The translations under genes were made by a program, and so were the position numbers. A DNA stretch of 52,569 nt, from positions 1-52,569 of the forward strand of contig NZ_CP079739.1 in assembly GCF_019916025.1 (NCBI RefSeq). Direction: 5' to 3'. A model generated the notes under the pieces. That model searched no databases, was not told the origin of the DNA, and was given only the letters and a program-made list of their open reading frames with translations. Origin of the DNA: Paraclostridium bifermentans (GTDB taxonomy: Bacteria; Bacillota; Clostridia; Peptostreptococcales; Peptostreptococcaceae). Shown here piece after piece: positions 1-52,569 of this stretch (position 1 is the stretch's first letter; every line of letters begins with the position of its first letter).

Positions 1-170
1 TAAAAAATTCAAATGTAGCTATGGAATTATGGAATGGTTTTTTATTTGCTAATAATCAATCTGAATATGTAACTACAGATGAATTTGTTTCTACACCTTT
101 AAAAAAAGCTACAGAAAAAGTTAATAATGAAATTGCAGGTCTTAGACAAAAGAAACTTGAAAAGAAATAA
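1..170 (+). CDS. 3' part of mobilization accessory gene split by the window ends
   Basis: The frame is open from the first base and stops at 168-170. It encodes 55 residues after a codon completed by the last base of the window. Joined to the frame beginning at 52350 it gives a single 129-residue, charged, helical protein, so this is the C-terminal half of a gene cut only by the linearization point. It lies 28 bases before the relaxase start and follows the oriT candidate and another small accessory gene. That position suggests a relaxosome accessory protein that helps the relaxase at oriT. The function is inferred from context and general composition; I recognise no catalytic motif. Confidence 0.7.
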   Translation, partial: KNSNVAMELWNGFLFANNQSEYVTTDEFVSTPLKKATEKVNNEIAGLRQKKLEKK

Positions 171-198
171 AAATATAAATGGAGAGAAGTAAAAATAT

Positions 199-1767
199 AT
201 GAGTAAAACATCACCAGGAATTGTATTAGTTTCAAAATATGTAAGTGGAAAATCTTCTAAGTTTGGAAAGTATATTGATTACATTAATAGAGAAGAAGCA
301 GTAAGGTCAAAACACTTTAAAGTATTTAATATCAATAAGCTTGATGGATATAATAACTACATGGAAAATCCTGAAAAAAGTAAAGGGATCTTTACTCAAA
401 ATAAATCAGAACTTACAAAAACAGAAAGAGAAGAATTAAAAAATATATTCACTCTTGCACAAAAAAATAATTCGATTATGTGGCAAGATGTTATTAGTTT
501 TAATAATGAATGGCTTGAAAAAAACGGACTATATAAATCTGAAACTGGCTGGATTAATGAAGGAGCTATTCAGGATTCCATTAGAAGAGGTATGGCTCTT
601 GTACTTAAAGAGGAAGGGATGGAACAGAGTGGAGTTTGGTCAGCATCAATGCATTTTAATACTGATAATATTCATGTTCATATAGCATTAGTTGAACCTT
701 ATCCTACAAAGACTTATAAAAGATTTACAGATAAAAAAACAGGTAAAGAATATACGGCTAGAGTTGGTAATAGAAAAGCAAAAACATTAGATAAATTTAA
801 AAGTAAAGTAGCTAATAATTTGCTAGAAAGAGATAAAGAACTAGCAAAGATTTCTGAATTAATACATAAAAAAATAGCCCCAAAAACTTTAAAACTAAAA
901 CCTTCTTTAGATATGCAGATGTTAAAAGTATATAATGAAATTTATAAAAGCCTACCTAACGATATGAGGTTATGGAAATATAATAATAATGCTATGTCAC
1001 AATTACGACCTCAAATTAATTCTGTTATAGATATGTATTTAAAAAGTAATCACCCTGACGATTTTAAAGAGTTAGATAAAGCATTAATTGAAGAAATGAA
1101 ATTTAGAGAAGATATATACGGTACAGGGGATAAAGATTATAAAAGATATGAAGATTATCGTACCAATAAACATCAAGAATTATATGCTAAACTAGGAAAT
1201 GCTATGCTAAGAGAAATGATAGAAATTAGAAAAGGGCATATACAAAAAAAAGTATATAAAAAAGACTTAGAAAACATCAAACCGAATCATACAATCGAAG
1301 AAAATATATCCAATTCAAACAAGCAAATTAATAAGGATTTTAAGGCACTTATTGATAATGAAGGTAGTAAAGTTCAAGAAAAAAAATCAAATACACTTAC
1401 AATGGATAATACAGAGTTGGAAAAAAATAATGAAATTATTTTAGAAGAAAATAACACTAATTCTGATTCAGAAAATAAATCAACTAATAAAAAAGAATTT
1501 GAAAAAAATTCTTATACCATGCATGATAATAATTATAATTCCAAAGATAACTTTGATAGATATAATAAAACATTTTATAATCAATGGGACAATACAAATA
1601 TAGAAAAAGATAAAGAAAATTATTCTAATCAAAATAATTTTAAAAAAGGTTTATTTATAAATAAAGCTAGTTTAAATAAAATTAAAAAGGCTTTAGATAA
1701 TGACTATCAAAGCATGAAAAATAAACAAAAATATAAACAAATGGAATATGAACATGAATATGAATAA
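199..1767 (+). CDS. Conjugative relaxase, MOB_P-like
   Basis: A 522-residue protein expected to nick oriT and carry the transferred strand covalently on a tyrosine. The metal-binding motif is clear: H152 in MHFNTDNIHVHIAL, followed by H159 and H161, the three-histidine arrangement of MOB_P relaxases. The N-terminal segment FGKYIDYI (about residues 22-30) holds the likely catalytic tyrosine. The first 340 residues look like the relaxase domain plus a helical region. From about 350 on the protein is Asn/Lys/Glu-rich and low in complexity, probably a flexible tail. The ATG follows GGAGAG with good spacing. It is the third gene after the oriT candidate, as expected for a mobilization operon. It resembles what databases call MobP2-type relaxases of Firmicutes; the subfamily name is from memory. 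Confidence 0.85.
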   Translation: MSKTSPGIVLVSKYVSGKSSKFGKYIDYINREEAVRSKHFKVFNINKLDGYNNYMENPEKSKGIFTQNKSELTKTEREELKNIFTLAQKNNSIMWQDVISFNNEWLEKNGLYKSETGWINEGAIQDSIRRGMALVLKEEGMEQSGVWSASMHFNTDNIHVHIALVEPYPTKTYKRFTDKKTGKEYTARVGNRKAKTLDKFKSKVANNLLERDKELAKISELIHKKIAPKTLKLKPSLDMQMLKVYNEIYKSLPNDMRLWKYNNNAMSQLRPQINSVIDMYLKSNHPDDFKELDKALIEEMKFREDIYGTGDKDYKRYEDYRTNKHQELYAKLGNAMLREMIEIRKGHIQKKVYKKDLENIKPNHTIEENISNSNKQINKDFKALIDNEGSKVQEKKSNTLTMDNTELEKNNEIILEENNTNSDSENKSTNKKEFEKNSYTMHDNNYNSKDNFDRYNKTFYNQWDNTNIEKDKENYSNQNNFKKGLFINKASLNKIKKALDNDYQSMKNKQKYKQMEYEHEYE

Positions 1768-1817
1768 AATTATTTAATTAATAAAAATTGTTGTTAACGG
1801 TGATAAAAGTGATACAA

Positions 1818-2138
1818 ATGAATATAGGATTAATTAATAAAACTGTTGAGGATGCGATATCAGCAGTTAATTTTTTATGTAAAAATGAATTATCATATTT
1901 TGAATTAAATTCAGAATTAAAGTTACTTAATGAAAAAATAAATAATCTACAGATATTAATATTATTTTCAGAAGATACCCAATTTATAAAAAAAGTATGT
2001 GCAATACAACTTATAGCAAATAGTATTAATAATGAAATATCTAAAAAAGAATTTAACGGAACTTTATCTAAAAACTTTAGAATCAATCAAGTTTATCGTT
2101 TTAAAAAACTAGCTAAAAATTTCAATATAAAAATGTAA
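1818..2138 (+). CDS. Hypothetical helical protein downstream of relaxase
   Basis: A protein of 106 residues if the ATG at 1818 is used. In-frame TTG and GTG codons from 1788 would allow a slightly longer form, and there is only a weak GGTGAT-type ribosome site, so the start is uncertain. It is rich in Asn, Ile, Leu and Lys and predicted mostly helical, with no membrane segment and no motif I recognise. It lies 50 bases after the relaxase and before a membrane protein, so it is probably in the mobilization operon. The overlapping minus-strand frame is a shadow without a ribosome site. Confidence 0.6.
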   Translation: MNIGLINKTVEDAISAVNFLCKNELSYFELNSELKLLNEKINNLQILILFSEDTQFIKKVCAIQLIANSINNEISKKEFNGTLSKNFRINQVYRFKKLAKNFNIKM

Positions 2139-2189
2139 ATTTAATAATATTTTTATATAAATTTTATTAAAACTGAAAGGAAAATAAAA

Positions 2190-2555
2190 ATGAAACAGAC
2201 TAAAAATCACACAAAAAACATTACTACAATTGATATATTAAAAAATATTTCCATAATTAATATACTTAAAAATTTTCCATGTACTCTGATTTCAGGAGTA
2301 TCTTCTTTAATCATACATATTTTAATTACATATTTTTCTAACTATAGAAATCCACTTACTAATATAATTGATAGTCTTACTTTATATATGTGGATGTTAA
2401 GTTCAATTGATGAAATTTTATTTTATTTACTTAAAGATGAACCTGAAATTACTGATGAATTTCGTTTACAGATTAAACTAATTGCATTAATCATTATTGC
2501 AGTTGTTCTATTACTTGTTACAGGAATAGGTATATATATACAATTCTATATTTAA
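2190..2555 (+). CDS. Small membrane protein, two to three transmembrane segments
   Basis: A 121-residue protein with hydrophobic segments near residues 30-55 and 90-118. An acidic stretch (KDEPEITDEF) sits between them. The ribosome site GAAAGGAAA is well placed before the ATG. The N-terminus is Lys/Thr/Asn-rich and probably cytoplasmic. I recognise no family. It sits between the relaxase block and two small soluble genes, so a role in the cell envelope during transfer, or entry exclusion, is possible but unsupported by any motif. Confidence 0.65.
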   Translation: MKQTKNHTKNITTIDILKNISIINILKNFPCTLISGVSSLIIHILITYFSNYRNPLTNIIDSLTLYMWMLSSIDEILFYLLKDEPEITDEFRLQIKLIALIIIAVVLLLVTGIGIYIQFYI

Positions 2556-2631
2556 AAGCAATGAAAAATACTTAGTAAAAGAGTAGGCTGATTATTAGGT
2601 TCTGTGTTATATTTAAAAAGAGGTGATGATT

Positions 2632-2805
2632 ATGGAACTTAAGGAGCTGGACAATGAACAATTATTAAAACTTAAATGTATCAAAAATCCTACGATAACT
2701 AAAGTTATTAAATTATCTAATGAACTTAATATTGATATGGAAATTCTTGCAAAATATTTCATGGATAAGACTTCAAATGAAATAGAAGAGGAAAATAATA
2801 AATAA
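2632..2805 (+). CDS. Small hypothetical protein (57 aa)
   Basis: The start is set by AGAGGTGAT placed seven bases before the ATG at 2632; upstream in-frame ATG and GTG codons at 2626 and 2623 lie inside that ribosome site. The product is acidic and helical, with a segment (TKVIKLSNELNIDMEILAKYF) that reads like a helix-turn-helix or small protein-interaction unit. The next gene starts 17 bases downstream, so the two are probably co-transcribed and may act together. I assign no function. Confidence 0.55.
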   Translation: MELKELDNEQLLKLKCIKNPTITKVIKLSNELNIDMEILAKYFMDKTSNEIEEENNK

Positions 2806-2822
2806 GTTAAAAGGGTGATTAT

Positions 2823-3140
2823 ATGATAGTTAAAAATATAAGAATAGATTTAATCTATAAAAACATTAATAATATTGTTATGGTGCATGATAGTTTAGTT
2901 AATATATTAAATATAGATAACAGGCTTGTGTATGCCCTTATATCAAATTTTGAAAATGGTATAGACACAAAATACATATATGAACTTATGGAGCCTAAAG
3001 GGTGGACACGAGAGGATTTAGATAAAAATATAAATTTACTATTAGATTTAAATTTTATAAAAGATATTGAAAACAATATAGATTTAGAAGAAATGAAAGC
3101 AGAATTTGAAAGTTTCAAAAAACAGATTTCAAGGTATTAA
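2823..3140 (+). CDS. Hypothetical protein, possible winged-helix fold
   Basis: A 105-residue soluble protein preceded by AAGGGTGAT. The middle part (YALISNFENGIDTKYIYELM, then PKGWTREDLDKNINLLLDLNFI) has the rhythm of a short winged-helix domain: helix, helix, then a leucine-rich recognition helix. The C-terminus is a charged helix. It is the last gene of the plus-strand run that follows the relaxase and is closed off by the hairpin at 3213-3270. The fold is an impression from pattern only. Confidence 0.6.
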   Translation: MIVKNIRIDLIYKNINNIVMVHDSLVNILNIDNRLVYALISNFENGIDTKYIYELMEPKGWTREDLDKNINLLLDLNFIKDIENNIDLEEMKAEFESFKKQISRY

Positions 3141-3212
3141 AAATAATCATATATTCCATATTTTTTGATTCTTAATTATAAATTATTTTGTTTAAAACAG
3201 ACTTTAAATTGT

Positions 3213-3270
3213 AAATAAAAAAGCAATCCCATGTCCAACTTGCTTGGATCATAGGATTGCTTTTTTATTT
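3213..3270. terminator. Bidirectional T-type terminator hairpin
   Basis: A stem with A-rich left and T-rich right flanks (core arms GCAATCC and GGATTGC) closes the constant loop TCCAACTTGCTTGGATCA. It sits between convergent genes ending at 3140 (+) and 3265 (-), and the right flank includes the stop codon of the latter. It belongs to a family of nine hairpins in this window with the same loop but different stems. Confidence 0.8.
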
Positions 3271-3477
3271 GTCAACTGATTTATATTTCTTTAATTTATT
3301 TTCTATATTTTTATCAATTTCTGAATCACACTCTATACATTTAAGGGGCATACCTTCACTTTCAGATTTAAAAGCAATCTTATTATTTTCTTTTTTATAG
3401 TAAAATACTGCATACTCATAAACTCCAACTTCTAATAAATCTGAATTGCAATTACTACATATAAATTTTTCACTCAT
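3265..3477 (-). CDS. Small zinc-ribbon-like protein
   Basis: A 70-residue protein with two CxxC pairs: CSNC near residue 7 and CIEC near residue 48. They are about 40 residues apart, the spacing of a small zinc ribbon. The middle contains a Tyr/Lys-rich strand-like segment, as in short phage and plasmid zinc-binding proteins. The ribosome site GTAGGAGAAA precedes the ATG. It probably binds zinc and perhaps nucleic acid or a protein partner; the partner is not apparent from its neighbours. Confidence 0.65.
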   Translation of the reverse strand: MSEKFICSNCNSDLLEVGVYEYAVFYYKKENNKIAFKSESEGMPLKCIECDSEIDKNIENKLKKYKSVDK

Positions 3478-3516
3478 TTTAATTTTCTCCTACGATTACA
3501 TTTGAATATACAAACT

Positions 3517-3699
3517 TTAATATTTAACTATAATATTCAAAGCCCATTTAAATACTTCTGTCCACCCTATACATACTAAACAAATTATACTTAATGCTAA
3601 TATAGTTGTGATTGCTAAAACTAAAATTGCTACAACTGTTCCTGTCATACCTTCTTTCCTTTCTACTATTTCTAATATTTCTAAAAAATCGATTAACAT
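3517..3699 (-). CDS. Small single-pass membrane protein (60 aa)
   Basis: An AAGGAGG site nine bases before the ATG supports the start at 3699. After a charged N-terminus (about 16 residues) comes a long hydrophobic stretch, roughly residues 19-45, rich in Val, Ala, Leu and Ile. A second in-frame Met at residue 18 would give a 43-residue, almost wholly hydrophobic peptide. Together with the other small membrane genes at 3835-3990 and 4070-4237 it forms a cluster of membrane micropeptides. A toxin-like role or a role in membrane adaptation are both possible; I cannot choose. Confidence 0.6.
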   Translation of the reverse strand: MLIDFLEILEIVERKEGMTGTVVAILVLAITTILALSIICLVCIGWTEVFKWALNIIVKY

Positions 3700-3744
3700 A
3701 ATAAATATCCTCCTTGTAATTTCTTGTATTTTTTTAAATTTAGG

Positions 3745-3837
3745 AGTATACTTATATTTAGAAATTTCTCAAACCTAAATATAAGTATACTAACTTGTAT
3801 TTGGTGCTATAGATTAAGGGTCTATAGCACTTTTTTA
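3745..3837. terminator. 17-bp inverted repeat followed by intrinsic terminator
   Basis: First, a perfect 17-bp inverted repeat (3745-3761 against 3775-3791; arm AGTATACTTATATTTAG). Then a hairpin GTGCTATAGA/TCTATAGCAC (3804-3830) followed by TTTTTTAT on the plus strand. The same pair of elements recurs at 18151-18236, also directly upstream of a short minus-strand gene. The first repeat may be an operator, or a hairpin in the leader of the minus gene that starts at 3699. Confidence 0.6.
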
Positions 3838-3990
3838 TTGTCTTTTTTTAGATATATATTCCAAAGTAACTGCTACTAAAGTAGCTGGAACACATATTAA
3901 ATTCAAAAATTTAATTAAACTCATATCATTAAAATTTAAGTTCAGGAAAAATATAAAAGCTACAATTAAAAATAATTTTCTACTTTTCAT
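3835..3990 (-). CDS. Possible membrane micropeptide (51 aa)
   Basis: An ATG-initiated frame of 51 residues with a hydrophobic N-terminal helix (LFLIVAFIFFLNL) and a second hydrophobic stretch (FLNLICVPATLVAVTL), ending in basic residues. There is no clear Shine-Dalgarno sequence before the ATG, which lowers confidence. A TATAATTTTACC stretch lies just upstream. It is small and hydrophobic like its neighbours on both sides. It could be a real leader-type peptide or chance in AT-rich DNA. Confidence 0.35.
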   Translation of the reverse strand: MKSRKLFLIVAFIFFLNLNFNDMSLIKFLNLICVPATLVAVTLEYISKKRQ

Positions 3991-4020
3991 AATTACGATT
4001 TTATGGTAAAATTATATCTA

Positions 4021-4106
4021 TAAGGTAGGAATGCACTCCTACCTTATACCTTTAAAAAAAATTTTGAGTTTAGAAGTTTCTTCTTTTTTTAGAAGAAACT
4101 TTTTTT
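4021..4106. terminator. Two hairpins downstream of the micropeptide at 4070-4237
   Basis: A hairpin TAAGGTAGGA/TCCTACCTTA (4021-4046), and a second made of GAAGTTTCTTC and GAAGAAACTT with T-runs (about 4071-4106). The second overlaps the 3' end of the micropeptide gene, so the last codons are part of the stem. Both probably end transcription on one or both strands. Confidence 0.55.
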
Positions 4107-4237
4107 TGTTTCTTTTTATTTTTCTTCTTTTTACTTTTTTGTCTTTGAACATCAACAAAATTGTAAATAGTAATAATAAGAATCAAAAATTGTAAAATTT
4201 CTTTTAAAGTCTTATATATAGATATAAAACTCACCAT
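4070..4237 (-). CDS. Type I toxin-like membrane micropeptide (55 aa)
   Basis: A strong AAAGGAGG site lies five bases before the ATG. The product has one hydrophobic helix (about residues 12-29, Leu/Ile/Phe-rich) followed by a tail almost entirely of Lys, Arg, Gln and Ser. This is the architecture of small hydrophobic toxins of clostridial type I toxin-antitoxin pairs and of other membrane-active peptides. Its leader is the A part of composite element copy 1. I see no obvious antisense RNA promoter, so the toxin role is only inferred from shape. Confidence 0.55.
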   Translation of the reverse strand: MVSFISIYKTLKEILQFLILIITIYNFVDVQRQKSKKKKNKKKQKKVSSKKRRNF

Positions 4238-4282
4238 TACAACCTCCTTTTAAATTTTTACAAGAAACTAGGTTCAAAACTA

Positions 4283-4459
4283 TTGCCCCCCTGTCGGGAT
4301 GTTTCTTGATGCCAAAAAGCATCCTTTTACGAGTGCTTTGTCAATAAAACGGAGGAAATATTTTTATGCTGCATCACTTGTTTATGCATCATAAAAATAT
4401 TTATGGAGTGGAATTGATAAAGTAAGGGAGTAAGAGGTATGCTGTTGGGGGCAAGAAAC
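4283..4459 (-). repeat. Composite element copy 1, part A (leader of 4070-4237)
   Basis: Described on the minus strand, the sense of the gene it precedes. It begins GTTTCTTGCCCCC, contains an AT-rich hairpin with arms AAATATTTTTATG/CATAAAAATATTT, a TTGACA, and a small hairpin (GATGC..GCATC). It ends CAAGAAAC then GGGGGGCAA, about 40 bases before the ATG of the 55-residue gene. The first 13 bases can pair either with CAAGAAAC or with GGGGGCAA but not both. Five other copies have the same layout. Confidence 0.8.
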
Positions 4460-4474
4460 AAGACTTTAAATAGC

Positions 4475-4538
4475 AAATAAAAAAATATGGCCCTTGCTCC
4501 AAACTTGTTTTGGATCAAGGCCCATATTTCTTTTATTT
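4475..4538. terminator. T-type hairpin of composite element copy 1
   Basis: Stem arms ATATGGcCCTTG and CAAGGcCCATAT, flanked by A-run and T-run, close a loop CTCCAAACTTGTTTTGGAT. The inner CCAAA/TTTGG pairs extend the stem. It should end transcripts on either strand, which isolates part A from part B. Confidence 0.75.
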
Positions 4539-4584
4539 GGTTTCCTCTTTGATATGTTTTTAATATCTTTAGGTTTTATCTTTT

Positions 4585-4725
4585 GCAACCCTTCGGGTAC
4601 CCAAAATAGCAACGAGAGGACATTAATTGTTTAACTGTAGGTGGTTGCTCGGTAGATGAAACGCCTAGAGTTAATACAATTAATAGCCCTCTCTAAGCGT
4701 TATTTTAGGGTGAAGGATAAGTTGC
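4585..4725. ncRNA. Structured element B, copy 1
   Basis: About 141 bases that fold on either strand into a nested stem. In plus orientation GCAAC pairs with GTTGC, CCTTC with GAAGG, then ACCC plus an A-run with a T-run plus GGGT. A long arm follows (GAGAGG..ATTAATTG..TTAACT against AGTTAA..CAATTAAT..CCTCTC), capped by a loop containing GGTTGCTCGGTAGATGAAACG. Comparison with the copy at 19015 shows paired changes in the arms and a conserved loop. Whether it is an RNA, and which strand is expressed, is not known. Confidence 0.5.
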
Positions 4726-4866
4726 CCAAGCTTTATATTTAAAAGCCTTTAAAATAACTCCTTTAAAATAAACCTTTAAACTATTTATACAATTTTTAAA
4801 AGGGATTTTAATTCAAATGAAGAATTAGTTTCTTAGTATATGAAACAACTTTTAGGAGGTGTTTAA

Positions 4867-5181
4867 TTGCTTAAGAAACTCAAAAAAAACGAATATAATT
4901 GGACTTTTCAATACATAAAAGAATATAATGATATGGTTGCATACTATGAAAAACAATTAGAAGAAAAAGATAAAACTATAGACCTATTAAGAGCTGAAAA
5001 TCTAAAACTTAAAAAATCTAATAAATTCCAATCGAAAATAAAACAAATTTCAGATAAAGATATCCTTAAGATAAGAAAACTAAAAGATGAAGGTAAGAGT
5101 TATAATTTCATTTCAAAAGAAACAGGATGGAGCAAAGCTACTATAAGCAGAGTTATAAATAATAAAAGTGGTATATATTAA
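4867..5181 (+). CDS. Coiled-coil plus helix-turn-helix protein
   Basis: A TTG start six bases after AGGAGGTG; 104 residues. Residues about 15-55 form a charged coiled coil (YYEKQLEEKDKTIDLLRAEN). The C-terminal 45 residues are a helix-turn-helix of the resolvase/Hin type, with ISDKDILKIRKLKDEGKSY then ISKETGWSKATISRVI. There is no catalytic recombinase domain, so it is probably a DNA-binding regulator that dimerises through the coil. It is the only plus-strand gene in a minus-strand neighbourhood and is followed by its own terminator. Targets are unknown. Confidence 0.7.
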   Translation: MLKKLKKNEYNWTFQYIKEYNDMVAYYEKQLEEKDKTIDLLRAENLKLKKSNKFQSKIKQISDKDILKIRKLKDEGKSYNFISKETGWSKATISRVINNKSGIY

Positions 5182-5214
5182 AAAGTCACTCTAACGACAA
5201 TAAGAGTGACTTTA
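5181..5214 (+). terminator. Intrinsic terminator
   Basis: AAAGTCACTCT and AGAGTGACTTT pair around an 10-base loop immediately after the stop codon at 5181, followed by a short T-rich run. A second, weaker hairpin (AGAAACT/AGTTTCT with a T-run) lies at 5237-5277. Confidence 0.75.
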
Positions 5215-5317
5215 TCAAAAGTAATGTATATTACATAGAAACTTCACTCTAGACCAATAGATTGTAGTTTCTTTTTTGTTTATATAATACTAAAAAATTC
5301 ATAAAATTAAACATGAA

Positions 5318-5400
5318 TATTTTATAAATCTAAAATATTTTTTTAATAGTGCCTGATCTTTTCTTCTTTCTCTATCATTTTCATATATCATAGTTTGTTC
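5318..5400 (-). pseudogene. Truncated 3' copy of the coiled-coil gene at 5896-6618
   Basis: The minus-strand translation keeps most of the C-terminus of the gene at 5896-6618: TMIYENDRERRKD, then a diverged end. The nucleotide match runs from about 5318 to 5400 against 5901 to 5983 and stops abruptly at 5401, where an unrelated gene end begins. With the second AbrB-type gene at 5675-5854 it marks a tandem duplication of this block, followed by replacement of the middle. Confidence 0.65.
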
Positions 5401-5410
5401 AACATCCTTG

Positions 5411-5644
5411 CTAATCTTTCACTAACTCTATATACTCTGCGTGTTCGTCAAGTTGTAACCTTTTAGACGTATCTGACGTATTTAGTACAACACAAGGGAA
5501 TTTAGTCCCAAACATTTGATAGCTAGTTATTTCTATTTGTTCTAACTCTGATATATTTCCACAAGGATTAACACTATTTCTTATATGTATTTCTACATCA
5601 TCATCTATATCTTTAATCAATTCTTTTAATCTACCTATTTTCAA
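5411..5644 (-). CDS. Hypothetical acidic protein (77 aa)
   Basis: A TTG start after GGAGGATTTTAT. The first 20 residues (KIGRLKELIKDIDDDVEIHI) resemble the short helix plus strand seen in small phage-type accessory proteins. The C-terminus LDEHAEYIEL is echoed by LDEHEEYENL in the protein at 11257-11631, which hints at a shared module. There are no membrane or metal motifs. It seems to have landed inside the duplicated AbrB block, just next to the pseudogene remnant. Confidence 0.6.
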   Translation of the reverse strand: MKIGRLKELIKDIDDDVEIHIRNSVNPCGNISELEQIEITSYQMFGTKFPCVVLNTSDTSKRLQLDEHAEYIELVKD

Positions 5645-5674
5645 AATAAAATCCTCCTCATTAATTCGTCTTTG

Positions 5675-5854
5675 TTATAAGGCTTTTTTTATTATTATTT
5701 TATCATCTTCTCTATAGATTACTACTTTATTTTCTTCTCTTGTAATACTTAAATCAACAAGTAGTTCCTTCGGAATTATAATCCTTCCTGACGATCCAGA
5801 GCTAGTACCTCCGCCCTTATTAAAGTTTACATCCTTTTCGAATACTTTTTCCAT
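5675..5854 (-). CDS. AbrB/SpoVT-type DNA-binding protein, copy 1
   Basis: A protein of 59 residues. After FEKDVNFNKGGGTSSGSSG comes the swapped-hairpin AbrB core: GRIIIPKELLVDLSITREEN, then KVVIYREDDKIIIKK. Family members bind DNA as dimers, often as transition-state regulators or as antitoxins. It is nearly identical to the copy at 6696-6878. The long Gly/Ser linker before the core is unusual for such a short protein. The start follows GAGGTTATAAA. No toxin with a recognisable domain lies next to it; the coiled-coil gene at 5896-6618 is the constant neighbour. Confidence 0.8.
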   Translation of the reverse strand: MEKVFEKDVNFNKGGGTSSGSSGRIIIPKELLVDLSITREENKVVIYREDDKIIIKKAL

Positions 5855-5895
5855 TTTATAACCTCATTTAATGAATTTTTTATAAGTCTAAAATT

Positions 5896-6618
5896 TTATT
5901 TTTTAAATATATAAAATATTTTTTTAAATAGTTCCTTATCTTTTCTTCTTTCTCTATCTTTTTCATATATCATAGTTTGTTCATTATATTGATATTGATA
6001 TTGATATTGATATGGATATTGATATGGATAGTAATTTTTAAAATTACTATTTTCCTCTTCAAGTTCTTCTACTTTAACTTTTAACTCTTTTATCTCGTCT
6101 TGTAATTTTTTTTTTTCATCTTCTAAACTTTTTTTTTCATCTTCTAAACCTTTTTTTTCGTCGATTAATTGGCTTATTGAATACATCATATCACGTTCAT
6201 TAAGACAAATAGATGGAGTGTCTGCCGATGTATAATCGTTTTTTTCGTCTGTAATTTCAAATTTAAATTCCTTATTTATTAACTTTTTAAATTCTATATT
6301 CTTTGTCATATAACTATATTTTTCTACAATTCTATTCCATTCTTCTTTTTCATTCTCACCAAATAATTCATTATTACCGTAGAATTCACAATATTTTTTT
6401 AACTCTACTAAATCTTTATAATTGTTATAAAAATCTCTTGTAATCCTAGTTAGTGTTTCATTATATGCATTATCTGTTTTTTCATGTTTATAAAGTTCCT
6501 TTAATTCTAAACATACTATATTGCTATGAAAACTTAATCGTTTTATTATAGCTAAAAATCTCCTTTCTATAGAACTCATTTTTTCAGTATCATTTATATT
6601 TTCTTTGTTATTTATCAT
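5896..6618 (-). CDS. Coiled-coil protein with Gln/Tyr repeat
   Basis: A 240-residue protein; the start follows GGGGAG. Residues 1-130 are helical and charged without a motif I know. Residues about 150-195 form a heptad coiled coil with a short internal duplication (KKGLEDEKKSLEDEKKKLQDE). Then comes a Tyr/Gln/Pro stretch (YPYQYPYQYQYQYQY), coded by a CAATAT-type hexamer run at 5985-6031, and a basic C-terminus. It lies between two AbrB-type genes, in the same direction, so it may be regulated by or work with them. Changes in hexamer number would alter length without shifting frame. Confidence 0.65.
   Translation of the reverse strand: MINNKENINDTEKMSSIERRFLAIIKRLSFHSNIVCLELKELYKHEKTDNAYNETLTRITRDFYNNYKDLVELKKYCEFYGNNELFGENEKEEWNRIVEKYSYMTKNIEFKKLINKEFKFEITDEKNDYTSADTPSICLNERDMMYSISQLIDEKKGLEDEKKSLEDEKKKLQDEIKELKVKVEELEEENSNFKNYYPYQYPYQYQYQYQYNEQTMIYEKDRERRKDKELFKKIFYIFKK
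5985..6031. repeat. Hexanucleotide run coding for Tyr-Gln repeats
   Basis: Plus-strand ATTGAT/ATGGAT hexamers repeat about seven times inside the coiled-coil gene. Such runs are prone to slippage, and each step adds or removes two residues. Confidence 0.8.
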
Positions 6619-6695
6619 CTTATTATTTTCTCCCCATAAAATTTAAAACAAATATTCAAAGCTAATTTATTCAAAAAAAAGACTGCTTAATTATT

Positions 6696-6878
6696 TTATA
6701 GCTGTCTTTTTTTTATTATTATCTTATCATCTTCTCTATAGATTACTACTTTATTTTCTTCTCTTGTAATATTTAAATCAACAAGTAATTCTTTTGGAAT
6801 TATAATCCTTCCTGACGATCCAGAGCTAGTACCTCCGCCCTTATTAAAGTTTACATCCTTTTCAAATATTTTATTCAT
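6696..6878 (-). CDS. AbrB/SpoVT-type DNA-binding protein, copy 2
   Basis: A 60-residue paralogue of the protein at 5675-5854. It differs at only a few positions and at the last residues (KKRQL against KKAL). The ATG at 6878 follows GTGAGGTTATAC; an upstream frame extension has no ribosome site. The core GRIIIPKELLVDLNI is the conserved AbrB signature. A 33-residue membrane micropeptide ends just upstream and a promoter with a palindromic spacer lies at 7226-7254. It probably represses its own operon, as AbrB-type regulators often do; that is inference. Confidence 0.8.
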   Translation of the reverse strand: MNKIFEKDVNFNKGGGTSSGSSGRIIIPKELLVDLNITREENKVVIYREDDKIIIKKRQL

Positions 6879-6895
6879 TTTGTATAACCTCACTA

Positions 6896-6997
6896 TTATA
6901 ATATTAAAAGTTTTAATAGTATAAAGAATATAACTACAAAAGTAAAACGCCATAACCATTTTATAATTCTATCTACTTTCTTATCTTCACTATTCAT
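6896..6997 (-). CDS. Membrane micropeptide (33 aa)
   Basis: ATG-initiated, with a charged start (MNSEDKKVDRIIKW) followed by a hydrophobic helix (RFTFVVIFFILLKLLIL). The stop lies within the ribosome site region of the AbrB-type gene, so translation may be coupled. There is only a weak ribosome site (GTGAAAAT). The layout matches the next peptide upstream (7065-7172): polar head with EDKKVD, then one transmembrane helix. That similarity is the main support. Confidence 0.5.
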   Translation of the reverse strand: MNSEDKKVDRIIKWLWRFTFVVIFFILLKLLIL

Positions 6998-7064
6998 TTT
7001 AATATTTTCACTATGATTTTTGGAAGAAGGAAAGCCGACCCACTAAATCGACTCCCTTTGTTGT

Positions 7065-7172
7065 CTACTTAAAAAAAACAAGTAATCCAACTATTAAAGC
7101 AACTGAAGAGCTTATGCAAGCTATTAACAAATCTACTTTTTTATCTTCTGTGACTTTCTTCCATCTTATCAT
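7065..7172 (-). CDS. Membrane micropeptide (35 aa)
   Basis: The GGAGA site is well spaced from the ATG. The product is MIRWKKVTEDKKVD followed by a single hydrophobic helix of about 18 residues, ending in Phe-Phe-Lys. It shares the EDKKVD motif with the 33-residue peptide downstream. It is the first gene after the promoter at 7226-7254 in an operon micropeptide - micropeptide - AbrB - coiled-coil protein. Small toxin, sensor or regulatory peptide are all open. Confidence 0.6.
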   Translation of the reverse strand: MIRWKKVTEDKKVDLLIACISSSVALIVGLLVFFK

Positions 7173-7225
7173 AAGTGATTCTCCTTTCTTTAGACTTAGT
7201 AAGTTAAACTCTTACTATACTTAAT

Positions 7226-7254
7226 AGTATAACATAACAATCGTACGATTTCAA
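7226..7254 (-). promoter_or_regulatory. SigA-type promoter of the micropeptide/AbrB operon
   Basis: On the minus strand TTGAAA is separated by 17 bases from TATACT. The spacer holds the 10-bp palindrome ATCGTACGAT, a likely operator, possibly for the AbrB-type protein of the same operon. The first ribosome site is about 45 bases downstream. Confidence 0.7.
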
Positions 7255-7616
7255 TATTTCTACGGATTTATTTTTAAAATATTGAATAAATTTTCTTAAA
7301 CAAGTATAATATAATTAACAATTATCATAAGTGATAAACTTTCTTTAGAGTTTATACAAAAAAAGAATCATGCCACTAACATGATTCTTTTTTTATTTCT
7401 ATGTAGTTTATAAAAGTTATTTAAATTACCTAATATAACTTTAAAATTACAGTTGTTATATAATGCCTTATAAAACATAATTACTAACGCATTGCTTATT
7501 AATCTACTAAACAATTAAAGTTAAAAACAAACTTCAATTGTCACGCAAATTAAACGCAATTTTGTTGCTCCTATTATTTATAGTTTATATGACTAAATAT
7601 ACAGGAATTTAAAGTT
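7255..7616. other. Gene-free stretch with one bidirectional terminator
   Basis: It holds the hairpin AGAATCATG/CATGATTCT with A and T runs at 7358-7394. It also holds a diverged repeat of the sequence around the 35-residue peptide start (ATCATAAGTGAT near 7324 against 7168), probably a remnant. I see no convincing gene in the remaining AT-rich sequence. Confidence 0.5.
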
Positions 7617-7657
7617 TTAAACTTATATTCCGTATACCAATAAATATAAGTTTAAAT
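7617..7657. promoter_or_regulatory. 14-bp inverted repeat upstream of 7680-7964
   Basis: TTTAAACTTATATT and its perfect reverse complement lie 13 bases apart, ending 23 bases before the ATG of the membrane protein gene. It looks like an operator or a leader hairpin. Confidence 0.55.
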
Positions 7658-7679
7658 TTATTATTAGGAGTTTATTGTT

Positions 7680-7964
7680 ATGGGAAAAAAAGAACAAATA
7701 GAAATACTTGATAGAAGAATTAATTTTTATTTATCAGGACTGATGGCACAAGGTGTTGCATTAATAACACTTCTTTCATTAGCACTATCTATCAAAGGTG
7801 AACAAGTAAGTTTCTTTAAATTAATTCATAATGAATATTTTTTAGGTTGTATATTTGTATTTGAATTTTTTACTTTGTATCATATAGTAAGAAAAGTTTT
7901 TAAATATCTTAAAAAAATAGAATCTTTATATAATGTAACTGGAAAAGAAGATTTTCTAAAATAA
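7680..7964 (+). CDS. Small membrane protein, two transmembrane segments
   Basis: A 94-residue protein. A basic/acidic head (KKEQIEILDRRINFYLSG) precedes hydrophobic helices at about residues 22-40 and 52-70, followed by a charged tail. TTAGGAG precedes the ATG. It has no motif I know. The last six codons are part of a 29-bp perfect inverted repeat (7945-8004), so the mRNA ends in a long stem. It sits next to the resolvase gene but has its own operator-like repeat. Confidence 0.65.
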   Translation: MGKKEQIEILDRRINFYLSGLMAQGVALITLLSLALSIKGEQVSFFKLIHNEYFLGCIFVFEFFTLYHIVRKVFKYLKKIESLYNVTGKEDFLK

Positions 7965-8004
7965 CTAATATTTTTAAATATTAGTTATTTTAGAAAATCT
8001 TCTT
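7945..8004. terminator. 29-bp perfect inverted repeat overlapping a gene end
   Basis: Arms 7945-7973 and 7976-8004 are perfect complements with only TT between them. The left arm is coding sequence (the EDFLK end and stop) and the right arm is its mirror. It probably ends transcription on both strands; an arm this long with such a tight centre is unusual. Confidence 0.7.
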
Positions 8005-8012
8005 AATTCAAG

Positions 8013-8135
8013 AGTTCGTAAAAGTAGTAAATAACGAACTACATATTATATATATCAAAAATATGTAAATTCAATAAAAAATCTCAAAAAAAATTAATAA
8101 TTCAGTTCGTAAATAAGTGCATAGTTTTATGAACC
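8013..8135. promoter_or_regulatory. Candidate resolution site (two subsites)
   Basis: Subsite 1 is 8013-8040: exactly 28 bp, bounded by AGTTCG and CGAACT, the length of a resolvase crossover site. Subsite 2 is 8104-8135, bounded by AGTTCGTAAA and TTTATGAACC. Both lie just upstream of the resolvase gene, where res sites normally sit. The second subsite approaches the TATAAT at 8143-8148, so the resolvase may repress itself. Confidence 0.6.
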
Positions 8136-8178
8136 TTTATGTTATAATTATGCTATAAAATAGAAAGGTTTTAAAAAT

Positions 8179-8787
8179 ATGTTAATAGGATATTGTAGAG
8201 TTTCCACAAATGAACAAAATTTAGATAGACAAATAGAAAGTTTAAAAAAATATGGTTGTGAAAAAATATATTGCGATAAAGCAACAGGCAAAAATTTTAA
8301 TAGACCCGAGTATATAAAATTAAAAGATGCTATCAGATCAGGGGACACTTTAGTCGTGCATGAATTTGATAGACTAGGACGTAATAAAAGATTAACATTA
8401 AAAGAAATTCAATATTTTAAAGATAATCAAATTAGATTGGTAGCATTAAACCTTCCAACTACTCAATTAGATACAGACGATAATTTAATGTTAGAAACTA
8501 TAAATAATATAATTATTGAACTATATACAATGATGGCTCAAGATGAAATTGAGAAAAGAGAGAAAAGGCAAAGGGAAGGAATAGAACTAGCCTTAAAAAA
8601 TGGAGTACGCTTTGGTAGACGTAAATTATCCTATCCTAAAGAGTGGGATAGTATTATAGAGCTGGTTAATAAAAAAGCTATCAGCAATGTAAGAGCTATG
8701 GAAATATTAGGACTTAAAAAAACTACATATTATAAATTATTGAAAGAATATAAAAATAGTAATCCTTTAGAATCTACAAATTCTTAA
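8179..8787 (+). CDS. Serine recombinase, resolvase/invertase family
   Basis: A 202-residue protein of the usual small resolvase size. The catalytic serine is S9 in IGYCRVSTNEQNLDRQ. The catalytic domain continues with EFDRLGRNKR, and the long helix E (EIEKREKRQREGIELALKNG) leads to a C-terminal Hin-type helix-turn-helix (ISNVRAMEILGLKKTTYYKLL). It likely resolves plasmid dimers at the site at 8013-8135. DNA inversion elsewhere is an alternative. The ATG follows GAAAGG. No partner transposase is present, so it is not part of a visible transposon. Confidence 0.88.
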   Translation: MLIGYCRVSTNEQNLDRQIESLKKYGCEKIYCDKATGKNFNRPEYIKLKDAIRSGDTLVVHEFDRLGRNKRLTLKEIQYFKDNQIRLVALNLPTTQLDTDDNLMLETINNIIIELYTMMAQDEIEKREKRQREGIELALKNGVRFGRRKLSYPKEWDSIIELVNKKAISNVRAMEILGLKKTTYYKLLKEYKNSNPLESTNS

Positions 8788-8823
8788 TTTAAATATGAAA
8801 AACATAAAAAAGGGGTGAATATA

Positions 8824-9252
8824 TTGAAAGAAAATATTTTAAACATTTCTCAAAGTAACTATGGGGAATATGAGGAAAAGTTAAACATTCTAAGTAAAGT
8901 ATCTTTTGATACTTTTATAAAAGAACTAGAAAAAATATCTATTAAAAGAAATTTAGCTGGTATGGTAAATTATGAGTGTCTTTGTTTTATTAAAAATACT
9001 TTACTAGCATTTGATAAGATAGAATTTAATGATAGTATTTCAAGTAGTATGATTATCGTAAATTGGGAACAGTTAAGGCTTAAATCTAATTTAAATTTAA
9101 CTGAAAGAGAATTTTATAAATGGGTATACAATGGTATGATTAATGGTATTTCAAATATTATAGATGAAGATATTATGTATAATACTAGTAATAGGTTTTT
9201 ATTAAATTTAAGAGATTTCTTCTGTTTAATAAATATTATTGATAAAGAATAA
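8824..9252 (+). CDS. Hypothetical protein (142 aa)
   Basis: The TTG at 8824 lies eight bases after GGGG and is preferred over the GTG at 8815, which overlaps the ribosome site. The product is mostly helical with conserved-looking segments (NWEQLRLKSNLNLTERE) but no motif I recognise. It starts 36 bases after the resolvase gene and precedes a Cro/C1-type regulator, so all three may form one operon. Confidence 0.6.
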   Translation: MKENILNISQSNYGEYEEKLNILSKVSFDTFIKELEKISIKRNLAGMVNYECLCFIKNTLLAFDKIEFNDSISSSMIIVNWEQLRLKSNLNLTEREFYKWVYNGMINGISNIIDEDIMYNTSNRFLLNLRDFFCLINIIDKE

Positions 9253-9289
9253 CTGCAAATAGTAAAAATTTTTAAAGGAATTGTAAACA

Positions 9290-9526
9290 ATGCACATAGG
9301 TGATTTAATCAGACTAAAGAGAAAATCTCATAGACTAACACAAATTGAATTAAGTGAAAAAATATTATCATGTCCTAAAAATAGAATCTGTAAATTAGAG
9401 AAAAAGCCAAAATATATTTTAACTTTTAATTTAGATAAATTGCATATCCTTAGTGAAGTTTTAGACATTGATATAGATATTTTAATTAAAGAAAAAAAGA
9501 GATTTGAAGAGTTGAAAAAAAAATAA
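9290..9526 (+). CDS. Cro/C1-type helix-turn-helix regulator (78 aa)
   Basis: The N-terminal 60 residues are an XRE domain: IGDLIRLKRKSHRLTQIELS, then CPKNRICKLEK as recognition helix, then LSEVLDIDIDIL. The second half is a short basic helix. AAAGGAATT precedes the ATG. It is the last gene of the resolvase run and is followed by a terminator. It probably acts as a local repressor, as single-domain XRE proteins usually do. Confidence 0.75.
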   Translation: MHIGDLIRLKRKSHRLTQIELSEKILSCPKNRICKLEKKPKYILTFNLDKLHILSEVLDIDIDILIKEKKRFEELKKK

Positions 9527-9567
9527 AAAAGTAGTCAGTTAACTTTATTAACTGACTACTTTTTTTA
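9524..9567. terminator. Bidirectional intrinsic terminator
   Basis: AGTAGTCAGTTAA and TTAACTGACTACT pair around a 5-base loop, with A and T runs outside. It separates the plus-strand regulator gene from the minus-strand gene at 9663. A diverged relative (AGTAGTCA..TGACTACC) lies at 15410-15440, also 3' of a minus-strand gene, and the two share about 40 further bases downstream. Confidence 0.8.
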
Positions 9568-9662
9568 GAAAGTATTTCATTAAATTTGAAAAATTAGAAA
9601 TATATAGTGTATTAATATTGTACTATATATTTCAATTCAATTCTAAATAAATTTCTATTTTT

Positions 9663-10079
9663 TTACTTTAATTTAGTGATATGTAATTCATAAAAATCAA
9701 CTTTCTTAGTAAAGTCTTTGAAATTAAACAACCAAATTTTTTCTATTAAAATTCTTCTTTTAACTATTTTATTATTACACTCTACCTTTAAATTATATTT
9801 AGATTTATTTTTAATAATATAATCTTTTAAAATTGTATGTGTAACTGTTACATATTCTTTACCTACCTCTAAAGTATCTATATAGCCAATTGCATTTCTA
9901 ATAAATTGGGTTTTTGAAAGCTTTTTAAAACCTACCATCTTTATCTTATTATTAAATCTATTTGTCCCAAAACACCCTTTAATATTTTTAAATACAATTA
10001 AATTTAAAACTCCATTAGCAATTTTGAATGCAATCCAACAAATTATTGCAAGTATTCCAAATACTATAAATTCCACCAT
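9663..10079 (-). CDS. Membrane-anchored hypothetical protein (138 aa)
   Basis: GGAGGAATATTTT sets the start at the ATG at 10079, in front of GTGGAA; the longer frame to 10145 would run through a leader hairpin. One N-terminal transmembrane helix (FIVFGILAIICWIAFKIANGVL) is followed by a basic soluble domain with alternating strand-like segments. The leader folds (10097-10144). Family unknown. Confidence 0.6.
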   Translation of the reverse strand: MVEFIVFGILAIICWIAFKIANGVLNLIVFKNIKGCFGTNRFNNKIKMVGFKKLSKTQFIRNAIGYIDTLEVGKEYVTVTHTILKDYIIKNKSKYNLKVECNNKIVKRRILIEKIWLFNFKDFTKKVDFYELHITKLK

Positions 10080-10096
10080 AAAATATTCCTCCACTA

Positions 10097-10144
10097 TGGG
10101 GGCTAGAAATCCCCCCAATTTATAAATGTGTTTCGTAGCCCCCA
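10097..10144 (-). promoter_or_regulatory. Leader hairpin with G/C runs before 9663-10079
   Basis: TGGGGGCTA and TAGCCCCCA pair across about 30 bases, directly upstream of the ribosome site. A third run (GGGGGG) inside the loop could compete for the same C-run. This echoes the alternative G/C pairing in the A leaders, although the sequence is otherwise different. Confidence 0.5.
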
Positions 10145-10195
10145 CGAATTAGTTAATAAAATTAATATATCAATTAATATAAATTAAATTTACTT

Positions 10196-10738
10196 TTATT
10201 GTATTTTATATGTTCCTAAATCACATCTATACTGTATATACTGTAAATTTTCTTCTACTGTTTTATATAGTGTATATTTAATTTTAGCATTCCAATTCAC
10301 TGTTAAAAAATTAAGTTCATATTCAGGGGGACAATTTTCTATTATTTTCTTTTTAGTACCCTTTAAACCAAATAGTTTTTTAAACTCTGTAAATGTTAAA
10401 CATTTAAACTTAGTAGGTAAATCGAAATTACAATTAACATGCTTAAAATCTTCATTAATACACTCTAATATATCGTCATTTAAATAAGAATTTGAACAAA
10501 TAATTTTGACTATACAATTTTCTTCATCATATTCATAACTAAAACAATAAAATTCGTTAGTTAGTGTTACTTCTTCATAATCAAAATTATCGTAAATATC
10601 TTCTAATTCTTCAAAGCTATCTATCCATGTAACTTCAAGTGAACACCCTTCATTTGAGTAATCCCAATAGTTTATTTTTATTGAATCTGTTTCTACTGTA
10701 AAATCTTTACCTTTTATTATAAATCTATCTTTTTTCAT
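10196..10738 (-). CDS. Hypothetical acidic protein (180 aa)
   Basis: The start follows TAGGAGGATTTAGG. It is an Asp/Glu/Tyr-rich soluble protein with predicted alternating strands and helices. The opening (KKDRFIIKGKDFTVETDS) reads as two strands. It has three to four scattered cysteines but no metal-binding spacing. I recognise no family. It is the first of the small minus-strand accessory genes that follow one another here. Confidence 0.6.
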   Translation of the reverse strand: MKKDRFIIKGKDFTVETDSIKINYWDYSNEGCSLEVTWIDSFEELEDIYDNFDYEEVTLTNEFYCFSYEYDEENCIVKIICSNSYLNDDILECINEDFKHVNCNFDLPTKFKCLTFTEFKKLFGLKGTKKKIIENCPPEYELNFLTVNWNAKIKYTLYKTVEENLQYIQYRCDLGTYKIQ

Positions 10739-10803
10739 CCCTAAATCCTCCTATACAACATTTAAAAGTTTAATTTCATTTCTAAAGCCTTCAAAATTTT
10801 AAA

Positions 10804-10829
10804 TTGGGTATTTTTAAGGCAATACCCAA
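10804..10829. terminator. Hairpin 3' of the gene at 10833
   Basis: TTGGGTA and TACCCAA pair around a T/A-rich loop just after the stop of the minus-strand gene at 10833. A closely similar hairpin (TTTGGGTATT/AATACCCAAA) lies at 16155-16183, in the same place after another minus-strand gene. Confidence 0.55.
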
Positions 10830-10832
10830 ACC

Positions 10833-11150
10833 TTATTTAAGCTTTATATTTGTTATTTTAGAAAAGCTATTTAAGATTTCCTTTATAGCATTATATTCTT
10901 TTCTATTTGCTTCCCAAGTTGTAAAATACGAATCTCCCTCACCATCTGCATATAAATTATTAAATTCCTCTATAGTCATTTCTGTTAACATACATTCATC
11001 AGTACAATAGTATGATGTACCTTCTTCAATACAATACCCTTCTATCATATATGAATTACAAACATCACATTTTCTTACCTCTATATTGTCATTTTCAAGA
11101 TAATCTAATAAAAGATTTTCTATATATTCTAAAATTTTAGGTTCTACCAT
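10833..11150 (-). CDS. Small zinc-finger-like protein (105 aa)
   Basis: It starts with MVEPKILEYIENLLLDYL, then carries a four-cysteine cluster: CDVC near residue 29, then YCIEEG, then CTDEC near residue 49. This resembles treble-clef or MYM/TRASH-like zinc fingers found in small phage and plasmid proteins. The rest is acidic and helical. The first 12 residues and the DNA just before them match the gene at 14005-14322, though the two proteins then differ completely, which is a sign of 5' module exchange. Function unknown. Confidence 0.65.
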   Translation of the reverse strand: MVEPKILEYIENLLLDYLENDNIEVRKCDVCNSYMIEGYCIEEGTSYYCTDECMLTEMTIEEFNNLYADGEGDSYFTTWEANRKEYNAIKEILNSFSKITNIKLK

Positions 11151-11256
11151 TTTATTTACCTCACTCTTTATATTATTTTCTTACTAAATGTTTTTAGTAA
11201 GATATAGATTTCATATCAAAACCTATATCTTACTTATTAATTTTAATTAAATTTTC

Positions 11257-11631
11257 CTATTTCTTAATTAGAGATATATTATCTAAAACTTTTTTATCTT
11301 TCTCCAATTCTATTAAGTATCTCATTAAGTTTTCATATTCCTCGTGTTCATCTAAAGTAGCATATAAATTGCCTATTCCTTCCGCTACATTTAAAGTCAT
11401 ATCCTCATTCCACTCTATAACTTTGCAAACTATTTCGCTAAAATCTTCCTCTACTATGTCCGATTCGTCTTGAATATCTATTATAAATAATTTTTTTTCA
11501 TCAGTACTAATTCTATAGTCGTGTCCTTCAAAGTAATTTATTATTGTTTCTCCTTCAGTTTCATTTACCTTTAAACCCTCTAAATTCAACACTATTTTTT
11601 GTAATTCCTTTACGTCTGTTATCATTCTCAT
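11257..11631 (-). CDS. Hypothetical protein under A leader copy 2 (124 aa)
   Basis: ATAGGAGGATAT precedes the ATG. It is an acidic soluble protein starting MRMITDVKELQKIVLNLEGL, a helix followed by strand-like segments with paired Glu/Asp. Part of its C-terminus (LDEHEEYENL) resembles the end of the protein at 5411-5644. It is immediately downstream of composite element part A at 11670-11847, so its expression is probably controlled by that leader. Confidence 0.6.
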   Translation of the reverse strand: MRMITDVKELQKIVLNLEGLKVNETEGETIINYFEGHDYRISTDEKKLFIIDIQDESDIVEEDFSEIVCKVIEWNEDMTLNVAEGIGNLYATLDEHEEYENLMRYLIELEKDKKVLDNISLIKK

Positions 11632-11669
11632 ATTTTTTTTATATCCTCCTATTAACTTCCGAGTTCAGG

Positions 11670-11847
11670 TTGCCCCCCCTTTCGGAATGTTTCTTGATGC
11701 CATAAAGCATCCTTTTGCGAGTGCTTTGTCAATAAAATGGAGGAAATATTTTTATGCTGCATCACTTGTTTATGCATCATAAAAATATTTATGGAATGGA
11801 ATTGATAAAGTAAGGGAGTAAAAGGTATGCTATTGGGGGCAAGAAAC
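11670..11847 (-). repeat. Composite element copy 2, part A (leader of 11257-11631)
   Basis: It is nearly identical to copy 1, with the same 5' strand GTTTCTTGCCCCC, hairpin arms AAATATTTTTATG/CATAAAAATATTT, TTGACA, and the two competing 3' segments. The junction to the gene carries CTCGGAAGTTAATAGGAGG, which recurs almost unchanged in copies 4 to 6. Part B is missing in this copy. Confidence 0.8.
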
Positions 11848-11862
11848 TAAACTTTAAATAGC

Positions 11863-11923
11863 AAATAAAAGAAGATGGTATATGCTCCAACTTGTTTGGA
11901 TCATATACCATCTTCTTTTATTT
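11863..11923. terminator. T-type hairpin, copy 2
   Basis: Arms GAAGATGGTATATG and CATATACCATCTTC close the constant CTCCAACTTGTTTGGAT loop, with AAATAAAA and TTTTATTT flanks. It lies between the gene ending at 11952 and A copy 2. Confidence 0.8.
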
Positions 11924-11951
11924 GGTTTCCTTTTTTATGTTTTTATTATAT

Positions 11952-12320
11952 TTATTTAATAGTATCTAAAGCTCTAACATGTATACCTTTTTTTAACAAC
12001 TCTTCTCTCTTTTTTCTATCTTCTTTAATTAATTCTTGTTCTTTTAAATATTTATTTTTTGTTATTATTCTAATATTATTTTTATTATTAATTTGACTTG
12101 ATGCATCTTCTCTATCATATGCTTTTATAGTTTTTATTAATTTATTAGTTTTATTATTTAATATATAAAATTCTTTTTTATATATCTTTTTAACGTCATT
12201 AGTTTTAAATTCTTTTATACCGTCAAATGTATCTAATTTTATAATATCGTCTATAGTTTCTATAGCATCAAAAATAAAATCATAATACATACAATCCTTT
12301 AATACTCTATATTTTCCCAT
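11952..12320 (-). CDS. Hypothetical basic protein (122 aa)
   Basis: It starts MGKYRVLKDCMYYDFIFDAIETID and is Lys/Ile/Asp-rich. The second half is strongly basic and helical (LKEQELIKEDRKKREELLKKG). The opening pattern, a short strand followed by an aromatic strand and an Ile-Asp motif, is similar to the start of the protein at 14426-14818 (FDSIESID), which may be a distant relative. The start is supported by TTAGGAGG upstream. No motif allows a function. Confidence 0.55.
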   Translation of the reverse strand: MGKYRVLKDCMYYDFIFDAIETIDDIIKLDTFDGIKEFKTNDVKKIYKKEFYILNNKTNKLIKTIKAYDREDASSQINNKNNIRIITKNKYLKEQELIKEDRKKREELLKKGIHVRALDTIK

Positions 12321-12465
12321 TACACTTAATACCTCCTAAAATTCTCTTAAAGCACTTGTTTTATTAATCTACTCTATACTCTGATATTTCATTAGTAGAA
12401 GATATATAAGCATCTATGTTTTCAATCCTTCTGCAATGTGTTTCTATAATTATGACAATATGAAA

Positions 12466-12657
12466 TTATTTAAATACTTCTTCTATTCCTATTCCTAAAA
12501 TATCACATAGAATTTTTAACTTTGTTGAAGGGGGGTCAATTTTTCCATTTTTCCATCTACTATATGTGCTTTTATTTATATCTAACTTATCACATATAAA
12601 ATTTACTTCAATCCCCTTTTCTATTCTTATTTTTTCCATTAAATCAAATCTAATCAT
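12466..12657 (-). CDS. Cro/C1-type helix-turn-helix regulator (63 aa)
   Basis: It is essentially one XRE domain: MEKIRIEKGIEVNFICDKLD, then INKSTYSRWKNGK as recognition helix, ending LCDILGIGIEEVF. The ATG overlaps the last codons of the AP2-domain gene by eight bases, so translation is probably coupled. It likely regulates a nearby promoter; the palindromic promoter at 13613-13650 is the best candidate target. Confidence 0.75.
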   Translation of the reverse strand: MIRFDLMEKIRIEKGIEVNFICDKLDINKSTYSRWKNGKIDPPSTKLKILCDILGIGIEEVFK

Positions 12658-13303
12658 TTTTTACCTCTTCTAATTCTTTTAAAAACTTATTATGTAATTT
12701 TTCTTCGGCATCTTTTCTAGCCTTCATAGCATCCTCTAATTTTTTATAATATCCAATATGAGTATATTTGCCCTTAAACATTATAACCGCTCTCCATTTA
12801 TTTTTTCTATTATCCCAACTAACACCCGTTACTCCACTTTTATTATTTTTATTGAGTTCTTTTCTACATAATGATATTATACTTGTTCCATTTATATAAT
12901 TATCTTTTGCAAAAGATTCAGTGCTTTTAGTTATGTCACATCCATGTCCACAAGTTTTTGTTTTGCCTTGTGTAAGATTATTTCTAAGTACAATAGTTTC
13001 TTCTCCGCAGTCGCATTTACATAGCCATTTAGTTATACCTTTTTCACTTCCTACTGGTTTTATAGCAATTAATTCACCAAATCTTTTTCCTACTAAATCA
13101 TTTTTAACTGAGGTAAGACATCCACAAGCTTTTACACTCCCAGCCTTAACTCCATCAAAACGTATCCATTTTTCGTTTCCACAATCGCATTTGCAATAAA
13201 CATATATCCTATTATAAGTTCGATTTTTACCTTTTGTTTCAACTGTTTTAGTATCTAGTACAGTAAGCATCCCAAATTTCAAACCTATTAATTCATCCAT
13301 CAT
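12650..13303 (-). CDS. AP2-domain protein with two Cys-rich zinc modules
   Basis: A 217-residue protein; the start at 13303 follows TAGGAGGTCT, and the longer frame to 13339 has no ribosome site. Two similar modules, GLKFGMLTV..CKCDCGNEKWI..ACGCL and GKRFGELIA..CKCDCGEETIV..TCGHGC, each offer about four cysteines for zinc. The C-terminal 60 residues are an AP2-like DNA-binding domain (SGVTGVSWDNRKNKWRA..YTHIGYYKKLEDAM). This architecture is known from phage and plasmid proteins derived from homing endonucleases, but no HNH nuclease motif is present. It is therefore probably a DNA-binding accessory protein, co-translated with the small XRE regulator. Confidence 0.8.
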   Translation of the reverse strand: MMDELIGLKFGMLTVLDTKTVETKGKNRTYNRIYVYCKCDCGNEKWIRFDGVKAGSVKACGCLTSVKNDLVGKRFGELIAIKPVGSEKGITKWLCKCDCGEETIVLRNNLTQGKTKTCGHGCDITKSTESFAKDNYINGTSIISLCRKELNKNNKSGVTGVSWDNRKNKWRAVIMFKGKYTHIGYYKKLEDAMKARKDAEEKLHNKFLKELEEVKND

Positions 13304-13348
13304 AGACCTCCTATAAGGCTTTTTAGAGTGAGCCACCACTTATTACTT

Positions 13349-13573
13349 TTATATTTGTATTCTGTTATATTCTCTTTCTAACTCTAGCATTTCTTCATAT
13401 TTTATTTCTTCGTCTAACTCTGCATAAGCCGTAAAATCTTCTCTTACACACCCTTCCCCACAATCCCAAGAACCATATACAGGGTGTGACCCCCCTAACT
13501 CCATTTCTTCTTTATTATGTTCCTCGATTTGTTTTCTCCACTCTTTATATAGCTCCTTTAAATCTTTTTTCAT
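13349..13573 (-). CDS. Hypothetical acidic protein (74 aa)
   Basis: Very charged (MKKDLKELYKEWRKQIEEHN) with a central Gly/His/Cys segment (GGSHPVYGSWDCGEGC) between two helices. The two cysteines and the histidine could bind a metal, but the set is incomplete for a classic finger. It is the first gene after the strong palindromic promoter at 13613-13650, so it heads the short operon that continues into the AP2 and XRE genes. Confidence 0.6.
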   Translation of the reverse strand: MKKDLKELYKEWRKQIEEHNKEEMELGGSHPVYGSWDCGEGCVREDFTAYAELDEEIKYEEMLELEREYNRIQI

Positions 13574-13612
13574 ATCCTATTACCACCTTTTTTATTTAAT
13601 CTTTATATTATT

Positions 13613-13650
13613 ATTATACCACAACTGTTGCATAAATGCAACAGTTGTGG
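13613..13650 (-). promoter_or_regulatory. SigA-type promoter fully covered by a 32-bp palindrome
   Basis: On the minus strand TTGCAT, 17 bases, TATAAT. The palindrome CCACAACTGTTGCAT/ATGCAACAGTTGTGG (13619-13650, 15-bp arms) spans the -35 region and the whole spacer. A dimeric repressor bound here would exclude RNA polymerase. The XRE protein at 12466-12657, encoded two genes downstream, is the nearest candidate. Confidence 0.8.
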
Positions 13651-13690
13651 ACTATTATTGGGTTTTGAGAAGTTCCCAAACCTCTTGAAA

Positions 13691-13948
13691 TTATACTAAC
13701 CCTTCTAATGTTGATACTATGTGGTATAAATCTTTTCTTTGTTGTGTGCTTGAATTTGTATTATTGCTAGATATAAATTGATTTTTATAATATTCTAGTA
13801 TCTCTTCTACTCCATCCTTTCTCAATATAGAAATTATATCTTTTGAAAAGCTTTTTTTATTTTTACTTCCATGCTTTAGCCTTCCATCAAAATTGTATTC
13901 ATATTTTAAAATTATGTTTGCTATTGTATTCATTTTATTATTTTCCAT
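13691..13948 (-). CDS. Hypothetical basic protein (85 aa)
   Basis: TGGAGGATAAAC precedes the ATG. The product is Lys/Asn/Ser-rich with two predicted helices (NTIANIILKYEYN and FSKDIISILRKDGVEEILEYY). It has no cysteines, no membrane segment and no recognised family. It lies between the palindromic promoter and the next accessory gene, oriented the same way, and probably belongs to a separate transcript. Confidence 0.55.
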   Translation of the reverse strand: MENNKMNTIANIILKYEYNFDGRLKHGSKNKKSFSKDIISILRKDGVEEILEYYKNQFISSNNTNSSTQQRKDLYHIVSTLEGLV

Positions 13949-14004
13949 GTTTATCCTCCAAAATTTTATAATTCTTTAAAAGCTGAATTTAATTATCTTC
14001 TATA

Positions 14005-14322
14005 CTATTTTGTTAATAATAAACATTTGTTATTGTAATCCACTAATATTCTATAGCTCTTACAGTGTTCATAATATGCACCTGGATAGCTCTTCTTCAT
14101 AGGTGAAACCGTCATAATGTATTTATTGTTACTATGTATAAAAAATTTTGTGTATTCCTCTATATATTTATTAATATTTCTTTTTAACTCTTTATTGAAA
14201 TTACAACTTTTATATAATTCAAATCCTCTTAATTGATAGTTATTATATTCTTCTGTTTCTTCTTTTGTACGACCTCTAAATACTGTATTTTCTACATATT
14301 CTGAAATTATAGGTTCAACCAT
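14005..14322 (-). CDS. Hypothetical protein with MVEP leader (105 aa)
   Basis: It begins MVEPIISEYVEN, matching the start of the zinc-finger-like protein at 10833-11150 (MVEPKILEYIEN). The upstream bases TAAATAAAATGG are also shared. After that the proteins diverge: this one is Tyr/Asn/Lys-rich with no cysteine cluster. The shared start suggests a common N-terminal tag, or recombination at the 5' end of genes. Function unknown. Confidence 0.6.
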   Translation of the reverse strand: MVEPIISEYVENTVFRGRTKEETEEYNNYQLRGFELYKSCNFNKELKRNINKYIEEYTKFFIHSNNKYIMTVSPMKKSYPGAYYEHCKSYRILVDYNNKCLLLTK

Positions 14323-14425
14323 TTTATTTACCGCCCTCTTTACATTTATTTTTTTAACTAATGAATTTTAAATTTTATTGCTTTTAATAGGTTTTATAGG
14401 CAACCTCTCAAACCTTTTATATTAA

Positions 14426-14818
14426 CTAGACTATTGCGGCTCCTAAAACATCTGGAATTGCTTCATCTAGTTCACTTTGTATTAATCTTAATTTTAAAAA
14501 TCTTTTTTTATACCATAATTCAAGTTCCTTTTGTAATTCCTTTGACATCTCAAAGTTAATTTTAAAGAATATACTGCCTGTGTGACGTTGTACTATTTCA
14601 TAATTTAATATTTTAGTATCTCTATGATAGAATGTTTCATCTAATGTAATTTCATTTATTTTATATTCTTTTTTAAGTTCTTTTCCTTGAAATAATTCTA
14701 TTTTATCTATATTTTTTATACCTTCTAAAACTGAATTATCAATCGATTCTATACTATCGAAAAGTATCTCTTTTACAACAAACCCTTTATTATAAGTTAT
14801 TAAATTATATTTTTTCAT
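14426..14818 (-). CDS. Hypothetical protein under A leader copy 3 (130 aa)
   Basis: A soluble protein starting KKYNLITYNKGFVVKEILFD, with strand-rich first half and helical C-terminus (MSKELQKELELWYKKRFLKL). AGGAGTAGG precedes the ATG with a few extra bases. It is separated from part A copy 3 by about 70 bases, longer than for the other A-led genes. Weak similarity in style to the protein at 11952-12320. No function can be assigned. Confidence 0.6.
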   Translation of the reverse strand: MKKYNLITYNKGFVVKEILFDSIESIDNSVLEGIKNIDKIELFQGKELKKEYKINEITLDETFYHRDTKILNYEIVQRHTGSIFFKINFEMSKELQKELELWYKKRFLKLRLIQSELDEAIPDVLGAAIV

Positions 14819-14887
14819 TTTTTCCTACTCCTTTTATATTAAAGTTATTTTTAAATCAATTCTAAAATTTTAAATTCCGAGTTCAAG

Positions 14888-15064
14888 TTGCCCCCTCCCC
14901 CGAATGTTTCTTGATGCCATAAAGCATTCTTTTACGAGTGCTTTGTCAATAAAATGGAAGAAATATTTTTATGCTGCATCACTTGTTTATGCATCATAAA
15001 AATATTTATGGAATGGAATTGATAAAGTAAGGGAGTAAGAGATATGCTATTGGGGGCAAGAAAC
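14888..15064 (-). repeat. Composite element copy 3, part A (leader of 14426-14818)
   Basis: Same layout as the other copies: GTTTCTTGCCCCC, AT-rich hairpin, TTGACA, then CAAGAAAC and GGGGGCAAC. The small hairpin has GAATGC..GCATC with one mismatch. Part B is missing; instead the AT-rich repeat R2 follows at about 15205. Confidence 0.8.
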
Positions 15065-15078
15065 TTATATAAAATAGC

Positions 15079-15139
15079 AAATAAAAGAAGATGGTATATG
15101 CTCCAACTTGTTTGGATCATATACCATCTTCTTTTATTT
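15079..15139. terminator. T-type hairpin, copy 3
   Basis: Arms GAAGATGGTATATG and CATATACCATCTTC with the constant CTCCAACTTGTTTGGAT loop; identical in stem to copy 2. Confidence 0.8.
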
Positions 15140-15204
15140 GGTTTCCTTTTTAATATGTTTTAATGTATTTATGTTTTGCCTTTATCTATTCTTCAAGTGC
15201 ATTA

Positions 15205-15360
15205 AAATAAATATTCTTTATTATTTAAATATAATTATTATAATAAAAAATATATAACTTATAAGGATTATAAAAAATATATTTTTTATAGTATTACAAT
15301 GATATTACAAATGTAATGAATAAATAATATTAATTACATTTGTAATACCATTGTAAATAT
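15205..15360. repeat. AT-rich repeat R2, copy 1
   Basis: It shares about 110 bases with 19640-19752, including ATATAATTATTATAATAAAA (also inside the centromere candidate at 23674-23693) and GTATTACAATGATATTACAA. From 15287 to 15357 it contains a long inverted repeat: TTACAATGATATTACAAATGTAAT, split here as TTACAATGATATTACAAATG and its complement CATTTGTAATACCATTGTAA. It is probably a protein-binding array; a third, weaker cluster of TATTACA words is at 16942-17000. Confidence 0.6.
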
Positions 15361-15552
15361 ACTTTAATAGTACCCTTATAAGCTCTTTAATTTCTTAATT
15401 TAGATATAAAAAAAGTAGTCAATACCTCTAATGACTACCTTCAATGTATATTTTGTTTAACTTACAGTGTAATTAATATTGTACTATATATATTTTTTAA
15501 TTCAATCCTTATTATCTATTTACTTGTATGTATATTTTCTCTTTAAATATAC
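15361..15552. other. 3' region of the gene at 15553, no gene seen
   Basis: It contains an imperfect hairpin AGTAGTCA..TGACTACC (15410-15440) and about 40 bases (GTGTAATTAATATTGTACTA) shared with the 3' region of the gene at 9663. I see no gene. Confidence 0.5.
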
Positions 15553-15945
15553 CTAAGCCGATAATATTACGTCTAATTCTTCCATGTTACTTCTATCTTG
15601 TGATTTAACCTCTATATACTTTAAATCGTACATAATATAAGTATCTCTAATTAATTCATTTTCGTTACTATATTCCATATGTCCTAGTGGTTCATTATCC
15701 CTATAAATATAAGTTCTTTGAAATTTATATTTCTTGTTAAATGCTGGTGTTATTAAAACATAATCATTATTAGTAAATACAAGTTTAATTGTTTCATACT
15801 TTTTTAAAATAGATTTTATTATTTCTTCCCTTTTATCTATTTGCTTAATAAATAAATCAAATTCATTAAAAGGATGTGCATTTATATTATCAACTTTAAT
15901 TATCATATTACCTTCATTGTTTTTAATTATATTTAAATTATCCAT
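15553..15945 (-). CDS. Hypothetical protein (130 aa)
   Basis: AGGAGGTCATAC lies before the ATG. It is a soluble, strand-rich protein with a pattern of short hydrophobic strands (LVFTNNDYVLI, YKFQRTYIYR) resembling small phage-type beta proteins. It has no cysteines and no membrane segment. Its 3' flank is shared with the gene at 9663, although the proteins are not similar. Family unknown. Confidence 0.6.
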   Translation of the reverse strand: MDNLNIIKNNEGNMIIKVDNINAHPFNEFDLFIKQIDKREEIIKSILKKYETIKLVFTNNDYVLITPAFNKKYKFQRTYIYRDNEPLGHMEYSNENELIRDTYIMYDLKYIEVKSQDRSNMEELDVILSA

Positions 15946-15979
15946 TGTATGACCTCCTAAAGCCTTTAAATTTATTGTT

Positions 15980-16123
15980 TTAATCTATTATTTGTTTATA
16001 TATTTCTTCGTGTGTCATACCCTCTTCAATATTTCCATAGTATAAAAAATTACCATTTTCATCTATTACCTCGCACCAAGTACCCTCTATCCATATGCTA
16101 GTATTATTTATAATTTTTTTCAT
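15980..16123 (-). CDS. Small hypothetical protein (47 aa)
   Basis: ATG-initiated with GGATGG about 13 bases upstream. The sequence reads as a small beta hairpin followed by a helix: IWIEGTWCEVIDENGNFLYY, then EEGMTHEEIYKQII. It lies 34 bases upstream of the gene at 15553 in the same direction, so the two are probably co-transcribed. It is short but has sensible composition and a plausible fold. Confidence 0.5.
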   Translation of the reverse strand: MKKIINNTSIWIEGTWCEVIDENGNFLYYGNIEEGMTHEEIYKQIID

Positions 16124-16154
16124 TTCTGATTTACCATCCTTTTAATTTATGAAT

Positions 16155-16183
16155 TTTGGGTATTTTATGAGGTAATACCCAAA
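16155..16183. terminator. Hairpin 3' of the gene at 16191
   Basis: TTTGGGTATT and AATACCCAAA, close relative of the hairpin at 10804-10829 and in the same place relative to a minus-strand gene end. Confidence 0.55.
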
Positions 16184-16190
16184 CCTTTTT

Positions 16191-16451
16191 TTAGTGTATA
16201 TGTTCCGTTTTGTCCCTAAAACAATGACCTTTATACACCCAACTTATCCCATCATGTATAAAAGTTGCATATGTGCTTCCCCCCCTTGAATCCCAGCCAT
16301 AAGGCTCACTAACTTGTAACATATTGCTTCTATCTACTAAAGGTGGTAAAACATTTAAAAAATGCTCGTAAATTTCATTATCTACTCTATCCCCTGGGTT
16401 AAAATCTGTACCAAAATCATATTTCCAATCTTTCATAGTTTTTATTATCAC
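16191..16451 (-). CDS. Conserved small protein of mobile elements, under A leader copy 4
   Basis: A GTG start seven bases after GGAGG gives 86 residues; the longer frame to 16682 runs through the A element and is not real. The sequence FLNVLPPLVDRSNMLQVSEP, then STYATFIHDG and WVYKGHCFRDKTE, resembles a widespread small family of Firmicute conjugative elements that I recall with the same LNVLPP, TYATF and CFRGKTE signatures. The function of that family is unknown to me. It is directly led by part A copy 4, the copy with the divergent hairpin. Confidence 0.65.
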   Translation of the reverse strand: MIIKTMKDWKYDFGTDFNPGDRVDNEIYEHFLNVLPPLVDRSNMLQVSEPYGWDSRGGSTYATFIHDGISWVYKGHCFRDKTEHIH

Positions 16452-16488
16452 TGTAATACCTCCTAAAATTTTAACTTTCGAGTTCGAG

Positions 16489-16666
16489 TTGCCCCCTCCT
16501 CCGAATGTTTCTTGATGCCATAAAGCATCCTTTTGCGAGTGCTTTGTCAATAAAGTGGAAAAATTATTTTTACTGCAGTTAAACTTGTTTTGCAGCAGTA
16601 AAAATAATTTTGGAGCGGAATTGATAAAGTAAGGGAGTAAGAGGTATGCTATTGGGGGCAAGAAAC
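16489..16666 (-). repeat. Composite element copy 4, part A with compensatory hairpin
   Basis: Same ends and same competing 3' segments as the other copies, but the central hairpin has changed on both sides. The plus-strand arms are AAATTATTTTTACTGC and GCAGTAAAAATAATTT instead of AAATATTTTTATG and CATAAAAATATTT. The ACTTGTTT loop word is retained. Pairing is kept while sequence is not, which is strong evidence for a selected fold. Confidence 0.85.
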
Positions 16667-16680
16667 TTATATAAAATAGC

Positions 16681-16741
16681 AAATAAAAAGATACGGGCCT
16701 TGCTCCAACTTGCTTGGATCATAGCCCATATCTTTTTATTT
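16681..16741. terminator. T-type hairpin, copy 4
   Basis: Arms AAAGATACGGGCCTTG and CATAGCCCATATCTTT (one mismatch and one G-T) with the constant loop TCCAACTTGCTTGGAT. Confidence 0.75.
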
Positions 16742-16787
16742 GGTTTCCTTTTTAATATGTTTTTAATGTCTTTATGCTTTAGCTCTT

Positions 16788-16929
16788 GCAACCCTTCGGG
16801 TACCCGAAAATAGCAACGAGAGGTCATTAGTTGTTTAACTGTAGGTGGTTGCTCTCAGATGAAACGCCTAGAGTTAATACAATTAATAGACCTCTCTAAG
16901 CGTTACTTTTTGGGTGAAGGATAAGTTGC
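16788..16929. ncRNA. Structured element B, copy 4
   Basis: About 142 bases with the same base pairing as copy 1: GCAAC/GTTGC closing stem, ACCC/GGGT, GAGAGGTC/GACCTCTC, TTAACT/AGTTAA. The apical loop has GGTTGCTCTCAGATGAAACG. On the minus strand it lies downstream of the gene at 17058 and upstream of the T hairpin, as a 3' untranslated element would. Expression is unproven. Confidence 0.5.
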
Positions 16930-17057
16930 CCAACATATATAAAATATTAATATTACAATGGTATTACAAGCATATTACAACTATATCAAAGTATTACATA
17001 TGTAATAAATAAACGTTCTTAATTTGAAAATATCCTTTAAAAAATATTTGTGAAATT

Positions 17058-17324
17058 TTATATGTTACTTCCTAGTTCCTCTATAACAAACTTTTCATTT
17101 GCTTCTAAATGATATGGTGTATATTTTACTATATAATCTTCTTTTCGTGTATTTAAATACGTTCCATATGTTTCTAGTGTACCATTTTTATATTTTGTAT
17201 GTTCTTCTTCATTCATAATATAAAGTTTATCATCTATAATTATTGGGGTTTCATTTGGATATAGTTCAATTTCCTTTATTACTTTATCTTCATTAAACAT
17301 ATCAACCTTAGTAACTTTATACAT
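17058..17324 (-). CDS. Hypothetical protein (88 aa), operator-controlled
   Basis: AAGGAGGACT precedes the ATG. It is a soluble, strand-rich protein (YKVTKVDMFNEDKVIKEIEL, then KLYIMNEEEHTKY). No family is recognised. Its promoter region is shared with the divergent gene at 17496 and carries two palindromes with CACGA/TCGTG arms. It is therefore probably controlled by the small DNA-binding protein encoded on the other strand. Confidence 0.6.
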   Translation of the reverse strand: MYKVTKVDMFNEDKVIKEIELYPNETPIIIDDKLYIMNEEEHTKYKNGTLETYGTYLNTRKEDYIVKYTPYHLEANEKFVIEELGSNI

Positions 17325-17369
17325 AAATAGTCCTCCTTCAATACCTTTTAATCAAGTTTTCTAATTATC

Positions 17370-17457
17370 ATTATACACGAAGTCGTGTATAATATCTAGC
17401 ATTTTTGCACGACTTCGTGTATGCTTTATAGACTATTTATACACTTAATTGTATAAT
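17370..17457. promoter_or_regulatory. Divergent promoters with two CACGA/TCGTG operators
   Basis: Minus promoter: TATAAT at 17370-17375 (read on the minus strand) with TAGATA 17 bases upstream. Plus promoter: TAGACT (17429-17434), 17 bases, TATAAT (17452-17457). Between them lie the palindrome TATACACGA-AG-TCGTGTATA (17372-17391) and a second CACGA-CT-TCGTG (17408-17419). The first overlaps the minus -10, so a bound protein would block that promoter; the second lies just upstream of the plus -35. Confidence 0.7.
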
Positions 17458-17495
17458 AAAATTATAGAATTAAAATTTAAGGAGAAAAATTATAA

Positions 17496-17708
17496 ATGAT
17501 TAAAAATCCTAAATTTAAAGGCTTATTATCAATCTCCCAAGCTGGAAAATTATATAATAAATCAGAATCAACTTTAAGAAGAAATATTTCAAATGGTAAA
17601 TTTATAGAGGGTGAAGATTGCATAAAGTTAGGTACTTATTGGATATTCGATAAAAAAGCATTAGATAGAGAATACGGAAAAACAGATAAACCTAATAAAA
17701 AAGAATAA
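17496..17708 (+). CDS. Excisionase-like helix-turn-helix protein (70 aa)
   Basis: The ATG follows AAGGAG. The product has a MerR/excisionase-style winged helix: LLSISQAGKLYNKSESTLRR, then NGKFIEGEDCIKLGTYWIF, where the wing and Trp are typical. Such proteins act as excision factors or small repressors. No integrase is present in the window, so a repressor role on the adjacent CACGA/TCGTG operators is more likely. The gene interrupts a composite element: a truncated A part begins eight bases after its stop. Confidence 0.7.
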   Translation: MIKNPKFKGLLSISQAGKLYNKSESTLRRNISNGKFIEGEDCIKLGTYWIFDKKALDREYGKTDKPNKKE

Positions 17709-17715
17709 TTTTTTT

Positions 17716-17858
17716 GCATCATAAAAATATCTATGAAGTGATATTGATAAATTAAGTAAATAAGAGGTAGCCATTGGGACAAGAAACTGTAATAAATAAA
17801 AAAAGATAGTAAATGCTATTCCAACTTGTTTGGATCATAGCATTTACTATCTTTTTTT
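17716..17858. repeat. Truncated composite element (half of A plus T)
   Basis: From TTGCATCATAAAAATAT onward it matches the right half of part A, with degenerate end (ATTGGGACAAGAAAC instead of ATTGGGGGCAAGAAAC). A T hairpin follows at about 17796-17858 (arms AGATAGTAAATGCTA and TAGCATTTACTATCT, constant loop). The left half of A is missing, replaced by the plus-strand gene. Confidence 0.75.
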
Positions 17859-17882
17859 GAGCAATTAAATTTTTATCAGTTC

Positions 17883-17908
17883 TAAAAAAGAAGGGGTTAT
17901 GCCCCTCC
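17883..17908 (-). terminator. Intrinsic terminator after the gene at 17914
   Basis: On the minus strand AGGAGGGGC, ATAA, CCCCTTC, then TTTTTT. Confidence 0.6.
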
Positions 17909-17913
17909 TATTT

Positions 17914-18102
17914 TTATCTATATATTTTTCTAACTATTTTGTACTCTCCATCTATATCGATTTTATCTATGCCTAATTCTAAGTATGTAAAATTTCCTTC
18001 TCTCATTTTTTTATTAAATAATTTATGCCCTTCTCCTAAATCATTTAATTTATTTACTTCATATTTTCCATTATTCGCAACATATAGTATTATTTTTTTC
18101 AT
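17914..18102 (-). CDS. Small hypothetical basic protein (62 aa)
   Basis: AGGAGGTTTCAATA lies before the ATG. It starts KKIILYVANNGKYEVNKLND, a strand followed by charged turns, and ends in basic residues. It is a compact beta-rich protein of unknown family. Its upstream region contains the repeat-plus-terminator module also seen at 3745-3837, which separates it from the A-led gene upstream. Confidence 0.55.
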   Translation of the reverse strand: MKKIILYVANNGKYEVNKLNDLGEGHKLFNKKMREGNFTYLELGIDKIDIDGEYKIVRKIYR

Positions 18103-18150
18103 TATTGAAACCTCCTAAATTTTTATATTCAACTTGTATTTTTTATTTTT

Positions 18151-18236
18151 TAGGAGTATACTCATACTTAAGTTATGGGTAGTATTCATATACTCCTATA
18201 TTGAGTGCTATAGATTGCCTTCTATAGCACTTTTTT
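18151..18236. terminator. Inverted repeat followed by terminator, second copy
   Basis: TAGGAGTATA (18151-18160) and TATACTCCTA (18189-18198), then AGTGCTATAGA/TCTATAGCACT (18204-18231) with TTTTTT on the plus strand. It closely parallels 3745-3837 in order and sequence. Confidence 0.6.
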
Positions 18237-18241
18237 AATGC

Positions 18242-18673
18242 TTACCATGCACATTCTCTTTGCTCCTTTATGGCTTTTTTAAGTCCATGTAATAAGTTCT
18301 CATTTTTATTAATTTCTTCCATTGTAAGCCCTAAAGCATCAAGTGTTTCATCTAATTCCCAAGTTATACAGTATTCGTGATTTCCTAATTCATAACTAAA
18401 CATACTATATATAAATCCTTCGCCTGTTAAATCTTCATTTATAGCCTTTTTAAACTCTTCCTTATGTCTAGCAAGCATATCATCTAATGCTTTTTCATCT
18501 GATTTTCTTATATATCCACCAGCTCCAATTGATAAAATTTTATTAGTTTCATTTTCTTTCAATCCTAATTTTGCCATACCTTCTGCAAATTGCTTCTTAC
18601 TAAATGCAAACATCATTGGAAACTCATTTACTTCCTTTCCTTGCTTTTCTTTTAATTCTCTGTACTTACTCAT
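18242..18673 (-). CDS. Conserved hypothetical protein under A leader copy 5 (143 aa)
   Basis: TAGGAGGATTTTGAT precedes the ATG. The sequence opens SKYRELKEKQGKEVNEFPMM, followed by FAFSKKQFAEGMAKLGL and a Gly-rich turn GAGGYIRKSD. I believe this is a widespread family in Firmicute plasmids and integrative elements, always of unknown role. It ends at the repeat/terminator at 18151-18236. The start is well supported, the predicted fold is alpha/beta, and there is no membrane segment. Confidence 0.7.
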   Translation of the reverse strand: MSKYRELKEKQGKEVNEFPMMFAFSKKQFAEGMAKLGLKENETNKILSIGAGGYIRKSDEKALDDMLARHKEEFKKAINEDLTGEGFIYSMFSYELGNHEYCITWELDETLDALGLTMEEINKNENLLHGLKKAIKEQRECAW

Positions 18674-18714
18674 ATCAAAATCCTCCTAAAATTTATTTAA
18701 CTTCCGAGTTCGGG

Positions 18715-18890
18715 TTGCCCCCCCCTCGAATGTTTCTTGTTGCCATAAAGCATTCTTTTACGAGTGCTTTGTCAATAAAACGGAGGAAATTATTTTATGC
18801 TGCATCACTTGTTTATGCATCATAAAATAATTTATGTAGTGGAATTGATAAAGTAAGGGAGTAAGAGATATGCTATTGGGGGCAAGAAAC
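18715..18890 (-). repeat. Composite element copy 5, part A (leader of 18242-18673)
   Basis: Hairpin arms AAATTATTTTATG and CATAAAATAATTT, changed on both sides relative to copies 1 to 3. The same 13-base 5' strand, TTGACA and competing CAAGAAAC/GGGGGCAAC segments are present. A GTTGCC replaces GATGCC in the small hairpin, which weakens that stem. Confidence 0.8.
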
Positions 18891-18905
18891 TAAACTTTAA
18901 ATAGC

Positions 18906-18968
18906 AAATTAAAAAGATGGTCCATGTTTCCAAACTTGTTTTGGATCATAGACCATCTTTTTATATTT
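18906..18968. terminator. T-type hairpin, copy 5
   Basis: Arms AAAAGATGGTCCATG and CATAGACCATCTTTT with loop TTTCCAAACTTGTTTTGGAT. Confidence 0.75.
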
Positions 18969-19014
18969 GCTTTCCTTTTTGATATGTTTTTAATGTATTT
19001 ATCTTTTAGCTCTT

Positions 19015-19155
19015 GCAACCCTTCGGGTACCCGAAAATAGCAAAGAGAGGTCATTGATTATTTAATTTCAGACGTTTGCTCGCAGATGAAACGTTTGAAA
19101 TTAATTTAATCAATAGACCTGTCGAAGCGTCATTTTTGGGTGAAGGATAAGTTGC
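19015..19155. ncRNA. Structured element B, copy 5 (most diverged)
   Basis: The arms differ from copies 1, 4 and 6 but still pair: TTGATT/AATCAA in place of TTAATT/AATTAA, and TTAATTTCA/TGAAATTAA in place of TTAACT/AGTTAA. The stem below the loop is ACG/CGT. The loop TTTGCTCGCAGATGAAACG and the outer ACCC/GGGT, CCTTC/GAAGG and GCAAC/GTTGC pairs are kept. These paired changes are the main evidence that B is a selected structure. Confidence 0.6.
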
Positions 19156-19232
19156 CCGAATTGTCTTTTATATGCTCTTAAAAAAGGAATTACACCATCT
19201 AATACCCTAACTATAGTAAAAATTTTATATAC

Positions 19233-19430
19233 TTAATTTTGCTTAAAATCTTTTAAAAAATCTCTAACAACTTTAATACAAACATATAGTGCAACAATTA
19301 CAAATAATACTTTTGTTACATCAAATATAAACTTATTATTAGTTATAATTGATATACATGAAAACCAAGCTAATATAAAAAACATGCCTTTCATTATAAA
19401 ATTAATAATTTTATTTTCTGAAAAATTCAT
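19233..19430 (-). CDS. Small membrane protein (65 aa)
   Basis: Two hydrophobic helices (FIMKGMFFILAWFSCISII and VTKVLFVIVALYVCIKVV) joined by a short polar turn, with a basic tail. AAGGAGATAA precedes the ATG. It lies just upstream, in the minus sense, of structured element B copy 5, which could be its 3' untranslated region. I recognise no family. Confidence 0.6.
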   Translation of the reverse strand: MNFSENKIINFIMKGMFFILAWFSCISIITNNKFIFDVTKVLFVIVALYVCIKVVRDFLKDFKQN

Positions 19431-19510
19431 ATATTATCTCCTTAATATCTCTAACGTAACTAAATTTACTTAAAGTTTAGCATAAATATTAAATTTAATA
19501 CAAAATGTAA

Positions 19511-19646
19511 AATAGCAAATAAAAAAATGGTATATGCTCCAACTTGTTTGGATCATATACCATTTTTTTATTTGCTTTACTTTTTGATATATTTTAATCC
19601 CTTTATGTTTTGACTTTCGCAACCCTTCGCGTGCCTGAAAATAAAT
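19511..19646. repeat. Remnant composite element: T hairpin and start of B
   Basis: The T hairpin at 19518-19573 (arms AAATGGTATATG and CATATACCATTT, constant loop) is intact. It is followed by the usual spacer and then only the first 28 bases of B (CGCAACCCTTCGCGTGCC), already mutated. Part A is absent. R2 sequence follows directly. Confidence 0.7.
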
Positions 19647-19752
19647 ACTTATTATTATTTAAATATAATTATTATAATAAAAAATATGCAATTTATAAGA
19701 ATTATAAAAAATATATAAATTATAGTATTACAATGATATTACAACTGTAATA
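19640..19752. repeat. AT-rich repeat R2, copy 2
   Basis: Closely similar to 15205-15310, including ATATAATTATTATAATAAAA at about 19663-19682 and GTATTACAATGATATTACAA. In both places R2 starts where B ends or is deleted, so R2 may have replaced B by recombination. Only the left half of the inverted repeat seen at 15287 is kept. Confidence 0.6.
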
Positions 19753-19793
19753 CTATAATTTATATTAAATTCAAGCCTTTTAAAACACTTGTT

Positions 19794-20096
19794 TTATAAT
19801 CCTCTATACGCTAAATACTCTTTATAGTTTTCCTCGCCTTCTTTTGGTGTAGGATAATAAATATCTATTCTATCAGAATCATAAAACATATAACTTTTAA
19901 TTAACATGTCATTTTCTATATAATCTATGCAACAATATGAAACTTTGTTTTCGTCAGAAATTTCAATTTGATAACTTTTTAAACTTGTTGGTACTGCATC
20001 CATTTTTTCCTCTAAGCGAGGTATATAGTATTGAAAATTATATACTTCTAAAAAATTTATTACTTCTTCTCTAGTTTTAAATTTTATATTTTTCAT
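19794..20096 (-). CDS. Hypothetical protein (100 aa)
   Basis: GGAGGGTTAAAA precedes the ATG. It is a soluble alpha/beta protein starting KNIKFKTREEVINFLEVYNF, then strands with a CCIDYIENDML segment. Two adjacent cysteines near residue 53 are not in a zinc spacing. Ends with a Tyr-rich tail. No family is recognised. It precedes another unknown gene in the same direction. Confidence 0.6.
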   Translation of the reverse strand: MKNIKFKTREEVINFLEVYNFQYYIPRLEEKMDAVPTSLKSYQIEISDENKVSYCCIDYIENDMLIKSYMFYDSDRIDIYYPTPKEGEENYKEYLAYRGL

Positions 20097-20228
20097 TTTT
20101 AACCCTCCAAATTATTTTATATTTTAATAATATCATTTAATATGGCACTATATATGTGATAATAAAAATATTTTGCTAGTTTTTAAAAAGGAACTAGAAA
20201 ACCTTTTTAAATTATACCTTTATTGTAT

Positions 20229-20843
20229 CTAATAATTAACTTGTATTTTTAATAACCTATTATTTGTACTCATACCTAATTTGTATAAATCAACTTCATA
20301 AGAATGACATCTAATAGTTATAGAGTTATCATCCATAGAATGAAGGACTATTTTAGAATACTTTGATTTTAATTTTTCCCTTATTTCTTTATCTATTTTG
20401 GAATACGCTTCATTTCTTGCGATAGTTCTATTTTTATTTAATTCATGATTATTCATCAAATTATATTCATTATAATTCCCATGCACTCTATAGCCCTCCA
20501 TCCAATCTAAAACCTCTATAGTGTCAAACTTACAATTGAAATTTTCATTTATATACTTTGTTAGGTCTTTTTTTGAATATCCTTTAAAAAATGTATTTTT
20601 TAATTTTATCCTAGAAATATTTTCATCAGTTGATACGCTCAAATTAAAACAATGGTCAATATGTGTATACCATCCGAATTTTTTTGAAGTTTTGCAATTG
20701 TATAAAGTTCCGCCTAATTCTAAATATATTTTATTTCCGTTACCATCTATAAAAGCAGTTCTAATTCTATAATTTCCAACGTCTGAACCATCCTCATAAA
20801 TATTCCTCCCAGCACCTTCAAATAATAAAATATTTTTTTCCAT
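20229..20843 (-). CDS. Hypothetical protein under A leader copy 6 (204 aa)
   Basis: TAGGAGGATTAAAA precedes the ATG. It is the longest of the A-led genes, opening EKNILLFEGAGRNIYEDGSD. The protein alternates strands and turns through most of its length and looks like a compact beta-rich domain with an extra helical hairpin near residue 140. There is no export signal and no metal motif. The function is unknown, but its leader is complete and typical. Confidence 0.6.
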   Translation of the reverse strand: MEKNILLFEGAGRNIYEDGSDVGNYRIRTAFIDGNGNKIYLELGGTLYNCKTSKKFGWYTHIDHCFNLSVSTDENISRIKLKNTFFKGYSKKDLTKYINENFNCKFDTIEVLDWMEGYRVHGNYNEYNLMNNHELNKNRTIARNEAYSKIDKEIREKLKSKYSKIVLHSMDDNSITIRCHSYEVDLYKLGMSTNNRLLKIQVNY

Positions 20844-20880
20844 TTTTAATCCTCCTAAAATTTTAACTTCCGAGTTTGAG

Positions 20881-21057
20881 TTGCCCCCTCCTCCGAATGT
20901 TTCTTGATGCCATAAAGCATTCTTTTACGAGTGCTTTGTCAATAAAACGAAGGAAATTATTTTATGCTGCATCACTTGTTTATGCATCATAAAATAATTT
21001 ATGTAGTGGAATTGATAAAGTAAGGGAGTAAGAGATATGCTATTGGGGGCAAGAAAC
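20881..21057 (-). repeat. Composite element copy 6, part A (leader of 20229-20843)
   Basis: Nearly identical to copy 5, with hairpin arms AAATTATTTTATG and CATAAAATAATTT. It carries the same flanking CTCAAACTCGGAAGTTAAAA between the G-run and the ribosome site as copies 4 and 5. Confidence 0.8.
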
Positions 21058-21072
21058 TAAACTTTAAATAGC

Positions 21073-21133
21073 AAATAAAAATATATGGGCCTTCTTCCAA
21101 CTTGTTTGGATCATAGCCCATATATTTTTATTT
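21073..21133. terminator. T-type hairpin, copy 6
   Basis: Arms AAAATATATGGGCC and GGcCCATATATTTT-like (TAGCCCATATATTTT), with loop TTCCAACTTGTTTGGAT; one side has a small mismatch. Confidence 0.7.
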
Positions 21134-21179
21134 GGTTTCCTCTTTGATATGTTTTTAATGTATTTATCTTTTAGCTCTT

Positions 21180-21321
21180 GCAACCCTTCGGGTACCCGAA
21201 AATAGCAACGAGAGGTCATTAATTGTTTAACTGTAGGTGGTTGCTCGTAGATGAAACACCTAGAGTTAATTCAATTAATAGACCTGTCTAAGCGTTACTT
21301 TTTGGGTGAAGGATAAGTTGC
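21180..21321. ncRNA. Structured element B, copy 6
   Basis: It is nearly the same as copy 4, with a few changes: AAACACC in place of AAACGCC in the loop stem and GACCTGTC in place of GACCTCTC on the 3' arm. The nested stems and the apical loop GTTGCTCGTAGATGAAAC are kept. Confidence 0.5.
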
Positions 21322-21407
21322 CCTAAAAATATCTTTTATGCACTTAAAAACGCTCCTATAGATTGTGGTAAGTATAATTAATATTATTAAAACTTTTAAT
21401 TTAAATA

Positions 21408-21447
21408 AAAAAGAACCTCTGCCATTCAAGGACAGAAGTACTTTCAA
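21408..21447. terminator. Terminator hairpin after the gene at 21448
   Basis: AAAAAAGAACCTCTG and CAGAAGTACTTT pair imperfectly. The sequence through CAGAAGTACTTTCAACTATA also occurs at 24105-24147, after another small membrane gene. Confidence 0.6.
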
Positions 21448-21684
21448 CTATATTCTTCTAAATAATAATATTACTGCTATAATGCAACCCATTACGGTTG
21501 AAAGTATAACTAAAGTATCTCCAATTAAACATACTTTTTTGTTAACTTTTTTAATTCCAAATTCTACTTCTTCAAATTTCATCCTTTTTCTAAGCAATAT
21601 ATATTTCTTTAATTTTTTTACTAAAACAAATAAAAATATGTAAATAATCCCATTTTTAATGCAAGTTAAAATAAAGTTACTCAT
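21448..21684 (-). CDS. Small membrane protein (78 aa)
   Basis: Two hydrophobic segments: residues about 8-24 (IKNGIIYIFLFVLVKKL) and 50-72 (KVCLIGDTLVILSTVMGCII), with a basic, Glu-rich turn between. AAGGGGTAATT precedes the ATG. Its 3' terminator is shared with the membrane gene at 24153, suggesting exchange of 3' flanks. No family is recognised. Confidence 0.6.
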   Translation of the reverse strand: MSNFILTCIKNGIIYIFLFVLVKKLKKYILLRKRMKFEEVEFGIKKVNKKVCLIGDTLVILSTVMGCIIAVILLFRRI

Positions 21685-21805
21685 ATAATTACCCCTTATT
21701 TCAATATTTTTAATTATATTAATTATAAATGTAACTTGCCTTTTTAAATATAAAAAATAGTCTAGCTATACCAATTTAATTAATATTTTTCTTATAATTA
21801 TATAG

Positions 21806-22240
21806 TTACTTATAACAACTATATAATTCTCTTTCTTCATCAGTTAAATCATCTTCATCCTTAGTTTCATCATCTTTAATTTGAGTAACTGCCGTTTCAT
21901 TCTCTCTGCCATCTAATAATTTTTCTTCAATATTAGTATCAACTATTTCTTTAGAATCTTTTTTATTTTCATTATCTAATCTTTCATCTTTTGATACAGT
22001 TTCTTGTGTAGTTTGTGGCTTTTTAGTTCTAGGTCTACCACTTTTTTTAGTCTTTGATCTTTCTTCCCATTCTCCATATTCAGCATTTATAATTTCTTTT
22101 ATGCTTGGATTTGCATAGGCTTCTATAGCTCTTTCAACAATATCAACTATTGTAGAACCTTCAAAACTTGCTTGCATACTTAATAAAGCATATGTTCTTT
22201 TTCTATAATCTATCAATCTTTTAACTTTGTCGTCTGCCAT
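21806..22240 (-). CDS. parR: ParR-type centromere-binding adaptor
   Basis: A 144-residue protein. The first 60 residues fit a ribbon-helix-helix DNA-binding domain (RLIDYRKRTYALLSMQAS, IVDIVERAIEAYAN). The rest is long, acidic and disordered, with a basic patch (KTKKSGRPRTKKP), and would contact ParM. It lies directly downstream of the parM gene in one operon, with AAGGAGG before its ATG. In such systems ParR dimers coat parC and cap the growing filament. Two inverted repeats separate it from parM and may set the protein ratio. The C-terminal tail is longer than usual for ParR. Confidence 0.8.
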   Translation of the reverse strand: MADDKVKRLIDYRKRTYALLSMQASFEGSTIVDIVERAIEAYANPSIKEIINAEYGEWEERSKTKKSGRPRTKKPQTTQETVSKDERLDNENKKDSKEIVDTNIEEKLLDGRENETAVTQIKDDETKDEDDLTDEERELYSCYK

Positions 22241-22263
22241 AAATTTGACCTCCTTCGGCTTAT

Positions 22264-22353
22264 AAACAGATTCCCCCTAACGGCTTAATCTGTTTTCTAA
22301 CGAATTAGTATATAAATAAGTTAAAAGGAACTTATTTATATACTAATTTCGTT
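22264..22353. promoter_or_regulatory. Two inverted repeats between parM and parR
   Basis: AAACAGATT/AATCTGTTT (22264-22295) and a 24-bp arm hairpin beginning AACGAATTAGTATATAAATA (22299-22353) with a 6-base loop and one bulged base. They lie within the operon between the parM stop and the parR ribosome site. They could act as a partial terminator or mRNA processing site, or as ParR binding sites. Confidence 0.55.
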
Positions 22354-22357
22354 ACTA

Positions 22358-23584
22358 TTAATTATTACTGCTTTTTTTTAATTTGCTCTGCTTCTTAAGA
22401 AGTTGAAATATTTTAGACTTTGTAAATGCAGATAACCCTTCACTCTCAATTGTAACTGCATATGGATAGTCTAAGTACAGTAACTTCATTTTCCCTTTAT
22501 TACACACTTCTTCTAATTGCTTTTCAAGTGTCTTTCTCATAAGGATTGAACCACCACCATAAACTAAAATTAAGTCTATCTCATTGTTAGCTCTTTCAAT
22601 TTGCTTTTTAGAATTTTTTAATATCTCTGATGATTGTTCTTCTAAATGAAAATCTAATATATTTATAGCATCTGCATAAAATTTATGTGAGTTATCCTTT
22701 ATTACTTGGCTATATTGTTGTCTTGAATATGTAGATAATCTTACTTCTTCTTTAAATTCATCAAGTGAGTTATCTATTCCAATACCAACCCCATTATTTG
22801 AACCATGTATAAAATTAGGGTCGAATTTCTTTCCTACAGTCTTTGGATATTCTGTTGTTCCTTCTCCTATTGCTATATGTAATATTCTTCTTTCTTGCCC
22901 TTTAAAGTAGTCTTTGTTTAATTTAACATTATAGGCTTCAAGATTTTCTTTATTCTCTTCAAATTTTTTATTATAGGCTTCAAATGCCTTATCATCTAAA
23001 TTTTCTAAAGCGAAAGTTGTTGTAACCCCTTCTTGTATGATTTTAACAAATTCAAAATCTATCTCAACCTTAACACTTTTTTTAGGAGTTTCAACATTTA
23101 ATATATGTACTCCATTTGTAAATCTTTCAGAAAACATTTCAGCTTTTTTTGATGTGTATTGATTTATTGGTAATGAGCCTGTCATATCAACTTTAACTTT
23201 TATATCTTCATCTATTTTATCCTCTTTATATGCTTGCTTAACTGCGAATCCTGCAACTTGTGCAAGTGTATTTATAAATACAATATCACTTTCTGCTTTA
23301 TTATTATCAATACCAACTTCTATGCTCTTTACTGCTAGTCCACTTTTAAGTGCATAATCTCCTATGTAATAAGTTCCTGTTGGCACTTCATTTGATATTA
23401 AATTTATAACTAAATTGCTCTCTATGTTCTCAATAAATAATTCTTGGTCTAATTCTTCAAGGTTTGGTGTTTTTCTAGCTCTTGATATTACATTTGGTTG
23501 GCATATTTGAATATCATTGATTATTATATCATGCTCACTATTCCCTGTATCATTTCCTACTTGTAATTTTAACTCGTAACTCAT
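22358..23584 (-). CDS. parM: ParM-like actin ATPase for plasmid segregation
   Basis: A 408-residue protein; TTGGAGGGAACAATT sets the start at 23584. Actin-fold motifs are visible: the phosphate 1 loop in LQVGNDTGNSEHDI, a TGSLP segment at about residue 118, and the adenosine motif LVYGGGSILMRKTL near residue 350. ParM polymers push plasmid copies apart using ATP or GTP hydrolysis. Distinct clostridial ParM families exist that form unusual filaments; the exact clade needs alignment. It is followed by parR and preceded by the AT-rich parC candidate. Confidence 0.85.
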   Translation of the reverse strand: MSYELKLQVGNDTGNSEHDIIINDIQICQPNVISRARKTPNLEELDQELFIENIESNLVINLISNEVPTGTYYIGDYALKSGLAVKSIEVGIDNNKAESDIVFINTLAQVAGFAVKQAYKEDKIDEDIKVKVDMTGSLPINQYTSKKAEMFSERFTNGVHILNVETPKKSVKVEIDFEFVKIIQEGVTTTFALENLDDKAFEAYNKKFEENKENLEAYNVKLNKDYFKGQERRILHIAIGEGTTEYPKTVGKKFDPNFIHGSNNGVGIGIDNSLDEFKEEVRLSTYSRQQYSQVIKDNSHKFYADAINILDFHLEEQSSEILKNSKKQIERANNEIDLILVYGGGSILMRKTLEKQLEEVCNKGKMKLLYLDYPYAVTIESEGLSAFTKSKIFQLLKKQSKLKKSSNN

Positions 23585-23670
23585 AATTGTTCCCTCCAAC
23601 ATATTTTATAATTTATCTTTTGCATTTATTATCTTTTACACTATTTATTATATGTTATTTTTTACCAAAG

Positions 23671-23925
23671 TCAATATAATTATTATAATAAAATTATATT
23701 AATTATATTTTTTATAATAATTATAAATATAATTAATATAATAATAATTATATTAATTATAAGATAATGTGTATTTATATAGGTTTAATTTTAATATTTC
23801 AATATAATTTTTATAATTAATATAATAATAAATATAAAAATTATAAAAATTATTTTTATTATAAATAACAATTATTATTATATTTATAATTATTATAATA
23901 ATAATTGTTATTTTTTAATATATGT
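23671..23925. repeat. Centromere candidate (parC), AT-only repeat region
   Basis: About 250 bases made almost only of A and T, with overlapping words ATAATTATTATAATAA and TATAATTAATATAATA on both strands. It lies directly upstream of parM, where parC usually lies. The word ATATAATTATTATAATAAAA also occurs in the two R2 repeats at 15229 and 19663. Confidence 0.6.
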
Positions 23926-23979
23926 TTAAAACTATTGAAAATATCTGCATATAATAATATAATCTACTTATAATTTATT

Positions 23980-24048
23980 AAAAGTTTGAAGTTCTCTCAA
24001 ACTTTTATCTTTTGCAAAAAAGTCTAGGTATTAATACCTAGACTTTTT
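23980..24048. terminator. Two consecutive hairpins
   Basis: AAAAGTTTGA/TCAAACTTTT (23980-24007), then a 24-bp perfect palindrome AGTCTAGGTATT/AATACCTAGACT with A and T runs (24016-24048). They separate the par locus from the genes on the right. Confidence 0.75.
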
Positions 24049-24104
24049 AAATTTCATATAAACTTTTAAAGAGTGATCTTCTCATGTTAACTTTAAATCT
24101 GTAA

Positions 24105-24147
24105 ATAAAAAAGTACCTCTGTCATGCAAATGCAGAAGTACTTTCAA
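24105..24147. terminator. Terminator hairpin after the gene at 24153
   Basis: AAAAAAGTACCTCTG and CAGAAGTACTTT pair around TCATGCAAATG. Near-duplicate of 21408-21447. Confidence 0.65.
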
Positions 24148-24152
24148 CTATA

Positions 24153-24749
24153 TTAATTTAATTCATACTCTAATATATCATCAAACTTAGATACAATTTT
24201 TTTTATGCTATTTAAATCTATACGGTAAAAACGCATATAATAAAATCTCTTTGTATATGATGTAAAATTTTTAATTTTTAATTCTAAATTTTCATCTGAA
24301 TTAGTTTTAATGCTTAATACTGCTAAATCTAAAACTACAGTAAAATTTTCTTCTATGTTTTTTTTAGAGTATACATATTCTGATACTTTATCATTAAGAA
24401 CTCTTTCTACTTTTTCTTGAATCTTTGTAATAATTACTCCTTTTACATACTCTACCTCTGACCTTTCTAACTTATCTTCAATATCGTTTGTGTATATTTC
24501 AACGTCTTTTAAAGACCAAATTACATCATCTAAATATTGATTATTTCTAATTACCCTAAACCCTTTTGAGATTTCAAATATTATATATGAAATATTGAAA
24601 ATTAATGAAATTACAGCGACCACATAAATAATAAAACCTAAATCGCTTTGATAAGGTAAAAATAATATAAATAAAAGTGGTACTATACCGATAAGACAAT
24701 TACAAATATTTTTTTTATTTAAAATCCTATGATTAAAATTTATTTTCAT
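24153..24749 (-). CDS. Membrane protein with cytoplasmic coiled domain (198 aa)
   Basis: GAGGGAG precedes the ATG. Two hydrophobic helices near residues 18-60 (CLIGIVPLLFILFL and LGFIIYVVAVISLIFNISYI) are followed by a charged, helical domain of about 130 residues. It has no recognised motif. It lies between the partition locus and the small replication-associated regulator. Whether it belongs to plasmid maintenance is unclear. Confidence 0.6.
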   Translation of the reverse strand: MKINFNHRILNKKNICNCLIGIVPLLFILFLPYQSDLGFIIYVVAVISLIFNISYIIFEISKGFRVIRNNQYLDDVIWSLKDVEIYTNDIEDKLERSEVEYVKGVIITKIQEKVERVLNDKVSEYVYSKKNIEENFTVVLDLAVLSIKTNSDENLELKIKNFTSYTKRFYYMRFYRIDLNSIKKIVSKFDDILEYELN

Positions 24750-24769
24750 AAAAAACTCCCTCTATATAA

Positions 24770-25381
24770 CTATTTATCATACTTACTTATATACTCTTCT
24801 AATGCCATACTAATAAGGTCTTGCTTGCTATACTGCTTATACTTATTACAAAAGCTATTCCAAGCATCTAAAGATTCACTATGTAATTTTATAGTAGTTG
24901 GTTTAATATCCTCTTTAAACTCTCTTATAGTTATTCCCTCCTGTTGTATTACCTCAATTACTTCTGTATTACCATTGTAATAACCTTGCTTATATGCCTG
25001 TACCATATCTTTTATATCATCTTCTATAGACATCATTTTATTTTTAAATTCAATTAATTCATACCATTCCCTCTCAAAATCATTAGGTATTACTAAAGTA
25101 CTACCTTGACCTTGTGTACTCGGTTCTAACCCTCTTACAATCTCTTTACTATGTAATTTATCATTAAGTATGACTTCGGTAATACTATCGTCATTTGATA
25201 CATATTTTCTTAATTTCTGATTATACTTATAACCATTTTCTTTCATAATCTTTTGTAATCTCTTTTCGCCAATTCCTAAATCTTCTCTTATCCTGATCAC
25301 TGTCTGACCTTCATTTAATTTGTCATTTAAATATGTAATCATATCAGCTATATTTAACTTTAAAAATTCATCTTTAGTAAT
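24770..25381 (-). CDS. DNA-binding regulator with probable AUU start
   Basis: The only ribosome site, GGAGGGG, lies eight bases before an in-frame ATT at 25381. The first in-frame ATG (25342) has no ribosome site. Starting at ATT gives 203 residues and an N-terminal helix (TKDEFLKLNIADM) that completes a helix-turn-helix (VIRIREDLGIGEKRLQKIM). The C-terminal 45 residues resemble a ribbon-helix-helix unit (TTIKLHSESLDAWNSF, QDLISMALEEYI). Two DNA-binding regions between par and rep suggest control of replication or partition. An AUU start, as in infC, could make the gene sensitive to initiation factor IF3. Confidence 0.65.
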   Translation of the reverse strand: MTKDEFLKLNIADMITYLNDKLNEGQTVIRIREDLGIGEKRLQKIMKENGYKYNQKLRKYVSNDDSITEVILNDKLHSKEIVRGLEPSTQGQGSTLVIPNDFEREWYELIEFKNKMMSIEDDIKDMVQAYKQGYYNGNTEVIEVIQQEGITIREFKEDIKPTTIKLHSESLDAWNSFCNKYKQYSKQDLISMALEEYISKYDK

Positions 25382-25590
25382 AACAATCCCCTCCTATAGT
25401 TAAAGTATCTAATATATAAATTACTTAAATATTACCAAAGTAATTCATATATGTAAATTACCTTAGTAATACTTAAGTATAATTAATAAGAAAAATATCA
25501 AATACTAAATAACTCAAAATAAAAGTACCAAAGTGAGAAAAGTATTTGTTCTTTTTACAAATACGACGCAACGCGGTAGCCCCATATTTT

Positions 25591-26652
25591 CTACCAAAAC
25601 ATATCAAGTTCTTGCTTATGTTTCAATTCTTCTTCATATTCTTTCTCATATTCCTTAATCTTATTTTCTAAAGTCCCTTTAAAAAACTTGTATGAATTAG
25701 CTTTTATATTTTCTACTTCATCCCTTTCAAATGTTATCATAATTGCATCATCAAAGGCTTCTGAATAATGTTTCTCTTTAAAGTTATATTTAGCAAAATC
25801 TTTTTTAAATGACCTTAAAGTCCCTTTAGTAAATACAGTTTCATCTGGTATATAAAATTCTATATTTTCTAATAGTTTAGTTTCTGCATTGGTTTCATCT
25901 AAATTTTTATCATTAGGTTGTATTATTTCTTTTACTACATTTTTATCAAAATACTGTCTTTTATCTAAATCTTTCACATGAAAATCTATAGATTCTATGG
26001 ATCTTCCCTTTCTAACTTCTTCAAACGTAATTTCAAAATAACCTGTAGAATTTAATTCATCTATAGCAGGTATTAAAACTCTTTTTTTGAAATCAGCATA
26101 TACCTTGTATTTGTTTTCTATAAGCAAAATTCTTTTTATATAATCTAATTTGTAGTTTATAACTTCCTTAGTTCCTGTCCAAGCTCTTAATATATCATAA
26201 AACCTTTGTGCATATGTGTTTTTAAGATTCATCCAAACTACTAAATTTATCGGAGTATATCCTTCTTCTAAATATTTATGTAACAGTCTATGAACATCTG
26301 CATCTGCCGTTATTGTAAAAGTATCTTTTTTATCGTTATATGAAGATTTATCTATAAATCCAGCAACTATATAATCTCGACTTCCATCCTGTTTGTTTTT
26401 TACTAAAAATAATTCTTTTTGTCTTAAATCTGATAAAATTTTATTAAGTCCTTTTATGGTTCTATCATTTTGTTTTAATACAAGTTTGCTTAATTCTTCT
26501 CTGCTAATCTCAACTACTAACCTATCTTTATCTGTGCATTTTTGGAATTTGTATAATAAATATACAAAAACTTTATTATGTATTAATTTTGTTTCATATT
26601 TAGAATTAACTAAATCATTATGTTTCATTAAAATTTTAGTACTATCTGTCAT
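25591..26652 (-). CDS. rep: Replication initiator, Rep_3 family
   Basis: A 353-residue protein starting after GAGGTG. It has the two winged-helix domains of Rep_3/RepB initiators. The first contains ILMKHNDLVNSKYETKLIHN and LSKLVLKQNDRTIKGLNKIL; the second contains the NLVVWMNLKNTYAQRFYDIL motif typical of the family, then YKVYADFKKRVLIPAIDELN. As a monomer it should bind the seven direct iterons at 26712-26858. As a dimer it should bind the inverted half-iteron over its own promoter, the usual copy-control logic of iteron plasmids. It is divergent from the RepA_N gene. Confidence 0.88.
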   Translation of the reverse strand: MTDSTKILMKHNDLVNSKYETKLIHNKVFVYLLYKFQKCTDKDRLVVEISREELSKLVLKQNDRTIKGLNKILSDLRQKELFLVKNKQDGSRDYIVAGFIDKSSYNDKKDTFTITADADVHRLLHKYLEEGYTPINLVVWMNLKNTYAQRFYDILRAWTGTKEVINYKLDYIKRILLIENKYKVYADFKKRVLIPAIDELNSTGYFEITFEEVRKGRSIESIDFHVKDLDKRQYFDKNVVKEIIQPNDKNLDETNAETKLLENIEFYIPDETVFTKGTLRSFKKDFAKYNFKEKHYSEAFDDAIMITFERDEVENIKANSYKFFKGTLENKIKEYEKEYEEELKHKQELDMFW

Positions 26653-26671
26653 AATTTTTCACCTCAATTGA

Positions 26672-26700
26672 ATTATAGCAGTAGTTTTTAACATGGTCAA
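26672..26700 (-). promoter_or_regulatory. rep promoter overlapped by an inverted iteron
   Basis: On the minus strand TTGACC, 17 bases, TATAAT. The sequence GACCATGTTAAAAA that covers the -35 element is an inverted copy of the iteron core GTCCATGTTAAAG. This predicts autorepression by Rep. Confidence 0.8.
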
Positions 26701-26711
26701 TATTTATTTTT

Positions 26712-26858
26712 TGTCCATATTAAAGTACCCATCTGTCCATGTTAAAGTACCCATTTGTCCATATTAAAGTACCCATCTGTCCATATTAAAGTACCTGTTT
26801 GTCCATATTAAAGTACCCATCTGTCCATATTAAAGTACCCATTTGTCCATGTTCAACC
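26712..26858. repeat. 22-bp iterons of the Rep_3 origin
   Basis: Seven repeats at an exact 22-bp period (starts at 26712, 26734, 26756, 26778, 26800, 26822, 26844). The consensus is TGTCCATATTAAAGTACCCA, the last copy being partial. The period equals two helical turns, so Rep would bind on one face. An AT-rich stretch with four TAAATACT repeats (26895-26933) and sequences like TTATTCCAA and TATCCAAG, near DnaA boxes, follow. This is a strong origin of replication. Confidence 0.9.
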
Positions 26859-27118
26859 TCTGTATCCAAGTTATTCCAATATATCCAAGCCGTCTAAATA
26901 CTATTAAATACTATTAAATACTTTTTAAATACTAAAGTAAAGACTAGAAAAGACTAAAACCTATAATTCTTTACTAATCTTTACTTTTCTATTCAAAATA
27001 AATTAAAAAGATATTTCTTAAACATAATAATTTGTAAATTTATCCAAATTATACTACAATAATTTAGAAAATTTGATTTCTAACCAACAAACTTAAAATA
27101 ATCTAACTGGAGGGTAAA
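26859..27118. other. AT-rich origin region between the two replication genes
   Basis: It contains four copies of TAAATACT (26895, 26905, 26915, 26926) as likely unwinding region, and weak DnaA-box-like words. It ends with TGGAGGG, the ribosome site of the RepA_N gene. I see no gene. Confidence 0.6.
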
Positions 27119-28132
27119 ATGGGTTTTAACTACATCACGAAAAAAGATACAACTAAAAACTTATATTATAAAATACCTAAACAGCTTATGTTAGAACATA
27201 AATACAAAAAAATGAAGGATTCAGCAAAAATCTTATACTCAATTTTGTATGAAAGAACTAACTTATCCATAAGCAAAAATTGGTTTGATAGTAAAAATAG
27301 GGCATATATAATTTGTACTTATGATGAAATTCAAATATTATTTGGGTGTTCAAGGGATAAAGTTTCTAAGTGCCTTAAAGAACTTGAAAGATATAATCTT
27401 TTGAAAAGAGATAAAATTAAATCTGAAGATGGGAATTTAGTTAATGTGCTATACATAGCTCATGTAGATACTTCATCAGAAACGTTAGATCAGCTTTTAG
27501 ATAATCATAAATACCATTATCATAAGCTGAGAAATAAAAATAGGGAATATAAAAGGGCTTATGATAAAGAAAGAGGTAATTTATCGAAGTTCAAAAAACA
27601 GACTACCATTGGAATTACTTGTTTTAAAAAATATAAATTAGTTAAACCTAGTAATTTCAACAGTAGTCTGATTTTCAGACTACCAGTAGTTCAAAAAACA
27701 GACTATAGTAATACTGATTTTAATAATACTAATATTATTAGTATGTATGTAAGTAATGAAAAATTAAAAAATAAAATTTTTATAGACAGATATAAAGAAT
27801 TTTTAAAACCATCACTATACGCTGAAAAAGTTTTACCTCTTTTACAAACAAAAATTCAATTTGATTTGTTTGACAAGGTTCTTGTAGATACAATCAATAA
27901 TCCTAAAATAAAATATAAAGAAAATTATATAATTGCTAAATTAAATAAACTGATTCATGCTAACATATTAACATTAGATAAATATTTACAAGAGGTAAGT
28001 GTTTATAATTATAATCACTTTGAATCTAAAGAAGTCCAAAATCCTATGTTAAAACTTTCTGATGATGCAGTTAGAGAAAGGTATTTATTAGATCAGTGTA
28101 TAAGCAAAGAACTTTTAACAAAAAAAATGTAG
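27119..28132 (+). CDS. repA: Replication initiator, RepA_N family
   Basis: A 337-residue protein after ACTGGAGGG. The N-terminal domain is typical: LYYKIPKQLMLEHKYKKMKD, then AKILYSILYERTNLS, a WFDSKNRAYIICTYDEI segment and the recognition helix CSRDKVSKCLKEL. In this family the origin often lies inside the gene. Here the middle of the gene (27588-27705) carries an 18-bp direct repeat and a palindrome, all with the word CAGACTAC. The C-terminal part is helical. It is the second full initiator on the plasmid, so the molecule has two potential replicons. Confidence 0.85.
   Translation: MGFNYITKKDTTKNLYYKIPKQLMLEHKYKKMKDSAKILYSILYERTNLSISKNWFDSKNRAYIICTYDEIQILFGCSRDKVSKCLKELERYNLLKRDKIKSEDGNLVNVLYIAHVDTSSETLDQLLDNHKYHYHKLRNKNREYKRAYDKERGNLSKFKKQTTIGITCFKKYKLVKPSNFNSSLIFRLPVVQKTDYSNTDFNNTNIISMYVSNEKLKNKIFIDRYKEFLKPSLYAEKVLPLLQTKIQFDLFDKVLVDTINNPKIKYKENYIIAKLNKLIHANILTLDKYLQEVSVYNYNHFESKEVQNPMLKLSDDAVRERYLLDQCISKELLTKKM
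27588..27705. repeat. Repeat cluster inside repA, candidate second origin
   Basis: AGTTCAAAAAACAGACTA occurs at 27588-27605 and again at 27688-27705, exactly 100 bp apart. Between them lies the inverted repeat GTAGTCTGA/TCAGACTAC (27663-27683). Four CAGACTA words in two orientations match the internal origins described for RepA_N plasmids. Confidence 0.75.
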
Positions 28133-28144
28133 AAATTTGACAAA

Positions 28145-28185
28145 AAGGGTTTAGTATATTTAGTACCATCCGTATACTAACCCTT
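28145..28185. terminator. Bidirectional terminator between convergent genes
   Basis: AAGGGTTTAGTATA and TATACTAACCCTT pair around a 14-base loop, between repA (+) and the regulator at 28195 (-). Confidence 0.7.
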
Positions 28186-28194
28186 AGATATTAA

Positions 28195-28554
28195 TTATTT
28201 TTTTAAAAAATCATCTTGGGTATATCCAAAATACTCATCAATTGAATTAAATATTTCTCTTTTTGCTTCATCTAGTTTTTGATTAATATCGTTAAACTGT
28301 CTATCTATTAAAACCTTCAATTCGATTGGGTTTTTAGGAACAGATGTAATGTTTCCAAATGTTAACTCATCCATGCTACAGTTAAATGCACGAGAAATTT
28401 CAACTAAAGTATGATAGCTTGGTTCGATTAAACCTTTTTCATACTTAGATATACTTTGCTTTGAAACATTTATGTGAGAACTTAACTCATCCATAGTCAC
28501 GCCATGCATTTCTCTTAATTTTGTTAAATTACTTGCAAAATTACTTTTTTTCAA
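28195..28554 (-). CDS. Cro/C1-type repressor (119 aa)
   Basis: The TTG at 28554 is best placed after GGTGG; an in-frame GTG or TTG a few codons upstream is possible. Residues about 6-65 are an XRE domain (LTKLREMHGVTMDELSSHI, VSKQSISKYEKGLIEPSY, FNCSMDELTFG). The C-terminal 50 residues are a charged helix, probably for dimerisation. It is in one run with a second XRE gene upstream, nine bases apart, and both face a third XRE gene on the plus strand, a set-up that resembles a small regulatory circuit. Confidence 0.75.
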   Translation of the reverse strand: MKKSNFASNLTKLREMHGVTMDELSSHINVSKQSISKYEKGLIEPSYHTLVEISRAFNCSMDELTFGNITSVPKNPIELKVLIDRQFNDINQKLDEAKREIFNSIDEYFGYTQDDFLKK

Positions 28555-28577
28555 ATTATCCACCAACTTTTACTAAT

Positions 28578-29006
28578 TTATTTATCGTTCTTATTTTTTG
28601 TTTTTGAATTAATAATATTTACTATTATATTTATTTGGCTTAATTTATCATTGATTTCTTCAGAATATTGTTCGAGAAGGCTTTTTTTATCAAAGAGATA
28701 TTTTAGAAGTTCCTTATCACTAATTAAATTATCAATGTCACTTATAGTATCAATTTCTTTGAGTTTACCTATATCAATTGGTGTTCCATGGAAAATCAAC
28801 TCGTCTATTGAACATTCAAAATATAAAGCTAATTTAACTATACTTTCAAATTCTGGCAATCTATTGCCATTTTCATAGTGCGTTAATGTAGCTCTTGATA
28901 GTCCGATATCATCAGCTAGTTTTTTCTTGGATATATTCCTGTTCTTTCTTAGATATTTAAGATTATTAGCAAAATTATCACGAAAGTTAAGATTAAATTC
29001 ATTCAT
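28578..29006 (-). CDS. Cro/C1-type repressor (142 aa)
   Basis: AAGAAAGGATAC precedes the ATG. The XRE domain occupies residues about 10-70 (LKYLRKNRNISKKKLADDI, LSRATLTHYENGNRLPEFES, YFECSIDELIF). It is followed by an acidic coiled region. It is a paralogue in architecture of the next gene downstream. The two start regions and the two plus-strand promoters at 29097 and 29286 suggest mutual control with the gene at 29476. Confidence 0.78.
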   Translation of the reverse strand: MNEFNLNFRDNFANNLKYLRKNRNISKKKLADDIGLSRATLTHYENGNRLPEFESIVKLALYFECSIDELIFHGTPIDIGKLKEIDTISDIDNLISDKELLKYLFDKKSLLEQYSEEINDKLSQINIIVNIINSKTKNKNDK

Positions 29007-29096
29007 AGTAGTGTATCCTTTCTTAGTTAAATTTCTAATTTTTACAACTAATTAATAAAATGAAAACAAAAGTGAATTAAAATTAAATATAAAATG

Positions 29097-29125
29097 TTTA
29101 CAAATATATACATATATGTTATAAT
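29097..29125 (+). promoter_or_regulatory. SigA-type promoter
   Basis: TTTACA with 17-base spacing to TATAAT. No gene begins within 340 bases on this strand. Confidence 0.6.
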
Positions 29126-29285
29126 AATCTTATTAAGTTACAAAAATATTATAATTGTTAAAACTAGAAATAGATGTATTAAATTATTAGAATAAAATAT
29201 TCTAAAATTATTATACTCATAAAACAAGAAAGATTAAATAAAACAAATGAATAAAACAAAAAACGACATTTTATTATCAAAAATG

Positions 29286-29314
29286 TTGACATTTGTAAAT
29301 TACTTTGTTATCAT
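29286..29314 (+). promoter_or_regulatory. SigA-type promoter of the gene at 29476
   Basis: TTGACA with 17-base spacing to TATCAT, about 160 bases before the start of the small XRE gene. Confidence 0.6.
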
Positions 29315-29475
29315 CAAAATGCAATAATTTGGAATTAAATTCTAGTTAATGTAAGTGTATTTTTAAAATTACAAAGACTAAAACTATATGAATATAATTC
29401 AAATATAATATTGCTAATAGTATAAAAAACTAAATAAATGTAAAAAAATTTTGTGATTTATAATAAGGAAATAGT

Positions 29476-29673
29476 ATGAAAAATTTAAAATTATTAAGAG
29501 AAAATAAAGGCTATTCAAAATCACAAGTTTCTAAATATCTAGGAGTTACACCTGAAACCGTAGGATATATTGAAAAAGTAAACAGGGTTAAATATAAATA
29601 TGCTATTATTTTAGCTGACTTATATTCAATTCCACTTGAGGTGTTATATGATATATGTGAAGTACGAATTTAG
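29476..29673 (+). CDS. Cro/C1-type regulator (65 aa)
   Basis: A single XRE domain: MKNLKLLRENKGYSKSQVSK, then VTPETVGYIEKVNRVKYKY and LADLYSIPLEVLYDI. ATAAGGAAATAGT precedes the ATG. It is one of three XRE genes here and the only one on the plus strand. Its stop lies at the first base of a 47-bp tandem repeat. Confidence 0.75.
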   Translation: MKNLKLLRENKGYSKSQVSKYLGVTPETVGYIEKVNRVKYKYAIILADLYSIPLEVLYDICEVRI

Positions 29674-29785
29674 AAAATGTCACAGAATAGTGTAATTTGT
29701 ATAGGTGTAAGTATTTATAGAAAATGTCACAAAATAAAGAAATTTGCATAAGTGTAAGTATTTATAGAAATGTCGCATGTTAAAG
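29672..29785. repeat. 47-bp tandem repeat, 2.4 copies
   Basis: Unit 1 at 29672-29718, unit 2 at 29719-29765, and a partial unit from 29766. Each starts AGAAAATGTCACA and ends GTGTAAGTATTTAT. It contains the near-inverted words TGTCAC and GTGTAA. It may be a binding array for one of the nearby regulators. Confidence 0.7.
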
Positions 29786-29877
29786 TGTAGGCATTTTTTT
29801 TATTGCAAAAAAAGCGATTTAAGGATTAGCATCTTTAGGGATTGACTTCATTTGTATTAAAAATTTATGGGGAGTTG

Positions 29878-30264
29878 ATGATAGTGTTGGTTAATGTAGT
29901 AGTAAATAAAAAAAAATTATCACGAAAAGAAAAATTACAAAAAATAGGTGAATATTATGAACAAGGTTATACTTCTAAACAGATAGCTAGTATATTAGAA
30001 ACTACAGATTGTTCTATAAGGCAAACTATATGTAGGAATTTTAGGCATCTTAAAGAAGTTCACGAAAGTAACAAAAAGCTTAATCACGAAAGCAGAATTT
30101 TAATAGAAAAAAGATATAAAAAATTTATAAGTGATAGTGCATTACTAAAACAAAATAGACAAAGTTATAATTACGATAAAAATTATAATTTAGTCTTTAA
30201 TGAAAATGAAAGAAGAGGAGCAATACCAAATGGTTTACCAAGTAAATATATGAGAACCAATTAG
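29878..30264 (+). CDS. Hypothetical HTH-containing protein (128 aa)
   Basis: The ATG at 29878 follows GGGGAG at short distance. The N-terminal half has a sigma-like or Hin-like helix-turn-helix (RKEKLQKIGEYYEQGYTSKQ, IASILETTDCSIRQTI). The second half is basic and helical. It probably binds DNA. It follows the tandem repeats and is closed by a terminator. No close family comes to mind. Confidence 0.6.
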   Translation: MIVLVNVVVNKKKLSRKEKLQKIGEYYEQGYTSKQIASILETTDCSIRQTICRNFRHLKEVHESNKKLNHESRILIEKRYKKFISDSALLKQNRQSYNYDKNYNLVFNENERRGAIPNGLPSKYMRTN

Positions 30265-30300
30265 TTTTATTAAAAATAAAATTAAGATGGTTCTTTTATT
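30253..30300 (+). terminator. Intrinsic terminator overlapping the gene end
   Basis: AGAACCA and TGGTTCT, with inner TTTTATT/AATAAAA pairs, followed by TTTATTTT. The left arm includes the last codons of the HTH gene. Confidence 0.65.
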
Positions 30301-30331
30301 TTGCAAAAATATTTAAAAGGAGGATTTTGAT

Positions 30332-30550
30332 TTGGGAAAAAATATAAAAAAGTCAGTAGCAAATATAAAAATATCTGATGAAGATTATAAGACAAGAATT
30401 TGTTCAGATATAGATGTTAAATTTGCAAAAGGTTTAATGAATTATGCAAAAGAGAATGGTTTTGTAACTAGATCAAATTTAATAAATTACATACTATATA
30501 ATTGGGCAAATGATTCAGATTTTTACAATTGGATAAATAAAAACAATTAA
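30332..30550 (+). CDS. Ribbon-helix-helix-like small protein (72 aa)
   Basis: A TTG start after AGGAGGATTTTGAT. The segment ISDEDYKTRICSDIDVKFAK followed by YAKENGFVTRSNLINYILYN fits a short strand and two helices, as in Arc/CopG-type proteins. It ends with Trp/Asn-rich residues. It shares a terminator with the convergent ribbon-helix-helix gene at 30560, which has a similar plan. It is a likely small regulator. Confidence 0.55.
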   Translation: MGKNIKKSVANIKISDEDYKTRICSDIDVKFAKGLMNYAKENGFVTRSNLINYILYNWANDSDFYNWINKNN

Positions 30551-30551
30551 A

Positions 30552-30588
30552 AAAGTCTACTATTTTTCTTTAGTAGACTTTAAAAATT
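30552..30588. terminator. Bidirectional terminator
   Basis: AAAAGTCTACTA and TAGTAGACTTT around a 9-base loop. It lies between convergent genes and includes the stop codon of the minus-strand one. Confidence 0.75.
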
Positions 30589-30721
30589 GTTCAATTGCCA
30601 TATCTAGAATTTTAGATATTGGTATTTTGGTTTCAGCAGAATACTCTTTTAGTTGCTTATATAGCTCCTTATCAATTGCTGAACCAATTGGAGTTCTAGT
30701 TTTTAAATCTTTTCTAGCCAT
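30560..30721 (-). CDS. Ribbon-helix-helix regulator (53 aa)
   Basis: GAGGTGATAAC precedes the ATG. The product starts MARKDLKTRTPIGSAIDKEL, then YKQLKEYSAETKIPISKI and LDMAIEQFL: a strand RTPIGSAID and two helices, the classic CopG/Arc plan. It is below the length of many gene callers. Its promoter at 30739-30767 is overlapped by the palindrome AACTGATATCAACTT, a likely autoregulatory operator. It is upstream of and divergent from the secreted-protein gene at 30872, which it may also control. Confidence 0.8.
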   Translation of the reverse strand: MARKDLKTRTPIGSAIDKELYKQLKEYSAETKIPISKILDMAIEQFLKSTKEK

Positions 30722-30738
30722 GTTATCACCTCTGTTAT

Positions 30739-30780
30739 ATTATAAAAAATTTATAAACTTATTGCAACTGATATCAACTT
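30739..30780 (-). promoter_or_regulatory. Promoter with palindromic operator for the 53-aa regulator
   Basis: On the minus strand TTGCAA, 17 bases, TATAAT (30739-30767). The palindrome AACTGATATCAACTT (30766-30780) touches the -35 element. A second promoter-like pair, TTGACT-17-TATAAG, lies further upstream at about 30790-30815. Confidence 0.65.
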
Positions 30781-30871
30781 ATATTATAATATACTTAAGA
30801 AGTCAATATAATCATGTAAAAATATGGTAAAATATATAGGGTTGAGTTAAAAACAATAGGAGGGGACAATT

Positions 30872-31594
30872 ATGAAAAGAAAGATAATAGCAGGAAGTAT
30901 AGCTTTAGCGGTGATATGTGGGGGAAGTGGAATAGCTTATAACAATCACATACAGGCTCAAGAAGCAAAACAAAAAGTAAGTAAAGAAGTTACTAAAGTA
31001 AAAAAAGATGAAAAGGTTGATAAAAAAGATGCTAAATTATCAAAAGATGAAAGTAAAGATAAAGAAGCAGCCAAAGGATCAAGCGATTCAAGTAGTGAAA
31101 AGAAATCTAACACTTCAACAAGTGATTTAAAAAATGATAAACAAACTACTACTTCAAAAAAAGATGTAAGTAATGATAATGAAAAGAAATCAACAAGTAG
31201 TTCAAATAGTAAAAAAGAAACTACTAAAGCATCAAATAATTCAAGTAGTTCAAATAGTAAGAAAGAAACTACTAAAGCATCAAATAATACAAGTAGCTCA
31301 AGTAGCAATAAAGAAACTACTAAGCCATCAAGTAGTTCAAGTAGTTCAAGTAGCAATAAGAAACCATCTACATCATCAAATAATACAAGTAATTCAAGTA
31401 GTAACAAGAAGCCATCTACACCATCAAATAATACAAGTAGCTCAAGTAGTAATAAAAACCCAGACCATGCTTATACAGGTGGAACAGATTGGGATAAAAT
31501 AGGAAATGAACTTGAGAATACGGAGTGGACTCACACTGGTTCAGGGGAAATTGAAGAAGGTGGAAATACTTACGATCATTGGGAAGGAAAATAA
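30872..31594 (+). CDS. Secreted Ser/Lys/Thr-rich protein (240 aa)
   Basis: The start follows AGGAGGGG. A Sec signal peptide spans residues 1-30 (basic MKRKI, hydrophobic AGSIALAVICGGSG, cleavage near IQAQ). Residues 30-190 are low-complexity Lys/Ser/Asp/Thr/Asn, including imperfect repeats with KKETTKASNN and SSSNKKPST. The last 45 residues form a different, acidic domain with three Trp (DWDKIG, EWTHTG, YDHWEG). The repeats imply a flexible stalk across the cell wall. There is no LPXTG motif. It lies just before the adhesin and transfer genes and may belong to the cell surface part of the transfer apparatus. Confidence 0.7.
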   Translation: MKRKIIAGSIALAVICGGSGIAYNNHIQAQEAKQKVSKEVTKVKKDEKVDKKDAKLSKDESKDKEAAKGSSDSSSEKKSNTSTSDLKNDKQTTTSKKDVSNDNEKKSTSSSNSKKETTKASNNSSSSNSKKETTKASNNTSSSSSNKETTKPSSSSSSSSSNKKPSTSSNNTSNSSSNKKPSTPSNNTSSSSSNKNPDHAYTGGTDWDKIGNELENTEWTHTGSGEIEEGGNTYDHWEGK

Positions 31595-31599
31595 TATAT

Positions 31600-31645
31600 A
31601 AAAAAGAGTTATTCAGATTATTAAATTTGGATAACTCTTTTTTAT
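31600..31645. terminator. Intrinsic terminator
   Basis: AAAAAGAGTTAT and ATAACTCTTTTTT pair around a TA-rich loop, between the secreted protein and the adhesin gene. Confidence 0.75.
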
Positions 31646-31674
31646 ATATTATTAAGAATTTATGGAGGAAGAAT

Positions 31675-34026
31675 ATGAAAATATGCAAAAAAATATTTAT
31701 AGCTTTGTTAGTAATATTATTAAATTTTAATACAGTAATGGCTCTTGAAGGAAGTCCTAAAATTGAATACTTTGGAAAGGTAAAATATAGTTATTATACA
31801 GTTGGTAAATTTAAGGTAGATGGACAATGGGCTTTTTGTGTAGACCATGAAAAACCTACTCCTCCAACTGGATCATCTTATAAAGATGGATATATTTATA
31901 AGAATGAATCTATAAGAGCTATTTTATATTATGGATTTGATGGAGCAGGTAACGCTATAGGAAATAGTGATGCTTCTTTGGTTGCTACATCATTAGCATT
32001 AGATTCAATTATGAATAATAATCATTCATCAGGAAGAAATACAGTACCAGGATATTCAGTACTAATGGAACACGCAAGGAATCAAGATGCTCCAAGTATG
32101 GTAGCTGGATTTAGTAAAAATAATGTAGACAGTAATGTATCAGGAAATAAGCAAATATCAGAAACTATAACATTTAATGCAGATTATAGGAACTCTATTA
32201 ATTTACCTGTAAATTCAGGAACTACTATAGTAGTAGATGGTAATTCATATACAAGTGGAGTTGCAACTATTAAAGGGGGACAATCATTTTATGTAACTGC
32301 TCCTTTGGACTATACAAATGATGTAGTTTATGAAAATATTAAACCCAATTTGAAAATTTCTAACCCTATGATATATATGCCAACAAATTCTAATTTACAA
32401 AGACTAAGTAAAGATTTAGATAGTGACCCAGCACCTGCACAAAGGTTAAGTATAGACTTTAAGGCGAGAAAAAGAAATGTAACTGTTTTACATAAGGATA
32501 GACATGATGGAAGCCTTTTATTACAAGAAAATAATGAACAAGATATAGGCTCAAATTATAGTTATTCTCCTAAAAACCCATTAAATAAAGATGGAAGGAC
32601 ATATATTCCTGAATCAACTAATAGTCAAACAGGAAATATGCCAAATGAGGATTTAACATTTACTTTTTGGTATAACTTACAAAGAAATATAACTGTGCAA
32701 CATATAGATGCTAGGGATGGATCTTTGATAACACAAGAAACTGAAAAGAAACTTAGAGGGCAAGATTATAGTTATTCACCTAGAACTGATTTGAAAAAAG
32801 GAAACTCTACATATAGACCTATTTCAAATGAAGTACAATCAGGTAAGGTTGGAAATGATGATATAACTATTAAATTTTATTATGATGTCCCTTTAATCCA
32901 AACAGGATTAAAAAAGATTCAAATATACACTGATTTAGCAAGTAAGGGATTACCCGTAAAAGTAGAACTAGATAAAAAGTTTATATATGACGAATCCGTA
33001 GCTGATATGACGAAAGAAAAAGTTAAATTAAGCTTATATGATGGAAATAATGCAGTGGCAACTAAAGAATATACGGCTAAGACATTACCTGAAAAGTTTG
33101 ATATGAATATTCCTTCAACAAATTTAACTAAGGATTCAAAAAAAGCATACACTCTAAAAATAGAGGGATATAATAAAAATGCAGTAGATGTAATACCAAA
33201 TGCAGATAGTTTAACTACGGATGGATATTCAGCAAGTCAAAAAACAATTAAGGTAGATTCTTCAAAGGAAAAACAATTAGATTATAAAGCGGTTGTAATG
33301 ACAGAAAGAGAAGTCGGTAAATCAATGAATGTTTATTATGAAACATTAAATATACCTTTAGAGAAAATAAAAAAGATGCGAACAGGATATGGATTTAAAA
33401 TGCCTATTGATTTAACTTACACAAATGGGATAGGAGCATCTGACCTAGACTTTAAACTAGCTATGAAAGTTCCTGATAAGCTAGTAGATAAAAGTTACAT
33501 TGAATATGAAAGTAAAGATAATACATCTACAGTTAACCTAGAGAAAACTCATAACGATTCATCTACTAATAATAATACAACTACATCAAAACAAAAATTT
33601 GAACTACAACATGTTAATGTTGAAAAAAGAACAGGACATTTATTTAGTAGTGAACAAGTAAAAAATAAAGATGAAAGAATAAAATATGACTTAATAAGTG
33701 GTGATAGAAAATTCTATTTACCAATTTGGGGAAGAATTGGCGATTATAAAGTTAAAGTAGAAAGCACTAAAGAAATTGGAGTTAATAGATTTAATGTAGA
33801 GTTAGACTATGATGTAAATGTATATGCACATATGTACGCTCACATGGATTCAGAAACAATTTCTGATGATGCAATAATTTTAGAACCTATTAATGCAGAT
33901 GACCCATTCCCTAATGGAACACCAAAAGGTTGGTCAAATGAAGATGTAAAAGCATTAAAAGAAATGCTAGGTGAAAAACTTAATAAAGGGAATTTGAGTA
34001 TGGATAAACTTATTCCTAAAAAGTAA
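31675..34026 (+). CDS. Secreted thioester-domain adhesin with MucBP-like repeats
   Basis: The ATG at 31675 follows TATGGAGGAAGA and begins a clear signal peptide (CKKIFIALLVILLNFNTVMA); the longer frame has no ribosome site. It is 783 residues. Residues about 30-170 look like a thioester domain: the candidate cysteine is C55 in WAFCVDHEKPTPPTG, followed by a SLVATSLALDSIM helix. Two repeats at about 265-400 (VTVLHKDRHDGSLLLQENN and ITVQHIDARDGSLITQETE, each ending in a YNL/YDV strand) resemble MucBP domains. There is no LPXTG or C-terminal membrane helix. It probably binds host or recipient surfaces and may stay attached through the transfer machine. Confidence 0.75.
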   Translation: MKICKKIFIALLVILLNFNTVMALEGSPKIEYFGKVKYSYYTVGKFKVDGQWAFCVDHEKPTPPTGSSYKDGYIYKNESIRAILYYGFDGAGNAIGNSDASLVATSLALDSIMNNNHSSGRNTVPGYSVLMEHARNQDAPSMVAGFSKNNVDSNVSGNKQISETITFNADYRNSINLPVNSGTTIVVDGNSYTSGVATIKGGQSFYVTAPLDYTNDVVYENIKPNLKISNPMIYMPTNSNLQRLSKDLDSDPAPAQRLSIDFKARKRNVTVLHKDRHDGSLLLQENNEQDIGSNYSYSPKNPLNKDGRTYIPESTNSQTGNMPNEDLTFTFWYNLQRNITVQHIDARDGSLITQETEKKLRGQDYSYSPRTDLKKGNSTYRPISNEVQSGKVGNDDITIKFYYDVPLIQTGLKKIQIYTDLASKGLPVKVELDKKFIYDESVADMTKEKVKLSLYDGNNAVATKEYTAKTLPEKFDMNIPSTNLTKDSKKAYTLKIEGYNKNAVDVIPNADSLTTDGYSASQKTIKVDSSKEKQLDYKAVVMTEREVGKSMNVYYETLNIPLEKIKKMRTGYGFKMPIDLTYTNGIGASDLDFKLAMKVPDKLVDKSYIEYESKDNTSTVNLEKTHNDSSTNNNTTTSKQKFELQHVNVEKRTGHLFSSEQVKNKDERIKYDLISGDRKFYLPIWGRIGDYKVKVESTKEIGVNRFNVELDYDVNVYAHMYAHMDSETISDDAIILEPINADDPFPNGTPKGWSNEDVKALKEMLGEKLNKGNLSMDKLIPKK

Positions 34027-34062
34027 TTAGAAAAATTTATATAAAAGAAAGGAATACAGAAA

Positions 34063-34575
34063 TTGACTATAAATAAAATATTATTAGAAAAAAAAAGAAA
34101 TGATGAAATATTAAAAAAATATAAAAATGTAATTGATAGTAAAGTACATGAAAATATAGTAATGGTTTTAAGTAAAGAAGATGAAGAATATAGCCTATGG
34201 GATATATCAAAGAACTACATAGAAGCATTTAAAGACCAAGTAAGAGATAGTTTTTGGATAGACAAAGAATCAGAATTATTGGGAGCGATAATTGGATATA
34301 TAAAGAAAGTACACAAGGAAAATAGCTCAAAGAGAAATCTTAAAGAAATAGTAAACTTTCTAGTTTATAATGATTTTGTAAACTATGAAAATGCAAATGA
34401 GTTATTTAAGGTTAACAATGTGACAGGAGAAGCACTTGAACTTTGGGATAATTACTTAGAATCTACTCAAAGTGAACTTACAAGACAATCCGTAGGAGTA
34501 GGGTTAATACACAAAATACAAGTTTTTTTCATGTTAGAAGATATAAGAACTAAAAAAACTGTAATATATTTTTAA
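34063..34575 (+). CDS. Hypothetical soluble protein (170 aa)
   Basis: A TTG start after AAAGGAATACAGAAA. The protein is helical and charged without signal or membrane segment and has a regular Lys/Asn/Glu composition (KVHENIVMVLSKEDEEYSL, KKVHKENSSKRNLKEIVNF). It follows the adhesin closely and precedes a 53-residue gene, so the three are probably one transcript. I recognise no family. Confidence 0.6.
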   Translation: MTINKILLEKKRNDEILKKYKNVIDSKVHENIVMVLSKEDEEYSLWDISKNYIEAFKDQVRDSFWIDKESELLGAIIGYIKKVHKENSSKRNLKEIVNFLVYNDFVNYENANELFKVNNVTGEALELWDNYLESTQSELTRQSVGVGLIHKIQVFFMLEDIRTKKTVIYF

Positions 34576-34607
34576 TAAATTTAATTTTTATTGAAAGGAA
34601 TATTAGT

Positions 34608-34769
34608 ATGCTAAATGATAAAGAAAAAATTTTAATATGCCATGCAATAGATATGGAGCTTATGAGATTAGTAAAAGAAAGAAGTGCTAGTCAAAATGTT
34701 GGGATATTTGATTCAATATACAGAGATCATATAGCTGAAATGAAAAATATAAAGCATAAACTTAAATAA
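34608..34769 (+). CDS. Small hypothetical protein (53 aa)
   Basis: TGAAAGGAATATTAGT precedes the ATG. The product is a two-helix charged protein (MLNDKEKILICHAIDMELMR, SQNVGIFDSIYRDHIAEM). It ends just before a strong terminator. It is short enough to be missed by gene callers but has a good ribosome site and codon use like its neighbours. Role unknown. Confidence 0.6.
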   Translation: MLNDKEKILICHAIDMELMRLVKERSASQNVGIFDSIYRDHIAEMKNIKHKLK

Positions 34770-34789
34770 AATAATTAAATTGATGTATT

Positions 34790-34827
34790 AAAAAAGAGCT
34801 TAAAATTAATTTTAAGTTCTTTTTTAT
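34790..34827 (+). terminator. Intrinsic terminator before the transfer operon
   Basis: AAAAAGAGCTTAAAA and TTTTAAGTTCTTTTTT pair around a short loop. It marks the start of a new transcription unit at the TadE-like gene. Confidence 0.75.
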
Positions 34828-34896
34828 TGGAATTTTATTGATATTAACTATACAGTAATTAGTTAAGGCTAGAGAATAAACGGAAGGAGTGATAGG

Positions 34897-35286
34897 GTGC
34901 GAGGTTTTATTTTAACTATGACTATGATATTTATAGCCTTCTACCTAACAGTAACACAAATGTTTATTTCGATGGAAAGCTTTAAAAGAGATTCTATAAT
35001 TCTTACAATGATTGAGTCTGCAAAGATAGCAAGTATTGTTAATTTAGACGGTAGTGCTAGAGTTGAGGAAAACTATGTAGATATAACAGACGAATCATTT
35101 GAAGAGGGATTTGAAAAGCTATTTCATAAAAATTTAAGTATAAAAGTTGATATAAAGGATATCTCATACAAATATTTGAGAGATCAGGAAGGTAAGATTA
35201 AAGCTGTAAAAGTTAAAGTTACAGATAGTAATAATGCAGAATATCAAACAGTTTTAAAAGAAAATACAACAGATATAAAAAACTAA
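34897..35286 (+). CDS. TadE/TadF-like pseudopilin
   Basis: A GTG start after GGAAGGAGTGATAGG. The N-terminal hydrophobic helix (FILTMTMIFIAFYLTVTQMF) is preceded by only two residues, then comes a polar domain of 100 residues (ESFKRDSIILTMIESAKIA, then strands). This is the shape of minor pseudopilins of Tad-type pili. It is the first gene of the long transfer operon and directly precedes the CpaF-type ATPase, as in Tad loci. No clear leader peptidase motif can be stated. Confidence 0.6.
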   Translation: MRGFILTMTMIFIAFYLTVTQMFISMESFKRDSIILTMIESAKIASIVNLDGSARVEENYVDITDESFEEGFEKLFHKNLSIKVDIKDISYKYLRDQEGKIKAVKVKVTDSNNAEYQTVLKENTTDIKN

Positions 35287-35313
35287 ATTATTAAGAAAGG
35301 ATATGAAAAAAGT

Positions 35314-36534
35314 ATGGCATTAGTAAGTGAGAGTATTTTAGATGGTATAAAGAAAGATTTAAAAGAGAACCACACTCAATTATATTTAGATGCTTTCTTA
35401 AATATAGAAGCAAGAGAGCTATTAAAAGATGTGTTAAAAGAGCAACATCAGCCACTTTTAAGTGATAATGAAAAACGATTAGAATATGTAATTCAAGAAG
35501 TCGTAGGACTTGGAGTAATAGAGGATATTTTAAATAAATATGAATTAGTTACAGATATCTCGTATAATGCAACTGATTTAACGATAGAAACTCCTGAAGA
35601 AAAGTTTATTTATGAAGAAAGTGTTGATGAAGATTATATTGTTAAAATTATACAAAAGTTTGCAAATGCAGTAGGAAAAGAGTTTACGCCTAAAAGTCCG
35701 ATACTAGATGCTTCTTTTAGTAATTTAAGAATAAATGCAGTACATAAAGTCAATTCACCATATGGAACAACAATGTCAATAAGGGTTACAAGACCAATTT
35801 TGGCTTTAAATGAAGAAAACTTTGAAAACTTTGCTCCAATGTATATATTGGATTTATTTCAAGCAATGATTGAAGTTGGAAGTAAGATAGCCATATCAGG
35901 TGAAACTGGGACTGGTAAAACGGAGTTGCAAAAACTATTAGTTGGATTTATTCCTTGGGATCAAAAAATAGTTACAGGTGAAGATACATTGGAAGGTCAT
36001 TTTAAGACCTTATATCCTGATAAAGATATAATGAGTTGGCTTACTACAAATAGTGTATCTTTTACTGATTTGATTAAAGCCGCACTAAGAAATAACCCAG
36101 CTTGGATTATTATATCAGAGGCAAGAGGAAAAGAAGCATATGAAATGATTCAATCTGTATTATCAGGTCATAGAATCATAACAACATTACATTCAGTAAA
36201 TGCGAGAGCAATACCTTCAAGACTTATTCATATGGCAAAACAAGGTTATACAGTCGATGAAAAAGCACTTAGAGAGGATATTTATAGATATTTCGATTTT
36301 GGGGTTCACATAAAAAAGAAAACAATCAACGGCAAAACTGTTAGATATCTTTCAGAAATAGTTGAGTTCTTAGACGGAGAAGAAACAAATACCGTATTTG
36401 AAACGAAAGTTAAAGGTAATGTGTTTATACCACAAATAGGAGTACTTAGTGATGATTTCAAAGATAAATTAATTGAATTTGATTTAGATTATGAAGGCTT
36501 GCCAAATGATGATTTTGTAGAAAATATAATATAA
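35314..36534 (+). CDS. CpaF/VirB11-type secretion ATPase
   Basis: A 406-residue hexameric ATPase that would power pilus assembly. Walker A is ISGETGTGKTELQKLL (about 193-208); the aspartate/Walker B region is ITTLHS-linked, with the His box GHRIITTLHSVNAR near 286-299 and the ASP-box region GEDTLEGHFKTL. The N-terminal domain (LERLEYVIQEVVGLGVIEDIL-like) is of the CpaF type rather than the shorter VirB11 type. Two TadB/TadC-like genes follow directly, so it belongs to the Tad-like half of the locus. It could also serve the type IV secretion half, which lacks another VirB11. Confidence 0.85.
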   Translation: MALVSESILDGIKKDLKENHTQLYLDAFLNIEARELLKDVLKEQHQPLLSDNEKRLEYVIQEVVGLGVIEDILNKYELVTDISYNATDLTIETPEEKFIYEESVDEDYIVKIIQKFANAVGKEFTPKSPILDASFSNLRINAVHKVNSPYGTTMSIRVTRPILALNEENFENFAPMYILDLFQAMIEVGSKIAISGETGTGKTELQKLLVGFIPWDQKIVTGEDTLEGHFKTLYPDKDIMSWLTTNSVSFTDLIKAALRNNPAWIIISEARGKEAYEMIQSVLSGHRIITTLHSVNARAIPSRLIHMAKQGYTVDEKALREDIYRYFDFGVHIKKKTINGKTVRYLSEIVEFLDGEETNTVFETKVKGNVFIPQIGVLSDDFKDKLIEFDLDYEGLPNDDFVENII

Positions 36535-36547
36535 GGAGGGAGAATGA

Positions 36548-37360
36548 GTGTTTTTTAAAAAGAAAAAAATATTAAGCATAGATGAATTAAATGCTTACAG
36601 GGTAGCTTATGGAAAGCCAATTGAGAAAAAAGAATTATTTATATCACTTGGAGTTCCTTTTGCAGTAGCATTTTTCTATATATTTATTTTATTTTACTAT
36701 TGGTGGTTAGGGCTTATAGCAGGGGTTGTAGCTATGGGATATGCTTATGCCTTTATTGTACCCCAACAAGTAAAAAGGGTTTATGAAGATAATGCTTTTC
36801 GTGAAAAGAATAATTTTGTAAATAATATGACACAAATTTTAACTAATAATGATAAAACAGTATTGCAAGCATTAAAGACAGTTACAGATAGATCTCATGG
36901 AGAATTTAAAGAAGATTTATTAAAATTACAGGCTAATATAGTTGGTGGTAATAATCAAGATATTCAAAACTCTTTCCAATGTCTATCAGAAAAATATGAA
37001 AGTGATGTAATATTTTCTTTATATGTAGAGCAATTAACTACTCTTGTAATTGAAGGTAGAAATAATATAGAAACATTAAAAGATATTAAGACGTATCATA
37101 ATGAAATTAAAAAAAGACAAGAAAAATTCTTTATTCAAAAGCAACAAAAGGAACGAGATTTTAAGTTTATGTGTAAAGTAGGAGTTATTTTCATTGGAGC
37201 TATAAGTTTTTCATTTGGATTTAAACAGTTTATAGACGGATATGCCCATAATCCTATTGGATGGATAGTTAGTTCAGTTTATTTGCTAATGTTAGCCAAA
37301 ATTTATAATACATTCTTACAAAGAATGGGTGACGATAGTATTATGGAGGTGAAAATCTAA
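36548..37360 (+). CDS. TadB-like inner membrane protein
   Basis: A GTG start after AAGGAGGGAGAATGA; 270 residues. It has two transmembrane helices near residues 33-75 (FAVAFFYIFILFYYWWLG, AGVVAMGYAYAFIV), a soluble helical GspF-type domain with the pattern FVNNMTQILTNNDKTVLQAL, and a C-terminal pair of membrane helices. This is the platform protein plan that interacts with CpaF. The stop is two bases before the next start, so translation is coupled to the TadC-like gene. Confidence 0.75.
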   Translation: MFFKKKKILSIDELNAYRVAYGKPIEKKELFISLGVPFAVAFFYIFILFYYWWLGLIAGVVAMGYAYAFIVPQQVKRVYEDNAFREKNNFVNNMTQILTNNDKTVLQALKTVTDRSHGEFKEDLLKLQANIVGGNNQDIQNSFQCLSEKYESDVIFSLYVEQLTTLVIEGRNNIETLKDIKTYHNEIKKRQEKFFIQKQQKERDFKFMCKVGVIFIGAISFSFGFKQFIDGYAHNPIGWIVSSVYLLMLAKIYNTFLQRMGDDSIMEVKI

Positions 37361-37362
37361 AT

Positions 37363-38085
37363 ATGGAAATAATAGAAGAGCGTAAAACAATATGGCATAA
37401 ATTAGCAGAAAAAGATTTATATAAAATGTTTAAAGAGCTAAGCTATACCGATGAAATGTTTATTAAATTCCAAAAAAATAGATTTAAGAAATGTTTTTTA
37501 TTTTTACTAACTGGCTTAATATTAGGATTTATAGATATAAAGCTAATCTTAATAGGAGTTATTTTAGCACTGTTTCAATGGACTAGCCTATATAAAAAAG
37601 CAAAAAGTTTTTATAATAATTCAATCTTTAAAAAACAATTAACATTTTCTAAATTTACAAGAATGTTAATACCTTATTTATTGCAATCTAATGCTACTCT
37701 ATATAATGTTTTTAATAAAATGGTAGATAGACTAGAGGATGGTCATGTAAAAGATTCTTTAAAAAAACTAATAATCGAAATGAATGATAACCCAAATTCA
37801 GAAGAACCGTTTAAAGAATTTGCTTTAAGTGCATCAGGAACAGACCAAGCAGTTTTATTTATGACAACTCTTTATGATTATCAACAAAATACTTTTGATA
37901 GCTCTGTTGTCACAGAGCTTGGGAAAATGGCTAGTGAACAACTATTTAATGGAGTAGATGAAATCATAAGTTTTAAGCTAAGAAAATTTGATATGTTTCC
38001 CACTAAAATAACAATGCTTTGTTTACTAATTACTATGGGTTATCTACTAGCCATATTGGTTTATTTAGCTAAAGCAAATTTATAG
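37363..38085 (+). CDS. TadC-like inner membrane protein
   Basis: A 240-residue protein. Hydrophobic segments lie at about residues 42-72 and at the C-terminus (ITMLCLLITMGYLLAILVYL), with a GspF-like helical domain between (FTRMLIPYLLQSNATLYNVF, then a PFKEFALSASGTDQAVLF segment). With the previous gene it forms the paired TadB/TadC platform. Its own start ATG lies within GAGGTGAAAATCTAAAT, so it is translationally linked to TadB. Confidence 0.75.
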   Translation: MEIIEERKTIWHKLAEKDLYKMFKELSYTDEMFIKFQKNRFKKCFLFLLTGLILGFIDIKLILIGVILALFQWTSLYKKAKSFYNNSIFKKQLTFSKFTRMLIPYLLQSNATLYNVFNKMVDRLEDGHVKDSLKKLIIEMNDNPNSEEPFKEFALSASGTDQAVLFMTTLYDYQQNTFDSSVVTELGKMASEQLFNGVDEIISFKLRKFDMFPTKITMLCLLITMGYLLAILVYLAKANL

Positions 38086-38130
38086 TTTTATAATGAAATT
38101 AAAAATATTATTTTGAAATGAGGTGGTATT

Positions 38131-38493
38131 TTGATAGAAAGCAGTATAATGGCAAGTGTAAAATTATATATATTTGCTATTTTGGTTACATTTATAGTTT
38201 CTATAGGTATATTTGTTTTTGAAATAGGTCAAGTACATAATTATCAGAGTTATGTTGATACTCAAATTGAAAGAAATGGTGGTTTAACTGATAAGGCTAT
38301 GGCAAATATAAATACATATAATGAAAAAAACTATAAAGGTAAATTCACTATAAATAGTGACCAGATGAATCAAAAATTTGCATATGGTTCTATTATTAAT
38401 TACCAAATAGTAGGTAAATATAAATTGTTATTTTTAGATTTTGATACTCAAAGTTATCCAGTTAATGGGTCATCAATTTCACTTATAAGATAA
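38131..38493 (+). CDS. TadE-like pseudopilin (120 aa)
   Basis: A TTG start after ATGAGGTGGTATT. One hydrophobic helix lies at residues about 10-32 (KLYIFAILVTFIVSIGIFVF), followed by a polar region containing VDTQIERNGGLTDKAMANIN, and C-terminal strands. It is similar in plan to the protein at 34897. It follows TadC, as pseudopilins do in Tad operons. I recall a family of Firmicute plasmid proteins with this outline but cannot name it safely. Confidence 0.6.
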   Translation: MIESSIMASVKLYIFAILVTFIVSIGIFVFEIGQVHNYQSYVDTQIERNGGLTDKAMANINTYNEKNYKGKFTINSDQMNQKFAYGSIINYQIVGKYKLLFLDFDTQSYPVNGSSISLIR

Positions 38494-38512
38494 ATTAAAA
38501 GGAGAGATAAAC

Positions 38513-38626
38513 ATGTTAAAAAAAATTATATCTGGTGATATATTCTTAACACTTGCAGTAACTGCATTTGGACTAGCAGTAATAGCTACCTTATTAGTAG
38601 TAGTAGGAAGTTTATTTGTAAGTTAA
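38513..38626 (+). CDS. Prepilin-like micropeptide (37 aa)
   Basis: AAAGGAGAGATAAAC precedes the ATG. After a short basic head (MLKKIISGDI) nearly all of the peptide is one hydrophobic helix (FLTLAVTAFGLAVIATLLVV). It is the size and form of a tiny pilin or channel subunit. It is the first of three such genes placed between the TadE-like gene and the VirB2-like gene. Confidence 0.6.
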   Translation: MLKKIISGDIFLTLAVTAFGLAVIATLLVVVGSLFVS

Positions 38627-38742
38627 ATAAAATTAATTTGAAAGATACACAGTTAAAGACATAAACAATATGTCTTATTTTTATACAAGAAAATAAGAGT
38701 TTAAATAGGCTCTTAAATATAAATTAAAAGGAGATAGATAAT

Positions 38743-38886
38743 ATGTTAGATCAAAATACAGATAGGGCTTCTTGGGGAATGTTAGCTTTAGTGCTTGCAG
38801 GAATTTCAGCATTGTTAGTGAAATCAGGAGGAAATGAAATAGGTAATTTAGTTTTAAATAGTATAAAAGCATTATTTGTAGGTTAA
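38743..38886 (+). CDS. Prepilin-like peptide (47 aa), duplicate 1
   Basis: AAAGGAGATAGATAAT precedes the ATG. The product is MLDQNTDRASWGMLALVLAG, then ISALLVKSGGNEIGNLVLNS and IKALFVG: a polar head, a short hydrophobic helix and an amphipathic helix. This is similar to small Flp-type pilins that assemble into a thin filament, but the usual Glu at position 5 after cleavage is not evident. The Tad-like genes around it make a filament subunit the most likely role. A bacteriocin-like peptide is an alternative. Confidence 0.65.
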   Translation: MLDQNTDRASWGMLALVLAGISALLVKSGGNEIGNLVLNSIKALFVG

Positions 38887-39002
38887 GAAAATTTAATTTG
38901 AAAGATACACCGTTAAAGGCATAAATAATATGTCTTATTTTTATGCAAGAAAATAAGAGTTTAAATAGGCTCTTAAATATAAATTAAAAGGAGATAGATA
39001 AT

Positions 39003-39146
39003 ATGTTAGATCAAAATACAGATAGGGCTTCTTGGGGAATGTTAGCTTTAGTGCTTGCGGGAATTTCAGCATTATTAGTGAAATCAGGAGGAAATGAAAT
39101 AGGTAATCTAGTTATAAGTAGCATAAAAGCATTATTTGTAGGTTAA
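39003..39146 (+). CDS. Prepilin-like peptide (47 aa), duplicate 2
   Basis: It is the same as the gene at 38743 except near residues 40-42 (VIS in place of VLN). Having two copies in tandem raises the dose of the product, as expected for a major filament subunit. Ribosome site and spacing are identical to the first copy. Confidence 0.65.
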   Translation: MLDQNTDRASWGMLALVLAGISALLVKSGGNEIGNLVISSIKALFVG

Positions 39147-39237
39147 GAAAATTTAATTTGAAAGATAAAAAGGGGATTAAATAAATAATCTCTTTTTTAT
39201 CTTTTTGAATTATATACAAAAGAAAGGAATTAATAAA

Positions 39238-39462
39238 ATGGCAAAACCAAATAAAAATGAATTAAAAAGAGCAAAGGATTTAGCGGAAACATTATTAAAA
39301 GCACAAGGAATAGACCATGATGAATGGTTATATGAACAGTATATTAAAATCCAAAGTGAAAGTGCAGATATTATTGAAAATGCTATGAAATTATATTTAT
39401 CGCATCAAAATCAGGAAACTCAACCATTTATAGCTAATCAATTAGCAAATGAAGAAAATTAA
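39238..39462 (+). CDS. Small soluble hypothetical protein (74 aa)
   Basis: AAGAAAGGAATTAATAAA sets the start at 39238; an upstream in-frame TTG region is not supported. The product is helical and charged (KNELKRAKDLAETLLKAQG, YEQYIKIQSESADIIENAMK). It has no membrane segment. It sits between the pilin-like peptides and the VirB2-like gene, so it may be a cytoplasmic chaperone or regulator of the apparatus. No family is recognised. Confidence 0.55.
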   Translation: MAKPNKNELKRAKDLAETLLKAQGIDHDEWLYEQYIKIQSESADIIENAMKLYLSHQNQETQPFIANQLANEEN

Positions 39463-39487
39463 TTAAAAGAAAAGGTGGTATTTTTTT

Positions 39488-39715
39488 ATGACACAAATTG
39501 TAAACATTATTACTTATTGTATTAAAGCAGTTCAGGTAATTGCGATAGCATGGGCTGGATTTAAGCTATGCGTATATGGGACAGCGTACATGAGAAAGAA
39601 CGCTCAAAAGGTTGAAGAAGCAAAAGATGGTATGAAGAATGTTGTTGGTGGTTTAGTTGTTGTTTTAGGATGCCAAGCAATAGTACAGTTCCTAAAAAAC
39701 GGAATGAACTTCTAA
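39488..39715 (+). CDS. VirB2/TrbC-like pilin of the secretion system (75 aa)
   Basis: Two transmembrane helices (IVNIITYCIKAVQVIAIAWA and VVGGLVVVLGCQAIVQFL) are joined by a basic loop (RKNAQKVEEAKDGMKN). This is the plan of VirB2-type subunits in Gram-positive systems. AAAAGGTGGTA precedes the ATG. It lies directly upstream of the repeat protein and VirD4, and marks the change from Tad-like to type IV secretion genes. Confidence 0.7.
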   Translation: MTQIVNIITYCIKAVQVIAIAWAGFKLCVYGTAYMRKNAQKVEEAKDGMKNVVGGLVVVLGCQAIVQFLKNGMNF

Positions 39716-39735
39716 TCCAATAAGGAGTAAAGTGA

Positions 39736-41184
39736 ATGATCTATGTTAAATTTAAATTAGATAGAAAGTTAAAAAAACTTATATCCCCCAACAAAAAATA
39801 CTCATTACAAGAAGCATCAAAATTATTATCTGATTTAGAAACTCATGCCAAAGATAATAACTATAAAGGAACAATAGAGTATTCTATTTTAGAAAATAAT
39901 AATTTATTATTTAGGGATAATTATACGGCTCAAGAGGGAAAGCCGACTAATATTATTTTGCTTGTTAGAGAAACTTTAAATACTGTTTTTAAAGACCATC
40001 CTCAATCTCAAAAAGATTCATTACTTGAAAAACTCGCTAAATCAATAACTGATAATGCATCAGGATATGATTTAGAAAAACAACATCAATTAGATTTAAA
40101 ACTTGAACAGGAAGAGCAAGAAAAAAAGAAACAACTAGAGTTGAAACTTAAACAGGAAGAAGAAGATAAAAAGAAGAAACTAGAGTTGAAACTTAAACAA
40201 GAAGAAGAAGATAAAAAGAAGAAACTAGAGTTGAAACTTAAACAAGAAGAAGAAGATAAAAAGAAGAAACTAGAGTTGAAACTTAAACAGGAAGAAGAAG
40301 ATAAAAAGAAGAAACTAGAGTTGAAACTTAAACAGGAAGAAGAAGATAAAAAGAAGAAACTAGAGTTGAAACTTAAACAGGAAGAAGAAGATAAAAAGAA
40401 GAAACTAGAGTTGAAACTTAAGCAAGAAGAGGAAAGAAAGAAAGAAGAGCCACTGCCTAATCAGGTAGTGGTTGAAAAGGAAGTACAAGAAGAGCCAGCA
40501 CCTAGTCAGGTAGTGGTTGAAAAGGAAGTACAAGAAGAGCCAGCACCTAGTCAGGTAGTGGTTGAAAAGGAAGTACAAGAACAGTCAGCACCTAGTCAGG
40601 TAGTGGTTGAAAAGAAAGTACAAGAAGAGCCAGCACCTAGTCAGGTAGTGGTTGAAAAGGAAGTACAAGAACAGTCAGCACCTAGTCAGGTAGTGGTTGA
40701 AAAGAAAGTACAAGAAGAGCCAGCACCTAGTCAGGTAGTGGTTAAAAAGGAAGTACAAGAAGAGCCAGCACCTAGTCAGGTAGTGGTTGAAAAGAAAGTA
40801 CAAGAAGATATAGAAATAAAAAAGAAAATTAAAAAAGTGAACATAGAAAAAAAACAAGCTGAATTAAAGGTGTTAAAGGAGCAAAGGAAAGTAGAGAAAG
40901 CTAAAAAAGAGCTGATAAATGATATTAAGAATGACTTAAAAACAGAAGTTAAAAAAGACAAGTTATTGAAAAAATATATTAAATCAAATAAAAGCATGAA
41001 AAAATCAATGTATAAACAATGTAATAGTGGATTTAGTATTAGTAAAGCTTGCTTTATAGTTTGTTTTCTTTTAATAAGTTATTCCCTTTGTAATTCCTAC
41101 ATAATAAATAATAGTCAGGCACCTGCTTGGGTGATTGAAATTAATAGTAAATTTGAAGCAATTAAATCTATAATATTTAACTAG
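39736..41184 (+). CDS. Membrane-anchored repeat protein with two 15-residue repeat blocks
   Basis: A 482-residue protein after TAAGGAGTAAAGTGA. Residues 1-115 form a small globular domain. Then come about six near-perfect repeats of LKLKQEEEDKKKKLE (helical, charged, residues about 120-232) and about eight repeats around EEPAPSQVVVEKEVQ (extended, Pro/Val-rich, about 235-355). A basic helix follows, then one transmembrane helix (ACFIVCFLLISYSLCNSYII) near the C-terminus. Both DNA repeats have a 45-bp period, so length can change without shifting frame. The layout suggests a rod with its head in the cytoplasm, perhaps a scaffold for the secretion system. Confidence 0.75.
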   Translation: MIYVKFKLDRKLKKLISPNKKYSLQEASKLLSDLETHAKDNNYKGTIEYSILENNNLLFRDNYTAQEGKPTNIILLVRETLNTVFKDHPQSQKDSLLEKLAKSITDNASGYDLEKQHQLDLKLEQEEQEKKKQLELKLKQEEEDKKKKLELKLKQEEEDKKKKLELKLKQEEEDKKKKLELKLKQEEEDKKKKLELKLKQEEEDKKKKLELKLKQEEEDKKKKLELKLKQEEERKKEEPLPNQVVVEKEVQEEPAPSQVVVEKEVQEEPAPSQVVVEKEVQEQSAPSQVVVEKKVQEEPAPSQVVVEKEVQEQSAPSQVVVEKKVQEEPAPSQVVVKKEVQEEPAPSQVVVEKKVQEDIEIKKKIKKVNIEKKQAELKVLKEQRKVEKAKKELINDIKNDLKTEVKKDKLLKKYIKSNKSMKKSMYKQCNSGFSISKACFIVCFLLISYSLCNSYIINNSQAPAWVIEINSKFEAIKSIIFN

Positions 41185-41190
41185 ATAAAC

Positions 41191-41214
41191 AGACTACTAA
41201 TTTATTAGTAGTCT
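41191..41214. terminator. Palindromic hairpin within the operon
   Basis: AGACTACTAA and TTAGTAGTCT with TTTA between, without a T-run. It may give partial termination before virD4. It also contains the CAGACTAC word found in repA, probably by chance. Confidence 0.45.
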
Positions 41215-41260
41215 GAATTCATAAAATAGATAAAAGGTATTATTGTATAGAGGTGATAAT

Positions 41261-43414
41261 TTGAATATAGAGTGCAATCAATGGAAGAAAAAAATTTTAA
41301 ATAAGTATGTATTTTTAAGTATATATTTTCTTATAGTTATAGCTACAACTTTAGTGCTTAACTTTGTTTTAAATGCAGTTAATAGTATACCAACTTTAAT
41401 AAATACTCTTAAAAATTTTACAGTAGAAAATCAGGTAAATCCTCTTTCAGTAATTTCTTGGAAGTGGATTTTTATTTTTCAATTAAAATTTTGGTTTATT
41501 TATATATTAGCATTTGCAATTATTACTGTTTCTGTATTTTTAAAGCTATATAAAGTTAATTCAGCATTTAAAGATATAAATAAAGGTACTAAGGGTACTG
41601 CTAGATGGACAACAATAGAAGAAATTAAGGAAACTTATAAACCCATTCCAGACAATGATAAAGAGTATGAAGGAGAATCAGGAATCCCAATTGTTCACTA
41701 TGAAGATAACCTTTATGTAGATACTAATAATACTAATACATTAGTAGTGGCATCTACTCAATCAGGAAAAACAGAGTTATACTCATATCCTTCTTTAGAT
41801 GTTGTAATGAGAGCAAAGGTAAAGGATTCAATTATAGTTACTGATATAAAAGGAGATATGCTTAAAAACACTAGAAAAGATTTTGTTAAATATGGATATG
41901 AAGTTCATGTATTAAATTTAATTAATCCATATTTAAGTATTGGATTTAATCCTCTTGAACGTATAAAACAAGCATATATAAAAGGTGATTATGCTAAGGC
42001 TGGAATGCTTTGTAATACATTTACATATTCCATATTTCATAATCCTAATTCAAAAGAACCAATGTGGGAAGAAAGTGCAATGGCTTTAGTAAATGCTTTA
42101 ATATTAGCAGTTTGTGATATAAACATTAAGCAAAATACACTTGAAAAAATAACTATATATACAGTTGTAATGATGCTAACTGATTTGGGAACTAAATTTG
42201 ATGAAGATGGGCATTGTGAGTTAGAATCTTTCTTTGAATCTTTAGAATCTACTAGCCCAGCAAGGTTACAATATTCAACTGTTAAATTTTCGGAAGGTAA
42301 AACGAGGTCGGGTATTTTTACATTAGCAATGGCAAAGTTAAAAAACTATACTTCTGAGGCTATTGCAAAAATGACAGCAGTTAACACCTTTGATATAGAG
42401 GAATTAGCATATGGAGAAAAACCGATTGCTTTATTTATAATATATCCTGATTGGGATGATTCTTATTATAATATTATCTCAACTTTTTTAAAGCAAGTAT
42501 CAGCAGTTCTTGCTGAAAAAGCGACATTATCTAAGGAATCAACTTTACCAAGAAAAGTAAGACATCTTTTTGAAGAGGTTGCTAATATTCCAGCAATTGA
42601 AGGATTAGATAGAGCTTTAGCAGTAGGATTAAGTAGAGGACTTCTATATACATTAGTTATACAAAATGTAGCTCAATTAGAAGAAAAATACGGAGAAAGA
42701 ATGACAAAATCTCTTTTGGGTAACTGTGGAAATCAAATTTATATTATGTCTGATGAAATGGAAGATGCAGAAGCATTTAGTGCAAAGTTAGGAACTAAAA
42801 CAGTTGTAACAAGTGATAGAAACGGAGAAGAGTTCAGTATTGAAAAAACTATATCAGAAAAAGAAGATAATAGAGCTTTAATGATGCCTGATGAACTTAG
42901 AAAGTTGAAAAAGGGTGAATGGGTTGTACTAAGAACTAAGAAAAGAGAAGATTTAAATAAAAATAGAGTTCAACCAAATCCTATTTATGCATCAATGAAA
43001 GATGGAACACAAATGTTACATAGATATGAATATTTAATACACCGTTTTAATCATAAAATGACATTTGATGAATTAGGAATTGAAGCAGATCACCAATATA
43101 TAGATTTAAAAAAATTAATTATTAATTTTGAAGATAAGTATAAAGAGGATGAAATTTACAATAGTAAAAATAGTGAAAAAGAGGACTGCAATATTAATGA
43201 AAATGAAAATATTGAGGTTGAATATAAAACTTTAATTACTGATTTAATTTCAACCGATAAATACGATTATATAAAAATAGTAGCAGAAAAATACTTATCG
43301 GATGAAGATTATCAAAACTTTATACAAATAAAATATATAGGAGAATTACAGGAGTTTTTTAATGCTCCTGATAAGATAGATATTTATAATAAAATAGAAA
43401 AACACCTTAGTTAA
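41261..43414 (+). CDS. virD4: VirD4-type coupling protein
   Basis: GAGGTGATAA sets the start at the TTG at 41261, giving 717 residues. Two transmembrane helices (FLSIYFLIVIATTLVLNFVL and FWFIYILAFAIITVSVFL) precede the ATPase domain with Walker A VVASTQSGKTELYS (about 161-174), the segment DSIIVTDIKGDML, and Walker B region RKVRHLFEEVANIPAI. Coupling proteins bring the relaxase-DNA complex to the channel. The C-terminal 100 residues are an acidic extension with a helical end. It belongs to the TraG/TraD-like group of Gram-positive systems. Confidence 0.88.
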   Translation: MNIECNQWKKKILNKYVFLSIYFLIVIATTLVLNFVLNAVNSIPTLINTLKNFTVENQVNPLSVISWKWIFIFQLKFWFIYILAFAIITVSVFLKLYKVNSAFKDINKGTKGTARWTTIEEIKETYKPIPDNDKEYEGESGIPIVHYEDNLYVDTNNTNTLVVASTQSGKTELYSYPSLDVVMRAKVKDSIIVTDIKGDMLKNTRKDFVKYGYEVHVLNLINPYLSIGFNPLERIKQAYIKGDYAKAGMLCNTFTYSIFHNPNSKEPMWEESAMALVNALILAVCDINIKQNTLEKITIYTVVMMLTDLGTKFDEDGHCELESFFESLESTSPARLQYSTVKFSEGKTRSGIFTLAMAKLKNYTSEAIAKMTAVNTFDIEELAYGEKPIALFIIYPDWDDSYYNIISTFLKQVSAVLAEKATLSKESTLPRKVRHLFEEVANIPAIEGLDRALAVGLSRGLLYTLVIQNVAQLEEKYGERMTKSLLGNCGNQIYIMSDEMEDAEAFSAKLGTKTVVTSDRNGEEFSIEKTISEKEDNRALMMPDELRKLKKGEWVVLRTKKREDLNKNRVQPNPIYASMKDGTQMLHRYEYLIHRFNHKMTFDELGIEADHQYIDLKKLIINFEDKYKEDEIYNSKNSEKEDCNINENENIEVEYKTLITDLISTDKYDYIKIVAEKYLSDEDYQNFIQIKYIGELQEFFNAPDKIDIYNKIEKHLS

Positions 43415-43436
43415 ATAAAAGGGGGAGGAAACAACT

Positions 43437-46400
43437 TTGTCTGATGCACAAGTTATTGAAATACTAAAATCATTTGATGTACTTAAACGATCCTCGATAT
43501 GGGCGGATGCTGGTAGATTTATTATGTGGTACATAAACTTAGGACTATCAAAAGTGGTAGATTTACTTTCAAATAGTTTAAGTGAAATTTATAGTGTAAT
43601 GAATTTCTTTAATAGCAAACAAGTAAATGATTTTATAAATAAATATATAGTAGTAATTTTTGCTTTTGCATCAATTGCATTGGCAATATTAGGATGGAAA
43701 ATTATAGTTAAGAAAGAAAATGATTTCAATAGGATTATTACAAATGCTTTAATTGCAATTACTATATTTGTTGTATTACCTTGGGGTATGCAACAAGGGG
43801 AAAGTTTAGTTAAGGCAGGCGTTAATTTATTAGATAGCAATGGGAATGTAAGTAGTTCAACTAAAATATTCAGTTCAAATATAACAGATTTATATTTAAT
43901 TGATAAAAATGGATGGAAAAGTCCAAACCCACACCCTAAAAATTATATAAAAGACGATTCAAGTTTATCATTTTTAAGCATAACAGAAATAATGGATACA
44001 GGGGGACTTTTTACATCTACAAAACTATCAGATGATGGTACTAAAATTTTAAAACATAAAATTAATGATGCATCAGGAGAACAGAAATTAGAAGAGTTAA
44101 AATCACATCTTGTTTATGAAGATGAAGGATATTATCGTTACTCATGGCATCCATTTTATATTTTGATAGAATTAGGAACTATGGCTTTAGTTCTATTTTT
44201 TACATGCTTTAAAACGGCACAATTAATACAAGAATTAGGAATACTTAAAATTATTCTTCAAGGTACGGTTTTAACCGATATAGAAACAGGGCAGAGGAAT
44301 AAAAAACTTATAGAAAAGATAAAAAATACATTTATTATTTTATATGTAATAATGCTTTTATTAAATATATATATTTTATTTATGGATTTTATAGCATCAT
44401 CTAATATTTCAAAACCAACTCAATTAGTTATGATTTTAGCATCAGGAATACTAGTTATAGATGGTCCAAACTTCATAGAAGAGATGTTTGGTATAGATGC
44501 TGGACTAAAAAGTATTAGTAGGTCAATAATAGCGGCAGCTCAAGGAGCTAAAGGTATGAAAGATTTGGCTAGTGCAATTGGGAAAGGTGCATCAGCAGTA
44601 GGAAAAGCATCAGTAGGAGCATCAAAAGTTTTAGGAAAAACTGCTATAAATACATCAGCTGGAATTAAAGGTGCTCTTGATGGATTTAAAGAAAGCGGTA
44701 ATAGTTCAAAAGATGGAAATTCAAATAGTTCACCGTTAGGTGGTATGTCAAATGGGAATGAATCACAAGATGATAAAGGAAATAGTCCATTATCGGACAT
44801 TTCTAATAATAATTTATCACAAGGAGATACAGAAACTACAGAAGATACACCATTAAGTAGTAGGTTAAATGCCAGTGCATCACAGGATGTAGGAGCTACA
44901 GGAGATACACCATTAGGTAGTATGTCAAATGGTAGTACATCAAGTGATATGGGAACTACAGAAGATACACCATTAGGAGGTATGTCAAATAGTAGTACAT
45001 CAAATGATATGGGAACTACAGGAGATACACCATTAGGAGGTATGTCAAATAGTAGTACATCAAATGATATAGGAACTACAGGAGATACACCATTAGGAGG
45101 TATGTCAAATGGTAGTGCATCAAATGATATAGGAACTACAGGAGATACACCATTAGGAGGTATGTCAAATGGTAGTGCATCAAATGATATAGGAACTACA
45201 GGAGATACACCATTAGGAGGTATGTCAAATGGTAGTGCATCAAATGATATGGGAACTACAGGAGATACACCCTTAGGAAGTGCATCAGGTGCTAGTATAT
45301 CTAATAGTGGTACAGGAACAAACACACCATTAGGAAGTAAATCAGGTGCTAATACATCTAAAGGTAGTGTAGGAACAAATACACCAATAGGAAGTGTATC
45401 AGGTGCTAATACATCTAAAGGTAGTGTAGGAACAAGCACACCAATAGGAAGTGTATCAGGTGCTAATACATCTAAAGGTAGTGTAGGAACAAATACACCA
45501 ATAGGAAGTGTATCAGGTAATAATACATCTAAAGGTAGTGTAGGAACAAGCACACCAATAGGAAGTGTATCAGGTGCTAGTGTATCTAATAGTGGTGTAG
45601 GAGCAAGCACACCAATAGGAAGTGTATCAGGTGCTAGTGTATCTAATAGTGGTGTAGGAGCAAGCACACCAATAGGAAGTGCATCAGGTGCTAGTGTATC
45701 TAATAGTGGTGTAGGAGCAAGCACACCAATAGGAAGTGCATCAGGTGCTAGTGTATCTAATAGTGGTGTAGGAGCAAGTACACCAATAGGAAGTGCATCA
45801 GGTGCTAGTGTATCTAATAGTGGTGTAGGAGCAAGTACACCAATAGGAAGTAAATCAGGTGCTAATGTATCTAATAGTGGTGTAGGAGCAAGCACACCAA
45901 TAGGAAGTGCATCAGGTGCTAGTGTATCTAATAGTGGTGTAGGAGCAAGCACACCAATAGGAAGTGCATCAGGTGCTAGTGTATCTAATAGTGGTGTAGG
46001 AGCAAGTACACCAATAGGAAGTGCATCAGGTGCTAGTGTATCTAATAGTGGTGTAGGAGCAAGTACACCAATAGGAAGTAAATCAGGTGCTAATGTATCT
46101 AATAGTGGTGTAGGAGCAAGCACACCAATAGGAAGTGCATCAGGTGCTAGTGTATCTAATAGTGGTGTAGGAGCAAGCACACCAATAGGAAGTAAATCAG
46201 GTGCTAGTGTATCTAATAGTGGTGTAGGAGCAAGTACACCAATAGGAAATGCATCAGGTGCTAGTGTATCTAAAGGTAGTGTAGGAACAAGTACTCAAAT
46301 ACCAAGTTCACTAAGACCTAATACATCTAAAATATATAAACCAAGTACAATTAAATTACCAAAAGATGTAGAAATTAAACCGATAGAAAAACCTACAAGT

Positions 46401-46565
46401 AAGACTATTGCTGATATTGCAGTTTCAAAATATGCAAATATGGCTGAAAAAATATATAATTCACCTACATTAAAAGGTGCAAGAAATACATATCAAGTAT
46501 CTAAAAACTCTGCAATGGCTTTAAAAAATAATAAGGAGAAGGATGATAATGAGAAGAGAGATTAG
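43437..46565 (+). CDS. VirB6/TrbL-like channel protein with giant Ser/Gly repeat tail
   Basis: GGGGGAGGAAACAAC precedes a TTG start; 1042 residues. Residues 1-370 contain about six membrane helices (for example YIVVIFAFASIALAILGWKI, NALIAITIFVVLPWGM and FILYVIMLLLNIYILF), a VirB6-type plan. From about 420 to 480 come irregular Ser/Asn repeats, then about seven 20-residue repeats (GGMSNGSASNDIGTTGDTPL; 60-bp period), then about eighteen 19-residue repeats around SGASVSNSGVGASTPIGS (57-bp period). A basic, conserved-looking C-terminus follows. The repeat DNA is highly uniform, so recent expansion is likely. A tail of this size is unusual for VirB6 proteins. Confidence 0.8.
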   Translation: MSDAQVIEILKSFDVLKRSSIWADAGRFIMWYINLGLSKVVDLLSNSLSEIYSVMNFFNSKQVNDFINKYIVVIFAFASIALAILGWKIIVKKENDFNRIITNALIAITIFVVLPWGMQQGESLVKAGVNLLDSNGNVSSSTKIFSSNITDLYLIDKNGWKSPNPHPKNYIKDDSSLSFLSITEIMDTGGLFTSTKLSDDGTKILKHKINDASGEQKLEELKSHLVYEDEGYYRYSWHPFYILIELGTMALVLFFTCFKTAQLIQELGILKIILQGTVLTDIETGQRNKKLIEKIKNTFIILYVIMLLLNIYILFMDFIASSNISKPTQLVMILASGILVIDGPNFIEEMFGIDAGLKSISRSIIAAAQGAKGMKDLASAIGKGASAVGKASVGASKVLGKTAINTSAGIKGALDGFKESGNSSKDGNSNSSPLGGMSNGNESQDDKGNSPLSDISNNNLSQGDTETTEDTPLSSRLNASASQDVGATGDTPLGSMSNGSTSSDMGTTEDTPLGGMSNSSTSNDMGTTGDTPLGGMSNSSTSNDIGTTGDTPLGGMSNGSASNDIGTTGDTPLGGMSNGSASNDIGTTGDTPLGGMSNGSASNDMGTTGDTPLGSASGASISNSGTGTNTPLGSKSGANTSKGSVGTNTPIGSVSGANTSKGSVGTSTPIGSVSGANTSKGSVGTNTPIGSVSGNNTSKGSVGTSTPIGSVSGASVSNSGVGASTPIGSVSGASVSNSGVGASTPIGSASGASVSNSGVGASTPIGSASGASVSNSGVGASTPIGSASGASVSNSGVGASTPIGSKSGANVSNSGVGASTPIGSASGASVSNSGVGASTPIGSASGASVSNSGVGASTPIGSASGASVSNSGVGASTPIGSKSGANVSNSGVGASTPIGSASGASVSNSGVGASTPIGSKSGASVSNSGVGASTPIGNASGASVSKGSVGTSTQIPSSLRPNTSKIYKPSTIKLPKDVEIKPIEKPTSKTIADIAVSKYANMAEKIYNSPTLKGARNTYQVSKNSAMALKNNKEKDDNEKRD

Positions 46566-46872
46566 AGTACCTGAAGAAATACAAGCAACTGCAAAATGGT
46601 CTAAATTAACTGTTTTAGACGGTATAATTATAACCTGTAGTTTTGGTATAGGTTTTTTAAGTAAAGGGATTGTATTCCCTTTACTACAAATTCCTTATGT
46701 AGCTTTTTTCCCTATTGCACTTTATATATTATTATTACCGAGCATAGATGTTCCTGGTAGGAAAAACTATCAAGTTGCTTTAACTGTATTAAAAAAAGAT
46801 AGAAATGTATATAAATCAATCGATATAAACAGTTTTATTAATGAAATAGAGGGGGAAGAAGATGCAATTTGA
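46549..46872 (+). CDS. PrgI-family membrane protein
   Basis: The start is most likely the ATG at 46549 after AAGGAGAAGGAT; an ATG at 46543 is also possible. It overlaps the end of the previous gene. The product is MRREIRVPEEIQATAKWSKL, followed by two hydrophobic helices (DGIIITCSFGIGFLSKG, VAFFPIALYILLLP). The VPEEI start and double helix are typical of PrgI/VirB3-like subunits that sit beside the VirB4 ATPase. It overlaps the VirB4 N-terminal gene by a few bases. Confidence 0.8.
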   Translation: MRREIRVPEEIQATAKWSKLTVLDGIIITCSFGIGFLSKGIVFPLLQIPYVAFFPIALYILLLPSIDVPGRKNYQVALTVLKKDRNVYKSIDINSFINEIEGEEDAI

Positions 46873-47440
46873 TGCTATTAAAGTAAAAAATTCAAGTAGT
46901 AAAAGTAAATCAAGAAAAAATAAAAAAATTGAAAAAGAAATTAATAAAATAAATAAAGTTTATCCAATAGTAGGGGTAACGGATGAAGGATATATAAAGA
47001 CAAAAATAGGGTTATATGAAGCCGTATTTGAAATATTTGACGTAAGGAAATATGACCTTTTTTTATTGGATAATTCGGAGATTGACTTTGTTACTGAAAA
47101 TAATTGGAGGATGCAAAAATTATATCCATATCCATTAAAAGAAGTATATATGAACTTTCAAGAAGAAAATAAAGAGCAACAAAAATATTTTAAATACAAG
47201 ATTGATAACACTGAATCTATAAGTCAATTAGAAGTGCTAAATAATGAGCTTGAAAAACTTAAATTTATTGAAAAAACATATGAAATGAGAGATACATATT
47301 TATTTGTGTTTGGAGATAATGTATCAGACTTAAATAAAAAGATTGATATTTTATATAGGTTTGATAATTTTTTAGAATTGAAAAAAACATCTGTAGAGAA
47401 AAAGAAAAAGATAATAGATAAACTAAATAATAGAGATTAG
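46862..47440 (+). CDS. Separate VirB4 N-terminal domain protein
   Basis: A 192-residue protein starting after GAGGGGGAAG. Residues 1-35 are basic and flexible. The rest (VYPIVGVTDEGYIKTKIGLY, EAVFEIFDV) has the strand-rich plan of the N-terminal domain that precedes the ATPase in full VirB4 proteins. The next gene encodes the ATPase part and has its own ribosome site. So VirB4 is split into two proteins here, or was split by mutation and then adapted. The stop TAG at 47438 is not in a homopolymer. Confidence 0.65.
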   Translation: MQFDAIKVKNSSSKSKSRKNKKIEKEINKINKVYPIVGVTDEGYIKTKIGLYEAVFEIFDVRKYDLFLLDNSEIDFVTENNWRMQKLYPYPLKEVYMNFQEENKEQQKYFKYKIDNTESISQLEVLNNELEKLKFIEKTYEMRDTYLFVFGDNVSDLNKKIDILYRFDNFLELKKTSVEKKKKIIDKLNNRD

Positions 47441-47454
47441 GGGGGAATATATTC

Positions 47455-49350
47455 ATGGATTTAAACAAGGATTTAATGTTTATAAATGATACTCAACCTA
47501 TGGGGGGAATTTCATTTAAAGATGAATTCTATAATAGAAAAGGTGATGGCTACGAAGCCTGTTTACATATTTATCGATTTCCAAATGTTCTTACTACATT
47601 TTGGTTAGATCGAATAACTAGCTTAGAAAATACTATTGTAACAGTAGATACTTTTACTTCACAAGATATAGAGTATGGAGAGAAAATAAAAAACTCAACA
47701 GAAGAAATGCGACAAAGGATGCATAGTGCCCAAAATACAAGTGAAGCAGATATTGCAAGTGTTGAATATGATACATTAAGAGCTTTAGGATATGCTTTAA
47801 ATAAAGAGGGAGAAGTAATAAAAAAAATTCATGTAAGAATATTTGTAAGTGCTAAAACACAAGTTGACTTAGAAACTAGAATTAGTGAAATAAAAAAAGA
47901 AATAGATAGTGATGGATATAAAAGTATTGTTTACTTAGATGAACAAAAAGAAGAGTGGCAATCTAAATTTTTAGATTATAAAACTCAAAGTAATCTACCA
48001 AATAAAAGAGAAGGAAATGACTTACCATCCGAATCAATAGGACTAGGATTTGCACATAATCAAACAAGCCTAAAAGACCCTACAGGGGCATATTATGGAT
48101 ATACAAGAACAAGAGGGACTGTATATTGGGATATATTCCATAAAACAGCAAAAAGGTTATATTATAATTTATTTGTATCAGGTGATATGGGTTCAGGGAA
48201 ATCTACTTTATTAAAAAGGCTTCTAAGAGATAATGCTTCTAAAGGAAACTTTATTAGAGGATTTGATAAATCAGGAGAATTTTTCTCGGTTATCAAGGAT
48301 CAGGGAGGAAAGACTATAAATTTAGATGGAACAAGCGGAAGAATAAATTTATTACAAGTATTCCCTACAGTTACAAAAGAAGGTGAAAACGAAATAGACG
48401 TTGACGAGTCTGCTTCATTTAGACAACATGTATCAAAACTAAATATGTGCTATAGAATATTAAATCCCAATTGTTCTGATTCAGAACACCAACAATTTGA
48501 TGAATTAGTATATGATTTTTATGTATCAAAAGACCTATGGGATTATTCAGGAACTAAAAGTATTACTAATTTAAAAGTAGAAGATTATCCAATACTTTCA
48601 GATTTTTATGAGTATTGTGTTTCAAGATATAATGATGAAAAAGATGAAAGATTTAAAGGGAGAATCGGAGATATTTCTAAATCTATTGGTAACTTAGTTA
48701 GACAGTACAGTGATATGTTTAATGGTATTACAACTATCCCTGATCTTGGAAATGAACAAATAGTTTTCTATGATATAGGCAATCTTTCACAACTAAAGTC
48801 AGAGATATTTGATATTCAAGTATTTAATGCTTTAACTCAAATTTGGGCTAATATGATGGTACTTGGAAGAAAAGAAAAGGAAGCATATGACAATGGATTA
48901 AAACATTGGTGGGATATAAAAAGATTTTTAGTAATGGTTGATGAATGTCATAATATATTAAATATACAAAAGGCATTTTCAGCAGATTATTTCGTGACAT
49001 TTATGTCCGAAGCAAGAAAGTTTTTCGGTGGTTTAGTATTAGCTACACAACGTTTAGAGCGTATGTTTCCTAAAGCCACTAATGTTTCAGACCCTAAAAT
49101 GGTGCTAGCGGCTAACAAATTATCTGAAATATTTGGACTGACCCAATATAAAGCAATATTTAAACAAGACCAAACTTCTATGGATTTAATTAAAGATATT
49201 TTCGGAAAACAAATGACCGAAAATGAATACTCAATCATACCTAATTTTAATCAAGGTGATTGCCTACTTTCTATTTCAGGAGATAAAAATTTAGTTATGC
49301 ACTTTGAGGTAACAGAAGATGAGTTAAAGTTATTTAAAGGTGGTGCATAA
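47455..49350 (+). CDS. virB4: VirB4-type ATPase
   Basis: A 631-residue protein after AGGGGGGAATATATTC. Walker A is VSGDMGSGKSTLLKRLL (about 241-257) and Walker B FLVMVDECHNIL (about 491-502), with a typical ARKFFGGLVLATQRLERMF segment downstream. It is the main assembly ATPase of the secretion channel. It is shorter than usual (full-length members are around 800) because the N-terminal domain is encoded by the gene before it. Confidence 0.9.
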   Translation: MDLNKDLMFINDTQPMGGISFKDEFYNRKGDGYEACLHIYRFPNVLTTFWLDRITSLENTIVTVDTFTSQDIEYGEKIKNSTEEMRQRMHSAQNTSEADIASVEYDTLRALGYALNKEGEVIKKIHVRIFVSAKTQVDLETRISEIKKEIDSDGYKSIVYLDEQKEEWQSKFLDYKTQSNLPNKREGNDLPSESIGLGFAHNQTSLKDPTGAYYGYTRTRGTVYWDIFHKTAKRLYYNLFVSGDMGSGKSTLLKRLLRDNASKGNFIRGFDKSGEFFSVIKDQGGKTINLDGTSGRINLLQVFPTVTKEGENEIDVDESASFRQHVSKLNMCYRILNPNCSDSEHQQFDELVYDFYVSKDLWDYSGTKSITNLKVEDYPILSDFYEYCVSRYNDEKDERFKGRIGDISKSIGNLVRQYSDMFNGITTIPDLGNEQIVFYDIGNLSQLKSEIFDIQVFNALTQIWANMMVLGRKEKEAYDNGLKHWWDIKRFLVMVDECHNILNIQKAFSADYFVTFMSEARKFFGGLVLATQRLERMFPKATNVSDPKMVLAANKLSEIFGLTQYKAIFKQDQTSMDLIKDIFGKQMTENEYSIIPNFNQGDCLLSISGDKNLVMHFEVTEDELKLFKGGA

Positions 49351-49351
49351 G

Positions 49352-49924
49352 ATGAAAAAAGATAATTTAAAAAGAGAAAAAAAGATATATTTTTTAATAG
49401 TATCAGTATTCGTAATTACTGGTACTATTTTTATTTTTAATAAATTTCATAATCATCCTAAGCCTGATAAGGATAATAATATAATAGTTAAAGACAGTAT
49501 AAAATCAGAGGATAATTCAATTGATTTTAATAACAAGGAACAAGAAAATCTAAAGAATATAGTTAAAGAATTTATAAATACATATTATTCTTATGATAAA
49601 AATAACCCTCAAATAAACATAACAAATTCACAAAAATTTTTAACTGATGATTTCTATAAAGAGTTATTATCAGTTGATGATGAAAATACTAGAGTTCCAG
49701 CATATGCATATCGAAAAGTAACAAATATTGAATTAACTGATGCTGAAAAAGATGGTGAAAATTTTAGATATACGGCTTTAGTTAAATGTGATTTATTAGA
49801 TGAAAATAATAAAAAAATTAGTAAGTTAAGAGTTGAATTTTGTATTGACTTAACCAAAGTAAATAACGAATGGAAGATACCTTACTTTACATTAACAGGA
49901 CAAGGAATAGAAAAGTATGAGTAG
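49352..49924 (+). CDS. VirB8/TcpC-like bitopic membrane protein
   Basis: AAAGGTGGTG lies ahead of the ATG at 49352, inside the end of virB4. It is 190 residues: a basic N-terminus, one membrane helix (IYFLIVSVFVITGTIFIF), a linker, then an NTF2-like domain (LKNIVKEFINTYYSYDKN, YRKVTNIELTDAEKDG, VKCDLLDENN). This is the plan of VirB8 and TcpC scaffold proteins. It overlaps the CwlT-like gene by eight bases, so the two are coupled. Confidence 0.72.
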   Translation: MKKDNLKREKKIYFLIVSVFVITGTIFIFNKFHNHPKPDKDNNIIVKDSIKSEDNSIDFNNKEQENLKNIVKEFINTYYSYDKNNPQINITNSQKFLTDDFYKELLSVDDENTRVPAYAYRKVTNIELTDAEKDGENFRYTALVKCDLLDENNKKISKLRVEFCIDLTKVNNEWKIPYFTLTGQGIEKYE

Positions 49925-51011
49925 TGCAGATTCCTTAGTACAACGTCATATAAAGAGAAAATTAAATAAAAAATTATTAGCTGTTATTTTCTCTTCTTTT
50001 GGTTTAAGTTTAATACTTGCATTACTACTTTTAGCTATAGTAGTAGGGATTATTAGTAGCTCTAATAGTACAAGTAATGATATAGATTACATACCAAGTT
50101 TAAATATTCCACCACAAGTAGAGAAGTATCGTTCAGTGGTTGAAATGGAATGTAATAAGAATGGAATACCTGAATTAGTAGATGTAATTTTAGCATTAAT
50201 TACACAAGAAAGTTACGGAGAGTTAGCAGATATTATGCAATCTAGTGAATCGCAAGGGTTACCCCCTGGAACAATAACAGACCCTAATTTATCAATACAA
50301 GTTGGTGTAAAATATGTTGCTGGAGTATATATGGAAGCAAAAGAAAAGGCAACTAAAAATTTAATTGAAACAACTCTTCAAGGTTATAATTTTGGGAAGG
50401 GATTTGTAAATTGGGCTATAAAAAGAGATGGTGGATGGACACAAGAAAATGCAATAGAATTTTCTCGTATACATAGTAATGGAAGTCAACGACCTAATGG
50501 AACTTATAGGTATGGAGATCAACTTTATGTTCAGCATGTTTATAGATATTTAGCTCCAAATGATGGAAGTATTAGCAATGGAGGGACTAATACAGGTAGC
50601 CCTAGTGGTAGTGCAGTTATAGAAAAAGCAATTGCTACGGGAAGTACTCTTGTAGGTAAATCACCTTATGTATGGGGTGGTGGTAGAACTCCTTCAGACA
50701 TAGCAAGCCACCGATTTGATTGCAGTTCATTTGTTCATTGGTGTTATGCTAGTGGTGGATTGAACTTAGGAAATTATCAATCTGTTGTTACTGATAGTTT
50801 AGTTACATTAGGAAAGAAAATAGAACCTAATAAAATAGCTAGAGGTGATATAATTTTCTTCAATACTTATAAATATAATGGTCATGTCGGCATCTATCTA
50901 GGTGGCGGTAAATTCTTACATGATGGTTCTTCTCATGGAGTTTCTATTAATAGTTTAGATGAATCTTATTGGAAAAAAGTGTTTAATGGAAATATAAGAA
51001 GGGTTGCATAG
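49917..51011 (+). CDS. CwlT-like bifunctional cell-wall hydrolase
   Basis: A 364-residue protein. A membrane anchor (LLAVIFSSFGLSLILALLLL) is followed by a lysozyme-like domain (VEKYRSVVEMECNKNGIPEL, ITQESYGELADIMQSSESQG, LQGYNFGKGFVNW) with the catalytic Glu likely in TQESYG. A Gly/Ser linker leads to an NlpC/P60 peptidase domain with the Cys in HRFDCSSFVHWCY (about 269), the His in YNGHVGIYLG and a following polar residue. Such proteins open the wall for conjugation in Gram-positives (Tn916 Orf14, CwlT). The start overlaps the previous gene. Confidence 0.88.
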   Translation: MSSADSLVQRHIKRKLNKKLLAVIFSSFGLSLILALLLLAIVVGIISSSNSTSNDIDYIPSLNIPPQVEKYRSVVEMECNKNGIPELVDVILALITQESYGELADIMQSSESQGLPPGTITDPNLSIQVGVKYVAGVYMEAKEKATKNLIETTLQGYNFGKGFVNWAIKRDGGWTQENAIEFSRIHSNGSQRPNGTYRYGDQLYVQHVYRYLAPNDGSISNGGTNTGSPSGSAVIEKAIATGSTLVGKSPYVWGGGRTPSDIASHRFDCSSFVHWCYASGGLNLGNYQSVVTDSLVTLGKKIEPNKIARGDIIFFNTYKYNGHVGIYLGGGKFLHDGSSHGVSINSLDESYWKKVFNGNIRRVA

Positions 51012-51046
51012 AGAATGTAATTAAAGGTGAAAAAGGTGATAAAATA

Positions 51047-51850
51047 ATGTTAAAAGAATCAAAATTTAAAAAGAAAAAGGGAAGAAAATATAAACAAATG
51101 ATATATATATTATCATTTGTTTTTTTATTTTTTATATCAAGTAGAATCATATTTAATGACCCTCAAAAGAACGAAGATACTCCATTAAGGAAGCCTGTTT
51201 CTTTTGATAACTTAACCGCAGAAATCGCAAATAAAAGATTTTATACAGATAAAAATTTACTTCAAGTAGGTTTAATAGTGAAGGAAACAAATAGTGATAT
51301 GCCTTCAAATATTAAAGTTAATATCAAAGAAAAAACTAAGCAAGATGAAAAATTCAAAACAGAAATAGTAAAAGTAGTTGATGAATATTATGTTGTCTTT
51401 GTACATGACCTACCAAAAAAATGGAAGAGTGTATCATTGGAAGTAATTAATAAAAATGGAACTCAATCAACAATGAATTTAAATAGCAAACTATATGTTG
51501 CACATGAAAAATCAGAAGCAAAAAATAGTTTTAAAAAGCAAAGTTTAAGTGTTTATGAATCAGAATATATAAATATTTTGATAGAAGATACTCAAAAAAA
51601 TATTAAAAATAATGAAGATTTAATCAAAAATAATAATAAAGATATAGATAAAATTAAAGAAAAAATTAGTAGTTTAAAATCAGATTTAGATTACGAAACA
51701 AAACAAGAACAAGACGTTACTAATCAAGAGATCAGTGAGAAAAATTCAAAAGTTGATAGTTTAAATAAGGAAATTTTTGAAAAAGAAAAAGAAATAAAAG
51801 AGTTAAAAGATAGAATAGAAAATTTAAGATTAAAGCAAAAAAAATTATAA
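51047..51850 (+). CDS. Membrane protein with C-terminal coiled coil (267 aa)
   Basis: AAAGGTGATAAAATA precedes the ATG. A basic head and one membrane helix (MIYILSFVFLFFISSRIIF) are followed by an extracellular domain with strand-like segments (SFDNLTAEIANKRFYTDKNL, SVSLEVINKNG), then a long coiled coil (about 175-267). The last genes of transfer operons often encode such surface proteins. I recognise no family. It is the end of the plus-strand transfer operon before oriT. Confidence 0.65.
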   Translation: MLKESKFKKKKGRKYKQMIYILSFVFLFFISSRIIFNDPQKNEDTPLRKPVSFDNLTAEIANKRFYTDKNLLQVGLIVKETNSDMPSNIKVNIKEKTKQDEKFKTEIVKVVDEYYVVFVHDLPKKWKSVSLEVINKNGTQSTMNLNSKLYVAHEKSEAKNSFKKQSLSVYESEYINILIEDTQKNIKNNEDLIKNNNKDIDKIKEKISSLKSDLDYETKQEQDVTNQEISEKNSKVDSLNKEIFEKEKEIKELKDRIENLRLKQKKL

Positions 51851-52095
51851 ATTAATCTTAGATTTTTATAAAAAATGGTTAAAAAAAGGGTGGCAAAAAT
51901 CCCGAAAAGTGAGGAATTGCTAGTAAAAAACGGAACCGCACCTAAAACAAGTCGCACTGCGACTTCAACCGCTCTATGGTTGCAGTTTCTCTCTTATGCT
52001 CTTAATTTTACAGGGGGAGCTTCATCTTTAGTGAAGATTTCCTTGTAAAATTAAATGTTACTAACTAAAAATTACAATTAAAGGAGATTAAAATT
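51851..52095. other. Intergenic region with oriT candidate
   Basis: It is richer in G/C words than its surroundings and contains three clustered inverted repeats (see 51949-52052) between the transfer operon and the mobilization genes. I see no gene in it. Confidence 0.6.
51949..52052. promoter_or_regulatory. Candidate origin of transfer
   Basis: AAGTCGC/GCGACTT (51949-51965) is followed directly by CAACC/GGTTG (51966-51982). A larger repeat then follows, with outer arms ATTTTACA/TGTAAAAT and inner CTTCA/TGAAG (52005-52052). It lies immediately upstream of two small relaxosome-type genes and the relaxase, the usual position of oriT. The nick site cannot be read from sequence alone. Confidence 0.55.
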
Positions 52096-52344
52096 ATGGA
52101 TACATTAGTAAATCTAACAATAAAAAATATTCCTATAGAAACAAATTTTATTTTAAGTGAAAAAGCAAAGAAACATAATATGTCAAAGAATAGTTATTTA
52201 ATAAAATTATTAAATACTCATGCAATGTCAGAAGAAGTTGAAGGTTTAAAAAGTGATTATGAAGAGTTAGTAAAACAGGCTTTTGTTATTATACAAAAGA
52301 ATACAGAAGTAATGCAACATATTATTGAAACGATTGAGGGGTAG
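52096..52344 (+). CDS. Ribbon-helix-helix relaxosome accessory (82 aa)
   Basis: AAAGGAGATTAAAATT precedes the ATG. The first half (LVNLTIKNIPIETNFILSEK, KHNMSKNSYLIKLLNTHA) fits a strand and two helices, as in MobC/NikA-type accessory proteins that bind oriT. The second half is a coiled helix. Its position between oriT and relaxase supports that role. The next ribosome site (GAGGGG) overlaps its last codons. Confidence 0.7.
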   Translation: MDTLVNLTIKNIPIETNFILSEKAKKHNMSKNSYLIKLLNTHAMSEEVEGLKSDYEELVKQAFVIIQKNTEVMQHIIETIEG

Positions 52345-52349
52345 TTTTT

Positions 52350-52569
52350 ATGGAAAAAAAAAGTGTTAAATTAGCTGGTTATTCAGTTGATTATTTAGAA
52401 AAAGAAATGCAAATTTCAAATAAAAGTGCATCAAAAACTATTGAAAAAATATTTAAAGAACATGAACAATTTAAGCAGTTAATAATAGATAGAAATTCAT
52501 TAGTAGAACAAATTTATGATAGGTTTAAAAAAGATATAAGTACTATTTTAGCTCGTACAGGTCATACAG
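52350..52569 (+). CDS. 5' part of mobilization accessory gene split by the window ends
   Basis: GAGGGGTAGTTTTT precedes the ATG. The window shows 73 complete codons and one extra base. The product opens MEKKSVKLAGYSVDYLEKEM, then a helical, charged stretch. Joining the last base to bases 1-2 gives GTA and the frame continues to the stop at 168-170, which completes a 129-residue protein. It is the gene between the ribbon-helix-helix accessory and the relaxase. Confidence 0.75.
   Translation, partial: MEKKSVKLAGYSVDYLEKEMQISNKSASKTIEKIFKEHEQFKQLIIDRNSLVEQIYDRFKKDISTILARTGHT

Follow-up and report, generated by a model that had tools for sequence, protein, structure and literature searches.

A repeated hairpin element in the putative establishment region of a clostridial conjugative plasmid as a candidate single-stranded-DNA promoter

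What may be the role of a three-part element that recurs before unrelated genes lying on one strand of a plasmid? The window studied here (the whole stretch of DNA analysed, 52,569 bp) is a complete contig of Paraclostridium bifermentans and represents a conjugative plasmid that encodes a MobL/MobP2 relaxase and carries a predicted oriT core, which was recognised by the core motif taken from PMC4652767. Past the relaxase gene, an array of minus-strand genes starts after about 1.5 kb, and the first copy of module A of the element is met after 2.5 kb. The oriT core is present in all five replicons carrying full A, and in all 12 full A copies of these replicons the order is oriT–relaxase–A, with A on the relaxase-sense strand. 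Judging from its position, the minus-strand array is probably the establishment (leading) region of the plasmid, and its genes are putative establishment genes.

Copies of the element and the genes they precede

A search with blastn against the plasmid's own genome recovered the full A/T/B element at 4283-4725, 16489-16929, 18715-19155 and 20881-21321. Their identity to the query copy is 86–91% across some 440 bp, with E values of at most 1e-141, a similarity far beyond chance. Two further matches, 11674-11954 and 14888-15183, comprise A and T without B, and two more (19510-19643, 17711-17837) are remnants; all matches were confined to one of the five contigs of the genome. The composite and its copy positions, as described in a first-pass annotation of this DNA, were borne out, including the remnants and the lone T (Table 1).

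Table 1. Features of the window discussed in the text
Feature	Coordinates	Strand	Remarks
MobL/MobP2 relaxase gene	199..1767	+	66% identity to pLS20 relaxase (residues 5-351 of 522)
Predicted oriT	51949..52003	+	two inverted repeats, then CTTATGCTCTT (51,993-52,003)
A copy 1	4283..4461	-	hairpin 4299-4459 on + strand; leads 55-aa minus-strand ORF 4070-4237
A copy 2	11670..11850	-	hairpin 11687-11847; leads 11257-11631
A copy 3	14888..15066	-	hairpin 14904-15064; leads 14426-14818
A copy 4	16489..16668	-	hairpin 16505-16666; leads 16191-16451
A copy 5	18715..18892	-	hairpin 18730-18890; leads 18242-18673 (DUF7659)
A copy 6	20881..21059	-	hairpin 20897-21057; leads 20229-20843
A remnant	17711..17788	-	3' arm alone, then T (remnant as a whole 17711-17859)
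TTGATA-18-TATGCT in 3' arm of A copy 1	4414..4443	+	non-template strand if + strand folded
T, lone copy	3209..3275		ends approximate; blastn match 3201-3301, E 7e-4
T of element 1	4474..4539
T of element 2	11862..11924
T of element 3	15078..15140
T of element 4	16680..16742
T adjoining A remnant	17797..17859
T of element 5	18903..18971
T, then first ~30 bases of a B	19514..19576		B part about 19617-19646; remnant 19511
T of element 6	21072..21134
B copy 1	4584..4725		long hairpin
B copy 2	16787..16929		long hairpin
B copy 3	19014..19155		long hairpin
B copy 4	21179..21321		long hairpin

Full A amounts to 12 copies (10 of them distinct) on five Peptostreptococcaceae replicons, all in the same orientation, and it is placed likewise before genes on the other plasmids. 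A pattern scan of genomes for the element matched two contigs, both, judging from their length, among those already known to carry it; neither a search of phage records nor a pattern scan of IMG/VR gave a match. The covariance model of A, applied with stricter filters to 393 genomes of the order, gave matches in three genomes, those already found. Identity of the A copies is 81–99% within the window and 100% among the three copies of pTPHSE1, while between the window and the other replicons it is 67–83%; this greater likeness within plasmids fits duplication or gene conversion.

Each of the six A copies of the window ends 37–69 bp before the start codon of a minus-strand gene, with a Shine–Dalgarno-like stretch in between. 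The first-pass annotation had placed intact A just before ribosome sites of mutually unrelated genes, and both points hold: blastp of 27 minus-strand ORFs, including all six led genes, returned 27 self matches and no non-self pair at E<=1e-3. Searches of the led genes against Pfam and PHROGs (five of six each), NCBIfam and PADLOC (all six plus three of pTPHSE1) gave DUF7659 and RadC only, the remainder being marginal, and recognised an anti-defence family in none of the six, a point against the single-stranded-promoter reading put forward below. A also draws attention to a series of uncharacterised proteins that may be the products of establishment genes. For the protein encoded at 11257, three weak homologue matches besides its own, all inside longer frames, were seen in 198 genomes of the order.

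Two roles had been proposed for the composite. That of a modular control cassette gains support from the presence of A before six different genes and from its like placement on other plasmids. As for a recombination substrate swapping single-gene units, three of the six led-gene families recur beside their own A on another replicon and the A copies are homogenised within a plasmid, which lends it partial support. In its extreme form, where the composite would be chiefly a mobile unit of gene plus element with no regulatory role, this explanation is highly improbable, because all 12 full A copies keep one orientation and the spacing to the start codon is tight in each of the six units.

Fold, strand signature and promoter-like site of A

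As + strand DNA, A forms one long imperfect hairpin of about 160 nt, in which 13 of 54 pairs demonstrate two-sided change. When the arms are paired in a strand-neutral manner, their mismatches are G.T in 56 cases and A.C in one (12 copies). For the 10 distinct copies the ratio is 48:1 as compared to 35:6 with shuffled partners, and none of 2000 shuffles, from which the few shuffled pairs that turned Watson–Crick were left out, reached 48:1, although base composition accounts for much of the G.T excess. The + strand also folds better than the minus strand in all 12 copies, by 2.0–7.2 kcal/mol, which against shuffles corresponds to z of -0.7 to -3.2 only.

The 3' arm carries TTGAYR-18/19-TATGCT in each of the 12 full copies, so oriented that transcription from the folded strand by RNA polymerase would proceed into the gene led by A. 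Scored with approximate sigma-A weights not validated on the Frpo of F, this site reaches 10.0–12.1 vs 6.8–8.6 for the double strand toward the gene (12 of 12 copies). Random 185-bp stretches have a median score of 8.8, above that of double-stranded A toward the gene, and a quarter of them reach 10.3; promoter-like sites are no commoner here (148) than in shuffles (144.5). Two Frpo controls from F gave little energy asymmetry (z -0.3 and -1.3) and a low promoter score, and neither of the two measures can accordingly be regarded as validated for classification. After these controls and the shuffles, the free-energy asymmetry was downgraded as a strand test.

The genes could also be driven by a conventional double-stranded promoter under the control of a repressor, as in EGeRS2 of p576, the hairpin being incidental or an operator. 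Establishment genes of one pLS20 clade are described as controlled in this way (PMC8708921), and a TTGACA toward the gene was seen by eye in the alignment of all 12 A copies, where in 11 copies it serves as -35 for one of the two top-scoring double-stranded sites. However, a good -10 fitting this TTGACA is absent, and two-sided change across the hairpin would be needless for an operator, which makes this explanation quite unlikely.

We somewhat favour the view that A is a candidate single-stranded-DNA promoter of the Frpo kind that would serve establishment genes, with T insulating the units and B as a second hairpin. In accordance with the Frpo type, A combines a stable single-strand hairpin with -35 and -10 boxes. 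The + strand would enter the recipient as the transferred strand, where each A would adopt the hairpin suggested by fold and covariation. RNA polymerase would meet a duplex with the 3' arm as the non-template and the 5' arm as the template, and would run past the hairpin base to transcribe the neighbouring single-stranded DNA, where the minus-strand gene has its template. Upon second-strand synthesis, the arms would become paired to the newly made strand, with loss of the -10, and the gene would become silent.

Could the same hairpin act as RNA? In one variant, the mRNAs of the minus strand would carry A as a structured regulatory leader in the 5' UTR, which would affect translation or transcription elongation. 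Its distance to the start codons is suitable for this, most A pairs are Watson–Crick and form in the minus strand too, and one whole element read as minus-strand RNA folds far better than shuffles (z -8.3). Nevertheless, a leader is unlikely: mismatches in the + strand are G.T and hardly ever A.C, opposite to what is expected for minus-strand RNA, and the 12–14 bp between the A hairpin and the T stem leave scarcely any space for a promoter upstream of A. Furthermore, nowhere in the window is the gathering score of an Rfam family attained; at E<=1 the region 3000-22300 gave 12 matches (11 miRNA models and one sRNA), all far below the gathering score.

In the other variant, transcription of the + strand through A and then T would produce a small antisense RNA repressing the minus-strand gene. 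The pair types do point to the + strand as the folding one, and T comes after A in this direction. Yet between plasmids conservation fades upstream of TTGCCCC, a stretch directly beyond the hairpin, and hence a common + strand promoter is not seen there; moreover, the conserved promoter-like site is located inside the 3' arm, from which RNA would start after most of the hairpin. Such an antisense RNA is, in our opinion, very unlikely.

The T module is represented by nine hairpins with the common loop CCAA(A)CTTGYTT(T)GGATCA, all in the same orientation. T is a stable hairpin with flanking A and T runs; a terminator scan designed to detect stems without interruption picked up none of the nine. 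Within the single-stranded-promoter reading, T would stop transcription of one unit from entering the next, as may be suggested by its shape. B was found in four of the six units. Its + strand folds better in five of five copies (2.3–6.3 kcal/mol; z -0.8 to -2.9) and its pair types have no strand preference (G.T 6 : A.C 5, five copies). B was rejected as a promoter due to these pair types and to the absence of a conserved site upon by-eye inspection; one conjecture is that it primes second-strand synthesis. TAAGCGT occurs in three of the four B copies and presumably resembles the CS-6 motif of sso.

Relation to EGeRS1, Frpo and sso

The first-pass annotation knew no described family with this order of modules, a statement which has to be corrected. 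The closest described thing is EGeRS1 of the pLS20-family conjugative plasmids, which has the same kind of arrangement with no significant sequence similarity: several similar copies of 420–751 bp, each directly before the RBS of an unrelated operon on the minus strand (PMC8708921). As in A/T/B, the copies precede clustered unrelated genes past oriT and relaxase, the relaxases are related and the oriT core is the same. A proximal module is present in all EGeRS1 copies and a distal one is absent from one copy, similarly to the lack of B in some units. Both elements are hairpin-rich with a better folding + strand, and shuffles do not account for this in any of the five EGeRS1 copies (z -3.8 to -6.0). 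In PMC8708921, EGeRS1 showed no double-stranded promoter, whichever way it was oriented, and its mechanism is called unknown. A further trait ascribed to EGeRS1 is that, when in native orientation, it stops read-through coming from promoters upstream.

The differences are also clear. Comparison with the pLS20 copies gave no significant similarity (lowest E 0.05) and placed A/T/B outside EGeRS1 membership (>60% identity), and the covariance model of A found nothing in pLS20 at E<=1. EGeRS1 is G+C-rich (PMC8708921) and multi-branched in the fold computed here, whereas A is a single hairpin, and a separate T hairpin with a near-invariant loop between modules is a feature of A/T/B only. In four of five EGeRS1 copies (B–E) we noted TGGACA-17-TAAAAA close to the base of the hairpin, in its 3' arm (score 7.1), a motif not located by the script in copy A; we do not rely on it since the implied start is too near the RBS.

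Single-stranded promoters are a known mechanism for the leading genes of F (PMC9849209). Like Frpo/ssi of F and ColIb-P9 (PMC9849209, PMC11541004), A is a long imperfect hairpin on the template strand of the genes whose RBS it adjoins, which in the case of A are putative leading-region genes; Frpo has two copies in F, and its -35/-10 are rebuilt by folding, as proposed for A. Unlike Frpo, which takes nearly 300 nt in the F fold computed here, A takes about 160 nt and belongs to a Gram-positive host, with transfer of the + strand presumed. A/T/B is not similar in sequence to the leading region of F: comparison with a 19-kb stretch of F around this region gave one 15-base match in T (E 0.08), and the A model found nothing.

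In Gram-positives, the principle is known from sso of rolling-circle plasmids and ICEBs1, where RNA polymerase uses folded ssDNA as a promoter in priming (PMC4595007). sso is a possible analogue for B, which differs from it in having no strand preference by pair type, and A differs in preceding genes. In the sources cited, gene-expressing single-stranded promoters are demonstrated for enterobacterial plasmids, the Gram-positive case being represented by origins that prime DNA synthesis only (PMC4595007); among the literature matches listed, none describes a gene-driving single-stranded promoter in Gram-positives. MOBP2 plasmids were set aside in a large leading-region survey (PMC11541004). A is of interest as a compact, covariation-supported candidate, whose strand signature sharply predicts which strand these plasmids transfer.

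Which strand is transferred

The position and orientation of A fit a leading-region template role if the + strand is transferred. The pLS20 nick was mapped (PMC5313138) to the strand opposite to that needed, and mainly because of the nick strand the authors of PMC8708921 rejected a single-stranded promoter for EGeRS1. With the window relaxase 66% identical to that of pLS20, polarity is the main weakness of the single-stranded-promoter reading of A. We tentatively propose, with slightly less than even confidence, that A and EGeRS1 are independent, unrelated single-stranded-DNA promoter families of Gram-positive conjugative plasmids, and that the transferred MobL/MobP2 strand is the one bearing CTTATGCTCTT, which would reverse the published pLS20 assignment. 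If true, this would explain transient expression of establishment genes by pLS20-type plasmids.

In rolling-circle plasmids, the rep-sense strand is the displaced strand, and this rule was the basis of a polarity test. The core lies on the rep-sense strand in four of four staphylococcal plasmids and on the opposite strand in five of five Bacillus plasmids (one lineage); since the result is split by lineage, it was not used. Three plasmids were tested for Rep_1 with Pfam; further ones were judged from their similarity to these three, and the remaining ones from annotation. Left out of the count were L074 (rep in pieces, the pieces and the core being on the same strand), seven plasmids of Lactobacillus, Lacticaseibacillus and Sporosarcina (rep not shown to be rolling-circle; two with cores on both strands), and the variant site TTATGCAC after inverted repeats, which is on the rep-sense strand in three of five Bacillus plasmids. 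On a Carnobacterium MobP2 plasmid, itself uninformative on polarity, ssb and an AcrIIA9-family gene are located past the relaxase, on the relaxase strand.

The A/T/B composite and its plasmid

The first-pass annotation had described a recurrent composite of A, T (a hairpin) and B between genes of the minus-strand array; all of its copies, the lone T included, were confirmed in their places, and the observation was right. Full A was found in 12 copies on five replicons: six in the window, three on pTPHSE1, and one each on p_TW11 and in two further genomes, G016 and G002, the latter with an extra A interrupted by the contig end. Every full A lies on the relaxase-coding strand in the order oriT–relaxase–A, and the A-sharing replicons are assigned to Peptostreptococcaceae. 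Within this family, A has matches in 6 of 71 genomes, which are long in three (the own genome, G002, and G016), and B in 3 of 71; the A model matches 3 of 393 genomes of the order. B is present in four of the six units of the window and occurs elsewhere as one full copy in G016 and as a 3′ half in another genome (G033), whereas searches of pTPHSE1 and p_TW11 gave no B at E ≤ 1e-3.

The window, one whole contig (C3, 52,569 b) of a genome with five contigs, encodes a relaxase with 66% identity to that of Bacillus subtilis pLS20 across two thirds of the length, a CD1115-type VirD4 coupling protein, a peptidoglycan hydrolase, and a RepM/RepE-like protein whose resemblance scores under the curated cut-off. 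In the available text of PMC4652767, MOB-MG plasmids have the CTTATGCTCTT 11-mer as their oriT core, and in Staphylococcus the nick was narrowed to a 16-bp stretch around it. The core is also found on pTPHSE1, p_TW11, the G002 and G016 contigs, and pLS20, with differing inverted repeats.

Features of the plasmid and of its minus-strand array
Feature	Position	Strand	Remarks
MobL/MobP2 relaxase	199-1767	+	
CTTATGCTCTT (11-mer)	51,993	+	upstream of relaxase; two inverted repeats precede
177-bp direct repeat	5684-5860, 6708-6884		inside array; 94% identity
Array gene pair	10833-11150, 14005-14322		shared 68-bp start region (11115-11182, 14287-14354), 85% identical; no mutual blastp match of the proteins at 1e-3
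Array gene	12650-13339	-	AP2 and HNH-endonuclease similarity; resembles two pTPHSE1 places
189-bp stretch past T	15129-15317, 19563-19751		duplicated (85%); copy at 19563 overlaps B start
RepM/RepE-like gene	25591-26652		
22-bp direct repeats (TGTCCATATTAAAGTACCCATC type)	26690-26887		about seven, directly upstream of RepM/RepE-like gene; likely replication iterons
260-bp tandem duplication	38612-39196		95% identity; transfer region; third copy partial
Large ORFs	39736-41184, 43437-46565	+	adjoin transfer genes; possibly surface proteins
45-, 57-, 60-bp repeats	40029-40891, 44731-46420		within the large ORFs

Fold of A and its promoter-like site

As + strand DNA, A forms one imperfect hairpin of ~160 nt in the window copies and elsewhere, with a predicted fold that deviates in the lower part in p_TW11. 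Among 10 distinct sequences, 13 of the 54 A pairs show two-sided change with pairing kept, several of them in the apical stem, the least securely aligned part. The pair cells of these sequences comprise 451 Watson–Crick, 48 G.T, 1 A.C, and 29 other, in a structure taken from the + strand fold, which favours G.T. A strand-neutral test, in which one arm was aligned to the reverse complement of the other and wobble was ignored, gave 56 G.T versus 1 A.C in the 12 copies (48 versus 1 in the 10 distinct ones). A large part of this bias is due to composition, since shuffling partners among the mismatched columns yields 35.4 G.T versus 6.1 A.C; an excess still remains, which was reached in none of 2000 shuffles. 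The + strand of A also has the better folding energy in all 12 copies, modestly so against shuffles (z -0.7 to -3.2), and because the copies are related, neither the pair nor the energy numbers are independent counts. Folded as + strand DNA, whole elements are more stable than their shuffles (z -10.9 and -9.2), and so is one whole element folded as minus-strand RNA (z -8.3). By its sequence, A is a conserved single hairpin with a + strand bias.

The 3′ arm of A carries a -35-like box (TTGATA in eight copies, TTGATG in three, TTGACA in one), a spacer of 18 bp (19 in G002), and a -10-like box (TATGCT in 11 copies, TAAGCT in one). It scores 10.0–12.1 on a simple sigma-A scale, on which one quarter of random stretches reach at least 10.3 and F Frpo, the single-stranded-DNA promoter of F, obtains just 2.8–3.9; sites of this type are no commoner than in shuffles (148 found versus 144.5 expected). 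Double-stranded A has TTGACA toward the gene in all 12 copies (TTTGTCAA on the + strand, by alignment), without a good -10, and scores 6.8–8.6 versus a median of 8.8 for random 185-bp stretches of the window. In 11 of 12 copies, one of the two highest-scoring double-stranded sites uses this TTGACA as its -35 (in G016, in the first row and not the second).

If the + strand is folded, the 3′ arm would serve as non-template and the 5′ arm as template, and transcription would exit the hairpin base into the template strand of the led gene; such a promoter would be available in the folded state alone. Upstream of the -35, A has an A+T-rich apical stem, as does F Frpo as folded here. The best-supported reading is that A represents a new family of Frpo-like single-stranded promoters in Gram-positives, a function suggested by its fold and boxes.

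Led genes, T, and B

The six led proteins of the window are of 55, 124, 130, 86, 143, and 204 aa, and only one has a family match (DUF7659); further family searches gave nothing firm. A-led relatives were seen for three: 11257-11631 resembles pTPHSE1 32056-32436 (47% identity), 18242-18673 resembles G002 75-497 (65% identity), where the A is the copy cut by the contig end, and the 55-aa ORF resembles a 51-aa ORF of G016 (72% over 32 aa). For the remaining three of six, none were seen in the compared replicons. With a charge of -17 each, the 124-aa protein and its relative on pTPHSE1 are highly acidic, and one pTPHSE1 A leads a RadC-family gene. By their position, the led genes may be establishment genes.

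T starts 12–14 bp past the A hairpin and thus stands between A and anything upstream. Its outer stem varies among copies with pairing kept, the loop is near-invariant, and A- and T-runs flank it; T may therefore end transcription, and a simple terminator scan that requires an uninterrupted stem flagged none of the nine T hairpins. B shows no strand preference by pair type (6 G.T versus 5 A.C in the strand-neutral test of five copies).

Polarity of transfer and comparison with EGeRS1

The proposed mechanism would require transfer of the + strand, which is the CTTATGCTCTT strand. In favour of this, the CTTATGCTCTT strand has the inverted repeats on the 5′ side of the core, an arrangement that is the usual one in the available text of PMC4652767, and the core is common to all six replicons. 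Against it, the pLS20 nick is reported on the other strand in the accessible part of PMC5313138, at a position that we computed to be ~40 bp beyond the core. The published nick on a related plasmid contradicts a premise needed by the model. The part of PMC4652767 at hand also mentions transfer downstream of the core, and in our reading the deletion described there does not alone fix the transfer direction. No later remapping of the pLS20 nick appeared among the matches listed.

Polarity was also considered in natural rolling-circle plasmids bearing the core. In rolling-circle replication, it is the rep-sense strand that is displaced. Core and rep lie on one strand in all four staphylococcal plasmids counted, three of which have one rep type and the fourth another, and the core is opposite to rep in all five Bacillus plasmids counted, which form a single lineage; the test is a draw. 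Two oriT-like cores were observed on small Bacillus/Lacticaseibacillus plasmids, at 2257 and 2443 in L061 with inverted repeats of different types, and on opposite strands in L059 (2110, 2857) and L066 (3833, 4580). In the small Bacillus plasmids, the opposite strand also bears a TTATGCAC variant.

The layout of A/T/B is the same as that of the EGeRS1 element of pLS20, although the sequences are unrelated. According to the available text of PMC8708921, five EGeRS1 copies lie upstream of minus-strand establishment operons, and EGeRS1-B showed no promoter in either orientation and blocked read-through; the authors call the mechanism of the element unknown. Single-stranded promoters were rejected there because the fold lacked a visible promoter and the mapped transferred strand was not the template. 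In our analysis, folding is much stronger for the + strand of EGeRS1 than for its complement in five of five copies, by a margin that shuffles do not account for (z -3.8 to -6.0; proximal 381 nt only for copies B–E). A single-stranded promoter need not be strongly asymmetric, since two F Frpo controls gave z -0.3 and -1.3.

On the MobP2 plasmid L075 of Carnobacterium, the region beyond the relaxase contains an AcrIIA9-family gene as well as ssb (21681-22118 and 25233-25724), both on the relaxase strand, unlike the window array.
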